Shown: positions 1-45,570 of the stretch, one piece after another
Position numbering within the stretch: position 1 is the first letter of the stretch
Layout of the letters: every line of letters starts with the position of its first letter
Assembly (NCBI RefSeq): GCF_002847525.1
Contig: NZ_PKKM01000010.1
Location: 63,071 to 108,640, forward strand
Origin: Schaalia odontolytica
GTDB lineage: Bacteria; Actinomycetota; Actinomycetes; Actinomycetales; Actinomycetaceae
DNA length: 45,570 nt
Reading direction: 5' to 3'
Notes under the pieces: model-generated
Seen by the model: the letters and a program-made list of their open reading frames with translations, nothing else
Told to the model about the DNA's origin: nothing
Databases searched by the model: none
Translations under genes and position numbers: made by a program

Positions 1-63
1 GCCCCGCAGTCCATGCGGCGGCTCTGGGTGGGGCATCCCAGGAACCGTGGTGCAGCTCAGCAG

Positions 64-173
64 TTTCGCACGTAATTCCCTTGAGAATGTTTCAGAGTTT
101 GAAATCGGATCGTTGATATTCCGCGGTTTTCGAGCTGTTGATGAACGAGACTCTGGGGGAATTACGTGCGACT
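64..173 (-). repeat. Palindromic element, copy A (CACGTA arms, core type I)
   Basis: Left arm TTTCGCACGTAATTCCC (64-80) is matched by right arm GGGAATTACGTGCGA (157-171). Read on the minus strand, the interior carries the type I core (AAAACCGCGGAATATCAACG), related to copies C, D, E and F. Both arms differ from the usual GCATGC type at the same two paired positions. I do not know a named family for it. Confidence 0.8.
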
Positions 174-205
174 TTTGATAGGGCGGATGGCATGGTGTCC
201 CGCAG

Positions 206-292
206 TTTCGCATGCAATTCCCCCTGTGCGCATTGCATGTTCGTATCAGTTCATGCTGCTGAGTCACTCCTGTTTGGGAATTGCATGCGACT
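206..292. repeat. Palindromic element, copy B (GCATGC arms, short)
   Basis: Left arm TTTCGCATGCAATTCCCCC (206-224) pairs with right arm GGGAATTGCATGCGA (276-290). The interior is short and shares no recognisable core with the other copies, so this is a shortened or diverged member. It lies 30 bp from copy A. A reading frame running through both elements is an artefact: its peptide is translated repeat. Confidence 0.75.
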
Positions 293-294
293 TT

Positions 295-335
295 GGGGAG
301 GGAGGGGCGTATCGGGGCGTCTGGGGAGGAGGGGG
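295..335 (+). other. G-rich tract, possible G-quadruplex
   Basis: Several runs of four or five G (295-298, 304-307, 314-317, 323-326, 330-334) occur within about 40 bp, just after copy B, with a repeated GGGGCGTAT word. This satisfies a loose G-quadruplex pattern. No function is claimed. Confidence 0.35.
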
Positions 336-811
336 CGTATAGGTGCGGCAGCAGGCGGAGTGGGTGCGAGTAGGGCGAAAGTCCTATGTGTTCGCAGGTG
401 GGAAGAAGTTTGAGTGGAAATGGGTGACAGGACAAAGGATTTTCCTTGCATTGCTTGACGCTTTGGGGGTGACACCGGTCTGAAAATAGGATCGACGGTT
501 GATTGTTGGGGATCTGTAAAGCGCTACAAAGTTCCACATTTTGATTTGTTGCCAGCCGTTAAAAAAGATGAAAATAGCCGAAAAAGCATGTTTTCATAGA
601 TTGAAACCAGTAGGTCAACCGTTGATATCCTGCGGAAATATCACTTGACTGTTTTTCTGTAAGGTAGACCACTAGCAAAGCTGCAGAAAATGGGTTGCAT
701 TTTTCGGTAACCGCGTCGTACGCTGAGTGTCATCAAGGTTGTGGAAAAACCTCTCGGGACATCCCCCCGAGTACGACACAGCGAAGCAACAGTCTTCAAG
801 GAGATCGATTA
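336..811 (+). promoter_or_regulatory. AT-rich leader and promoter region of the fimbrial cluster
   Basis: No credible gene is present here. From about 480 to 700 the DNA is clearly more AT-rich than its surroundings, with runs such as TTAAAAAAGATGAAAATAG. A TTGACT hexamer at 645-650 could be a -35 box, but the -10 candidate downstream is poor, so the exact promoter is uncertain. The AT-rich character and position before the first fimbrial gene make this the likely control region. Confidence 0.4.
601..638 (-). repeat. Solitary, armless copy of the type I element core
   Basis: On the minus strand this reads TTCCGCAGGATATCAACGG followed by a short spacer and TTTCAA. It aligns closely with the core of copies C, D and F (CCGCATGATTTCAACGGTC), but no arms flank it. 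It lies directly before the TTGACT hexamer of the fimbrial leader, so it may be a protein-binding site that exists apart from the arms. Confidence 0.45.
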
Positions 812-3800
812 ATGGCAACGAGTCGAGCGCGCGCAGGCCACGCGCGGACCAAGCGAGCAGGAGTTGCGTCCCGCGCCCTGGCCGCCCTGGCCGTCGTGGC
901 TACTGCGGCCAGCACGCTGGTCGTCTCCCAGGTCGCCGCCCCCCAGGCCGCCCAGGCTGCCCAGGAGCCCGGTGCAACGAAGATTGACGTCGGCGAAGTC
1001 TCTGCCTGGATGGGTAAAGGTATTACCAATGGCTCTGAGACGGATGAGACGACTGACTACAACAACTTCATTCGTTACGGCATCGTCAAGGGCATGACGG
1101 AGGAGCGTATTCGCACGGGCAACACTCCCGTCACGACCAGTCTTGGTGGTCCATACGCTAAGGCGAACGATGCGTGGACCTACATCGCCCGAGGCATGCC
1201 GTGGAAGTGGGATGATCAGTCTGTCGACTATGGTGATCCCCCCGCTAGTAAGGCGTGGATGCAGGCCCACTATGACAAGTGGAAGAATGCGGGCGATAAG
1301 GCTATCTGGGTGAACGGCCAGTCCGCCATCGGCTTCAAGCCGAACAACCCCGGCGCGGTCGACCCCGGCCAGGTGTTCCTGCTTGGTGCGATCCGCCACA
1401 ACAACCTGCCGATCGGTGGTACGGCTCAGATCCAGCCGTACCTGCACTCCTCACTGAACCTTCAGATGACCGGCCTGATCCCCGGTGATCCCGGTGAGTC
1501 GTTCCCGTTTGTTAACAATGAGACGTTCAATACTCTGTCTTCGACGATCATGTATCGCAAGGGCGGCGCCTACGTCAAGCACCCCGGTATTGCTGGAACC
1601 GGAACCTGCCGTACGGACATCGGAATTAACGGTAAGGATGCAACGGAACGAGCGCTTCCTGAATCTGGTGTTCAGTACCTGCGCGACGCCGTTATGGACC
1701 AGGGGCGCTACTACGGCACGCCCAAGTGGGTGACCGACCCCGCAACCGGCGAGCGAGTCTTCATTGGTACGGCCTACGAGCCTGACCCGGTCAATGCGGC
1801 TGACCGCTCGCAGGGCTACGTCAACAAGCCCGAGTCTCGCTCCGGACGCTACTACTGCGTCAAGTACGTGGGTGAGGGTAACGGTGAGTACGACCTCTAC
1901 AGCCAGTACTACAACAAGGGTGCCGAGCAGCCCTACAACCAGATCACTACGAAGAGGGCCCTGCCCATCGAGTGGCCCGGTGCCAAGGGTAACGTCAACG
2001 AAAACCCCTACGTGTGGGATACCGTCAAGCTGAAGAAGACGACCTCGGATCGTACCTTCACGAAGAATGGCCGCACCTACCGACTTCAGCTGTGGGGCTT
2101 CACCCCTGCGACGAATGCGACCAACTTCCTGACCCCGGATAACTTCAACTCCATCCCGACGGCCAACTGCCCGGCAACGCCTCCGGCGGACGCCAAGCGT
2201 ACCGACACCTTCATCACGCAGGAGCTCTCGGTTAACTACGGCTGCCTCTACGGCGTCATCACCGAGGAGCGCTCCGTGCGCATCGCGAAGGCCGTCGAGG
2301 ACCCCGCGGGCGCCAACCCGACGATCCCTGCCGCCAACTTCTTGGTGGAGACCGGCGCGACCTGGCACGATAACACCGACCGCACCCCGGCGACCACCGG
2401 CACCGTGACCGTCACGAAGCCCACGGCTTCCTCCGCTCCCGCCAAGACCTCGTACATCTCCGCAGCCGACCCGGCCGCGACGCTGACCCCCACCGCCTTC
2501 GGTGAGGCCCAGGCGAAGTACGACTCGGTGTTCATCCCCTTCGAGGTCGGTAACTCCGACTTCACCATCACGGAGAAGGACATCAACACCGGCGGCGAGG
2601 ACAAGTGGAGCCTCAAGGACATCAAGTGTGTCAACGGTATCGGTGAAGACGTCGCCGTGACCAAGACCGAGCGCGGCGTCAACTTCAAGAACGTCGGAGG
2701 TGCCGCCTCCAACGAGGCAGCCCCCATCACCTGTACGTTCGTGAACGAATATCAGGCTCCCAAGCTGCGCGTCGAGAAGTCCATCGAGGCGAACGGCGGC
2801 GCGAACGGCGCCACGAGCTTCAACGTGGACTACAAGATCGTCGCCACCAACGACGGCTCGCTGGCCGCCAACACCGGCAAGCTCACCGACAAGCCCGACT
2901 TCGCCAAGGGCCTGGAGATCCAGTCCGCGAAGATCGCCGAAACCCAGGCCGGCCTGGACTCCGCGTCCAACGCCACCGCCACGAACGGCGTCTACACGCT
3001 GACCGACGGCGTCGAGCTGGCCCCCAAGGCCACCAAGGAATACTGGATCCGCTTCGCGGTCGTCCGTAACCCTGCAGCCGCCGGCTACAACGAGGCCGAC
3101 CTGGCCTGCTCCATCAACGGGAACAACGAGCTGGCTCCCGGCAAGGGCCTCTTCAACGAGGTCCTGGCTGAGAACGGCAAGGACTCCGACGGCACGAGCA
3201 ACAACAAGGCCTGTGGCCCGACCGTTCCCCACGACTTCGTGGTGATCAAGGCCGGCACGCAGAACACGGGCAAGACCTTCGCGGACGCCTCGAACCAGTA
3301 CACGGGCCCCAACGGAGTCACGCTGTACCCCCTCGAGGGCGCTGAGTTCGCGATCTACAACGCCAACCCGAATGCCGACGCCAACGCCACCGTGGTCAAG
3401 ACCCTGACCCAGGCGACCGCGACCGATGGCTACTACTGGAGCGTCAACGACCTGAACCTCGACACCATGTACTGGCTCGTCGAGACCAAGGCCCCCGCGG
3501 GACACTCCCTGCTGCCCAAGCCCATCGCGTTCACGCTGACCACCCCCCGCGGCAACAGCTCCGGAACGAACGTGGAACTTGCGGACGACCTCACGGACTC
3601 CGCCAAGTGGGCCAAGAGCGCCGTCCAGTCCTTCACCTCCGAGGCCTCCAGCCTCCCCGGCCCCCAGGGCTTCCTGGTCGCCGGAACCCGCAAGGCCACC
3701 ATCGTTGTCAAGGACACCGAGGTTGGCGAGCTGCCCAAGGCCGGCAGCACCGGAATCTACCCCTACATCGGCGCCGCAGCTGTGCTGATGACCGGGGCGA

Positions 3801-3847
3801 TGGTGATGACCGTGGTCACCACCAAGAGGCGCAAGGCAATCGCCTGA
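812..3847 (+). CDS. Fimbrial tip-like surface protein, wall-anchored (paralogue 1)
   Basis: Large secreted protein of 1011 residues, probably the tip or minor subunit of the fimbria. The chosen start ATG at 812 has AAGGAGAT 5-12 bases upstream and gives a basic N-terminus, a hydrophobic stretch and an AQA signal-peptidase-like site near residue 50; an in-frame ATG at 695 lacks these. The middle holds repeated beta-rich domains and a SpaA/Cna-B-like region with an E-box-like YWLVETKAPAGH. The C-terminus is a sorting signal: LPKAG at 974-978, a hydrophobic segment, then KRRK. Alanine replaces the usual threonine at the cleavage position. It shares long blocks (WTYIARG, KPNNPG, RHNN, CVNGIGE, QAPKLR) with the protein at 6949-9549. 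The first-in-cluster place before pilin and sortase matches FimQ/FimB-type proteins of Actinomyces. Function is inferred from layout and family resemblance. Confidence 0.88.
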   Translation: MATSRARAGHARTKRAGVASRALAALAVVATAASTLVVSQVAAPQAAQAAQEPGATKIDVGEVSAWMGKGITNGSETDETTDYNNFIRYGIVKGMTEERIRTGNTPVTTSLGGPYAKANDAWTYIARGMPWKWDDQSVDYGDPPASKAWMQAHYDKWKNAGDKAIWVNGQSAIGFKPNNPGAVDPGQVFLLGAIRHNNLPIGGTAQIQPYLHSSLNLQMTGLIPGDPGESFPFVNNETFNTLSSTIMYRKGGAYVKHPGIAGTGTCRTDIGINGKDATERALPESGVQYLRDAVMDQGRYYGTPKWVTDPATGERVFIGTAYEPDPVNAADRSQGYVNKPESRSGRYYCVKYVGEGNGEYDLYSQYYNKGAEQPYNQITTKRALPIEWPGAKGNVNENPYVWDTVKLKKTTSDRTFTKNGRTYRLQLWGFTPATNATNFLTPDNFNSIPTANCPATPPADAKRTDTFITQELSVNYGCLYGVITEERSVRIAKAVEDPAGANPTIPAANFLVETGATWHDNTDRTPATTGTVTVTKPTASSAPAKTSYISAADPAATLTPTAFGEAQAKYDSVFIPFEVGNSDFTITEKDINTGGEDKWSLKDIKCVNGIGEDVAVTKTERGVNFKNVGGAASNEAAPITCTFVNEYQAPKLRVEKSIEANGGANGATSFNVDYKIVATNDGSLAANTGKLTDKPDFAKGLEIQSAKIAETQAGLDSASNATATNGVYTLTDGVELAPKATKEYWIRFAVVRNPAAAGYNEADLACSINGNNELAPGKGLFNEVLAENGKDSDGTSNNKACGPTVPHDFVVIKAGTQNTGKTFADASNQYTGPNGVTLYPLEGAEFAIYNANPNADANATVVKTLTQATATDGYYWSVNDLNLDTMYWLVETKAPAGHSLLPKPIAFTLTTPRGNSSGTNVELADDLTDSAKWAKSAVQSFTSEASSLPGPQGFLVAGTRKATIVVKDTEVGELPKAGSTGIYPYIGAAAVLMTGAMVMTVVTTKRRKAIA

Positions 3848-3928
3848 GCCACCCATGAGGTCCCGTGACCACGAGACCCACCATCAGAAAAAACTCCCGA
3901 AATCACACACACAGGAGAAAGAAAACCC

Positions 3929-5545
3929 ATGAGCACCACGAAGACCCGCCGCAGCCTGAGCCTGCTCGCAGCCTTCGCCGTCGCCGCCGGCGCACTGGCC
4001 CTGCCCGCCGCCACCTCTGCGACCCAGGCTGCCCCCGCCTTCGGCCTCGCTGCCACTGTTGAGCGCGCCCCCTCGCTGGTCGACCTCGACACCTCCAAGA
4101 CCGGCTCCATCACCATCCACAAGTACGTGAAGGACGCCAACAACGGCACCATGGCCGGTAACGGCCTTGAGGACACCTCCGATCACGGCACCCCCCTCGA
4201 CGGCGCCAAGTTCAAGATTCAGCGCCTGACCACCGTCGACCTCACCACGCAGGCCGGCTGGGAGAAGCTCGCTGGCTACAACGGCAACGTTGACACCGCG
4301 AAGGCTGACGGCGTTGAAGATGCCGGCGAGAAGACCACCGCCGGCGGCGGCCTGGCCACCTTCGATGGCCTCAAGCTCGGCGCCTACGTCGTGACCGAGA
4401 CCGAGACCCCCGCCGGCTACGTCGGCGCGAAGCCCTTCATCATCACGGTGCCCATGACGCACCCGACCGAGCTGAACAAGTGGGTCTACAACGTCCACGC
4501 CTACCCGAAGAACTCCAAGGCTGGCATCGAGAAGACCGTCGCCGACGCGAACACCCCCGCCATCGGCTCCGCGATCTCCTACACCATCAAGTCGGACATC
4601 CCCGCCGCTGAGGCCCTCGACTTCTACGACGTCGTCGACCAGTACGACAAGCGCGTGGAGCTGCCCGAGGCCAAGATCGCCCTGAAGATCATCGACGGCA
4701 AGACCGGCGAGGTCGCCCTGGCCAAGGACACCGACTACAAGCTGATCGCCGCTGACGGCACCGACGGCAAGACCAAGTTCTGGACCGCCGAGTTCACCGA
4801 GGCCGGCCGCAAGAAGCTGGTCGAGAACCGCAAGGACGACAACACCAAGGTCCAGATGGACCTGGCCGGCACCGTCAAGGACAAGGTGGAGAACGACGGC
4901 CTGTTCAAGAACAAGGCCACCCTGCTCCCCAACGCTCCCTCCAACGGCTGGAAGCCCAACTCCGGTACCGTTCCCCCGCCGGACTACCCGAACTCTGAGG
5001 TTGTCTCCAAGTTCGGCAAGGTGAAGATCACGAAGGTCTCCTCCGTGGAGGACACCAAGAAGCTCGAAGGCGCTGAGTTCGAGGTCTACAAGTGCACGCC
5101 CACGACCAAGCCCACCGAGAACTTCCAGTCCGTTGACGCGTCCCTCGACACCAAGCTCGCGCCCGCTGGCAAGGAAACCTACGCGACCGACGCCAACGGT
5201 GAGGTCACCATCGACGGCCTGCGCAACAACGACTGGGAGAACAACGCTGCTGTCGCCGAGGCTGACCGCGGCTGGTACTGCCTCGTCGAGACCAAGGCCC
5301 CCGAGGGCTTCGAGCTCCAGACCCGCCCGATCGCCTTCCAGGTCCTCGAGTCCAACTCCACCGCTGACAACGAGTACACCCTCAAGACCACGGTGAAGGA
5401 CGTCCCGAAGCGCGGCGGCTTCAACCTGCCGCTGACCGGTGCTGCCGGTGTTGGCGTCCTGATCGGCGCTGGCGCCCTCCTCGTGGGCGGCTCCGGTGCG
5501 ATCGCGCTGGCCAACAAGCGCCGCAAGGAGCAGGCCGACGCCTGA
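3929..5545 (+). CDS. Major fimbrial shaft pilin (FimA/FimP type)
   Basis: Shaft subunit of a covalent sortase-built fimbria, 538 residues, the usual length for Actinomyces FimA or FimP. The start has AGGAG at 3913-3917. A signal peptide ends around residue 34. The pilin motif AYPKN has its linking lysine at residue 194, which in this family forms the bond between subunits. An E-box-like segment (VVTETETPAGY) lies near 154-164 and a second (CLVETKAPEGF) near the C-terminus. The sorting signal is canonical LPLTG at 500-504, then a hydrophobic helix and KRRK. It follows the tip gene by 81 bases and is separated from the sortase gene by a strong hairpin, which would let pilin be made in excess. 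Whether it is type 1 or type 2 fimbriae cannot be decided here. Confidence 0.93.
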   Translation: MSTTKTRRSLSLLAAFAVAAGALALPAATSATQAAPAFGLAATVERAPSLVDLDTSKTGSITIHKYVKDANNGTMAGNGLEDTSDHGTPLDGAKFKIQRLTTVDLTTQAGWEKLAGYNGNVDTAKADGVEDAGEKTTAGGGLATFDGLKLGAYVVTETETPAGYVGAKPFIITVPMTHPTELNKWVYNVHAYPKNSKAGIEKTVADANTPAIGSAISYTIKSDIPAAEALDFYDVVDQYDKRVELPEAKIALKIIDGKTGEVALAKDTDYKLIAADGTDGKTKFWTAEFTEAGRKKLVENRKDDNTKVQMDLAGTVKDKVENDGLFKNKATLLPNAPSNGWKPNSGTVPPPDYPNSEVVSKFGKVKITKVSSVEDTKKLEGAEFEVYKCTPTTKPTENFQSVDASLDTKLAPAGKETYATDANGEVTIDGLRNNDWENNAAVAEADRGWYCLVETKAPEGFELQTRPIAFQVLESNSTADNEYTLKTTVKDVPKRGGFNLPLTGAAGVGVLIGAGALLVGGSGAIALANKRRKEQADA

Positions 5546-5568
5546 GCCTAGCTAGCTAGCGACACACA

Positions 5569-5600
5569 GGGGGGTGTGGACCCGCGGGTCCACACCCCCC
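5569..5600 (+). terminator. Perfect 32-base palindrome between pilin and sortase
   Basis: GGGGGGTGTGGACCCG at 5569-5584 is followed at once by its exact reverse complement, a 16-bp stem with no spare loop. There is no T-tract, so it could stop transcription partly, or protect the pilin mRNA 3' end. Its place fits strong pilin and weaker sortase expression. Confidence 0.75.
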
Positions 5601-5682
5601 TCGCGTTGCCCGCAATCGCCCCCGGCAGTACTACCCTGTAACCAGACAAACTTCCACGGCCTCGGCAATGAACGGAGAAAGC

Positions 5683-6816
5683 GTGAGCACCCAAGCGCCC
5701 GACAAGAAGAAGACACCCCTCAAGTGGCGTCTCCTCACGATCGCGCCCCCGATCCTGCTGCTGGCCGGCATCCTGGTCCTCCTGTACCCCGTCTTCGCGA
5801 CCCAGTACAACAACGCGCGCCAGGAACGCATCGCCTCCGAATTCAGCGCCGTCGCTGACAACGCGGGCCCCGACGCCGTCGCCGAATCCCTGCGCCGCGC
5901 CGACGAATACAACCTCAAGGCCTCCGAGTCGCCCATCCTCGATCCCTGGCTGGACGCCCAGCGCCCCGGCACCGCCCAGTACCAGGACTACCTGAGCCAG
6001 CTCAACCTCAACGACGTCATGGCGACCATCAAGATCCCCTCGATCGACGTCAACCTGCCGATCTACCACGGCACCGACACCGCGACGCTCGACAAGGGCG
6101 TTGGCCACCTCTTCGGCACCGCCCTGCCCGTCGGCGGCGAATCCACGCACACGGTCCTCACCGGACACACCGGCCTGGGTAACGCGACCATGTTCGACCA
6201 GCTGACCAGCGTCAAGATGGGCGACTACTTCTACATCGAGACCGCCGGACGCCACCTCAAGTACCAGGTCACCGACATCCGCGTCGTCCTGCCCCACGAG
6301 ACCGAGTCCCTCAACAAGGTCGAGGGCAAGGATCTGGCCACCCTCATCACCTGTACGCCCTACGGCGTCAACACGCACCGCCTCCTCGTGACCGGCGAGC
6401 GCGTCCCCATGGACGAGGCAGCCGTCGCCGCCGAAGCCGCGCAGGTCAAGGGCTCCGTCATGAAGCCGTGGATGATCGCCGTCCTCGCGTCCGTCGCCGT
6501 CATCCTCCTCGTCGCCGGCATCCTCTGGCTGCGCTCCCGCAAGCGCAAGGACGAGGAGCCGCAGGAGGTCGAGGGTGCCGCCGCTGGCGCGCTCGCCTCG
6601 GCTGAGGCCGGGGACGAGGCCGGGGCTGAGTCCGCCGAGGCCGCTTCGTATTCCGCAGATGCGGCCGCCCCCGCTGAGGCCTCGACCGCCGCCTCCGAGG
6701 CGCCCGCCGCCACTCCGGACCTGCTGACGGACGCCGAGCAGATCTCCGAGGATGAGATCGACGCCGGCCGCACCGCCGCCCTCAAGAAGATGCTCGAGGA
6801 ACGCGGCAAGCAGTAA
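5683..6816 (+). CDS. srtC: Class C (pilus-polymerising) sortase
   Basis: Transpeptidase that joins pilin subunits through sorting signal and pilin lysine, acting at the outer membrane face. The GTG start at 5683 has GGAGA at 5674-5678; an ATG at 5668 would add five residues but lacks a binding site. From the GTG, 377 residues: N-terminal membrane helix, a DPW lid motif near residue 87 typical of class C, catalytic His162 (TGHTG), Cys224 (LITCTP) and Arg233 (NTHRLL), then a second membrane helix near 265-287. After it comes an unusually long, acidic, Ala/Glu-rich cytoplasmic tail of about 85 residues. Class C sortases normally end soon after the second helix. The gene lies between hairpins at 5569-5600 and 6853-6900. 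Confidence 0.93.
   Translation: MSTQAPDKKKTPLKWRLLTIAPPILLLAGILVLLYPVFATQYNNARQERIASEFSAVADNAGPDAVAESLRRADEYNLKASESPILDPWLDAQRPGTAQYQDYLSQLNLNDVMATIKIPSIDVNLPIYHGTDTATLDKGVGHLFGTALPVGGESTHTVLTGHTGLGNATMFDQLTSVKMGDYFYIETAGRHLKYQVTDIRVVLPHETESLNKVEGKDLATLITCTPYGVNTHRLLVTGERVPMDEAAVAAEAAQVKGSVMKPWMIAVLASVAVILLVAGILWLRSRKRKDEEPQEVEGAAAGALASAEAGDEAGAESAEAASYSADAAAPAEASTAASEAPAATPDLLTDAEQISEDEIDAGRTAALKKMLEERGKQ
6613..6625 (-). repeat. Dispersed 13-mer CCCCGGCCTCGTC, copy 1
   Basis: Exact copy inside the acidic tail of the sortase gene (encodes DEAGA). Extended match CTCAG before the word, as in copy 8. Confidence 0.7.
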
Positions 6817-6852
6817 GCACCTCCTTCGCGTGGCCCCTCGGGCCGCCTGACT

Positions 6853-6900
6853 CGCGGAAACGCGCGGACGAGCGAGCAAGCTCACCCGCGCGTTTCCGCG
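6853..6900 (+). terminator. Hairpin after the sortase gene
   Basis: CGCGGAAACGCGCGG (6853-6867) is matched perfectly by CCGCGCGTTTCCGCG (6886-6900), a 15-bp stem with an 18-base loop, 37 bases after the sortase stop. No T-run follows. It lies 48 bases before the second tip-like gene, which may therefore have its own promoter or depend on read-through. Confidence 0.7.
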
Positions 6901-6948
6901 CATCTACGCTAAAGTCAGTGAGTAACTGTCAAACAATCTGGAGGGCTT

Positions 6949-9549
6949 GTGGAGCATCACCCCAGCGGCGCACGCTCCCGCCGCGCCACGCACGCGAGGG
7001 CCGAGTCCCGGCCTCGTCGCACCGTCGCGCGTACCCTGGCCGCCCTCCTTGTCGCGAGCGCAGCTGCCTTCCCCGGCCTCGTCGTCCCTGATCGCGCCGA
7101 CGCAGACCCTGCGCTCGAGCCCCCCGGCGGGGGCACCGTCCCCGTCACCTCATCCGCCGGCCGCCTCGGCGCGGCCACCATTAACGGCTCGGGCTTCGAT
7201 CGCACGACGAACGTTCCCGACAACGCCTACGTCGGGACAGTACGCGGTGCCGGCCCCTTTGATGCGGCCGACCCCGCCCAGTCCTCGTCCCCCCTCCAGG
7301 TGGGAACCGCCCAGCCCATGCTGGACGCCGCCGTCGCCTCGGGCGACTACTGGACCTACATCGCGCGCGGCCTGCCCGCCGCCAACCCCGTCGCCACCGG
7401 CGTCATCTCGCCGCAGAACACCAACGCCCTGGGCTACAAGCCCAACAACCCAGGCGACGTCCCCATCGGCAAGCCCTTCCTGCTGGGCACCGTGCGACAC
7501 AACAACTTCCAGGTGCACTCGGCCAGCCAGTGGGTCCACTCGTCGATCGATGTCAGCATCGGCGGCATCGAGGACTCCTTCCCCTTCGACCAGGAGGAGA
7601 CCGAGGACGACACCGACACCACCGCGGCCCTCAGCGACGAGGGCGCCTACATGCTCGCCTCGCGCGCCAACGGCCCGAACTCCTGCCCCGCCAACGCGCC
7701 CTTCGCCGCCCTCAACCGCGACGCCGGACCGGGCGTCTGGTACTGCTACCGCCACGTCGGCAAGGGCCGAGGCAACCGCGACATCTACACGAACAACCCG
7801 GCCGCCTACCCCGACGCCGCGGGCACGCCCGACCAGAGCCCCAACTCCGATGATGTCCTGACGATCTCGCGGACCACCTCGAACAAGACCGTCATGATCG
7901 ACGGAATCCCGTACCGCCTCGTCATCGCCGGCTTCACCCCCAGCGGCGACGGCGCCTGCCCGGACACGCCGCCCGCGGGCGTTACCCCCGTGTCGACCTT
8001 CAGCTCGAAGGAAAACAAGACCTCCTACGGGTGCCTATACGCAACCTTCAGCCAGGAACGCTACATCCGCATCGCGAAGACCGTCACCCCGGAATCTGAG
8101 GCGATCGGCGGCAAGATCCCCTCCTTCAACTTCACGACGCTGGGCATCGGCGACTTCGTCTCGCCCACGGGCGAGCCCCTCAAGACCGCCGAGAACGCGG
8201 GTGGCTTCGTCGACTGGTCCTCCTTCGAGGACAGCCCCCTGACCCCCACGGGCTACGGCAAGGACGGCACTGTCCTCAGTGACTACCAGGCTTTCATCCC
8301 CGGCTACTCCCAGTTCGTCATCGCCGAGACCGGCCCGCGCATCCCCGGGCGCCGCCCCCTGCGCTTCGGCGAACCCGGCTACTTCGGCCCCTGGAAGGTC
8401 TCCGACGACCCGAACTCCGCTCGCTGGGAGCTCACTGACATTACGTGCGTGAACGGTATCGGCGAGGCCGTCAACGTCACCCGCGACCCCATGACCGGCG
8501 GCATCGACTTCTCCGACGTGCCCCCGGCCAAGACCGCGGCCGCCGTGCCCATCACCTGCAACTTCACGATTCAGCAGCAGGCCCCCAAGCTGCGCATCGA
8601 CAAGACCGTCGAAAGCGTCGAGGGCGCCTCCGGTGACACGATCATCATCACCTACCGCGTCACCGCCACGAACGACGGCACGATCGCGGGCACGACCGGC
8701 CGCCTCGTCGACACCCCGGCCTTTGCGCCCGGCCTCACCCTGCGCTCCGCGGCGATCGCCACCTCTCTCGATGGACTGCGCGGCGCCCGTGAACAGAACC
8801 GCGCCGCCACCTACGTCCTCACCCAGGGCACCACCGTGGAACCCGGAAAGTCCGCGACCTGGTTCATCCGCATGAAGGTCGCCCGCGACAAGGCCGCCGC
8901 CGGATACAGCGAGGCCGCCCTCGAGTGCGTCCCCTCGAACGGGCGCCTCACCCCCAAGCGCGGCCTCTACAACTCCGTCGCCGGCCCCTACGACCACGAC
9001 GGCGCCGCCAACAACGAGGCCTGCGCGCCCGCCCGCCCGCGCACCATCCGCATCGAAAAGGCCGGCACCCAGCCCGTCGGCACTGCCAACGAGGACGGCA
9101 CCTACCCGCTTGAGGGCGCCGCCTTCGCGATCTACGACAACGAGGCCCTGACCGGCACCCCCGTGTCCACCTCCGACGGCGAATCGCAGTTCGTCACCGC
9201 GCCCCTCGAGACCGGCAAGACCTACTGGCTCGTCGAGACCCGCGCCCCCGCCGGGCACGTCCTCCTGCCACGCGCCGTGCCCTTCCACATCGAGGTGGGC
9301 GCCGACGCCTCGGCCTCCACGGTGATCGCCACCGACTTCGGCGCCGACGAGGGCTTCACCTCCGTGCGCGTCATCCCCGCCGCGACGGGCACGGGCACCG
9401 CCGCGCTGCCCGCCATCCGCGTCGTCGACACCCAGGTCGGTGTCCTGCCCAACTCCGGCTCCTCGGGCATCTACCCCCACCTCGGCCTCGGCGCCGCCCT
9501 CCTCGGCCTCGCCGGAGCGTGCGCGTGGGTGCGCCGCCGCTCCGCCTAA
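6949..9549 (+). CDS. Fimbrial tip-like surface protein, wall-anchored (paralogue 2)
   Basis: Secreted, wall-anchored protein of 866 residues, clearly paralogous to the protein at 812-3847. Both have WTYIARG, KPNNPG, FLLG followed by RHNN, SFPF, a C-NGIGE block, QAPKLR and a C-terminal SpaA-like domain with YWLVETRAPAGH. The GTG start has GGAGGG a few bases upstream and leads into an Arg-rich signal peptide cut after about residue 52 (ADA). The sorting signal is LPNSG at 833-837, then a hydrophobic helix and VRRRSA; serine replaces threonine. The gene is the last of the cluster, after the sortase. Known Actinomyces fimbrial loci have one large tip gene before the pilin, so a second one here suggests an alternative tip on the same shaft or a separate wall adhesin. 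That role is inferred. Confidence 0.87.
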   Translation: MEHHPSGARSRRATHARAESRPRRTVARTLAALLVASAAAFPGLVVPDRADADPALEPPGGGTVPVTSSAGRLGAATINGSGFDRTTNVPDNAYVGTVRGAGPFDAADPAQSSSPLQVGTAQPMLDAAVASGDYWTYIARGLPAANPVATGVISPQNTNALGYKPNNPGDVPIGKPFLLGTVRHNNFQVHSASQWVHSSIDVSIGGIEDSFPFDQEETEDDTDTTAALSDEGAYMLASRANGPNSCPANAPFAALNRDAGPGVWYCYRHVGKGRGNRDIYTNNPAAYPDAAGTPDQSPNSDDVLTISRTTSNKTVMIDGIPYRLVIAGFTPSGDGACPDTPPAGVTPVSTFSSKENKTSYGCLYATFSQERYIRIAKTVTPESEAIGGKIPSFNFTTLGIGDFVSPTGEPLKTAENAGGFVDWSSFEDSPLTPTGYGKDGTVLSDYQAFIPGYSQFVIAETGPRIPGRRPLRFGEPGYFGPWKVSDDPNSARWELTDITCVNGIGEAVNVTRDPMTGGIDFSDVPPAKTAAAVPITCNFTIQQQAPKLRIDKTVESVEGASGDTIIITYRVTATNDGTIAGTTGRLVDTPAFAPGLTLRSAAIATSLDGLRGAREQNRAATYVLTQGTTVEPGKSATWFIRMKVARDKAAAGYSEAALECVPSNGRLTPKRGLYNSVAGPYDHDGAANNEACAPARPRTIRIEKAGTQPVGTANEDGTYPLEGAAFAIYDNEALTGTPVSTSDGESQFVTAPLETGKTYWLVETRAPAGHVLLPRAVPFHIEVGADASASTVIATDFGADEGFTSVRVIPAATGTGTAALPAIRVVDTQVGVLPNSGSSGIYPHLGLGAALLGLAGACAWVRRRSA
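7071..7083 (+). repeat. Dispersed 13-mer, copy 2
   Basis: Exact copy in the signal-peptide region of the second tip-like gene; a 12-of-13 copy lies 64 bases before it (7006-7018). Confidence 0.7.
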
Positions 9550-9664
9550 CCGGCACGAGGCAGGGGCTCGGCCCCGCTTTACGTCCCCTGTGGCGCGCGC
9601 CCCGTGCCGCCCCCGCGCGAGGCGAGCGCGACCGCGGCGGGCCTCGTCCCCTACGATGGGAACC

Positions 9665-10408
9665 ATGAACCTCAGCTTCCCCGAGCGCATCCGCGTCGAC
9701 GCCATCATCCAAGCAGCCATGGACATGGAGGCCGCGCCCCTCCTGCACGAACTCGCGCCCATCGGCGACGACGAGACCCCCCAGGCCATCCTCGCGGGCA
9801 CCCACAAGACCCAGCGCTTCGTGCTCGGCATCCTCGACGGACGCACCGTCCTGGTCGTCACCTCCGGCATCGGCCTGGCCAACGCCGCCTCCGCGACCGC
9901 GCGCGCCCTCACCCTCGTCGAGGCCCCCATCGTCATCGCGGCCGGCACCACCGGCGGCCTCGCGCGCGACATCAACGTCGGCGACATCGCCGTCGGCACC
10001 CGCGCCATCTACGGGCAGGCCGACGCGACCGCCTTCGGCTACGCCATGGGCCAGGTCCCCCAGATGCCCGTCGACTACACCACCTCCGAAGCCGCCGAAG
10101 AACGCCTGCCCATCCTGCGCGGCCTCATCGAACACCCCGTGCGCCGCGGCCGCATCGTCTCCTCCGACTCCTTCTGCACCGAAGCCAACGTCGGCCCCAT
10201 GCGCGAGCGCTTCCCCGACGCCATCGGCACCGACATGGAAACCTGCGCAATGGCCCAGGTCTGCTGGTCCTCCGACGTCGACTGGATCTCGCTGCGAGCC
10301 GTCTCCGACCTGTGCGGCCCCACCGCCGACCAGGCCTTCCACATGGACGGTGCCCGCGCCGCTGCCCACAGCGCCCAGGCCGTGCGCGCCTACCTGACGC
10401 TGCTCTGA
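9665..10408 (+). CDS. MTA/SAH nucleosidase-type purine nucleosidase
   Basis: Member of the nucleoside phosphorylase/nucleosidase fold, most like 5'-methylthioadenosine/S-adenosylhomocysteine nucleosidase, which frees adenine in methionine salvage and AI-2 precursor formation. Of 247 residues, visible matches are an early MDMEAA (Glu22, where E. coli MTAN has Glu12), AAGTTGGL near 92-99, the base/ribose site TDMETCAMAQVC (Glu192) and the catalytic aspartate in RAVSD (Asp215). An ATG nine bases upstream (9656) is possible; neither has a clear binding site. It follows the fimbrial cluster by 115 bases and precedes the phosphatase by 61. Futalosine hydrolase belongs to the same fold, so substrate is less certain than family. 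Confidence 0.8.
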   Translation: MNLSFPERIRVDAIIQAAMDMEAAPLLHELAPIGDDETPQAILAGTHKTQRFVLGILDGRTVLVVTSGIGLANAASATARALTLVEAPIVIAAGTTGGLARDINVGDIAVGTRAIYGQADATAFGYAMGQVPQMPVDYTTSEAAEERLPILRGLIEHPVRRGRIVSSDSFCTEANVGPMRERFPDAIGTDMETCAMAQVCWSSDVDWISLRAVSDLCGPTADQAFHMDGARAAAHSAQAVRAYLTLL

Positions 10409-10414
10409 GGCCCG

Positions 10415-10427
10415 CCCCGGCCTCGTC
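10415..10427 (+). repeat. Dispersed 13-mer, copy 3
   Basis: Exact copy 7 bases after the nucleosidase stop; a partial copy (ACGGCCTCGTC) follows at 10434-10444. Confidence 0.7.
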
Positions 10428-10469
10428 CCCGCCACGGCCTCGTCCCGCCCCGAACGAACGGAAACGATC

Positions 10470-10976
10470 ATGACCCGCCCCGCACGCGTCCTCATGGTGT
10501 GCACCGGCAATATCTGCCGATCCACGATGGCCCACGCGATCCTCGAACAGGCCGCCGCGCGCGCCGGCGTGGACGTTGTCGTCGATAGCGCCGGCGTCTC
10601 CGATGAAGAGCAGGGCAACCCGATCGACCGCCGCGCTGCTCGCGTCCTGCGCGACGCCGGGTACGCCGTGCCCGACCACCGTGCGCGCCAGATCCGCGCC
10701 GGCGAGCTGGGGGAGTGGGACCTCGTGCTGGCCATGACGTCGCGCCACCTGAGCGTCCTGGAGCGCCTCGCTGATCGTGCGGGGGTTGAGCACGAGGGCG
10801 CGCCCGCATCCGCCGCCGACCTGGGGCAGGGGCCGCGCATCTGCCTGTACCGCGACCTCGACCCTGAGGGCAGCGGCGACGTGCCCGACCCGTGGTACGG
10901 CGGCCACCAGGACTTCCTGGACACCCTTGAGGTCATCGAGCGGGTCACCCCGCAGATTTTGAGGCTTCTCAGCTGA
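10470..10976 (+). CDS. Low-molecular-weight protein tyrosine phosphatase
   Basis: Cytoplasmic phosphatase of the low-molecular-weight family, 168 residues. The phosphate loop CTGNICRS gives nucleophile Cys11 and Arg17 (CX5R), and the general acid is Asp140 in DPWYGG. ACGGAAACGATC precedes the ATG, a weak GGA site. Family members dephosphorylate tyrosine-phosphorylated proteins, often in capsule control, but no kinase partner is in this window. The gap before it holds one exact and one partial copy of the CCCCGGCCTCGTC word. Confidence 0.9.
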   Translation: MTRPARVLMVCTGNICRSTMAHAILEQAAARAGVDVVVDSAGVSDEEQGNPIDRRAARVLRDAGYAVPDHRARQIRAGELGEWDLVLAMTSRHLSVLERLADRAGVEHEGAPASAADLGQGPRICLYRDLDPEGSGDVPDPWYGGHQDFLDTLEVIERVTPQILRLLS

Positions 10977-10984
10977 CAGGCGCT

Positions 10985-11036
10985 GCGCGCTGACGGGCAC
11001 GGCGCGCTGACGGGTGCGGCGCCTCGGCACGTGCCG
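10985..11036. repeat. Short tandem repeat and palindrome after the phosphatase gene
   Basis: GCGCGCTGACGGG occurs at 10985-10997 and 11002-11014, and a 12-base palindrome CGGCACGTGCCG lies at 11025-11036. Together they can fold into a G+C-rich structure shortly after the phosphatase stop and may act as its terminator. Confidence 0.45.
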
Positions 11037-11088
11037 CGCGGTGACTTGCGTCTTGTAGTCGAGGCTGTCTAGGTGCCTGTCTCTTCTA

Positions 11089-11202
11089 AATTTCGCATGC
11101 AATTCCCCTGAGGGTCCTTTGAGGCATCCCTAGAAAACCGCATGATTTCAACGATCTGATTTCAAATGTTGAAAGAGCAGTGGGGGAATTGCATGCGAAA
11201 TT
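11089..11202 (+). repeat. Palindromic element, copy C (GCATGC arms, core type I)
   Basis: Arms AATTTCGCATGCAATTCCC (11089-11107) and its perfect 19-base complement (11184-11202). The core CCGCATGATTTCAACGATC contains a second, nested inverted repeat, TTTCAAC (11146-11152) with GTTGAAA (11168-11174). The right arm supplies the last two bases of the minus-strand stop codon of the endonuclease gene. Confidence 0.85.
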
Positions 11203-12138
11203 AGTGTTGAAGGTGATAACTAGGCAGGTATCCGCTCAGGATGTCGAGGAAGCCAGCGTTCTTCACGGTGGCGTGTGCGTCCTCCGTTCTGGTGTCGGGT
11301 ACGAGGCGACGGAGGGCCTGCACCGATACCGGGACCTCTCGCGCGAAGTCGCCATTCATGACGTCGTCATAGGTGAATCGAAGGACGATGAATCCGCGCC
11401 GTAAAAGTTCTCGATCGCGTTTGAGGTCCTTCTCGCGCTGCTCTTTCGATGAGTGGAAGGCCCACCCATCCACCTCGATGACGATGAAGCCGAGAATGAT
11501 CATGTCGACCTCGCCGACTCCTTCAATCCAGACACCGACCTGCGGTGTCAACCCCATGTCGATCAGTTGCAAACGGCAACTGTTTCGAGGATTGAGCGGG
11601 CTCGATCCGACGACAGGGAGAGAGCTTCTTTGAGGTGAGGCAGTCGGCTGCCCGTTGGTGGGATAGTGAGCGTCGAGACGTCGTAGAGGCCACGATTGCG
11701 CGCGGCATCAAGCATGGGCAGCGAGACCTTTAGCGGCATGCAGACGAGCACTCGCTCCAAGACTGTCCCGATGCTGGCTACGTGTGTGCGTTCTTCTTCT
11801 TTGCTCAGGACGGGTTCCCAGTGGACGCACACATCGTCGAAACGGCGGAGCTTTGAGTAGTGCATTCCTCGGCTGTGTCTGACGGACAAATGCGTGCGCT
11901 GTGGGAGTTCCCCAGTGGCGACTGGCAGGTCATAGAACTTCGCTGCACTCACACATGAGAGGCAAGCGTTGTATACGAAAGCGCGTACCTGATCTAACGT
12001 GTACCTGGTGTGGTCGTAGATCCAACCGCGGTAGTGACTGATGCCAGCTGGCAGCGTTGAAGGAGTGAGGTCTGCGTGGCGCAGGCTTGAAATTTTGGTG
12101 ATGCCTTGTCGTTTACGTAGCTCTTCGTTGAGATCCAT
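11201..12138 (-). pseudogene. Frameshifted AbiEi/DUF559-type endonuclease gene
   Basis: Two minus-strand frames form one gene. The 5' part (12138 to about 11571) encodes an AbiEi-like N-terminal region of about 190 residues. The 3' part (about 11572 to 11201) encodes a DUF559/Vsr-like nuclease domain with VIEVDGWAFH and an RDRELLRRGF helix. The frame breaks at a T3 run (AAA at 11571-11573 on the plus strand): re-reading or adding one T gives AVLQLIDMG, the expected join. The product would be about 312 residues, normal for these actinobacterial proteins. G+C is visibly lower than in neighbours, suggesting transfer. Element copies C and D abut both sides. It may be a dead gene, a slippage-switched gene or a sequencing error. 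Family function (DNA cutting or toxin-antitoxin role) is not established for this subgroup. Confidence 0.75.
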
Positions 12139-12203
12139 GCATAGATCGTGCTACTTTGTGACGCTTTGTGTGAGCTGTTTGAAAAATCTGTGGATAACTA
12201 AGA

Positions 12204-12317
12204 AATTTCGCATGCAATTCCCTGCCGAGGTCTATTTGGTGCCTCGCGAAAACCGCATGATTTCAACGATCTGATTTCAAATGTTGAAAGAGGGGTGGGG
12301 GAATTGCATGCGGAATT
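12204..12317 (+). repeat. Palindromic element, copy D (GCATGC arms, core type I)
   Basis: Arms at 12204-12222 and 12299-12317 (one mismatch, GCGGAATT). Same length (114 bp) and orientation as copy C, and nearly identical to it in the right half including core and nested stem; the left halves differ. It lies 65 bases upstream of the endonuclease start, so C and D bracket that gene as direct repeats. Confidence 0.85.
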
Positions 12318-12346
12318 GATAGGGGGCCAGTATTGCCGCCGAATAG

Positions 12347-12378
12347 AGCGAGCGGCCACCTTGCGGTAGCCGCTCGCT
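12347..12378 (-). terminator. Hairpin after the CcdA-thioredoxin gene
   Basis: AGCGAGCGGC (12347-12356) pairs perfectly with GCCGCTCGCT (12369-12378) around a 12-base loop, 27 bases past the stop of the minus-strand gene. Confidence 0.65.
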
Positions 12379-12404
12379 GCGTGTATGGAGGCCTGCGCGG
12401 TGCC

Positions 12405-13745
12405 TCAGTCCGGCAGGGACGCTCCCGCCTCGGTGAGGAGAGTGCGGATCTGCTCCTCGACGCCCTTCGTGCCGCGGCCCATCGCGACCAGCTTGCCGTC
12501 CGCGCCCGCGATGAAGTGCGTCGGCCACGCCGTCGCGCCGTAAGCCTTGAAGGCCTCGAGGTCGGGGTCCAGAGCCACCGGGTAGGTGATGCCCAGCTTC
12601 TCGATCGACGCGTTCACGACCGAGGCGTCACGCTCGTAGGCCTGCTGGGGCGAGTGCACGCCCACGACGACCAGGCCGTAGTCCTTGTACTTCTCGTAGA
12701 TCGCCTCGAGCTCGGGGATCTCGCGCTGGCAGTTCGTGCACGAACTCGACCAGAAGTCCACGAGCGTCACCGTGCCGGACGGCTGGCCCAGGGAGTTGAG
12801 CCACTCCGAGGCCTGGAGCGTCGGCATGGCACCGCAATCCTTCGCGCCGCCTCGTGCGCACTGCGCGAAGTCGGTGCTCGCCTCGACCTCCTTCTCGGGC
12901 TCGCACGTGCCGTCCTCACAGGCGCCTTCAGTGCTGGCCTCGAGCGAGGCCGTGTAGTCGGGGATCATGCGCTGCAGCGCCATCGGGGCGTCCGTCGCGA
13001 TACCCAGCGCGAGCGCGATCATGGCCACGCCCGCGGCGATGCGCAGGGGGCGCTGGCGGGTCTTCAGGAAGCGGGCCGCGACGCCCGAACCGGCGATCGC
13101 GACGATCATCAGCGGGATCGACACGCCGATCGCGAAGGAGATGGCCAGGCCGATGATGTGCCACGTGATCTGCCCGGAGCTCGAGGCCACGATGATCGAG
13201 GTCAGCACAGGACCCGCGCACGGCACGAACGCCGCGCCCAGGACGAGGCCGAGGCCGAAGCCTGCGCTGTCGCCCGTCGTACGAGGTGCCAGGCGGGCGA
13301 AGGGGCGCTCGAGCACCTCCATGATCTTCGGGACGATCATGCCGATACCCACGGCCAGCAGCAGGATGATGCCGGTCCAGCGGATCAGTGCCTGCGGCAG
13401 GTTCAGCAGGCTCAGCAGCGCCGAACCCGCGACCGTGATGATCATGAACGAGGTGACGAGGCCCAGGACGATGAGCACGGGACGACGCGTCACCGACTCG
13501 CTGCCGTCGGCCTTCACGGCTGCCTTCTTCGGAGCTTCCCCGCCCAGGTTCACGCCCGGCGCGAGACGGAAGAGCGATGAATCAACGCCCGCCTTGCTTT
13601 CCTCAGAGGAACGTGCGGCCTCGTTCGAGGAGGATGCTGAGTCGCGGGAGCCAGCGGCTCCCAGGAAGAGTGCGGGTAGGACGGGAAGGATGCACGGGGA
13701 GATACCCGTGATGAAGCCACCAAGAAGGCCTAGCAAGAGGAACAT
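12405..13745 (-). CDS. CcdA/DsbD-like membrane protein fused to a thioredoxin domain
   Basis: Membrane thiol transporter fused to an extracellular thioredoxin-like (TlpA-type) domain, 446 residues; it should carry reducing power across the membrane for disulfide reduction. The CcdA part has the paired cysteine motifs SPCILPVLPALFLG (Cys18) and VPCAGPVL (Cys176) within about six membrane helices (residues 1-250), with a Ser/Ala-rich loop at 32-86. A Cys-containing linker (residues 270-305) leads to the thioredoxin domain with CTNC at 336-339 in WSSSCTNCQ and the cis-proline motif WPTHF. AAGGTG lies just before the ATG. Full-length fusions of this kind occur in actinobacteria. No cytochrome maturation genes are nearby, so the partner is unknown; pilin or other surface proteins are possible. 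Confidence 0.87.
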   Translation of the reverse strand: MFLLLGLLGGFITGISPCILPVLPALFLGAAGSRDSASSSNEAARSSEESKAGVDSSLFRLAPGVNLGGEAPKKAAVKADGSESVTRRPVLIVLGLVTSFMIITVAGSALLSLLNLPQALIRWTGIILLLAVGIGMIVPKIMEVLERPFARLAPRTTGDSAGFGLGLVLGAAFVPCAGPVLTSIIVASSSGQITWHIIGLAISFAIGVSIPLMIVAIAGSGVAARFLKTRQRPLRIAAGVAMIALALGIATDAPMALQRMIPDYTASLEASTEGACEDGTCEPEKEVEASTDFAQCARGGAKDCGAMPTLQASEWLNSLGQPSGTVTLVDFWSSSCTNCQREIPELEAIYEKYKDYGLVVVGVHSPQQAYERDASVVNASIEKLGITYPVALDPDLEAFKAYGATAWPTHFIAGADGKLVAMGRGTKGVEEQIRTLLTEAGASLPD

Positions 13746-13833
13746 AGGTTCACCTTACTTGGAAGTAGTTGAAAATGCACGCTACTTGTCCGTTGTACGC
13801 ACGAAACCGGATGGCATGGCCGGTCCCTGAAAA

Positions 13834-13941
13834 GTCGCATGCAATTCCCCTGCGTGTCCTACAAATACATAATTTAATTCGTTGAAATCATGCGGATTGT
13901 GAGGAAGTGATGCGTCAGTCCTCAAGGGAATTGCATGCGAC
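13834..13941 (-). repeat. Palindromic element, copy E (GCATGC arms, core type I)
   Basis: GTCGCATGCAATTCCC (13834-13849) and its perfect complement (13926-13941), 108 bp. On the minus strand the core reads ATCCGCATGATTTCAACGA, then diverges. It lies between two minus-strand genes, 31 bases from the stop of the kinase gene and 88 bases upstream of the CcdA start. Confidence 0.82.
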
Positions 13942-13971
13942 ATTATGGGGGTGCCGGTGCGTGAGTCGCGC

Positions 13972-14661
13972 CTACAGCGACAGGACCAGGTCCGCGCGCT
14001 CCTTCGTGCGATCGACGAGGGCCATGTTCGCCGCGTCCACCGTGCGCACCCAGTGCGCGGCGTCCGCGCGGTCCCGGCCGAAACTCACGTGGCGGTCGAT
14101 CAGGCGCGAGGCAAGCTCCTCGAAGGGCGTATCGATGAATACGAGCAGGTCGATGAGGCCGCGCACGTCCGCCCAGCCGGGCAGCTCGAGACCCAGGTAG
14201 TTGCCCTCCGTGATGACGACGCCGTCGACCTCGACGGGCAGAGAGGCGGCGACGGGCTCGTGCAGGTCGCGCCGGTAGTCGGGGGCGAGGACCACGCCGT
14301 CCGCGCGGCGCACGCGCCCCAGGAGAGCGACGTATCCGCCCACGTCGAAGGTGTCGGGCGCGCCCTTGTGGTCGGCGATCCCGCGCGCGGCCAGCACCGC
14401 GTTGGACATGTGGAAGCCATCCATGGGCGCCAGGCCAGCGACCGCGATGCCGGCCTCGGGCAGGGCGCGCGCCAGTTCGGCGGTGATCGTTGTCTTGCCG
14501 GTCCCGGGAGGGCCGGTCAGGCCCAGCACGCGCACGGGGTCACCGAGGCGGGCGCGCTCGGCCACGGCCTCGACGATGCGCCGGGTGATCGACGAGGCCT
14601 GGGCGCACTCAGGAGAGGCAGCAGCCGACTGCGGTCCTGAGCTCGCCCGTAAGGAAGTCAC
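13972..14661 (-). CDS. Uridine/pantothenate kinase-like P-loop kinase
   Basis: P-loop kinase of the uridine kinase/pantothenate kinase-like group, 229 residues. Walker A is GLTGPPGTGKTT at 47-58. MDGFHMSN and DTFDVGGY follow, typical of the FrcK/YggC-like 'nucleoside/nucleotide kinase' proteins, and then FIDTPFEELASRLIDRH. The start is taken as GTG at 14661, whose last two bases begin the TGA of the upstream phosphoribosyltransferase (GTGA), implying coupled translation; a start at 14721 would overlap that gene by 64 bases. The true substrate (sugar, nucleoside or pantothenate) cannot be read from sequence. Pairing with a purine-type phosphoribosyltransferase favours nucleoside or ribose metabolism. 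Confidence 0.8.
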   Translation of the reverse strand: MTSLRASSGPQSAAASPECAQASSITRRIVEAVAERARLGDPVRVLGLTGPPGTGKTTITAELARALPEAGIAVAGLAPMDGFHMSNAVLAARGIADHKGAPDTFDVGGYVALLGRVRRADGVVLAPDYRRDLHEPVAASLPVEVDGVVITEGNYLGLELPGWADVRGLIDLLVFIDTPFEELASRLIDRHVSFGRDRADAAHWVRTVDAANMALVDRTKERADLVLSL

Positions 14662-15191
14662 GGCTTGATGACGGGCAGCGTCGACCAGGGGAAGTTGATC
14701 CACTTGTCGGTGTACGCCCACACGTAGTCGGGCTCGATGATGGACACGGGCTTCTTGTAGATGACCACGCTGCGCGCCTCGACGCGCACGGCGGCGGAGC
14801 CGTCGAGAGAGAGGCCGTGCTCGTCGATGAGGTCCATGACCATCTTGAGGGTCTTGCCGGAGTCGGCGACGTCGTCGACGACGAGGACGCGCTTGCCGTC
14901 CATCGCGGAGACGTCCATGAGCGGGGGAAGCAGCTGGGGCTCCTCGAGGGTTTCGCCGATGCCGGAGTAGAACTCGACGTTCATGGTGCCGATGGCCTTG
15001 ACGTCCATCGCGTAGGCGATGGCGCCAGCCGGGATGAGGCCGCCGCGCGCGATGGCGACGATCAGGTCCGGGATCCAGCCGGAGTCGACGATCTGCTGAG
15101 TGAGCTCACGGGACGCGTCGCCAAAGCCCTCCCAGGTGAGGACCTCGCGGTCGGGAGCGGTGCTGGCGTCGGGGCTGGCGGTGGTACCCAT
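14658..15191 (-). CDS. Purine-type phosphoribosyltransferase
   Basis: Type I phosphoribosyltransferase, 177 residues, resembling xanthine/hypoxanthine/guanine enzymes that join a base to PRPP in salvage. The PRPP loop VLVVDDVADSGKT spans 102-114, and the N-terminal VAIARGGLIPAG near 45-56 is the pyrophosphate-side loop. AAGGA precedes the ATG. It overlaps the downstream kinase gene by four bases. The C-terminal PDYVWAYTDKWINFPW resembles Gpt-like members, making xanthine-guanine use plausible but unproved. Confidence 0.87.
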   Translation of the reverse strand: MGTTASPDASTAPDREVLTWEGFGDASRELTQQIVDSGWIPDLIVAIARGGLIPAGAIAYAMDVKAIGTMNVEFYSGIGETLEEPQLLPPLMDVSAMDGKRVLVVDDVADSGKTLKMVMDLIDEHGLSLDGSAAVRVEARSVVIYKKPVSIIEPDYVWAYTDKWINFPWSTLPVIKP

Positions 15192-15323
15192 GGCTTCCTT
15201 CTCTCGGGGGTGTTGGAATCAAGGGTATCGCCGTCGGGTGGGTGTGTGCGCGCTCGTACGGGTAATAAAACTGTGACGTGGGCGGATGCGTGCCGCGCGC
15301 GCACTCCGTCGGCGTCGGTAACG

Positions 15324-15830
15324 CTAACGGCGGCGGATCGAGGCGAGCTCGCGCTCGTAGGCGCGCCCGGGTGAGGCGGCCCGCCCGCGGTGCTCCCACG
15401 TGAGGATCAGCGCGGGGTTGAAGGCGCGCGAGCACACCCCGCACGAGGAGACGCGGCGCGGTGCCCGGTACAGGCGTCGTGTGGCCCCGCAGCGCGGGCA
15501 CGTGCCCACCCAGGGCGCGTCCGGGGAGGGCAGGGACGAGGGCAGCCGGGCGGAATCGGGGGCGCCGAGGGCGCGTGCGGCCCGCTTCCACGCGGCGTCG
15601 TGCCCGTGCTCAGGGCCGACGAGGGCGTGGGCGATCTCGTGCAGGACGACGCCCCGGATCGTCTCCGCGTCGTACAGGTCGGTGAGCGGCCCGGACAGGC
15701 TGATCGTGCGCGATGTGTGCGTGCACGCCCCGGCACGGCGTTTGGCGTGGTCGAAGCGGAAACGCCAGTCGGCCAGCCCAGCCGCGTCCATGAGGGAGCG
15801 CGCGAGGGATCGAGCCTCCTCCCGTTTCAC
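15324..15830 (-). CDS. SprT-like zinc metalloprotease-fold protein
   Basis: SprT-like protein of 168 residues. The zinc site HEIAH is at 64-68, followed by a further His-rich stretch (PEHGHDAAW), and a zinc ribbon comes from CPRC (111-114) and CGVC (130-133). The family is related to the Spartan protease that removes DNA-protein crosslinks; bacterial function is poorly known. The GTG start at 15830 overlaps the TGA of hrpA (GTGA), so the two are probably made together. A much longer open frame reaching to 17291 is an artefact of reading hrpA out of frame. Confidence 0.85.
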   Translation of the reverse strand: MKREEARSLARSLMDAAGLADWRFRFDHAKRRAGACTHTSRTISLSGPLTDLYDAETIRGVVLHEIAHALVGPEHGHDAAWKRAARALGAPDSARLPSSLPSPDAPWVGTCPRCGATRRLYRAPRRVSSCGVCSRAFNPALILTWEHRGRAASPGRAYERELASIRRR

Positions 15831-18800
15831 CGCGCCCCCGCGAGCACGCCGAGCAGGCGCTTCATGGAGACCTTGTTGGGCGTGCCCAGGGTCTGGGCGA
15901 ACATGGACACGCGCAGCTCCTCGGCCATCCACCGCGCCTGGGTGAGCGCGGCGTCTCGGCGGGCGTCGTAGGGCCGACGCTCCAGGGCCTCGCGCGTGGC
16001 GGCGATCTCGGCCTCGGCCTGGTGGATGCGGTCCATGTCCTCCAGGTCGCGGGCCAGTGCCCCCGGCGACGAGGCGGCGCGCTCGATGCGCACGGCCCCG
16101 GCGCGCAGGTAGCGGGCCAGGTGCGGCAGCGCGGAGGCGGGCGTCGCCGACACGAAACCCTCGTAGAGCAGGGTCTTCCCATGCGCCGCGACGTCGCGCG
16201 TCGTCTCTTCGAGCGAGGCCTGGGGGTGCGAGCGTACGGCGGCGTCGGCCTCGGCGCTGGCCTCCAGGGCACGCACGACGTGGGAGAGGATCTGGTAGAC
16301 GCGGTCCTCGTGGGTGTCGCGCGCGGCCGCCACGAGGGTCTCGAAGGCCTCGGGGTCGCGCACGTCGGCCGGTGTACTCAGCTCGTCCACGAGGGCGAGG
16401 GCCGAGGCCAGCTGCGCGTCCGCGACCAGGGCCGCCGTGTCCGCGTAGGGGGAGGCCGCGAGCATGAGGGCCTCGCGGCCCGTCCAGCGCGTGGTCACCC
16501 GGTTCGTCGCCAGGGCGACGCGGGAGAGCAGCAGGCGGGCGAGGCCGGCGCGGTGCTCGCGATCGGCCTCGGCGGCGCTGGCCATGACGCGCACGCCCGC
16601 AGCCGGGGCCGCGGCGCTGCCCTGGGGGACCAGGGCGGGGAAGGCCCGCAGCGTCATCGAGCCCGAGGTCTGCGTGATCGAGCGCGGCAGCGTCGGCATC
16701 TGCGTGACGCCGTCCGCGTGGAACGCCGGGTCCGGCGCTGGGGCCGAGGCCTGGGCGTCCTTTGGCGCGTGCGCGCCCCCGTTTGGGGCAGACTGCGCGC
16801 CCTTGGGGGTGGGGGAATCCTCCCCACCGCGCGCGGCGGCCTTCTCCGAGGCCCCGCGCCCGCGCTTGTTCCTGCGCGCCTGCTTCTCGCTGGCCTCCTC
16901 GAGGGCCGCGCGCACGGCCGTGCGCACCGCCTTGTTCGCGTCGCTGGCGAGGGATCGCTGCAGGTAGGCCAGGTCCTTGCCCGCGCCCAGCTCCTTGCCC
17001 GACGCGTCGGTGACGACGAAGGTCATGCGCAGGTGGTCGGGCAGGTGGGCGCGCGCGTGCGCCAGGTCCGCCTCGCTGAGGTCCACGCCGCGCAGGACGC
17101 GCACCGCGTGGGCGAGGGCCTCCAGGACGGGGCGCTCGGTGAGGGGGCGGGGCTTGGGCGCCTCGCTCGCGGCGGTCGCTTCGGGACCCTGAGTGGCCGG
17201 CGCCTGTGTGGGCGTCTCCTTCTGCGTGGCCTTCTTCGGTGCCTTCGCAGGGGAATTGCGCGTTGAGAGACGGCCGGAGGTCGCGCCCCACGCGGCCAGT
17301 CGGCCCATCGCGGCGTCCAGGCTCAGCGGGTCCGGCTCGTCGGAGTCGGCGGCCTTCGTCGCTTTCCCGGAGGACTTGTCCGCCGCTGACGCCACCACGG
17401 CCTCGACCGGCTCGTCGCCCGCCTGCTCGATCCAGCGAGCCACCGACGCGGCCACGTCCGGCGCGGGGGCCAGCAGGCGGCGCACGCCCTTGGGCAGCGC
17501 GCGGATCGCCTCGGTCAGCAGGTCCTCGCGCATGCCCGGCACCAGCCAGTCCGTGCCCGCGTCGCTCACGCGCTCGAGCACCTCGATCGGGATGCGCATC
17601 GACACGCCGTCACGCGGGCTGCCCGGCGCGAACTCGTAGCTCAGGGGCAGCGACAGGTCGCCGCACTGCCAACGATCCGGGAAGCCCTCGCCGGAGGTCG
17701 CCTCGCGCGGCATCAGCAGGGACGCCGGGTAAATCAGTAAGTCCGGGTGAGAGCGGCGCTCGTCCTTCCACCAGCGGTTGAACGCCGCCGCGCTGGTCAC
17801 GTGCTCGGGGATCAAATCGTCGAAGAAACGGAAGCGCGCCTGCTCGTCCGCGACGAGGCCGTGGGTGCGGCTACGGCGCTCAACCTCGCGAGCCTGCTCC
17901 ACCAGGGCCTCGTTTCGGCGCTGGAAACCGTGCCTCTCCCTCCACTGGCTATCCACCAGGGCGTTGCGAATGAACATCTCGCGGGCCAGCTCGCGGGCCG
18001 TCGTCCCCTCGCGCGCGGCCGCCAGCTCCTCGAAATGACGCGGCTCAAACGACCCCGACGACAGGGGATCCTTCGACGCCGACACCAACCCGGCCGCCAG
18101 CGCCTCCAGCGACCCCGCGCGCGGAGCGTGAGAGCGCGAGGCGGCCACGGCCTCGTCGATGACGAGATCCCCCAAGCGCCCCAGCAGCACCTCGCGGTCC
18201 GCCGCCAGCGTCAGCCCATAGAGGGTCACCCGCTCGCGGACCATCGCCGCGCCCTTCGCGACCGACCAGAACGGCTCCGAATACGAGCGCTTGAGCAGGC
18301 CGCGCGCCGCCGGCTCCACCCACTCCGGGCGAATGCGGGCCACCGTGCGTGCAAACAGGCGCGAGGTCTCCACGAGCTCCGCCGTCATCACCCAGGCGGG
18401 GTGCCCGCTCACGCCCGAACCCGGCCAGATCGTGAAGTGCGTGCCGCGCGCGCCCTCGTAGTCGCGCTTCGTCTCATCCCACGATCCCAGGTAGGACAGC
18501 AGGCCCACCAGCAGCGAGCGGTGCACCTGGTCCGCGTCCACGCTCGCCGTGCCCTGCCCGTAGGCCAGGACCGCGCGAACGGCCGCGTCCTGCGCGCCGC
18601 CGAACTGGGCGGCCTCCACGACGTCGCCCGTCGACGGCTCGCCCACCGGCCCCGCGGCGATCCCCAGCGCCCGGGCCATCTGGCGCAGCTGGCCGACCAC
18701 GTCGCGCCACTCGCGCCACCGCAGGTAGTGGAAAAACTCCGCGCGGCACATGCGCCGGAACGCCGAGCCCGACAGGTCGCGCGCCTGTACCGCCAGGTAG

Positions 18801-20677
18801 CGCCACAGGTTCAGGTACGTGATGAAGTCCGAATGCGGGTCCGCCAGGCGCGCGTGCGAGGCGTCCGCCGTGCCCTGATGCTCGGCCGGGCGCTCGCGCA
18901 CGTCCTGGATCGACAGCGCCGCCACGATGACGAGCACCTCCGAGGCGCAGCCCAGGCGCTCGGCCTCCAGGAGCATGCGCCCCAGGCGCGGGTCGATCGG
19001 CAGGCGCGCCAGGTCCCGGCCAATGCCGGTGAGCCTGTACTGGGACGAGGCCGGGGCCGCGTCCGCGCCCTCACGATCCTGCGCGAGCGCGCCGATCTCC
19101 ACCAGGAGGGCCACGCCGTCGCGCACCGCGCGCCGATCCGGGGCGTCCAGGAACGGGAAGTCCTCGACGGCGCCCAGGCCGAGGGACGCCATCTGCAAGA
19201 TGACGCTGGCCAGCGACGTGCGCAGGATTTCCGGCTCCGTGAAGCGCGGACGCGACAGGTAGTCGGCCTGCGAGAACAGGCGGATTGCCACGCCCTCCGC
19301 GACTCGTCCGCATCGGCCCGCGCGCTGGTTCGCGCTCGCCTGGCTGACCGGCTCGATCGGCAGGCGCTGTACCTTCGTCTTGTTGGAATAGCGGGAAATA
19401 CGCGCCAAACCCGGGTCGATGACGTAGCGGATGCCCGGCACCGTCAGTGACGTCTCCGCGACGTTCGTCGCCAGGACCACGCGGCGCAGGCGGTGCGGCT
19501 CGAACACGCGATGCTGCTCGGCCGCCGTCAGCCGCGCGTACAGCGGCAGGATCTCGATGTCTCCCGGACGCGCGCCCTTGTCGTCTCCCGCGCGCCGGCC
19601 TCGTCCCTTCAAGTGATCGAGGAGGGCCGCCTCCGTGTCGCGGATGTCGCGCTCGCCGGGCAGGAAGACCAGGATGTCGCCGTCGCCCTCCGCGCTCAGC
19701 TCGTCCACCGCGTGACAGATCGCGGTCTCCACATCGATGTCCTCGCCCATGCCGTAGCCCAGCGTCGCCAGCTCGTCGTCCGGGTCCTCCAAGACCAGCT
19801 GCATCGGGCCGGACTCGGTGACCTCGGTGGTCTCGATAATCTCGATGGGATCGTCCGCCTGCTTGCCGGAGGCCTCGGACGTGTACGACGAGGGCGTCGT
19901 CGGGCCGAGGGGACGGTAGCGGATCTCGACCGGGTAAGTGCGGCCCGACACCTCGATGACCGGCGCGGGCTCGATCAGGCGACCCGAACCGGGAGCGCCC
20001 TCCCACGTGCCGAAATGGCGCGCGAAACGATCCGAATCGATCGTCGCCGACGTGATGATGACCTTCAGGTCCGGGCGCGCGGGCAGCAGGCGCGCCACGT
20101 AGCCCAAGATGAAGTCGATGTTCAGGCTGCGCTCGTGGGCCTCGTCAATGATGAGCGTGTCGTAGCGGCGCAGCATCGGATCCGACTGAATCTCCGCCAG
20201 CAAGATGCCGTCCGTCATGAGCTTGACGAGGGTCGTGGGGCCGACCTCGTCCGTGAAACGCACCTGGTAGCCGACCACCTGGCCGCGCTCGCGGCCCACG
20301 GTCTGGCCCAGCTCGTCGGCGATGCGATCCGCGACCGAACGCGCCGCGAGCCTGCGCGGCTGGGTGTGCCCGATCATGCCGGCGACGCCGCGGCCCAGCT
20401 GCATGCAGATCTTCGGCAGCTGCGTCGTCTTGCCCGAGCCGGTCTCGCCCGACACGATGACCACCTGGTGGTCTCGGATGGCCTGGGCGATCTCATCGCG
20501 GCGGGCGCTCACCGGCAGATCCGGGAAGGAAATGACGGGGATTGCCGCGGCGCGCTCTGCTAGTTGCTCCGGCGTGAAAGGCTTGAATGGGCGCGCGTGC
20601 TCGCGGGGGCGCCTGCGTCCGGCGTTGCGCGGGCGCGGTTTGCGTGCTTTGGGCGTGGCGGAGCGAGAGTCAGGCAT
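15827..20677 (-). CDS. hrpA: ATP-dependent RNA helicase HrpA
   Basis: DEAH-box RNA helicase, 1616 residues. Walker A GETGSGKTT is at 77-85, DEAH at 178-181, then SAT (SATIDSDRF), a helicase C domain with the QRAGRCGR motif, HA2/OB domains and the long C-terminal region specific to HrpA. It is longer than E. coli HrpA (about 1300). The extra length lies mainly in acidic/Ala/Pro/Lys-rich linkers: one in the N-terminal helicase part (around EIIETTEVTESG), one near residues 1090-1170 and one near 1265-1330. In E. coli HrpA acts on stalled or collided ribosomes. No clear ribosome-binding site precedes the ATG. It is coupled to the SprT-like gene downstream. Two CCGGCCTCGTC-type words lie within it. 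Confidence 0.95.
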   Translation of the reverse strand: MPDSRSATPKARKPRPRNAGRRRPREHARPFKPFTPEQLAERAAAIPVISFPDLPVSARRDEIAQAIRDHQVVIVSGETGSGKTTQLPKICMQLGRGVAGMIGHTQPRRLAARSVADRIADELGQTVGRERGQVVGYQVRFTDEVGPTTLVKLMTDGILLAEIQSDPMLRRYDTLIIDEAHERSLNIDFILGYVARLLPARPDLKVIITSATIDSDRFARHFGTWEGAPGSGRLIEPAPVIEVSGRTYPVEIRYRPLGPTTPSSYTSEASGKQADDPIEIIETTEVTESGPMQLVLEDPDDELATLGYGMGEDIDVETAICHAVDELSAEGDGDILVFLPGERDIRDTEAALLDHLKGRGRRAGDDKGARPGDIEILPLYARLTAAEQHRVFEPHRLRRVVLATNVAETSLTVPGIRYVIDPGLARISRYSNKTKVQRLPIEPVSQASANQRAGRCGRVAEGVAIRLFSQADYLSRPRFTEPEILRTSLASVILQMASLGLGAVEDFPFLDAPDRRAVRDGVALLVEIGALAQDREGADAAPASSQYRLTGIGRDLARLPIDPRLGRMLLEAERLGCASEVLVIVAALSIQDVRERPAEHQGTADASHARLADPHSDFITYLNLWRYLAVQARDLSGSAFRRMCRAEFFHYLRWREWRDVVGQLRQMARALGIAAGPVGEPSTGDVVEAAQFGGAQDAAVRAVLAYGQGTASVDADQVHRSLLVGLLSYLGSWDETKRDYEGARGTHFTIWPGSGVSGHPAWVMTAELVETSRLFARTVARIRPEWVEPAARGLLKRSYSEPFWSVAKGAAMVRERVTLYGLTLAADREVLLGRLGDLVIDEAVAASRSHAPRAGSLEALAAGLVSASKDPLSSGSFEPRHFEELAAAREGTTARELAREMFIRNALVDSQWRERHGFQRRNEALVEQAREVERRSRTHGLVADEQARFRFFDDLIPEHVTSAAAFNRWWKDERRSHPDLLIYPASLLMPREATSGEGFPDRWQCGDLSLPLSYEFAPGSPRDGVSMRIPIEVLERVSDAGTDWLVPGMREDLLTEAIRALPKGVRRLLAPAPDVAASVARWIEQAGDEPVEAVVASAADKSSGKATKAADSDEPDPLSLDAAMGRLAAWGATSGRLSTRNSPAKAPKKATQKETPTQAPATQGPEATAASEAPKPRPLTERPVLEALAHAVRVLRGVDLSEADLAHARAHLPDHLRMTFVVTDASGKELGAGKDLAYLQRSLASDANKAVRTAVRAALEEASEKQARRNKRGRGASEKAAARGGEDSPTPKGAQSAPNGGAHAPKDAQASAPAPDPAFHADGVTQMPTLPRSITQTSGSMTLRAFPALVPQGSAAAPAAGVRVMASAAEADREHRAGLARLLLSRVALATNRVTTRWTGREALMLAASPYADTAALVADAQLASALALVDELSTPADVRDPEAFETLVAAARDTHEDRVYQILSHVVRALEASAEADAAVRSHPQASLEETTRDVAAHGKTLLYEGFVSATPASALPHLARYLRAGAVRIERAASSPGALARDLEDMDRIHQAEAEIAATREALERRPYDARRDAALTQARWMAEELRVSMFAQTLGTPNKVSMKRLLGVLAGAR
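19044..19056 (-). repeat. Dispersed 13-mer, copy 4
   Basis: Exact copy inside hrpA, in a variable stretch encoding APASS. An 11-base core copy lies in the same gene at 19595-19605 in the other direction. Confidence 0.7.
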
Positions 20678-20755
20678 GATAGAGCCAGTCTAGTCGCTGG
20701 CCAGAGGCGGCCGCCCGGCACCTGGCGGCGTGGCAGCAGTGGAAGGCGTGACACA

Positions 20756-20875
20756 CCCAAAGTCGCATGCAATTCCCTTGGGTCAGTTTTTGAGTGCGGC
20801 TTAAATCCGCATGATTTCAACGGTCTGATTTCAAACGTTGAAATAGGTGCGAGGGAATTGCATGCGACATTTGGG
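20756..20875 (+). repeat. Palindromic element, copy F (GCATGC arms, core type I)
   Basis: CCCAAAGTCGCATGCAATT with CCC (20756-20777) is complemented by the right end (20853-20875, one extra base). The core ATCCGCATGATTTCAACGG and nested stem TTTCAACG with CGTTGAAA are well preserved. It lies between hrpA and the ADP-ribosylglycohydrolase gene, both on the minus strand; no other feature was seen in that 250-bp gap. Confidence 0.85.
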
Positions 20876-20930
20876 GGTAACTGTTGGGTGAGGGCGTGGG
20901 TGTGGGTGAGGGTGTGACGAGTCTGGGCCG

Positions 20931-21899
20931 TCAGGCGGAGGCCTCGTCCTGCAGGTCCTCGTCGAAGCGAGTCACGGGAGGCTCCAGGCGCAGATCCACG
21001 AGGTCACGCGCCAGCTGGTCGATCTCCTCGCCCAGGTACACGCGCTCCCTCCACGAGGCCGGGATACCCTCGATCCCATAGAAAGCGCCGCCCAGCTGCC
21101 CGTAGATCGCAGCGTTCGTGTCCGAGTCGCCGCCCATGTTCGAAATCGCCAGGGTCGCGTCCTTGAAGGACGGGAAATCTAGGAGGCCGTGCACCGCCAG
21201 GCGCAGGCCGTTGACGATGTAGCCGCTTGTCTCCGCCTCCCACGAGGCACGAACCTGCGGATCGGGGCTGATCACCCTTGCGGCCATGTCGTCGAACGCC
21301 GCGCCCGTTGACGCCCACGACACGTCCATGAGCTGCTCCGGGGACCACCCCAGCAGGGCGCCCACCAGCAGGGCGGCGAAGACCTCGGTGGCGGCCTCGG
21401 CCTCGACCGAGAAATGCGTCTCGCGCGCGCTCAAGCGAGCGGTCGTGACCACCTCGCGCGGGGAACGCGAGCGGAAACCCGCGATCACCATGGGCGCCAG
21501 GCGCATAATCGCGCCGTTACCGGCACTGTTCGAGCGCTCGGCGGTCACCGGCACGCGCTGTTCGTGCTCGTAATCGAACAGCGCGGCACGCACCTGGCCG
21601 CCGATATCGAAACACCTGTCCGTCGACGAGCGATAACCCTTCGAATACCAGCGCTGGTAGCGCTCCATCACGTCAAAGGAGTCGTAGCGGCCCTTCGCCA
21701 GCAGGGAGTCCGCGATGCATAGCGCCATCGATGTGTCATCCGTCCACTGCCCGGGCTTCAACAGGAAGGGGCCGCCGCCCACCATGTCCGTGATCGGCTC
21801 GAAGGTGCCCGCCCACTTGAACTCATTCGTGGTGCCCACCGCGTCGCCGACAGCCAGGCCCATGAGAGCGCCGCGCGCCCGAGAAAGAAAATCCGTCAT
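20931..21899 (-). CDS. ADP-ribosylglycohydrolase family protein
   Basis: DraG/ADP-ribosylglycohydrolase-fold enzyme, 322 residues, which would remove ADP-ribose from a protein or small molecule. Metal-site motifs are visible: the early GALMGLAVGDAVG, TDDT at 53-56 (GQWTDDTSMAL) and the late GGDSDTNAAIYGQ. The ATG at 21899 gives the normal N-terminus (MTDFLSRARGALMG); a GTG at 21923 is also in frame. No ADP-ribosyltransferase is adjacent, so the substrate is unknown. Confidence 0.88.
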   Translation of the reverse strand: MTDFLSRARGALMGLAVGDAVGTTNEFKWAGTFEPITDMVGGGPFLLKPGQWTDDTSMALCIADSLLAKGRYDSFDVMERYQRWYSKGYRSSTDRCFDIGGQVRAALFDYEHEQRVPVTAERSNSAGNGAIMRLAPMVIAGFRSRSPREVVTTARLSARETHFSVEAEAATEVFAALLVGALLGWSPEQLMDVSWASTGAAFDDMAARVISPDPQVRASWEAETSGYIVNGLRLAVHGLLDFPSFKDATLAISNMGGDSDTNAAIYGQLGGAFYGIEGIPASWRERVYLGEEIDQLARDLVDLRLEPPVTRFDEDLQDEASA

Positions 21900-21984
21900 G
21901 ACCCTAGTGTGACACAGGGACACCGCATCTGGGCCCCGGCCTCCGCTTCGCGAACCCCCGAGGTCAGGGGAGCGCGCGGGTCAG

Positions 21985-21997
21985 CCCCGGCCTCGTC
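21985..21997 (+). repeat. Dispersed 13-mer, copy 5
   Basis: Exact copy between the ADP-ribosylglycohydrolase and VIT genes; forms one arm of the terminator-like hairpin at 21990-22014. Confidence 0.7.
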
Positions 21998-22014
21998 CCC
22001 GCTGGAGACGAGGC
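21990..22014 (-). terminator. Hairpin after the VIT transporter gene, built on the 13-mer
   Basis: GCCTCGTC (21990-21997) pairs with GACGAGGC (22007-22014) around a 9-base loop, directly after the minus-strand stop at 22016. One arm is part of an exact CCCCGGCCTCGTC copy (21985-21997). Confidence 0.55.
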
Positions 22015-22015
22015 G

Positions 22016-23143
22016 TCAGGCGATCGACGTGCCGAACAGTGAGCCCAGCAGGTACGTCACCCCCGCGGCGCCGTAACCCACGACGAGCTGGCGCAGCGCG
22101 CGGGGCGCGGGGGACTGACCGGACAGGATGCCGACCACGCCGCCCGTAAACAGCAGGGCGACGCCGACGATCACAGCCGCGACGACAATCGCGGTCATGC
22201 CGGTCATGCCCAGCAGGTAGGGAATCAGAGGGAAGAACGCGCCCACAGCGAAGAAACAGAACGAGGACAGCGCCGCCTTCATGGGTGTGCCCACCTGGTC
22301 CCCCGCGCCGTCCGACTCGGGGCTACCGCCCAGTGCGGCGCGTACCGCGATCGCGCCGGACTCGCCGGTCGCAGGCTTGGCGAGGCGTGCGAAAACCTGC
22401 CTCGCGTGCCGCTCGGCCTCCTCCTCGCTCTCGCCGCGCGCACGGAACACAAGCGCCAGCTCGTTCGCGTCCACGTCCAGGTCCGGCACCGCCTGATGCG
22501 CGTCCGGGTCGGGGATCGAGGCATCGAGCAGTTCGCGCTGACTGCGCACGCTCACCCACTCGCCGGCCGCCATCGACAGGGCGCCCGCGAGCAGGCCCGA
22601 AATGCCCGTCAGGAGAACGACGTGGGGCTCCATGCCCGTCGCCGCCACACCCAGCACGAGCGCCAGGTTCGACACGAGGCCGTCGTTCGCGCCAAAAACC
22701 GCCGCGCGGAACGTGCCCGCCAGGGTCTCGCGGGACTTCGCCGCCAGGGAACGAATGACCTCGGCGTGAATGTGCTCATCCGCCTGCATGTGCGCGGGCA
22801 CGTCGTCATCCACGTCGCGGGCGGAACGCTGCTCCGCGCGCTGGGCCATCGCCAGAATGAAAATCGTGCCAAAGAGGTGCGCGAGGACCGACGCGGCGCG
22901 CGTGCGCAGCGGCGGCTTCGGGGCGGGCAGGGCTCGATCACCCAGGCGCGCCAGCCAATACTCCTCGTGGCGGCGCTCCGCCTCCTCGAGCTGCAAGAGG
23001 ACCGCGCGCTCCTCGCCCGTCCGGCGCTCGGACAGGTCGCGGTAGGTGCGGGCCTCCATGCGCTCCTCGGCCAGGTGCTTGCGCCAGCGCTTAAGCTGCG
23101 CGCGCGTGGGCTCCTGGCCGTCGGTCAGCGGGTCCGCGTTCAT
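22016..23143 (-). CDS. VIT/CCC1-type iron or manganese transporter with ferritin-like N-domain
   Basis: Membrane metal transporter of 375 residues. Residues 1-150 form a ferritin/rubrerythrin-like helical domain with repeated Glu/His (EERMEARTYRDLSE, EEAERRHEEYW, ADEHIHAEVI). The VIT part begins with FGANDGLVSNLALVLGVA, followed by AAGEWVSVRSQREL and three further helices at the C-terminus. The ATG at 23143 has GAGGGAACGAGG upstream; a TTG at 23167 is less likely. Relatives move Fe2+ or Mn2+ and the N-domain probably binds the metal before transport. The gene follows the YtxH-like gene by 20 bases. Confidence 0.87.
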   Translation of the reverse strand: MNADPLTDGQEPTRAQLKRWRKHLAEERMEARTYRDLSERRTGEERAVLLQLEEAERRHEEYWLARLGDRALPAPKPPLRTRAASVLAHLFGTIFILAMAQRAEQRSARDVDDDVPAHMQADEHIHAEVIRSLAAKSRETLAGTFRAAVFGANDGLVSNLALVLGVAATGMEPHVVLLTGISGLLAGALSMAAGEWVSVRSQRELLDASIPDPDAHQAVPDLDVDANELALVFRARGESEEEAERHARQVFARLAKPATGESGAIAVRAALGGSPESDGAGDQVGTPMKAALSSFCFFAVGAFFPLIPYLLGMTGMTAIVVAAVIVGVALLFTGGVVGILSGQSPAPRALRQLVVGYGAAGVTYLLGSLFGTSIA

Positions 23144-23163
23144 GGCCTCGTTCCCTCGCGCGC

Positions 23164-23460
23164 TCAACGCTGCGTCGTGGAAGAGGTGGTCTGCGCGTCG
23201 ACCGTCGTCGGCTGGGAGGCGGGGGCTCCGAAGAGGCGTTCCTTCACGGCATCGGCGACCTTATCGGTGACCTGTTCGCCGCCCGCGCGCACGATGTCGG
23301 ACATCTTCTGGCCAGCCGCATCCAGGGGGCGTGCCACGATCGGGAAACGGCGCAGCTTCGAGGCGTTCGCGCGAATCTGCTCGTAGCGCTCGCGGCCTGC
23401 TCGGGTGCCCAGGACGTATCCGATGCCAACTCCGATGAGGATTCCAGTCTTGGTTCCCAT
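23164..23460 (-). CDS. YtxH-like small membrane-anchored protein
   Basis: Small protein of 98 residues starting at the ATG with AAGGAC upstream. A single N-terminal glycine-rich helix (GILIGVGIGYVLGTRAGRERY) of the YtxH type is followed by a charged, probably helical part and a Thr/Ser/Gln-rich end. No enzymatic motif is visible. It is the first gene of a pair with the VIT transporter. Function unknown; stress-linked membrane or envelope roles have been suggested for YtxH-like proteins. Confidence 0.7.
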   Translation of the reverse strand: MGTKTGILIGVGIGYVLGTRAGRERYEQIRANASKLRRFPIVARPLDAAGQKMSDIVRAGGEQVTDKVADAVKERLFGAPASQPTTVDAQTTSSTTQR

Positions 23461-23692
23461 GAATGTCCTTCTCTCGCTGCAAGTGGTGGGGCGTCCCGTT
23501 GTGGTGGGTGTTTCGCAAGCCCCGTGGGCGCGGCTCTCACCGGCGCGTATGCGTCCCATCTTAGTGGTGCTGCCCGCCGTGCCGCACGATCCTCACCATG
23601 AGTGGGGATTATTCACGGATGCTTCTAGTCTCAGGTGTCCTCTTGTCACATTCGTGCACAGTGTGGGCCCCTCTTTCCGTGAGCGGCCCTCA

Positions 23693-23712
23693 CACGCTAT
23701 GTTTATAGCGTG
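23693..23712 (+). promoter_or_regulatory. Inverted repeat over the hydrolase start, possible leaderless start
   Basis: CACGCTAT (23693-23700), loop GTTT, ATAGCGTG (23705-23712): a perfect 8-bp inverted repeat whose last three bases are the GTG start codon. TATGTT at 23698-23703 stands at the distance expected for a -10 box if the transcript starts at the GTG, and no ribosome-binding site is present. It could be a regulator site or a start-sequestering hairpin. Confidence 0.5.
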
Positions 23713-24552
23713 AGCCAGGTAACGATTGAGACGCCCCGGGGAGTATCCCTCTCCGGTACATTCACGCGTCCCGTGGACTGCCGCGACGCCGCGGTGATCT
23801 TTTCTCACACCTTTTTGTCGGATCGTCACGCATCGGGCATGTTTGACTCACTCGGTCGTGCGCTGCGTCGGGCCGGCTATGCGACTCTCAGCTTCGACTA
23901 CTCCGGCCACGGCGCCTCGGGCGACGAAATCATCACCTTCGACCCCCTCATCGAAGACTTCCGCTCCGCGTCCGGCTGGCTCGCCGACCAGGGCTTCGCA
24001 CGCCAAATCTGCGTCGGCCACGAGTTCGGCGCCGCCGTCGCACTGCGCTCGCGCCCGCCCGCCTTGCAGACATACGTGCTGGTCTCCCCGGTCCTCGGCC
24101 CCCTGTCCTACGACTGGAACCTCGTGTTCTCCGACGTGCAGCTCTCCGATCTCGAGCACCACGGGGCCACGACCGTGCCCGACGACTCAGAGTCCGTGCG
24201 CCAGCAGTTCACGATCTCCAAGCGCACCCTCGCCGACATGTCCATGGTCTCCGGCGAGGACGCGCTGCGCGGCCTCAGCGTTCCCGTGCTCATCACGCAC
24301 GACTCCTTCGATGAGGAGACCGGTCTGCTCGACCGCACGCGCGAGGTCTTCCACTTGCTGCCCGACGGCTCCCTCGTCGAAATGACCGCTGCCCCCGAAG
24401 GCATCGCGGGCGAGTACACGCCGGTCGACGGCGTGCCCGTCATCGACGAGGCCGTGGATCGTGCGCTCGCCGCCTCCGGTTCGGCGCACCTGCCCGTGCT
24501 GACGGATGTCGCCGCCGAGTGGGCGAGCCGCTGGGTGCCCGTGAGCCGCTGA
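23710..24552 (+). CDS. Alpha/beta hydrolase-fold protein with Glu in the nucleophile elbow
   Basis: Alpha/beta hydrolase-fold protein, 280 residues, related to bacterial esterase/peptidase-like proteins (early FSHTFLSDRH, then FDYSGHGASG). The nucleophile elbow, normally G-x-S-x-G, reads GHEFG at 103-107: Glu105 stands where the catalytic serine should be (codon GAG). It may therefore not be a serine hydrolase and could act as a binding protein or use another chemistry. No signal peptide is seen. It diverges from the YtxH/VIT pair, with 249 bases between starts. Confidence 0.75.
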   Translation: MSQVTIETPRGVSLSGTFTRPVDCRDAAVIFSHTFLSDRHASGMFDSLGRALRRAGYATLSFDYSGHGASGDEIITFDPLIEDFRSASGWLADQGFARQICVGHEFGAAVALRSRPPALQTYVLVSPVLGPLSYDWNLVFSDVQLSDLEHHGATTVPDDSESVRQQFTISKRTLADMSMVSGEDALRGLSVPVLITHDSFDEETGLLDRTREVFHLLPDGSLVEMTAAPEGIAGEYTPVDGVPVIDEAVDRALAASGSAHLPVLTDVAAEWASRWVPVSR

Positions 24553-24570
24553 TCGCCTGATTTCCGGCGG

Positions 24571-24842
24571 TGCTTGTTGCCCCGCTGGTGTTCCGGGCGC
24601 CGCTTGTGTGTTTGGGCCGGGCTGCTTGGTGTGCTCGTGGGCGGTGGCCCGCCCGCGAGCCGTCCGCGCCGCGAGCTTCGCTCGGCGCGTCGTCTCGAAG
24701 CCCGGCCAGGCCCCGCCGCCGCCCCCGAGGCGGCCTCCAATCGGGCGGGGCTTGGGGCGCGTGTGCTTGCTCTGGCCCCGCCGCCGCCCACGGGCGCCGC
24801 AGCCAGGCCCACCAATCCCTCCGGTGCCCTCCACACCGGCGG
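24571..24842 (+). repeat. G+C-rich repeated block, copy 1
   Basis: Non-coding block after the hydrolase gene, very rich in G+C with internal hairpins (for example GAGCTTCGCTC). The reverse complement of 34783-35020 matches it over most of its length, with near identity from CCCGCGAGCCGTCCGCG through CGAAGCCCGGCCAGGCCCC. This copy has an additional stretch of about 60 bp. Palindromic element copy G begins 17 bases after it. Reading frames across it are of biased composition and not believable. Confidence 0.75.
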
Positions 24843-24858
24843 CGCCTGGTCCACAATC

Positions 24859-24970
24859 AATTTCGCATGCAATTCCCCCACGACTCTTTCAAACCATGAA
24901 TTTTGATTGTTGGAATTGCAACGTTTTCAGACGTTGTTGAAACTTCTTCCAATCGAATTGCATGCGACTT
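24859..24970 (-). repeat. Palindromic element, copy G (GCATGC arms, core type II)
   Basis: Left arm AATTTCGCATGCAATTCCC (24859-24877) and right arm CGAATTGCATGCGA (24954-24967), which has lost the GGG. On the minus strand the core is AACGTTGCAATTCCAACAAT, shared with copy H and unlike type I. Confidence 0.8.
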
Positions 24971-24979
24971 TTCTGGGGC

Positions 24980-25580
24980 CTGGTCCTGCCGAGACCTTCG
25001 GGCTCCGTGGCCTGGCTCTGTGTCTCGAGGTGTGCTTGGTTTCTCCGGTGTCCGCCGCGCCGGGGGTGCTTCGAGGGGGTGTATGAAAGAAATATCGCCC
25101 CTGCGTAGCATCGTGTGGTTGTGTGGGGTGTCTCTGTGAAAGAAATATCGCCCCAGCACGGTGAAAATGGTCGGAAATTGGGCATTTTGGGTGTGTGTGG
25201 GCGATGAAAATTTCATGATGGCCCGATCCATGCCGTGCAGGGGTGGAAAATGTTTCATCTGGGGTGCCGGATCCCCGTGCAGGGGTGGTTTTTCTTTCGC
25301 TTCTTGGTTCTGTGAGGCAGCACTGACGCCCACTATGCACCGCGCGGTGCGGGAGGGGTGATCGGGGAAGAAAACTCCGCTCCGTGCAGTGAGGGTGTGT
25401 CTTGGTACGGGATACTGCTCGCCCTGCAGGGCGAGTTTTGTACCGGGTTGGCCCGCAAGGTAGCGAGTGGGGAAAGTTATGGACCTGTCGGTGCCAGGAA
25501 GGACGCCTATTTGGCAGTCGTTGTCCCAGGGGCGACCCGCACTGAGGCAGGCAGAACTACCGTTGTGCCTCCTCAGCCAC
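24980..25580. other. Non-coding region with short repeats, possible structured RNA
   Basis: I see no convincing gene in these 600 bases. TGAAAGAAATATCGCCCC occurs at 25084-25101 and 25137-25154. CCGTGCAGGGGTGG occurs at 25233-25246 and 25275-25288. GATGAAA (25203-25209) can pair with TTTCATC (25253-25259). A nested hairpin lies at 25404-25444. The mix of AT-rich words and repeats is unlike the coding DNA around it. A small RNA or a degraded mobile element are both possible. Confidence 0.4.
25404..25444 (+). terminator. Nested hairpin with T-run
   Basis: Inside GGTAC (25404-25408) and GTACC (25440-25444) lies an 18-base perfect palindrome CTCGCCCTGCAGGGCGAG (25418-25435) followed by TTTTG. 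This is the best intrinsic-terminator-like structure in the window and is read on the plus strand, but no annotated plus-strand gene ends close by, hinting at an unrecognised transcript. Confidence 0.5.
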
Positions 25581-26660
25581 CTACCAGCCGCGCACCAGCT
25601 CTGCGAGAACCGGGGAAGCCAGCCACTGCCTCGTGCCAAAAGAGGACACGGACACCGCGGCGACGGACGATGCAAAACGGATGAGGCGCTCCGGGTCCGC
25701 GTCCCCGCCGCGCTCGATTGCCCACGCGAAAGCCCCGTGGAAGGCGTCGCCTGCGCCCAGCGTGGACGCGTCCGGGACGGCTTCGATGGGAACCTCGCCG
25801 CTCGCGCCATCCCACCAGTACTGCACGGAGCGATCCCCGCGCGTGCGAACCGTGCGCGTGATGCCGAAGCCCCGCAGGAACTCGGCGACCTGCGCCCCGT
25901 CCGGGCGCGCCATCAGCGGCGGCGCGAAATCCTCCGACACGACAGCGATGTCGACGAAGCCCAACAGGGGAGTGAGCCAGTCCTTCCACGAGCCGCCGTC
26001 CAGGATCCGCGGGTGGGGTGGGCGCGCCTCGAGCGGGGCGAACGGGTCCTCCCCGTCAACTTCGGGCACGCCCAGGGTGAGGGCCGCATGCGCGAGCGCC
26101 GGGTTGTGCCCGTCGATGAGGACCGCGCCCACGCGCTCGGGCAGCTCCGCCGCAACACGCTCCGGGTCGGCGTCGAGCCGCGCGTTCGTGGAAGCCACCA
26201 TGCGACCGCGCGGGTGCTCGATGATCGAGGAAACGGCGGGCTCGCGCGACGCACGGGATGAGGTCGGGGCGCTCTCACGCTCGCCCGCGTCGGTGGGGTG
26301 CTCGCCCGCCTCGGGAGCGGGGGATGCGGCAGGCGCCGTCGCGTCCAGGACGCGCACGCCCACGGCCGCCAGGTCGGCCGCCAGGAAGGCTGACACCGGG
26401 CCTTCGCCGAGGGCTGTCAACAGAGTCGGTGCTTCCTCAGAGTAAGCGCGAGTGCTCGAGGCGGCCCCGGCCTCGTCGCCAGAACCATTGAGAACGCGCG
26501 AGGCCTCGCACAGCGCCGCGTACGTGACGGCCGCGTTCGTCGCGGGACCGCCTGCGGCCATCGTGAAGTCCGTCGACGTGACCTTGAGCAGCGGGTCCGG
26601 CCCGTGGTCGAGTCGATGCAGGACATCCAGGGTCGTGAGCCCGGCGAAGAGAGCAGTCAT
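25581..26660 (-). CDS. PfkB-family carbohydrate kinase
   Basis: Ribokinase/PfkB-type sugar kinase, 359 residues. The N-terminal signature has AAGGPATNAAVTYAAL and the C-terminal signature is LGAGDAFHGAFAWA with catalytic Asp305. Between them is an acidic/Ala-rich insertion (about residues 55-70 and 110-140), making it longer than the usual 300-320. One CCCCGGCCTCGTC word falls in the first insertion. The sugar substrate is not evident. It is a single gene, divergent from the TRIC-like channel gene. Confidence 0.87.
   Translation of the reverse strand: MTALFAGLTTLDVLHRLDHGPDPLLKVTSTDFTMAAGGPATNAAVTYAALCEASRVLNGSGDEAGAASSTRAYSEEAPTLLTALGEGPVSAFLAADLAAVGVRVLDATAPAASPAPEAGEHPTDAGERESAPTSSRASREPAVSSIIEHPRGRMVASTNARLDADPERVAAELPERVGAVLIDGHNPALAHAALTLGVPEVDGEDPFAPLEARPPHPRILDGGSWKDWLTPLLGFVDIAVVSEDFAPPLMARPDGAQVAEFLRGFGITRTVRTRGDRSVQYWWDGASGEVPIEAVPDASTLGAGDAFHGAFAWAIERGGDADPERLIRFASSVAAVSVSSFGTRQWLASPVLAELVRGW
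26465..26477 (+). repeat. Dispersed 13-mer, copy 6
   Basis: Exact copy inside the PfkB kinase gene, in an insertion encoding DEAGAAS on the minus strand. Confidence 0.7.
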
Positions 26661-26740
26661 AGGGACATTGTCTCACCCGGTAGCCGCGTGAGACAGTGTG
26701 CTTGCGGCTCTCGCTGACAGGCCGACAAAACCTGTAGCAT

Positions 26741-27475
26741 ATGAACAACGACACTCATCGACTCTTTCGGATCGCCATGCACCTGCTCGACGCGCTGAAT
26801 AACTCCCTGCCCGAGGTCTTCCGAGCCATCGACCTCATGGGCGTTCTCCTCAATGGCATCCTCGGCGGCAAGGTCGCCCGAGAGCGAAACTTTGATGCCG
26901 TCGGCTTCTGCATTCTCGCGATCATGACGGCGCTCGCGGGCGGCATGATCCGTGACCTGCTCCTGACGACCCGCACCGGAGCGCCCGTCGCCATCACGGA
27001 CCCCTACTACCTGTGGTTCGCGATTGTTGGCGCCCTCATTGCGATGGCCTTCCGCATGGATTCGCGCACGTGGTCGGTGCTCCTCGTTATTGCCGATGGC
27101 ATGGTGCTGGGCTGTTGGAGCGCGACCGGTGCGATCAAGACTCTCGATGCGGGCTTTGCGATCATGCCGGCGATCCTCCTGGGCATCATGACGGCGATCG
27201 GCGGTGGCATGGTCCGCGACATCTCCGCAGGTCTGGTCCCGCGCGTCTTCGGCGGCAACAACCTCTACGCAACCCCCGCGTTCGCGTGCTCGCTGGTCAC
27301 CGTCATCTTCTGGCACATGGGCCAGCCGGTCCTGGGCATGGGCGCGTCCATCATCGTTGGCCTCGTCTTCACGGGAATGGCGCACTGGCGCCGCTGGAGG
27401 CTCCCGCAGACCCGCGAGTGGACCATCACTCTCACATACTCGCAGTTGAAAGCTCTGCGTAGAGGCAGGCGTTAG
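26741..27475 (+). CDS. TRIC/UPF0126-type membrane channel or small-molecule transporter
   Basis: Membrane protein of 244 residues with two UPF0126 (TRIC-like) repeats. Each repeat carries a GGM-RD motif: TALAGGMIRDLLL and TAIGGGMVRDISA. There are about seven helices. Bacterial relatives have been reported as trimeric cation channels and, in E. coli, as glycine transporters (YadS/YicG). No Shine-Dalgarno sequence is visible before the ATG. The amino-acid permease gene begins 9 bases after its stop, so the two are very likely cotranscribed; this supports a link to small amino acids. Confidence 0.85.
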   Translation: MNNDTHRLFRIAMHLLDALNNSLPEVFRAIDLMGVLLNGILGGKVARERNFDAVGFCILAIMTALAGGMIRDLLLTTRTGAPVAITDPYYLWFAIVGALIAMAFRMDSRTWSVLLVIADGMVLGCWSATGAIKTLDAGFAIMPAILLGIMTAIGGGMVRDISAGLVPRVFGGNNLYATPAFACSLVTVIFWHMGQPVLGMGASIIVGLVFTGMAHWRRWRLPQTREWTITLTYSQLKALRRGRR

Positions 27476-27484
27476 TATGGCGGT

Positions 27485-28984
27485 GTGACTCCCAAATCAA
27501 CACCCGATTCGTCAACTCCCGCCGCGTCGGCCCCCGCTGGGCGTAAACATTTCAAGACGTGGCACCTGTCCATGATGGCCCTGGGCCTCGCCATTGGCGC
27601 CGGCTTCTTCCTGGGCACGGGTTCAGCGATCCATCAGGCCGGACCCGCCGTCATCGCGTCCTATGCGCTGGCCGCGATTATCGTCGTATCGGTCATGCTG
27701 GCCCTTGCCGAGCTGGCCTCGTCCCTGCCGTCGACGGGTTCCTTCTCCTCCTATGCCGAGGCCGGAATCGGTCGGTGGGCAGGGTTCACGATCGGGTGGC
27801 TGTATTGGGTCATGCTGATCATGGTGTCGGGCCTGGAAGTGACGGGCGCGGCGACGTTCTTCGTCGGCTGGTTCCCCGCGGTTCCGCAGTGGGTGGTTGC
27901 CCTCGTTATTGTCGTTGTTATTGGGGGTATTAACCTGCTGGCGGCAGGGCAGTACGGCGAAATTGAGGCCTGGCTGTCGATGGTGAAGATCGTTGCGATC
28001 ATTGCCTTCCTGGGTGTGGGTGCCTATCTTGTCGCGCGCACGGCGATCGTCGGCCCCCTGCCGGGGCACGAGGGCCTCCTACAGAACGTCCTGGGACACA
28101 ACGGATTCATGCCGAATGGACTGTCTGGTGTCGCAGTCGCGCTCCTGGCCGTCATCACGTCCTTCGGCGGCCTTGAGATCGTGACGATCGCCGCGGCCGA
28201 GGCCGAGGATCCCCAGGCCGCCATGAGCAGCGCCATCCGCTCGGTCGTCACCCGCATCCTCGTGTTCTACGTCGGCTCCGTCATCCTGCTGATCGCGCTG
28301 CTGCCGTGGGATAGCGAGGCGATGAATACGAACGCCTTCGCCGCCGTTCTCGAGATGGCGGGTGTCCCCGCAGTCGGGACGCTCATGAACGTCATTATCT
28401 TTATGGCGCTCATCTCCGCGTTCTCCGCGAACATTTACGCTTCCTCCCGCATGGCGTACTCCCTGTCAGCCCGAGATATGGGTCCGCGTTGGCTGCTGGG
28501 TGCGTCCGCGTCCAACAAGGCCCGTGTGCGCTCCGTCGTCGAGGCCGCCCTCGAGGATGACGAGGCCGTCCTGGCCGCCGAGCTTGCGGGAGACATCGAG
28601 GCGGGGCGTACCCCGAAGCGTGCAGTCGGCCTCGTTGTGGTCCTGGCGCTGCTGGCGGTTCTGGGCAACTGGTACCTGCCCGGTTCGATCCTGACGATGC
28701 TCATCAACGCGATTGGCATGGTTCTGCTCATCGTGTGGACGTTCATTATCATCTCGCTGATGCGCCTGCATCCCTCCTTGGAACGCTCGGGTTCGCTCGT
28801 GATCCGTATGCCCGGGTGGCCGTGGCTGCCGTGGCTGGTCCTGGCTGGCCTGGGTGGGATTGGTGTCCTCATGCTCATGAGCGACGAGGGTCGGGCTCAG
28901 TTGATCTCGATGGGTGCTCTCACGCTCATCATCATCGCGATTTACTTCGTGCGTCAGCTGGTGCTGTCGCGCAAGCGAGCCTAG
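27485..28984 (+). CDS. Amino-acid permease (APC superfamily, AAT type)
   Basis: Amino acid/proton symporter-type permease, 499 residues with about twelve helices. The first helix carries the substrate motif GLAIGAGFFLGTG and SSLPSTGSFSSYAEAGIG follows, as in the AAT family (proline, GABA, aromatic and branched amino acids). A hydrophilic insertion of about 35 residues (near 340-375, ALEDDEAVLAAELAGDIEAG) sits in the loop between helices 8 and 9. The GTG start is nine bases after the TRIC-like gene. A strong hairpin follows at 29037-29070. Confidence 0.88.
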   Translation: MTPKSTPDSSTPAASAPAGRKHFKTWHLSMMALGLAIGAGFFLGTGSAIHQAGPAVIASYALAAIIVVSVMLALAELASSLPSTGSFSSYAEAGIGRWAGFTIGWLYWVMLIMVSGLEVTGAATFFVGWFPAVPQWVVALVIVVVIGGINLLAAGQYGEIEAWLSMVKIVAIIAFLGVGAYLVARTAIVGPLPGHEGLLQNVLGHNGFMPNGLSGVAVALLAVITSFGGLEIVTIAAAEAEDPQAAMSSAIRSVVTRILVFYVGSVILLIALLPWDSEAMNTNAFAAVLEMAGVPAVGTLMNVIIFMALISAFSANIYASSRMAYSLSARDMGPRWLLGASASNKARVRSVVEAALEDDEAVLAAELAGDIEAGRTPKRAVGLVVVLALLAVLGNWYLPGSILTMLINAIGMVLLIVWTFIIISLMRLHPSLERSGSLVIRMPGWPWLPWLVLAGLGGIGVLMLMSDEGRAQLISMGALTLIIIAIYFVRQLVLSRKRA

Positions 28985-29036
28985 TTATCCACAGGCACTT
29001 GCCGCCGGGACGCAGATGCCGGTGGGTCGGTGCATC

Positions 29037-29070
29037 ATGAGGGCACCTCGGATGGCCGGGGTGCCCTCAT
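29037..29070 (+). terminator. Hairpin after the amino-acid permease gene
   Basis: ATGAGGGCACCTCGG (29037-29051), loop ATGG, CCGGGGTGCCCTCAT (29056-29070): 15 pairs with one G-U pair. It closes the TRIC/permease unit and lies 32 bases before the nuclease gene. Confidence 0.75.
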
Positions 29071-29102
29071 TGCGTGGGCGCTGTGAGAGAAAGGAGAGGG
29101 AG

Positions 29103-29840
29103 ATGGCGCGCAAGCGGCGCAGGAGCATCGGGGACACGATTGTTCTGCTGGTGATCGTCGCTGCCCTCGTGTGGGTGTTCGCGCCCGGCGTTGGGTGGGA
29201 TCTGCTGGGCTTGCGCTCGCGCCTGGGGTGGCCGCCGCTGCGCAGCGGGCAGGCGCTGTCCTCCCTGCCGGATAGCGAGGCGGCCCGGCAGCTGCGCGAG
29301 CTCACGGTTCGGGAGTCGGTCGACGATCCTTCCGCGCCGGCGTACGACCGCGAGGCCTTCGGGCAGCGGTGGGCGGACACCGACCATAACGGCTGCGACA
29401 CCCGAAACGACATCCTTGCCCGCGACCTGGCGCGCCCCACCTTCAAGCCCGGCACGCACGACTGCGTGGTCTTGTCGGGCACCCTCGCCGAGCCCTACAC
29501 GGGTGCCACGATCGAGTTTCAGAGGGGGGACAAGACCTCGTCCCTGGTGCAGATCGACCATGTCGTCGCCCTCGCGGACGCGTGGCGATCGGGCGCCTGG
29601 CAGTGGGACGCGCAGCGCCGCCAGGAGTTCGCTAACGACCCGGAAAACCTGCTCGCGGTGGATGGAGCGGCGAATGAGGACAAGTCGGCCTCGTCCGCGG
29701 ACCAGTGGCTGCCGCCCAATACCGCGTTCCACTGTGACTATGTGAAACGTCAGATCGCCGTCAAAAACGCGTATGGGCTGAGTGTGACCCGTGCAGAACA
29801 GGACGTGCTCGCCGAGCAGCTGTCAGCCTGTGCCGGGTGA
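29103..29840 (+). CDS. Membrane-anchored HNH (DUF1524/GmrSD C-type) nuclease
   Basis: HNH-family nuclease of 245 residues with one N-terminal membrane helix (TIVLLVIVAALVWVFAPG), so the catalytic part should be outside the cytoplasm. Motifs: DTDHNGCDTRNDIL, two conserved cysteines around HDCVVLSG, the core IDHVVALADAWRSG, and NDPENLLAVDG. This is the DUF1524 group common in actinobacteria as secreted nucleases. AAGGAGAGGGAG precedes the ATG. It might degrade extracellular DNA for nutrition or defence; the function is inferred from family and location. Confidence 0.87.
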   Translation: MARKRRRSIGDTIVLLVIVAALVWVFAPGVGWDLLGLRSRLGWPPLRSGQALSSLPDSEAARQLRELTVRESVDDPSAPAYDREAFGQRWADTDHNGCDTRNDILARDLARPTFKPGTHDCVVLSGTLAEPYTGATIEFQRGDKTSSLVQIDHVVALADAWRSGAWQWDAQRRQEFANDPENLLAVDGAANEDKSASSADQWLPPNTAFHCDYVKRQIAVKNAYGLSVTRAEQDVLAEQLSACAG

Positions 29841-30015
29841 GTGGGCGCGGGCCTTCCCCGTGCGCTGAATCGTCACCGCGCGCAATTCTGACCAACAATT
29901 TCCAGCGGATTCCCAGGCCTTTTCTCACATTGTGTCCATCGCGTGTGGAACTGAGCGCACGTCCGCAACATTGCCCGATAACGCCGGTAATGTTCCCCTC
30001 AAGGAGAGGGGTGAC

Positions 30016-30864
30016 ATGTACACGGCAGTCAACTGGGCGCTTGATCTGGGGCTTTACGCCGCCGTCTGCGTGATCACGTGCGCGCTGTGGTGGTTTCTCG
30101 GACGCCGCTCAGACCGTGCCGCCTTCGTTTCTCCGGCATCGACACCCGATACGTCTTCGTCGTCTGGTTCGAGTGGTTCGCACTTAACGGTCTCCGATGC
30201 CCTGCCGCTCATCTATCGTCGCTCGAAACAGACGGGTGCGCTCCTGCCTCGCGAGGAGAACCCGGACACCCCGATGACGGCAGAGATTCCCGTGGTCGCG
30301 GCCCCCGCCTCGACAATGTGGAGGCTCCCGCGCGCGCTGCCTCTCGTCTGGATCCTGTACCTCGCGGGCCTGCTAATCTTCACCCTCCTGCCCCTGCCCT
30401 CCGACCCGGTAGCCGCGTGCGCTGCGATCATCCACTGGGACAACTACGTGCCTTTCGGGTCCTTCGTGGCCGTCGCTGACCAGTTCCGCGACGGGGAGAG
30501 CCTGCGCGGCACCCTGTACGCGCTATCGATCCTGCTCAACATCGCGCTGTTCGTGCCGCTCGGAGCGCTCGCGGAGACCACGTGGCGCATCCGGCGCATG
30601 CGCCGCGCGCCCGAGGGTGCGCCCGCTGACGGGTCTCGCCTGGCCCGTTCGATCCCGCACCGCCGCGTCCTGGCGTGGGTGGCGATCGGCTGCGTCGTCT
30701 CCTGCCTCATCGAGCTGACCCAGTACACGGGCCTGTTCGGTGTCGTTCCCTGCACCTACCGCGTCGTCGACATCGATGACGTCATCATGAACACGCTGGG
30801 CACCTACGCGGGTGTGCGCCTGCTGCCCTTCATGGCGCGCAACTCGCGCTTCATGGGCGCGTAG
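30016..30864 (+). CDS. VanZ-like membrane protein
   Basis: VanZ-family membrane protein of 282 residues. There is an N-terminal helix, a Ser/Pro-rich stretch of about 90 residues, then three to four helices with the family's WDNYVPFGSF and a C-terminal DIDDVIMNTLGTYAGV. AAGGAGAGG at 30001 sets the ATG at 30016. VanZ confers low-level teicoplanin resistance in enterococci; most relatives have unknown roles. The long hydrophilic insert after helix one is unusual. Its stop is 4 bases from that of the convergent response regulator; a small hairpin (GCTGGC/GCCAGC, 30864-30879) may serve both. Confidence 0.8.
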   Translation: MYTAVNWALDLGLYAAVCVITCALWWFLGRRSDRAAFVSPASTPDTSSSSGSSGSHLTVSDALPLIYRRSKQTGALLPREENPDTPMTAEIPVVAAPASTMWRLPRALPLVWILYLAGLLIFTLLPLPSDPVAACAAIIHWDNYVPFGSFVAVADQFRDGESLRGTLYALSILLNIALFVPLGALAETTWRIRRMRRAPEGAPADGSRLARSIPHRRVLAWVAIGCVVSCLIELTQYTGLFGVVPCTYRVVDIDDVIMNTLGTYAGVRLLPFMARNSRFMGA

Positions 30865-30868
30865 CTGG

Positions 30869-31510
30869 CTACAGCCAGCCGGCCGCGCGAGCCAGGGACG
30901 CTGCCTCGGCGCGCGTGCGTGCGTCCATCTTCAGCATCGCCGAGGACACGTGGTTGCGCACCGTTCCCTGGCTGAGCCCCAGCGAGTGGGCAATGTCCGC
31001 GATGGTCCCGCCTCCCTCGACCTCGCGCAAAACATCGGCCTCGCGGTCCGTCAGGGGCGAAGATCCAGTCGATAGAGCCTCCAAGGCCAGGGATTGGTCA
31101 ATGGCACGGCCCCCCGCGGCCACGGTGCGCACACCGTCCGCCAAGGTTTCGACCGGCGCGTCCTTCACCATGAAGCCCGTAGCGCCCGCGTCGAGGGCGC
31201 GCTGCAGGTATCCCGGACGTCCGAACGTCGTCACGATCAGCACGCGCACGCCGGGAAAACGCGCGCGGATCGCCTGCGTGGCCGTGATGCCGTCCATGTG
31301 AGGCATCTCGACGTCGATGATGGCAACGTCGACGGGGGCGCTTGCGCGGGCCGGCGCGTCCGCTGATGCCAGGCGCGCCAGCTCCTCGAGGGCCTGCGCG
31401 CCATCGGCGGCCTGCGCGACAACCTCGATGTCGCGCTCCAGGTCCAGCAGCCCCGCCAGGGCACCGCGAATCATCGCCTGGTCATCGGCCACGAGTACCC
31501 GAATCGGCAC
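30869..31510 (-). CDS. NarL/LuxR-type response regulator
   Basis: Two-component response regulator of 213 residues. The receiver domain has the acidic pair DD (9-10), phospho-acceptor Asp66 (IIDVEMP), a threonine (VTTFG) and a lysine (VKDAP). The C-terminal LuxR helix-turn-helix is LTDREADVLREVEGGGTIAD through LGLSQGTVRNH. The GTG start has GGAGGG. The order exporter ATPase, permease, kinase, regulator is typical of DesKR-like systems that control an adjacent exporter. Confidence 0.93.
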   Translation of the reverse strand: MPIRVLVADDQAMIRGALAGLLDLERDIEVVAQAADGAQALEELARLASADAPARASAPVDVAIIDVEMPHMDGITATQAIRARFPGVRVLIVTTFGRPGYLQRALDAGATGFMVKDAPVETLADGVRTVAAGGRAIDQSLALEALSTGSSPLTDREADVLREVEGGGTIADIAHSLGLSQGTVRNHVSSAMLKMDARTRAEAASLARAAGWL

Positions 31511-31584
31511 GTCACCCTCCTGTCTGCGCTTGGGGTACTAGGCTAGCGCAGGTCGCAGGATCATCTCTCGGGTGTGCTCACCCC

Positions 31585-32688
31585 TCAGGACGAGTGGGCG
31601 TTGGGTTCGGAATCGAAGGCCAACGAGAGCGTCCACGTGGAACCCGACGCGCCCCACGTGAGTGTGCCCTCGTCGCCGACCAGCTCGGACAGGCCCGCGA
31701 GGCCCGCCCCCGACCCCGCGCTCGACGCGGCGTAAGCGGCCGTGTATCCGTCGTTCGTGACCGTCACCCCGTCAGGGCGCAGGCGAATACGAACCCACGA
31801 GGGGTGCGCGTGCAGGATCGCGTTCGTGGTGCCCTCTCGGATCACGTGTGCGGCCGCGGCCGAACGAGGACCCGACGGCGGCTCGCCCTCGCTGGCAATG
31901 TCCGCGTCGATGCGCGCGACCTCCAGGAGGGCGCGGGCCTCCTCAAGCTCCTCGACGGGGGACAGGGCCCGCGTGGCCGCCACGATGCGGCGGACGTCAG
32001 CCAAGGCCTCGTTCGACTGAGCCGTGACCGAGCGCAGCTGCTCGCGCGCCTCCTCCACACGCCCCGCCTCCAGGAGACGACCCGCCAGCTCCGAGACCAT
32101 CGTGATCCCCGTCAGCGAGTGCCCGAGGATATCGTGCAGGTCCGTACTCAGACGCGCCCGTTCGGCGGCCTTCGCGCGCTGGATCGCGTCCTGGCGGCGC
32201 AGGCGTTCACGGGCCGAGCGCTCCATGCCCCAGCGAGCCAACCCGACGAAGCCGATGAGGAGGGCCAGGTACCAGATCATCCATACCGGCTCTCCCTCGG
32301 CATAGGCGGCTACGCTGGCGATGGCGACGATCGGTACGACGCCCGCGACAATGTATCTGCTTGGCGCCTGAAAGATCCACGCGACCAGCAGATACGACGT
32401 CAGCATGAACGCGTAAGGGAAACCGACGGAGGCCGCGTAGACGAGGTAGATGACCGTCACCGCGGCCAGCGCCGCGTGGGAGAGGATGAACGGCCTCGTG
32501 AAGGAGTTGCGCGCGGGCAGAGGATTGGTCAGCCATGCCGCCGAGTTAGCGGCCGCGAGGAGGGCGCACAGCCCGATGATGCTCGCGCGCTGGGCCGTAT
32601 CCGTCAACTCCAGGGCGTAGGCCAGGGGAAACCCCATGAACAGCATCCACGGGGCCGCCCACGCCAGGGAGATCAAGCGCTCCTTCAT
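31585..32688 (-). CDS. DesK-like sensor histidine kinase
   Basis: Membrane histidine kinase of 367 residues. Five to six N-terminal helices (residues 10-150) form the sensor, with little exposed loop, as in kinases that sense membrane state or membrane-active peptides. The HisKA_3 box is LHDILGHSL with His185. The ATPase part is short: REGTTNAILHAHP and GAGLAGLSELVGD. It starts 9 bases after the permease gene and precedes the regulator by 74 bases. Confidence 0.92.
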   Translation of the reverse strand: MKERLISLAWAAPWMLFMGFPLAYALELTDTAQRASIIGLCALLAAANSAAWLTNPLPARNSFTRPFILSHAALAAVTVIYLVYAASVGFPYAFMLTSYLLVAWIFQAPSRYIVAGVVPIVAIASVAAYAEGEPVWMIWYLALLIGFVGLARWGMERSARERLRRQDAIQRAKAAERARLSTDLHDILGHSLTGITMVSELAGRLLEAGRVEEAREQLRSVTAQSNEALADVRRIVAATRALSPVEELEEARALLEVARIDADIASEGEPPSGPRSAAAAHVIREGTTNAILHAHPSWVRIRLRPDGVTVTNDGYTAAYAASSAGSGAGLAGLSELVGDEGTLTWGASGSTWTLSLAFDSEPNAHSS

Positions 32689-32697
32689 GGCAACAGC

Positions 32698-33486
32698 CTA
32701 TCGACCCGTGTCGTGGGATGCGCCCCACCAGGCGATGCCGGCCGTGATGACCGCCCACCCGGCGATGTTGAGCCACGCGGCGGTCGGCATCGTCACGGTT
32801 CCGGCGACCGCGTAGATCGCCTGGACGGCGCCGTAGAGGGGCGTGAAGGGCGCGATCTGTGCGACGAAGGGCGGCAGCTGGTCCAGCGGGATGAACATGC
32901 CGGACACGAATGCGCCCATCAGCATGACGAATGCGGAGGCGCTGTAGGCGTTCTCGCCCTTGATCGTGTATCCGCAGGCCAGGCCGATGAGCGCACCCAG
33001 GGCCGAGAGGGCGACGACCACCGCGGCGCTGGCCGCCCACGCGCCCGGGGTCATCTGCGCGCCCGTGGCCAGGCCAAAGCTGAAGGTGATGAGCGTGATA
33101 AACGCGCTCAGCGCCACGAGGGCCGTGAGACGCACGAGGAGAATCACCCACGGCTGGATGGGGGTCAGCGCGTACATGCGCGAGATGCCGGTCGTGCGCT
33201 CGACGGACAGCGTCGCACCGAGGGAGCCTCCGACCAGGATGACGCCGTACGTGGTCATCATCGCGATCATCGCTGCTGCCAGGTTCCCGCGCCCGGTCTG
33301 GGTCGCGCGCGCAACATCGGTCATGCCGAACATCGCGTACATGAACATGGGGAGCAGCAGGGCAAACGCCATGTTCCACGGGTTGAGGATGTGGGACAGG
33401 AACGTCGCGCGCCACAGCTTGCCCGCTCCGGTGAAGGGGGAGGGGATCGGTCGGTCGGTGGTTCGTGCGGGTGCCTGGGTGGTCAT
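32698..33486 (-). CDS. ABC-2 type exporter permease
   Basis: Membrane subunit of an ABC-2 exporter, 262 residues with six helices; the family motif region is MFIPLDQLPPFVAQIAPFTP. The ATG at 33486 has AAGAAGG upstream; a longer frame reaching 34368 is an artefact of the ATPase gene. It pairs with the upstream ATPase (93 bases) and probably exports a lipid-like compound, antibiotic or peptide. A near copy of the 13-mer (GACGAGGCTGGGG) lies in the gap before it. Confidence 0.9.
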   Translation of the reverse strand: MTTQAPARTTDRPIPSPFTGAGKLWRATFLSHILNPWNMAFALLLPMFMYAMFGMTDVARATQTGRGNLAAAMIAMMTTYGVILVGGSLGATLSVERTTGISRMYALTPIQPWVILLVRLTALVALSAFITLITFSFGLATGAQMTPGAWAASAAVVVALSALGALIGLACGYTIKGENAYSASAFVMLMGAFVSGMFIPLDQLPPFVAQIAPFTPLYGAVQAIYAVAGTVTMPTAAWLNIAGWAVITAGIAWWGASHDTGR

Positions 33487-33578
33487 GATGCCTTCTTCGT
33501 GTGTCGTGTCTGCGTTCGTGGGGCGGGGGCCTCGGGACGAGGCTGGGGCCGGCTCATCGGGGCGGGCGTTCGTCGCGC

Positions 33579-34301
33579 TCACTCGGCGTCGGCGTGGGAG
33601 GTGATGCGCTCGAAGACGTCTTCGAGGTCCTCGTTGTCGGCGACGACCTGCTCGGTGGGAGCGTCCAGGAGGACCTTCCCGGCGTCGATGATGACGATGC
33701 GGTCGGCGTCCTTGCGGGCCTCGGTCAGGTAGTGCGTGGCGAAGAGGAGCGTGCGGCCCTCCGCGGCCTCGGCGCGCATCGTCTCCCAGAAGGCGCGGCG
33801 GGCGAGAGCGTCCATGCCGGCGGTCGGCTCGTCGAGGATCAGGAAGTCGGGGTTGCCGGCCAGTGCGAGGGCGAGGCGCACGCGCTGGCGCTCGCCGCCG
33901 GAGAGTTTGTCGAGGGGGCGCTTGGCGAGCTTGGTGAGGTTCGTGCGCTCCAGGAGCTCGTCGGTGGGGATCGGGTTGGCGTGCATTGCGGCGACCAGGT
34001 CGATCGTGTTGCGTACCTTCCCGTCGCGCGGCATCGATCCGGTCTGGAGCATTGCGCTCACGAGGGAGCGGCGCACGGCCTCGCGCGGGCTCATGCCGTA
34101 GACGCTGATGTCGCCCTGCGTGGGGGTGGCCAGGCCGAGGACGATGTCCAGGAAGGTGCTCTTGCCCGCGCCGTTGACGCCGAGGAGTGCCACGATCTCG
34201 CCGGGCATGAGGGTCAGGTTCACGCCGCGCAGCGCGTCGACGTGGCCGAAAGACTGGTGAATGTTCGTCGCCTGGAGGGCGGGCGTTGCTTCTGCGTTCA
34301 T
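33579..34301 (-). CDS. ABC exporter ATP-binding protein
   Basis: ATPase of the ABC-2 exporter, 240 residues. Walker A GVNGAGKST at 41-49, signature LSGGERQRV, Walker B LILDEPTAGMD and switch His in ATHYLTEA. The ATG at 34301 has GGGAG just upstream. It is the first gene of a four-gene minus-strand unit (ATPase, permease, kinase, regulator). Palindromic element copy H lies 90 bases upstream, in the likely promoter region. Confidence 0.92.
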   Translation of the reverse strand: MNAEATPALQATNIHQSFGHVDALRGVNLTLMPGEIVALLGVNGAGKSTFLDIVLGLATPTQGDISVYGMSPREAVRRSLVSAMLQTGSMPRDGKVRNTIDLVAAMHANPIPTDELLERTNLTKLAKRPLDKLSGGERQRVRLALALAGNPDFLILDEPTAGMDALARRAFWETMRAEAAEGRTLLFATHYLTEARKDADRIVIIDAGKVLLDAPTEQVVADNEDLEDVFERITSHADAE

Positions 34302-34391
34302 GGCTCCCAGTCTGCGCCCGTTTAGGTGGGGCCGGAAGTGTCCTTTGATGCAGGTGGTGCCATGACAAATGTCAGGGGTGGCCTCTTCCAA

Positions 34392-34502
34392 AAGTCGCAC
34401 GTAATTTAATGCGGTCACTTTTTGAGATAGCCTGCAAACGTTGCAATTCCAATGATAGTAATTCAAACTGTGAAGCAGTCCTCGGGGAATTACGTGCGAC
34501 AT
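34392..34502 (+). repeat. Palindromic element, copy H (CACGTA arms, core type II)
   Basis: Left arm AAGTCGCACGTAATT (34392-34406, lacking CCC) and right arm GGGGAATTACGTGCGAC (34484-34500). The core AACGTTGCAATTCCAATGAT matches copy G read on the minus strand, and both G and H lack the CCC/GGG on the same side. Yet H has CACGTA arms and G has GCATGC arms. Confidence 0.8.
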
Positions 34503-34507
34503 TGCTT

Positions 34508-34780
34508 AGGAGGGGCGGTGGTGTTGCTCGCGTGCGAATACCACACCATGCCAGAGGCCGGATCCGCCAAAACGTAGACTCATTCAGCCACAACAGGCTT
34601 TCTTCACCGTTTTTCACCCAATGGGTCTGCACTTTGGTGGCCACACCACCGCAAACCACGCCCACACCAACGAAAACCACGCCCGCGCCGCCGCCAATCG
34701 GGGGGGAATTGCATCATTAGAGCTGCGACACGCCGGAGATACACAGCCAGCCAGCTTCTAATGCTGCAAAACCCCCACTG
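34508..34780. other. Non-coding region with a half-arm remnant
   Basis: No gene is supported in this stretch between element H and the G+C-rich block. It contains a repetitive tract of ACCACGCC-like words (about 34640-34690) and a single arm-like GGGAATTGCAT at 34704-34714 without a partner. Base composition shifts several times, as in decayed mobile DNA. Confidence 0.45.
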
Positions 34781-34782
34781 GC

Positions 34783-35020
34783 CACCGGTCTGGAGGGCGC
34801 CGGAGGGCGCGGAGGGCCTGGCTGCGGTGCCCGTGGGCGGTGGTGGGGCCTGGCCGGGCTTCGAGGCGACGCGCCGAGCGAAGCTCGCGGCGCGGACGGC
34901 TCGCGGGCGGGCCGCCGCCCACGGGCACACAAAGCAGCCCGGCCCCACAGCCGGGCCCTCCGGCGCCCGAAACACCCGTGGGCCCGAAGCGCCGCCGGAA
35001 CACCAGCGGGGCCACAAGCA
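34783..35020 (-). repeat. G+C-rich repeated block, copy 2 (inverted)
   Basis: Reverse-complement copy of 24571-24842, without the extra 60 bp. The matched section includes GGGGCCTGGCCGGGCTTCGA and CGCCGAGCGAAGCTCGCGG. In both copies an element arm lies on the same side (GATGCAATTCCC here, read on the minus strand). No gene is credible across it. Confidence 0.75.
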
Positions 35021-35049
35021 AGACCCGGAACATAGACACAGCAAACAGC

Positions 35050-35085
35050 GAGGGGCCCGAAGCGCCGCAGCGCCTCGGGCCCCTC
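35050..35085 (-). terminator. Hairpin after the oligopeptide ABC operon
   Basis: GAGGGGCCCGA (35050-35060) pairs with TCGGGCCCCTC (35075-35085), with further pairs inside. It lies 16 bases past the stop of the minus-strand ATPase gene. Confidence 0.75.
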
Positions 35086-35100
35086 ACGTGTGTCAGTGGC

Positions 35101-37014
35101 TCACAGGTTGAGCTGGATGTTGCGGCCGGGGACGGCCTCGATCAGCTCGCGCGTGTAGTCCTGGACCGGGTTGTTGAACAGCTCGTCCGTCGAGTTGGCC
35201 TCGACGAGCTTGCCCTTCTCCATAACGATCACGTCGTCGGCGATCTGGCGGACAACGGCCAAGTCGTGCGTGATGAACAGGTAGGACAGGCCCAGCTGCG
35301 CCTGCAGGTCGTTGAGCAGGTACAGGATCTGGTTCTGCACCAGCACGTCGAGGGCGGACACGGCCTCGTCCAGGACGATGACCTCCGGGTTGAGCGCGAG
35401 GGCGCGGGCCACGGCCACGCGCTGGCGCTGGCCGCCGGAGAGCTCGTTCGGGTAGCGGCGCATGGCGCTACGCGGCAGGGCCACCATGTCGAGCAGCTCG
35501 GAAGCGCGCGCGATGCGCAGCTTCTTCGGGTTGAACTCACGCTTCTCGGCGGCCGTCAGCGAACGCTTCGCGTCGGCGGCCTCGACGAGGACGCGCATCC
35601 ACTCCTCGGGCTCGCGGCCCGTGGCCTCGGCGCGCTTGATTTCGGCGCGCGCGTACTCCAGGGTGCCGTAGCCGTGGATCTTCAGGGGTTCCTCGATCAG
35701 TCGGTAGATCGAGAACATGGGATCCAGCGAACCGTAGGGGTTCTGGAACACGGCCTGGAGGCGGCGACGCAGGCGGAAGAGCTCCGCCTCGCTCATCTGC
35801 GAGGTGTCCTCACCGTCAAAGTAGACCTTGCCCTTGGTGGGCTTGAGGAGCTGGAGCACCATGTTCGCGGCGGTGGACTTGCCGGAGCCGGACTCACCGA
35901 CGACCGCGAGGGTCGTGCCGCGACGCAGCTCGAAGGACACGTCGTCGACGGCCAGGAAGGTGTCCTGGCCCTTCTTGGCGCCGCGGATGTCGAATTCCTT
36001 GGTGAGGTTTTCGACGCGGATGATGGCGTCCGTGGAGGTCGAACCCTTGCCGGCGCCGACGAGCTCCTCGTCGGTGACCTTGATGCCCTGCTTGTGGGCG
36101 GACTCGATGCGCGCCGAGGCCAGGGAGGGCGCGGCGGACACGAGGCGCTTCGTGTAGGGGTGCTGGGGGTGCTGGAGGATCTCCAGGGCGGGGCCGGACT
36201 CGACGATGCGGCCGCGGTGCATGACGACGAGCTGCTCGGCGCGCTCGGCGGCCAGGCCGAGGTCGTGCGTAATGAACAGCACGGCGGTGCCCATCTCGGA
36301 GGTGAGCTTGCCGAGGTGGTCGAGGATGCGGCGCTGGACGGTCACGTCCAGGGCGGAGGTCGGCTCGTCGGCGATCAGCAGCTTGGGGTGCGCGGCCATG
36401 CCGATGGCGATAAGCGCGCGCTGGCGCATGCCGCCGGAGAACTCGTGCGGGTACTGCTTGGCGCGGCGTTCCGCGTCGGGCAGGCCGGCTTCCTCGAGGA
36501 GGGCGGTGACGCGCTGGCCGGCCTCGGAGCGGGGCACGACGTTGTTCGCGAGGAGGGCCTCCTTGACCTGCTTGCCCACGCGGAGCACGGGGTTGAGGTT
36601 ACTCATCGGGTCCTGGGGGACGAGGCCGATGCCGGATCCGCGCAGCTCCACCCACTGCTTGTTGGTCAGGTGGGTGATGTCGCGGCCGTCGAACTCGATC
36701 TTTCCGCCCGCGACCTTGCCGGTGCCGGGCAGCAGGCCGATGACGGCGGCGGCGGTCGTGGACTTACCGGAGCCGGACTCGCCGACGATGGCGACGGTCT
36801 GGCCGGGGTAGATCGTCAGGTTCGCGCCGCGCACGGCGGGGACGACGCCGGTCGAGGAGGTAAAGGTTACCTCCAGGTCCGTGATCTTGAGCAGGGGCTG
36901 CGCGTCGTCCGGGTGGATGTCGGACGAGGCCGGGGCCGCGCTGGGGGCGACGGCTCGTTCGACGATCTCTTCCATCTCCTTCTCGGAGAGCTGGGGGGTG
37001 TTCGTTTCGCTCAC
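35101..37014 (-). CDS. Oligopeptide ABC importer, fused double ATPase (OppD-OppF type)
   Basis: Fusion of two peptide-importer ATPases in one chain, 637 residues; these are separate (OppD, OppF) in many bacteria. First half: GESGSGKST at 78-86, FSGGMRQRALIA, IADEPTSALD. Second half: another GESGSGKST, LSGGQRQRVAVA, and VLDEAVSALD with Ala in place of the common Pro. The GTG start overlaps the TGA of the upstream permease gene (GTGA). The unit reads permease, permease, ATPase fusion and energises uptake of peptides delivered by the lipoprotein at 39202-40797. Confidence 0.94.
   Translation of the reverse strand: MSETNTPQLSEKEMEEIVERAVAPSAAPASSDIHPDDAQPLLKITDLEVTFTSSTGVVPAVRGANLTIYPGQTVAIVGESGSGKSTTAAAVIGLLPGTGKVAGGKIEFDGRDITHLTNKQWVELRGSGIGLVPQDPMSNLNPVLRVGKQVKEALLANNVVPRSEAGQRVTALLEEAGLPDAERRAKQYPHEFSGGMRQRALIAIGMAAHPKLLIADEPTSALDVTVQRRILDHLGKLTSEMGTAVLFITHDLGLAAERAEQLVVMHRGRIVESGPALEILQHPQHPYTKRLVSAAPSLASARIESAHKQGIKVTDEELVGAGKGSTSTDAIIRVENLTKEFDIRGAKKGQDTFLAVDDVSFELRRGTTLAVVGESGSGKSTAANMVLQLLKPTKGKVYFDGEDTSQMSEAELFRLRRRLQAVFQNPYGSLDPMFSIYRLIEEPLKIHGYGTLEYARAEIKRAEATGREPEEWMRVLVEAADAKRSLTAAEKREFNPKKLRIARASELLDMVALPRSAMRRYPNELSGGQRQRVAVARALALNPEVIVLDEAVSALDVLVQNQILYLLNDLQAQLGLSYLFITHDLAVVRQIADDVIVMEKGKLVEANSTDELFNNPVQDYTRELIEAVPGRNIQLNL
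36923..36935 (-). repeat. Dispersed 13-mer, copy 7
   Basis: Exact copy in the N-terminal linker of the double ATPase gene, again encoding APASS. Confidence 0.7.
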
Positions 37015-37979
37015 TTGCGTGCCTTCGGGTCGAGGGCTTCGCGCACGGCGTCGCCCATCATGATGAAGCTGAGGACGGTCAGGGCCAGGGCCGCGCCCGG
37101 GTAGAACAGGACCATCGGGTTGGTGCGCAGGGACGTCTGAGCGGACGAGATGTCAGCACCCCAGGAGACGACCGACGTCGGCAGGCCGATGCCCATGAAG
37201 GACAGGGAGGCCTCGGACACGATGAAGGTGCCCAGCGCGACGGTCGCGTACACGATGATCGGGGCCATCGAGTTCGGGATGATGTGGCTCAGCAGGATGC
37301 GCGCGCGGGAAGCGCCGGTCGCGCGGGCCGCGGTTACGAACTCTTCGTTCTTGGCGGACAGGACCGAACCGCGGGTGATGCGCGCGATGGAGGTCCAGCC
37401 GAACATGGACAGGACGATGACGACCATCATGATGGAGCGCGAGCCCTTGAACATCTGCATGAACACGATCGCGGCGAGGAGCAGCGGGATCGCGAAGAAT
37501 ACGTCGGTGACGCGCGAGAGGAGGGCGTCGAACCAGCCGCCGAAGTAGCCGGCGAGTGCGCCGACGGTGCCGCCGATTAGCACGACCGCGATGGTCGTGA
37601 GGATGCCGACGGACACGGATGCGCGGGCGCCGTAGACGACGCGGGCGTAGATGTCGCAGCCCTGCTTGTCGAAGCCGAAGGGGTGTCCGGCGGAGGGGCC
37701 AGCCAGCGACGAGGAGAGCTCGCAGAACTTCGGGTCGGTCGCGGTGAAGAGTGACGGGAAGAGCGCGAGGAGCGCGGCGAGCGTGATAATGAACGCGGCG
37801 ATCCAGAAGGTCGGGCGGCGGCGCAGGCGCTTCCAGGCCTCGCCCCACATGGACGAGGGGGCACCCTCGTCGGCGACCGCGTCGACGGCGCCGAGGCCGG
37901 TTTCGTCGATGTCGGAGACGTAGTGGTCCTGGCCCGCGCGGGTGCGGGTGATGTTGGCGGAAGGAATCTGGTCACTCAT
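37011..37979 (-). CDS. Oligopeptide ABC importer permease (OppC type)
   Basis: Second permease of the peptide importer, 322 residues with six helices. There is an N-terminal extension of about 50 residues before the first helix, a periplasmic-side loop with HPFGFDKQGCDIYARVVYG typical of OppC/DppC, and the EAA coupling loop (AARATGASRARILLSHIIPN). Its start overlaps the OppB-type gene by 8 bases and its stop overlaps the ATPase gene. Confidence 0.93.
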   Translation of the reverse strand: MSDQIPSANITRTRAGQDHYVSDIDETGLGAVDAVADEGAPSSMWGEAWKRLRRRPTFWIAAFIITLAALLALFPSLFTATDPKFCELSSSLAGPSAGHPFGFDKQGCDIYARVVYGARASVSVGILTTIAVVLIGGTVGALAGYFGGWFDALLSRVTDVFFAIPLLLAAIVFMQMFKGSRSIMMVVIVLSMFGWTSIARITRGSVLSAKNEEFVTAARATGASRARILLSHIIPNSMAPIIVYATVALGTFIVSEASLSFMGIGLPTSVVSWGADISSAQTSLRTNPMVLFYPGAALALTVLSFIMMGDAVREALDPKARK

Positions 37980-38898
37980 AGCGGATCCTCGGGTCGAGCA
38001 CGGCGTACAGGAGGTCGACGATTAGGTTCGCGATGATGTAGACCAGCACGAGCACTGTTGTCACCGACACGACGGTCTGGGGTTCGCCCTTGATGATGGC
38101 GTTCCACAGGGTGCCGCCGACGCCGTGGATGTTGAAGATGCCCTCGGTGATGATCGCGCCGCCCATGAGGGCGCCGAGGTCGCCGCCGATGAACGTGGCG
38201 ACGGGGATGAGGGAGTTGCGCAGGATGTGGCGCGTCATGACGACGCCGCCGGAGAGGCCCTTGGCGCGCGCGGTGCGCACGTAGTCCGCAGAGACGTTCT
38301 CGGAGACGGACTGGCGGGTCAGTCGGATGACGTAGGCCAGGGAGACACCGCCGAGCACCATGGCTGGCATGGTGAGGCTCTTAATGTCGACGGAGGCCGA
38401 GGCCGTGGTCGGCAGGATCGCGAGCTGGACACCCAGGACGTACTGGAGGACGAAGCCGAGCACGAAGGTGGGGACCGAGATCAGCAGGAGGGAGACCACG
38501 AGGATGGTGGAGTCAAACCACTTGCCGCGGCGCATGCCCGCGATGACGCCCAGGCTGATGCCCAGGATGGTCTCGATGGCGAGGGCGTAGATGGCGAGCT
38601 TCGCGGTCGTCGGGAAGGCGGTCGCCATGATGGACGTAACCTTCTGGCCGTTGAACGCGGTGCCGAAGTCGAGTGTGAAGACTCCCTTGAGGTACAGCAG
38701 GTACTGCATCCAGAAGGGCTTGTCCAGGTTGTACTGGGCGCGGATCTGCGCGGCGGCGGCCTCGGAGAGGCCGCGGTCGCCACCGAGTGCGGCGACGGGG
38801 TCACCTGGCATCAGGTAGACCATCGCGAAGATCAGAAAGGTGGCTCCGAAGAAGACCGGGATGGTCTGGAGGAGTCGCCGTCCGATGTAGCGGAGCAT
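37972..38898 (-). CDS. Oligopeptide ABC importer permease (OppB type)
   Basis: First permease of the peptide importer, 308 residues. It begins MLRYIGRRLLQTIPVFFGA, the standard OppB/DppB N-terminus, has the MPGDPVAALGG segment and an EAA loop (RTARAKGLSGGVVMTRHILR). The ATG at 38898 has AAAGGA upstream; a TTG at 38904 is unlikely. It starts the permease/ATPase unit, separate from the binding protein by 303 bases. Confidence 0.93.
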   Translation of the reverse strand: MLRYIGRRLLQTIPVFFGATFLIFAMVYLMPGDPVAALGGDRGLSEAAAAQIRAQYNLDKPFWMQYLLYLKGVFTLDFGTAFNGQKVTSIMATAFPTTAKLAIYALAIETILGISLGVIAGMRRGKWFDSTILVVSLLLISVPTFVLGFVLQYVLGVQLAILPTTASASVDIKSLTMPAMVLGGVSLAYVIRLTRQSVSENVSADYVRTARAKGLSGGVVMTRHILRNSLIPVATFIGGDLGALMGGAIITEGIFNIHGVGGTLWNAIIKGEPQTVVSVTTVLVLVYIIANLIVDLLYAVLDPRIRYE

Positions 38899-39201
38899 GG
38901 ACAATCCTTTAGTGTTCGTGTCGTGGGAGGGGAGGTTCCGATCCCTGGCGGTGCCTCGCGGGCGAGGCCGACTATGGTCCCATCATAGGGTAAAGAATGG
39001 GCAAATGGCGCATCGGTCTCTGAATTTGTCTGCCGTATCAAACCCGCGGTGCTGTTTTGAGATGAAAGTGTGTTCCGCGTCAATGCGGGTGCGCAGTGCG
39101 TCGCTGATCTGCGTTGATGTGTGTGGCGCTGTCAAAAAGAGATGTGCGAGGGGCGGGCGGCTTGTGCCGCCCGCCCCTGAATCGAGGTTAACCTCGTGCG
39201 A
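38899..39201 (-). other. Gap between peptide-binding protein and permease genes
   Basis: Holds the oppB-type leader and the hairpin at 39149-39178; no gene seen. The middle (about 38990-39140) is less G+C-rich and could carry a separate promoter for the permease genes, but I cannot pick convincing -35/-10 boxes. Confidence 0.4.
39149..39178 (-). terminator. Hairpin after the peptide-binding protein gene
   Basis: AGGGGCGGGCGGC (39149-39161), loop TTGT, GCCGCCCGCCCCT (39166-39178): a perfect 13-bp stem, 23 bases after the stop. It probably makes the binding protein more abundant than the membrane parts downstream. Confidence 0.8.
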
Positions 39202-40797
39202 TCACTTCTTGGTGATCTGGTACATCACGGGCTGACCCTTCCAGTCGAACTTGACGTTGTCGACGTTCTTCGACCAGCCGCCGCTGACGTTCGGGTACCA
39301 CAGCGGGATGGCCGGCAGGTCCTGGAGCAGGATCATCTGGGCCTGCTGGAGGGTCTTGACGGCGTCCGCGGTCGTGGTGGCGGAGGAGGCCTGGATCATC
39401 AGGGAGTCGAACTCGCTGTTGGAGTAGTCGCCCTTGTTGGCGTCGGCACCGGTGGCGAACTGGGGCTGCAGGAAGTTGTACAGCGCCGGGTAGTCGCCCT
39501 GCCAGCCGTTACGGAACGCGCCGGTCATCTCGCGCTTGTCCTCGGCATCGAGCAGCGACTTGAAGTCGGCGAAGGGGTTGCCTTCGGCGTCGATGCCCAG
39601 GGTGTTCTTGATGGAGTTAGCGGTCGCGTCGACCCATTCCTTGTGGCCACCGTCGGAGTTGTAGGCGATGGTGAAGGAGCCGTCCCACGGGGAGATGGCG
39701 TCGGCCTTTGCCCACAGTTCCTTGGCCTTTTCGGGGTTGTAGGTCAGGACATCGTTGCCGGAGATGTTGGCGTCGTAGCCCTCGAGGGTCGGAGCAGTGA
39801 AGTCCTTGGCGGGGGTACGGGTGCCGTTGAAGATGGTCTTCGTGATGGTGTCGCGATCAACGGCCATGGAGATGGCCTGGCGGCGCAGGCGGCCTTCCTC
39901 ACCGGAGAAGTGGGGCAGGTACTGCGGGATCGTGAAGTACTGGATGCCAGCGTAGGGCTGGTTCACGGTGCGGCCGCTCAGCTCGGACTCGAAGGTCTTG
40001 AACACGGAGGCCGGGACGCCGTCGAGCACGTCGAGGGAGTCGGAGGACAGGTCCTGGTAGCCGGCGTCGAGGCTCGTGTAGAAGACGAAGGTCACGCCGT
40101 CGTTCTGGGCCTTGGTGTCGCCCACGTAGTTCTCGTTGGGAACGGTGGTGAACTTGACGTTGTGCTCCCACGCGTCGGCCGAAGCCATCTTGTAGGGGCC
40201 GTTGCCCACGGGGGCCTGGCCACCGGCCTCGGGGTCAGCGAGGGTCGAGTCCGGGAGCGGCGCGTAGGCGACGTAGCCCAGGCGCGACATGAAGTCCGAG
40301 GTGGGGTTCTTCAGCTTCGCGGTGAAGGTGTAGTCGTCGACCTCGGTCAGGCCGGTGATCTCGCCGTTACCCTCGTCGTCGGTGCCCTCGAAGATGCTGA
40401 AGAAGGCAGCCTGCTGCTGCTGCTTCGACGTGATGAGGTTCCAGGCCTTGATGAAGTTGTGAGCCTGGACGGGGGTGCCGTCGGAGAACTTGCGGTCGTT
40501 GTGGAGCTTGATGGTCCACTCGGATGCGTCCTCGTTGGGCTCGATGGACTCGGCGACGTCGAGGACGGCGGTGCCGTCGATGTCGTAGCGGACGAGCTGG
40601 CTGAACAGGACGGTCAGGATCTTGCCGCCGCCGTTTTCGTTGGTCAGACCCGGCAGGAGCGGGTTCTGGGGCTCGGTGCCGTTGGTCGTGACGACCTTGT
40701 CGCCGGAGCCGGACGACGAGGTGCCGCCGCCGGCGCAGGCGGTCAGGGCGAGCGCGGCAGCTGCGGGGATGACGAGCCATGCCTTCTTCAGGTTCAT
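39202..40797 (-). CDS. Oligopeptide-binding lipoprotein (SBP family 5)
   Basis: Extracellular solute-binding lipoprotein of 531 residues, the peptide-capturing part of the ABC importer. The lipobox is LTAC with Cys21, followed by a Gly/Ser linker. Family-5 features: VAESIEPNEDASEWTIKL, FSDGTPVQAHNFIKAW, and the C-terminal DLPAIPLWYPN. GGAGGAGGAATCC precedes the ATG, an excellent ribosome-binding site. A longer frame up to 40899 is upstream noise. The 260 bases before it are AT-rich with TTGACC-like boxes; a promoter is likely but not resolved. Confidence 0.95.
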   Translation of the reverse strand: MNLKKAWLVIPAAAALALTACAGGGTSSSGSGDKVVTTNGTEPQNPLLPGLTNENGGGKILTVLFSQLVRYDIDGTAVLDVAESIEPNEDASEWTIKLHNDRKFSDGTPVQAHNFIKAWNLITSKQQQQAAFFSIFEGTDDEGNGEITGLTEVDDYTFTAKLKNPTSDFMSRLGYVAYAPLPDSTLADPEAGGQAPVGNGPYKMASADAWEHNVKFTTVPNENYVGDTKAQNDGVTFVFYTSLDAGYQDLSSDSLDVLDGVPASVFKTFESELSGRTVNQPYAGIQYFTIPQYLPHFSGEEGRLRRQAISMAVDRDTITKTIFNGTRTPAKDFTAPTLEGYDANISGNDVLTYNPEKAKELWAKADAISPWDGSFTIAYNSDGGHKEWVDATANSIKNTLGIDAEGNPFADFKSLLDAEDKREMTGAFRNGWQGDYPALYNFLQPQFATGADANKGDYSNSEFDSLMIQASSATTTADAVKTLQQAQMILLQDLPAIPLWYPNVSGGWSKNVDNVKFDWKGQPVMYQITKK

Positions 40798-40993
40798 GGA
40801 TTCCTCCTCCTGGTTGATGGGTGGAACTGGGGGCGGTGCCCTCAGGTATGGTCTGAGATTAACCCGTGGCGCGTGGAATTCATGAAAGATGTCCATCATG
40901 TGCGCATTACATTTTGGTTACAAACGTAAAAAGTAGGTCAAATGATGGTGTGGGTCACATAAAAGAGCGTGGGGTGTGACCGAGTAGGCATAC

Positions 40994-41006
40994 GACGAGG
41001 CCGGGG
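40994..41006 (-). repeat. Dispersed 13-mer, copy 8
   Basis: Exact copy, left arm of the terminator hairpin at 40993-41042. Confidence 0.75.
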
Positions 41007-41028
41007 CTGAGCGTGCGCACACACCCGG

Positions 41029-41041
41029 CCCCGGCCTCGTC
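41029..41041 (+). repeat. Dispersed 13-mer, copy 9
   Basis: Exact copy, right arm of the same hairpin, in inverted orientation to copy 8. Confidence 0.75.
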
Positions 41042-41058
41042 GAGTCGAGAAGCGAGAA

Positions 41059-41976
41059 TTAGGAAAGCAGGCCCTCGGAAATGAGCCAGTCGTGGGCGAT
41101 CTGAGAGGCGGACTTCTGCTCGACCGTCGACTCCCGGTTCATCTCGATGAGATCCTGCGCGTCCAACGCCTCGCTCACCCTGTTGATGACCGCGGTCGCG
41201 TCTTCGTTTACCCGCGACGAGGCCAGGGGCACCACGTGCGAGGCCAGGAACAGCCCCTTCGGGTCCGTCAGGACCGTCAGCGTTCCGTCCGCGAGCACCG
41301 GGTCGGATGAGTAGATGTTCGCGAGCTGGATGTCGCCGTCCTTCAGGGCCTTGACCGTGAGGGGGCCGCCCGAATCCTCGATCGGGGTGAAGTTGACGGT
41401 CACTCCGTAGAGGTCGGACAGTCCGGTCGGACCATAGGGACGCGTGCGCAGCTCCGAGTTGCCGCCGAGGGTGAGCGCGCCCGCGTTCGCGAGGTCGCCG
41501 ATCGACGTCAGTGAGTGGGCTTGCGCGAAGTCGGCCGTCACCACGTAAGAATCCTGGTCGGTCGCAGGTGCCTGCTCGAGGGCGCGCAGGCCCGAGGGGA
41601 GCGCGGTCTGCAGAGCTGAATACACCTCGTCCGTGGATCGCGCGGTCGCGTCAGCATCCAGGTACTGCAGCAGGTTGCCCGTGTACTCGGGGAAGACGTC
41701 GATCGAGCCGGCCTCAAGCTCGGGCATGTAGACCTCGCGCTGGCCGATCCGCATCTGGCGATCAACCGTGAAGCCTGCCCCTTCGAGCGCCTGCGCGTAG
41801 GCCTCCGCGATGATCTCGTTCGAGTAGTAGTCCTGCGAGCCGACGACGAGCGTCGTCGAGCCGTTCTCCGAACTCCCGGTGCTCGTGTTGCCGCCGACCG
41901 ACTCCGCCGAACCGCAGGCGGCCAGGGCCAGGGCGGAAGCCGCGACGGCAGCCATTGTGATCATCGTGCGTTTCAT
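41059..41976 (-). CDS. Osmoprotectant-type (glycine betaine/choline) binding lipoprotein
   Basis: Substrate-binding lipoprotein of the OpuAC/OpuCC type, 305 residues. Lipobox LAAC with Cys21; VGSQDYYSNEIIAEAYAQAL begins the mature fold, and SIDVFPEYTGNLLQYL is the typical substrate-site segment of quaternary-amine-binding proteins. Its ATG overlaps the permease stop (ATGA), and AAGGAGAC lies within the permease end. It is last in the operon MarR, ATPase, permease, permease, binding protein. Confidence 0.9.
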   Translation of the reverse strand: MKRTMITMAAVAASALALAACGSAESVGGNTSTGSSENGSTTLVVGSQDYYSNEIIAEAYAQALEGAGFTVDRQMRIGQREVYMPELEAGSIDVFPEYTGNLLQYLDADATARSTDEVYSALQTALPSGLRALEQAPATDQDSYVVTADFAQAHSLTSIGDLANAGALTLGGNSELRTRPYGPTGLSDLYGVTVNFTPIEDSGGPLTVKALKDGDIQLANIYSSDPVLADGTLTVLTDPKGLFLASHVVPLASSRVNEDATAVINRVSEALDAQDLIEMNRESTVEQKSASQIAHDWLISEGLLS

Positions 41977-42668
41977 AGTGTCTCCTTGAGTGAGTTGTCC
42001 TCATTGTCTGAGAAAGAATGGGTGCGGGCCCGAAGGCGTTGCGCCACCAGGGCCAGGAGCGCGTCGGTCACCAGCGCGAGGGCGACGACGATGATCGCGC
42101 CGCCGATCATCTCCGCGTAGTCGCGGGTCTTCAGCCCCTCGTAAAGGAAACGGCCGAGACCGTAGTTCGCCGTGTAGGCCGCCAGCGTCGTCGTCGCGAT
42201 CACCTGGAGGGTTGCCGAGCGTACGCCCGCCGCGACGAGGCCGGCCGCGTGCGGGGCCTCGACCTGCGCGAGGACCTGTTTTTCAGTGAGCCCAATCGCT
42301 CGCGCCGCGTCCACGGTCGCGCGCGGCGTCGAGGCGATCCCTGAGTAGGTCGCCGACAGGAGCGGCGGAATCGCCAGGATGAGGAGAGCCAGCGTGGGCG
42401 CCGCCAGTCCAATACCCAGCCATAGGCCCGCCAGCGTCAGGACGCCGAGCGTCGGAACCGCACGGGCCGCGCCCGTCGCGCTCACCAGCCATCGGCCCCT
42501 GCCCGTGTGCCCGATCCAGGTGCCCAGCGGCAGCGCGATGAGGGCCGCGAGCGCCACGATCAGGAGGGTGAGGCCCAGGTGCTCGGTAGCCCTCACGAGG
42601 ATCCCGGACTCGCCCAGCCAGTGGGCGGGGACCGCCAACCAATTCAGGGCGTCGAGGAGAATGTTCAT
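41973..42668 (-). CDS. Osmoprotectant ABC importer permease 2
   Basis: Permease of 231 residues, five to six helices, with the BPD-type coupling loop (AARAIGLTEKQVLAQVEAPHA). The ATG at 42668 overlaps the preceding permease stop (ATGA); a start at 42689 would overlap further. It forms the channel with the permease at 42665-43303. Confidence 0.92.
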   Translation of the reverse strand: MNILLDALNWLAVPAHWLGESGILVRATEHLGLTLLIVALAALIALPLGTWIGHTGRGRWLVSATGAARAVPTLGVLTLAGLWLGIGLAAPTLALLILAIPPLLSATYSGIASTPRATVDAARAIGLTEKQVLAQVEAPHAAGLVAAGVRSATLQVIATTTLAAYTANYGLGRFLYEGLKTRDYAEMIGGAIIVVALALVTDALLALVAQRLRARTHSFSDNEDNSLKETL

Positions 42669-43303
42669 GCCCGCCCCCTCCTCGTCCACGGAGTGAGGGT
42701 CCAGCCGATCCCCTGGATCAGCCCATCGATGACGAGCGCAAGGAGAACCGTCGCGACCAGGCCGGCCACGACCTCGGCGATGAGTCCGCGCTGAAAACCG
42801 TCAGTGAACAGCGTCCCCAGCGAGCGCACCCCGATGAACGCGCCCACCGTCACGAGCGACACCGTCGACGTGGCGACCACGCGCGTGCCCGCAACGATGA
42901 CGGGCGTCGCCAGGGGGAGCTCCACCTCGACGAAACGCCGAAAGAGCGGGTAGCCGCACGCGTTCGCGGCCTGCAGGGTCGCGCGAGGGATCGCGCGGAA
43001 GCCCTCCGCCACCTGGCGCACCAGCACCGCCACGCCGTACAGAGTCAGGACAATCACCATGTTGGCCGGCGAGCGCAGCGCCACCCCGACGATCACGGGA
43101 ATGACAATCAGGAGCGGCAGCGACGGCACCGCGTACAGCGCCGACAGGGCGGACAGGACCCAGCCGCCGCGGCGCGAAAACGCCGCCCAGCGCGCGATCG
43201 GCACGGAGAGCAGCACCGACAGTGCGATCGCTGGGAGGGCGATCCACAGGTGAGCAAGAGTCAGGGAGCCAATGAGCCCCCAGTTGGAGGACAGCCAGGT
43301 CAC
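42665..43303 (-). CDS. Osmoprotectant ABC importer permease 1
   Basis: Permease of 212 residues with the same BPD fold (coupling loop FRAIPRATLQAANACGYPLF). The GTG at 43303 overlaps the TGA of the ATPase gene (GTGA). A longer frame to 43603 runs through the ATPase gene and is rejected. The paired short permeases are the OpuCB/OpuCD arrangement. Confidence 0.92.
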   Translation of the reverse strand: MTWLSSNWGLIGSLTLAHLWIALPAIALSVLLSVPIARWAAFSRRGGWVLSALSALYAVPSLPLLIVIPVIVGVALRSPANMVIVLTLYGVAVLVRQVAEGFRAIPRATLQAANACGYPLFRRFVEVELPLATPVIVAGTRVVATSTVSLVTVGAFIGVRSLGTLFTDGFQRGLIAEVVAGLVATVLLALVIDGLIQGIGWTLTPWTRRGRA

Positions 43304-44127
43304 GGACGCTCCCCGGCCTCGTCGGTCGTCAGCGTGCCCACGGGGGTGCCGGCGTCGTCGACAACCAGGCCGCCCGGCCCGGCGACGCGCACCGGGCGTG
43401 CCGCGCGCGAGGCTCCGACGAACTCCGCAACGAAGGGCGAGGCGGGAGAGGAGAGCAGCTCGGTGGGCGTCCCCACCTGCTCGATGTGGCCACCCGTCGA
43501 GAGGACGGCAACCTGGTCGCCCAACGTGAACGCCTCGTCCACGTCGTGCGTCACGAAGAGGATCGTTGTGCCCAGCACCCGCTGAATCTCCTTCAGCTCG
43601 CACTGCAGCTCTGTGCGCACGATCGGATCCAGCGCGCCAAAGGGCTCGTCCATCAGCAGGATGTCCGCGCGATTGGCCAGCGCCCGAGCCACGCCCACGC
43701 GCTGACGCTGGCCGCCCGACAGCTGGGCGGGGTAGCGATCAGCCATCTCGCGATCCAGGCCCACCAGCTCGAGGAGCTCGAGCGCGCGCTCGCGGGAGGC
43801 ATGCTTCGTGGCGCCCTCCAGGCGCGGGACGGTCGCGATATTGTCGGCAATGCTTCGGTGGGGGAAGAGGCCGCCCTCCTGCAGGACGTAGCCGATCGAG
43901 CGGCGCAGGCGCACGGGGTCCTCGCCTGCGACGTCCTGGTCTCGTACGAATACCCTGCCCGAGGTTGGGGTGACCATCGCGTTCACCATCCGCATGAGCG
44001 TCGTCTTGCCGCAGCCCGAGGTGCCCAGGAAGACGGTCGTGGAACCCTGCTCGACGGTGAGGGAGAAGTCCTCGACGGCGCGTGTGCCGCCCGGGTAGGT
44101 CTTGGAGACGTGGTCGAAGCGAATCAT
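43300..44127 (-). CDS. Osmoprotectant ABC importer ATPase
   Basis: ATPase of 275 residues: Walker A GTSGCGKTT at 35-43, signature LSGGQRQRVGVARAL, Walker B LLMDEPFGALD, switch His in FVTHDVDEA. After residue 240 only a short tail remains (GLVVDDAGTPVGTLTTDE); the full tandem CBS sensor of OpuCA/ProV-type ATPases is missing, so ionic-strength sensing may be absent or done otherwise. Its ATG overlaps the MarR stop (ATGA). Confidence 0.92.
   Translation of the reverse strand: MIRFDHVSKTYPGGTRAVEDFSLTVEQGSTTVFLGTSGCGKTTLMRMVNAMVTPTSGRVFVRDQDVAGEDPVRLRRSIGYVLQEGGLFPHRSIADNIATVPRLEGATKHASRERALELLELVGLDREMADRYPAQLSGGQRQRVGVARALANRADILLMDEPFGALDPIVRTELQCELKEIQRVLGTTILFVTHDVDEAFTLGDQVAVLSTGGHIEQVGTPTELLSSPASPFVAEFVGASRAARPVRVAGPGGLVVDDAGTPVGTLTTDEAGERP
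43311..43323 (+). repeat. Dispersed 13-mer, copy 10
   Basis: Exact copy at the 3' end of the osmoprotectant ATPase gene (encodes DEAGE); an 11-base core copy lies at 42234-42244 in permease 2. Confidence 0.7.
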
Positions 44128-44561
44128 GCGCGCTCCTTGGCAGCCTCGGCGATGAGCGCGAGGCAGCGCGTCAGCTCCTCGCGCTGGGCTGTGGAGAGTG
44201 GGGCGAAGAGGCGCTCCTGCTCCTTCTCGACGACCGCGCAGGCCTCCTCGAGGTGCGCCAGGCCCTGCTCTGTCACCGTCAGGATGGTCGCGCGCCGGTC
44301 ATGCTCGTACGGGGTGCGGTGCAGCAGCCCGTCGCGGTGGAGGCGATCCACGAGGCGCGAGGCCGCTCCCAGGGTGATGCCCTGACTCGCCGCGACCTCC
44401 TGAATGCGGCACGCGGGGGTATCGCGGACTGTGCGCAGGACGAGGAAGCGGCCGAGTGTGAGCGCGTTTCCCGCCTCGGAAAGGGCGGATTCAACGGCGC
44501 TCCAAGCGCGAACTTCCGTGTCGATCAGTGTCGCGAACAGCGTGCATGCATCTGTTGCCAT
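44124..44561 (-). CDS. MarR-family regulator of the osmoprotectant operon
   Basis: MarR-type winged-helix regulator, 145 residues, with recognition region IQEVAASQGITLGAASRLVDRL and wing HDRRATILTVTEQG. The ATG at 44561 has AAGG at a good distance; a GTG at 44567 is an alternative. It is the first gene of the five-gene overlapping operon and probably controls it. MarR proteins usually answer to small aromatic or charged ligands; the ligand here is unknown. Confidence 0.9.
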   Translation of the reverse strand: MATDACTLFATLIDTEVRAWSAVESALSEAGNALTLGRFLVLRTVRDTPACRIQEVAASQGITLGAASRLVDRLHRDGLLHRTPYEHDRRATILTVTEQGLAHLEEACAVVEKEQERLFAPLSTAQREELTRCLALIAEAAKERA

Positions 44562-44571
44562 GCCCACTACC

Positions 44572-44581
44572 TTACGCGTAA
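44572..44581. promoter_or_regulatory. TTACGCGTAA palindrome before marR, operator candidate
   Basis: A perfect 10-base palindrome 10 bases upstream of the MarR start codon, in the AT-richer divergent gap with the potassium-channel gene. MarR proteins commonly bind such palindromes near their own start. It is short, so chance cannot be excluded. Confidence 0.4.
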
Positions 44582-44761
44582 ATAATTGATATGTATGGTG
44601 TTTGTGCGGGGAAGTTCGTTGAGTATTTGACGAGATAGGCGTTCTTGTGCTGTTTGTGAGCGGCCCACAACTGTGTGTGGGGTGTGGTCGGTGGGCCTCG
44701 GCGCGGTGCTACAGTGCGTGGTGTCGGCGAGTGACTCGCATATCAATGAGGAGTGTTAAAG

Positions 44762-45466
44762 GTGCGGAAACGTCTCTACTCTCTGCTGGATGGTGATGGT
44801 GGAGCGGCAATGTGGTGCGGGCGCGTCATGACCGTGCTCATTATCGCCAGCCTGCTCCCCCTGTGCTTCAAGGAATCCAGCCCCGTCCTCGAGACAATCG
44901 AGTACGCCTGCGTCCTCGTGTTCATCGCCGACTACCTGGCACGATGGGCGACGGCGGATCTGAAGCTCGGCAAGGGCGCATTGTCGTTCCTGATCTATCC
45001 CTTCACCCCCATGGCCGTCATCGACTTGCTGTCGATCCTGCCAGTCTTCAATGCCCTCAACGACGCGCTGCGCACGCTGCGAGTCCTCCGCCTGTTTCGG
45101 GCCCTGCGGATGTTCAAGCTCATTCGCTACTCGAAGAGCGCCTCCGCCATCGCCGCCGTGCTCGAGAAAGAGAGGGAGGCGCTGCTCGCCGTCCTCTGCC
45201 TGGCCATCGGCTACATCCTCGTCAGCGCCCTCGTCATCTTTAAAGTCGAGCCGGAAACCTTCAACACCTTCTTCGATGCCGTGTACTGGGCGGTCGTCTC
45301 CCTGACGACCGTCGGCTACGGCGACCTCTACCCCACCTCCGACGTGGGGCGTGCCATCGCCATGATCTCCTCGCTCATGGGCGTCGCCGTCGTTGCCCTG
45401 CCCTCGGGCATCTTCACGGCGGGCATGCTCGACGAGCTGCGCGGCGAAGGAAGCGCCAGCGACTGA
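44762..45466 (+). CDS. Voltage-gated-type potassium channel
   Basis: Six-helix ion channel of 234 residues. An S4-like arginine ladder (RTLRVLRLFRALRMFKLIR, from about residue 104) and the selectivity filter TVGYGD at 183-188 show a K+ channel of the KvAP/Kch type. The GTG at 44762 lies 8 bases after GAGGAG; a GTG at 44753 would overlap that site. It diverges from the MarR/osmoprotectant operon, in keeping with osmotic or membrane-potential control, which is inference. The last 104 bases of the window hold nothing recognisable. Confidence 0.92.
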   Translation: MRKRLYSLLDGDGGAAMWCGRVMTVLIIASLLPLCFKESSPVLETIEYACVLVFIADYLARWATADLKLGKGALSFLIYPFTPMAVIDLLSILPVFNALNDALRTLRVLRLFRALRMFKLIRYSKSASAIAAVLEKEREALLAVLCLAIGYILVSALVIFKVEPETFNTFFDAVYWAVVSLTTVGYGDLYPTSDVGRAIAMISSLMGVAVVALPSGIFTAGMLDELRGEGSASD

Positions 45467-45570
45467 TCTGCAGGGACTTTTGTGGCTCTTCGCATTTGAG
45501 GGTGTAGGTGTTGTGGGCGGGGTTGGGCGTGTCGTGGCTGGGTAGGGGTCGAGGTCTTCCGATGATGGGG

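Follow-up and report, generated by a model that had tools for sequence, protein, structure and literature searches.

Genomes of the Schaalia odontolytica group harbour an over-represented 13-letter word, CCCCGGCCTCGTC, which is probably a DNA uptake sequence, a mark of self-DNA, and belongs to a family of dialects with the core CGNCCTCGTC. The word was noticed in a stretch of 45,570 nt (the window), assigned to this group, which possesses ten exact and ten one-mismatch copies (Table 1). One hundred dinucleotide shuffles of the window yielded on average 0.36 matches at up to one mismatch, and never more than 2, in agreement with the original prediction that chance alone should give far less than one copy. 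That prediction had also placed the ten exact copies on both strands, 11-base cores at 7008, 19595 and 42234, and a near copy at 33536, and all of them were found there, the near copy with one mismatch. A plasmid search with positions 30000-45000 returned no record covering 80% of the query; the matches listed cover at most 4%.

Table 1. Copies of the word in the window (positions in the 45,570-nt stretch).
Feature	Position	Strand	Context
Exact 13-mer	6613..6625	-	Within sortase gene, DEAG frame
One-mismatch copy TCCCGGCCTCGTC	7006..7018	+	
Exact 13-mer	7071..7083	+	Near start of SpaA-domain protein gene, PGLV frame
Exact 13-mer	10415..10427	+	Intergenic
One-mismatch copy CCACGGCCTCGTC	10432..10444	+	Tandem with 10415 copy
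One-mismatch copy	13242..13254	-	Inside gene
One-mismatch copy	14591..14603	-	Intergenic
One-mismatch copy	17852..17864	-	DEAD/DEAH-box helicase gene
One-mismatch copy	18145..18157	+	Same helicase gene
Exact 13-mer	19044..19056	-	Same helicase gene, APASS frame
One-mismatch copy CGCCGGCCTCGTC	19593..19605	+	
Exact 13-mer	21985..21997	+	Intergenic
One-mismatch copy	24445..24457	-	Inside gene
Exact 13-mer	26465..26477	+	PfkB-family gene, DEAGA frame
One-mismatch copy CCCCAGCCTCGTC	33536..33548	-	Exact 13-mer at aligned place in relative L142
Exact 13-mer	36923..36935	-	Near start of ABC-transporter ATPase gene
Inverted pair of two exact copies	40994..41041	.	Between two genes; computed single-strand fold
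Exact 13-mer	40994..41006	-	Left arm of intergenic inverted pair
Exact 13-mer	41029..41041	+	Right arm of intergenic inverted pair
One-mismatch copy CCCTGGCCTCGTC	41216..41228	-	
11-base core CCGGCCTCGTC	42234..42244	-	
Exact 13-mer	43311..43323	+	3' end of gene

The word is over-represented beyond what composition and codon use explain. An order-5 Markov model predicted 0.94 copies where 65 were observed, and codon-shuffled genes gave 1.4 against 33 and 1.3 against 20 observed, an excess of about 15- to 24-fold. The nearest genome examined contains 267 exact copies (1 for the reversed-word control) and 814 at up to one mismatch (control, 19). Among 35 congeners, the exact 13-mer is present in 77-293 copies in twelve and in 0-31 copies in the remaining 23, and 23 genomes from outside the genus contain 0-13. 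The 13-mer marks the odontolytica group, being found in all nine close relatives; G014 (135 copies) and G016 (77 copies) also carry it though they lie outside the main clade. A helicase at least 89% identical in each main piece to that of the window, which we take to be HrpA-like, was found in nine of 32 congeners searched, all nine with 79-293 copies of the word. Phage Av-1, with a genome of 49.5% G+C, has 0 copies and also lacks the 7-letter core. A scan of viral contigs for the word with a leading G matched at least 120 stretches, with one copy each in the 80 among the matches listed.

Conservation among related species, proposed in the original prediction as a check, is visible at several sites of the window. 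The copy at 36923 is exact in L140, L141, L142, L143 and L149, has one change in L144 and is not retained in L145; that at 43311 is exact in L140, L142, L143 and L144 and not retained in L145. Of the inverted pair, the left arm is exact in L140-L143 and ends in T in L144 and L149, and the right arm is exact in L141, L142 and L149 and changed in L140, L143 and L144. Across few independent sites, 13-mers of the word type were retained between relatives more often than neighbouring 13-mers.

Enrichment between genes had been claimed for the window, where it is not significant (four of ten exact copies by our own gene calls, non-coding share 17%, p=0.07); larger samples of relatives do bear it out. 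Intergenic DNA holds 22 of 55 copies (40%) in G001, against 19% of the space, and 27 of 47 (57%) in G012, against 18%, a 2- to 3-fold enrichment. In the G001 sample, the leading words of 8 to 12 letters between genes are parts of the 13-mer. The C form of the core is enriched between genes in G017 (22/69) and not significantly so in G015 (17/72). Copies inside genes are spread over several strand and frame classes; in the window, the peptides APASS, DEAGA and PGLV, said to lie in different frames, occupy three frame/orientation classes. The flanks of the copies are unrelated, the word is not part of a longer repeat, and no A/T tracts flank it. Neither outcome named in the original prediction as refuting it was observed: the counts lie far from Markov and codon-shuffled expectations, and the copies belong to more than one frame and to no single repeat family.

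No strand bias was found in twenty stretches of G012, whose replication origin was not located: the exact word occurs 19+/28- and the degenerate motif 55+/60- (31+/37- in the first ten stretches, 24+/23- in the last ten). These stretches are spread over the chromosome, and 18 of them contain the exact word and all 20 the degenerate motif. CGCCCTCGTC counts 27+/45- in the stretches of G015 read, yet 620/625 genome-wide. Close pairs among 258 sites comprise 23 inverted and three tandem ones, while random placement (1000 runs) gave 3.5 and 3.4, with a largest inverted count of 11. This inverted excess was not seen for the C form, whose 141 sites in G015 and G017 include three inverted and four tandem pairs.

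Substitutions cluster at word positions 3, 4 and 13, which leaves a core with tolerated positions, and the consensus of the odontolytica group is (G)CC[C/a/t][C/a/g]GGCCTCGT[C/t]. Several further members of the genus prefer a core with one base changed, and the change affects a single position of the decamer they share. In clear cases the leading decamer reaches 141-1245 copies, and several congeners have no clear preference; decamer counts partly reflect codon use, all four forms being somewhat above shuffles in some genomes. The low-G+C congeners G018, G020, G025 and G027 favour CGGCCTCGTC (141-188 copies, where the C and T forms have 6-19), and no longer word around it could be defined in these four genomes. 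A ComEC tree was built from 14 of the 35 congeners and one outgroup, with some ORFs beginning too early and two of twelve inner branches starred; its six rows with the 13-mer form one clade with support 100/100. The G decamer is favoured also by low-G+C genomes outside the G-form clade, e.g. G025, which, as G031, is left unlabelled in the tree despite favouring this form. A word of G033, CCTGAGGCAAAGG, was considered as a further dialect and rejected: its six copies in 60 kb were still six in 140 kb, and a count that stays flat after 80 kb more indicates a local repeat.

Genes for DNA uptake are present in most congeners. ComEC was detected in 33 of 35 congeners, a ComEA-type domain in 23 of 24, and T2SSF in 24 of 24, one of these below the family cut-off. 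In every congener examined with at least 90% completeness, a gene for a type-IV-filament protein accompanies those for ComEC and ComEA. One DUF4244/TadE/T2SSE/T2SSF cluster was read in G012, and most congeners examined have in addition two neighbouring T2SSF matches at a separate place. PilM of classical type IV pili was absent in 35/35 congeners. G033 possesses ComEC and lacks the word.

Taken as an uptake sequence, the word would be bound on outside DNA either by a putative receptor that a Flp/Tad-type competence filament exposes at the cell surface or by ComEA, and ComEA/ComEC would then import one strand, so that DNA of kin would be taken up preferentially. Through repeated recombination of word-bearing fragments, the word may then accumulate at tolerated places such as intergenic DNA, linkers and gene ends. 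This part of the original prediction is partly supported. In its favour are the copy number, the even use of both strands, the enrichment between genes, the inverted pairs, the tolerated positions, the dialects that differ by one base, and the competence genes. Codon-atypical genes gave it no support, as they are not depleted: the quarter of genes with the most atypical codon use holds 29 sites, against 2.8 in shuffles. The literature search returned no uptake experiment in Schaalia among the matches listed, and no report of an uptake mark in Schaalia and relatives.

Other roles known for abundant words were weighed against these data. Chi words, recombination signals read by a DNA-end-processing helicase-nuclease, are over-represented, non-palindromic and clade-specific, as is the Schaalia word. 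However, the RecC family is absent from 24/24 congeners in a search that left AddAB/AdnAB-type enzymes outside, yet was found in E. coli and in five of 14 genomes of other genera, which argues against a classical Chi. Together with the intergenic bias, the inverted pairs and the lack of polarity in G012 (origin not located), this makes a Chi-like signal quite improbable, and the hot-spot alternative named in the original prediction is not supported. Its chromosome-orienting alternative is not supported either, given the same lack of polarity in G012. The wide spread of the word over the G012 chromosome could suit the binding site of a chromosome-organising protein; known sites of this kind, such as parS, matS, KOPS and those of nucleoid proteins, have a palindromic sequence, a polarity or a regional distribution, but neither polarity nor regional clustering was seen in the twenty stretches, and the word lies in several strand and frame classes of genes, so we give such a site little credence.

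A hairpin terminator or small mobile repeat might be suspected from the inverted pair of the window, for which a fold of the single strand gives a 15-bp stem with a 7-bp stem on top (-47.1 kcal/mol, z -5.9). Nevertheless, at most 46 of the 258 sites lie in close inverted pairs, flanks are unrelated and no T-run follows the pair, which renders this explanation most improbable. HIP1 of cyanobacteria is, according to the available part of the source, a word of high abundance with a link to methyltransferases (PMC4390886). A comparable maintenance word, whose copies a DNA methyltransferase or biased repair would preserve, would agree with the GGCC within the Schaalia word and with many copies both in genes and between them. 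Such a word is unlikely here, given 13 non-palindromic letters with tolerated positions, and the inverted-pair excess and one-base dialects would be unexpected for it.

To our knowledge, uptake sequences are known only from two Gram-negative families. On balance we favour the wider view that self-DNA uptake sequences arose independently in a Gram-positive, actinobacterial genus, where a Flp/Tad-type competence filament or ComEA would read them, with one-base dialects that would partly close or open DNA exchange between neighbouring oral species. If true, self-DNA marking would exist in Actinomycetota without a PilM-type pilus, and would thus have evolved more than once, and with other machinery. 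It would also make gene flow among oral Schaalia and Actinomyces directly accessible, and give a practical entry into bacteria for which genetic tools are scarce. Receptor specificity could be tested with the dialects that differ by one base.

Transformation of Micrococcus luteus depends, according to the available text, on two tad clusters and ComEA/ComEC, with no other type IV pilus genes; the text nowhere uses the term 'uptake sequence' (PMC4322843). Similar to transformable M. luteus, Schaalia possesses ComEA-ComEC and one DUF4244/TadE/T2SSE/T2SSF cluster (G012); a candidate counterpart of the second tad cluster is the adjacent T2SSF match pair of most congeners examined. The uptake signal sequences (USS) of Pasteurellaceae are flanked by A/T tracts, unlike the Schaalia word, which is also unrelated in sequence and belongs to a different phylum. 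According to the accessible parts of the sources, the USS are words by which this naturally competent family marks self-DNA (PMC12616744, PMC7811141), and the likeness lies in that role, as proposed for the Schaalia word. Compared with the DNA uptake sequences (DUS) of Neisseriaceae, the Schaalia word has unrelated letters, occurs in Actinomycetota without a PilM-type type IV pilus and has a putative receptor, whereas that of Neisseria is ComP. Its counts (77-293 for the 13-mer, 141-1245 for the leading decamer in clear cases) are lower than most of the 943-5918 DUS decamers given in the available part of the published survey (PMC3630211). Similar to the DUS as portrayed there, the word is short and non-palindromic, is present in hundreds to thousands of copies with a preference for intergenic or permissive places, forms inverted pairs, and varies by one to few bases around an invariant core, in dialects that for the DUS follow phylogeny (PMC3630211).

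All ten exact copies of the 13-mer, and the additional 11-base cores listed in the original prediction, are present in the window, where sites with at most one mismatch number 20 vs 0.36 in shuffles. Among 13-letter words with at least five occurrences in the window, GACGAGGCCGGGG, the reverse complement of the 13-mer, has the top z-score, apart from the words of a separate inverted-repeat element. The further claims that composition and protein coding do not explain the word also held. An order-5 Markov model predicts 0.94 copies in 465,570 bases (the window and 21 stretches of G001), and 65 exact copies were found. Genes called with a purpose-written simple codon-based caller, no standard annotation being used, contain 33 copies vs 1.4 in G001 (largest 5 of 100 synonymous shuffles) and 20 vs 1.3 in congener G012 (largest 5). 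Genic copies run in either orientation and in more than one frame; three classes of orientation and frame account for most of them. G001 is the genome nearest to the window among those compared (30% of sampled 31-letter words).

The flanks of the 65 exact copies are near random, with preferred bases only at -1 (G, 75%), -12 (C, 62%) and -6 (A, 48%). Substitutions of one base are frequent at positions 3 (A 24, T 12), 4 (A 8, G 6), 13 (T 12, G 5) and 12 (8); positions 5-11 account for 13 copies over all 21 possible changes, and positions 1-2 for seven over all six. Judged from the sequence, this profile indicates a recognised motif, not a duplicated element.

We counted the exact 13-mer in 58 genomes, 35 congeners and 23 from outside the genus, with the reversed word as control (0-3 per genome). 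Twelve of the 35 congeners possess 77-293 copies, the remaining 23 possess 0-31, and genomes outside the genus 0-13. With up to one mismatch, G001 harbours 814 copies of the word vs 19 of the control. Named genomes gave 223 (S. odontolytica FDAARGOS_732), 293 (HPA0247), 251 (ORNL0103), 267 (352_XCEL), 244 (250_SKED), 181 (A. bouchesdurhonensis), 31 (Pauljensenia hongkongensis), 4 (Naasia aerilata) and 5 copies (Nocardia bovistercoris). The first seven are probably assemblies already counted and no independent evidence, because their strand counts are identical to those of the numbered genomes (352_XCEL to G001, 250_SKED to G013 and G035). One protein of the window is 89-95% identical to its counterparts in Schaalia odontolytica FDAARGOS_732, Actinomyces sp. 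HPA0247 and Schaalia sp. ORNL0103, and in two strains filed under other names. Strains 352_XCEL (filed as Xylanimonas cellulosilytica) and 250_SKED (filed as Sanguibacter keddieii), L141 and L144, look like Schaalia, with 89-91% protein identity and DNA 92-95% identical to the window across about 7-10 kb.

Copies of the 13-mer and of the G, C and T decamers per whole genome; "yes" marks genomes with all main helicase pieces at least 89% identical to the window's
Genome	13-mer	CGGCCTCGTC (G)	CGCCCTCGTC (C)	CGTCCTCGTC (T)	Helicase
G001	267	680	124	147	yes
G012	286	732	132	127	yes
G013	244				yes
G021	251				yes
G024	293				yes
G026	167				yes
G029	223				yes
G032	79				yes
G035	244				yes
G011	181
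G014	135		1012
G016	77		649
G015		187	1245	355
G019		178	997	355
G004		37	286	92
G030		67	508	139
G006		186	127	593
G018		188	11	19
G025		146	6	13
G031		84	8	22
G002		145	148	108
G007		184	141	140
G009		495	532	538
G033		9	3	16
G036 (neighbour genus)		4	6	3
G053 (other genus)		466	507	687

The window's helicase was searched in 33 genomes (32 of the 35 congeners and G036), and each of the nine closely matching genomes carries 79-293 copies of the 13-mer. In a tree built from the ComEC of 14 congeners plus G036, the odontolytica-group rows (n=6) form one clade (100/100). G014 and G016, C by decamers, lie outside this clade, as do two genomes in which the G decamer leads, G025 and G031; these two were given no dialect label in the tree. 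Therefore, the 13-mer characterises a single clade, though not without exceptions, and the distribution of the G decamer is broader. The exception of G014 and G016, both rich in two forms, may reflect DNA exchange or a second dialect; two dialects are reported for Simonsiella (PMC3630211).

The dialects differ at a single position, base 6 of the 13-mer. The whole-genome counts cover three of the four forms (G, C and T; the fourth is CGA). The G form is strongly supported as dialect of the odontolytica group, and support for the C form is good; the T form is proposed from the counts of one genome, G006. Several congeners, such as G002, G007 and G009, have no clear preference, and G036 and congener G033 lack the word. 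In G033, a congener of low G+C (sample value 49.5%), none of the three decamers amounts to a word, yet ComEC is present, which makes it a possible natural loss for comparison.

Codon use accounts for part of the decamer counts, but not for the excess of the leading form. The reversed control is weak here, since codon use raises other genera several-fold above it, as in G053 (control 70-129). Coding DNA contains the C form (CGC) 55 times vs 15.7 in shuffles (largest 24) and the T form (CGT) 21 vs 13.9 in G015, and CGC 47 vs 12.4 (largest 24) and CGT 32 vs 18.6 in G017; non-leading forms are sometimes above shuffles too (CGA in G017, 23 vs 8.9, largest 16). No form was prominent against shuffles in the small G009 coding sample. 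The C decamer is enriched in intergenic DNA of G017 (22/69, p=0.002), where CCGCCCTCGTC occurs 15 times vs 0.09 expected, and not significantly in G015 (17/72, p=0.37). Other repeated words in the G015 sample (L087, L120-L129), among them GAAGTCCGCTC and TCCGCTCTGTT, lie between genes and reach about 20-30 copies over its 220 kb.

Intergenic space makes up 19% of the sequence in G001 and holds 22 of 55 copies of the 13-mer (p=2e-4); in G012 it makes up 18% and holds 27 of 47 (p=9e-10). CGGCCTCGT is the top 9-letter word of G001 intergenic DNA (64 in 82 kb vs 1.3 expected). The top words of G012 intergenic DNA belong instead to an array-like repeat, possibly CRISPR; words such as CTCATCCCCGCT and ACGCGGGGAAAA reach about 85 intergenic copies in the 400-kb sample (L100-L119). 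The degenerate motif has no strand bias in 20 G012 stretches (55 plus, 60 minus). Among 258 sites in G001, G012 and the window, pairs closer than 80 bases comprise 23 inverted and 3 tandem, vs 3.5 and 3.4 for random placement over whole stretches, a null under which intergenic clustering may explain part of the closeness, not the orientation. The C decamer has no inverted-pair excess among 141 sites in G015 and G017 (3 inverted, 4 tandem). No T-run was seen after the window's inverted pair.

Features located in the window
Feature	Position	Remark
Inverted pair of the word	40994-41041	fold -47.1 kcal/mol, z -5.9
Called gene	41059-41955	pair lies directly beyond its stop codon
Sortase-assembled pilus cluster	896-9549	SpaA and pilin D1 domains, sortase
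Second-family element	67-170
Second-family element	209-289
Second-family element	11094-11197
Second-family element	12209-12312
Second-family element	13836-13939
Second-family element	20764-20866
Second-family element	24864-24966
Second-family single end	34486

The second repeat family consists mostly of elements of about 104 bases with inverted ends containing CGCATGCAATTCC. These ends vary between close strains, because G001 has CACGTAATT where the window has CATGCAATT; three window ends have the G001 form.

Between aligned relatives, the word was unchanged in 7 of 12 intergenic cases vs 15 of 68 neighbouring 13-mers (p=0.015) and in 16 of 22 coding cases vs 53 of 150 (p=0.002), which is only suggestive of retention because the cases are not independent, eight of the 12 intergenic ones being the window's single pair against four relatives (4/8 unchanged).

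The word is real and clade-specific, and either selection or a drive maintains it. The original prediction of an uptake sequence would account jointly for placement, pairs, dialects and machinery better than its rivals, and we infer this role from sequence. Nonetheless, depletion in genes of atypical codon use was sought and not found, and G033 retains ComEC without the word; both count against uptake. Phage Av-1 also lacks the word, but it lacks the 7-letter core too and has 49.5% G+C, which makes it weak evidence. No report of such a word for this group was found in the open-access literature, among the matches listed.

ComEC is present in 33 of the 35 congeners; the two genomes without a match have a completeness of 70% and 88%. 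Of 24 congeners, 23 encode a ComEA-type HHH domain, in every case with ComEC within about 2 kb; the two frames share 4 bases in G001. All 24 possess T2SSF proteins, one below cut-off, mostly as an adjacent pair and a third place, with a single match in G018, G020 and G023. The third place in G012 encodes T2SSE, T2SSF, DUF4244, TadE-like (just below its cut-off) and Tad families. PilM was found in none of the 35 congeners and RecC in none of 24. Copy numbers of the word are mostly below those of Neisseria, which also counts against uptake. The ComEA/ComEC and T2SS/Tad gene set is similar to the one that Micrococcus luteus requires (PMC4322843).
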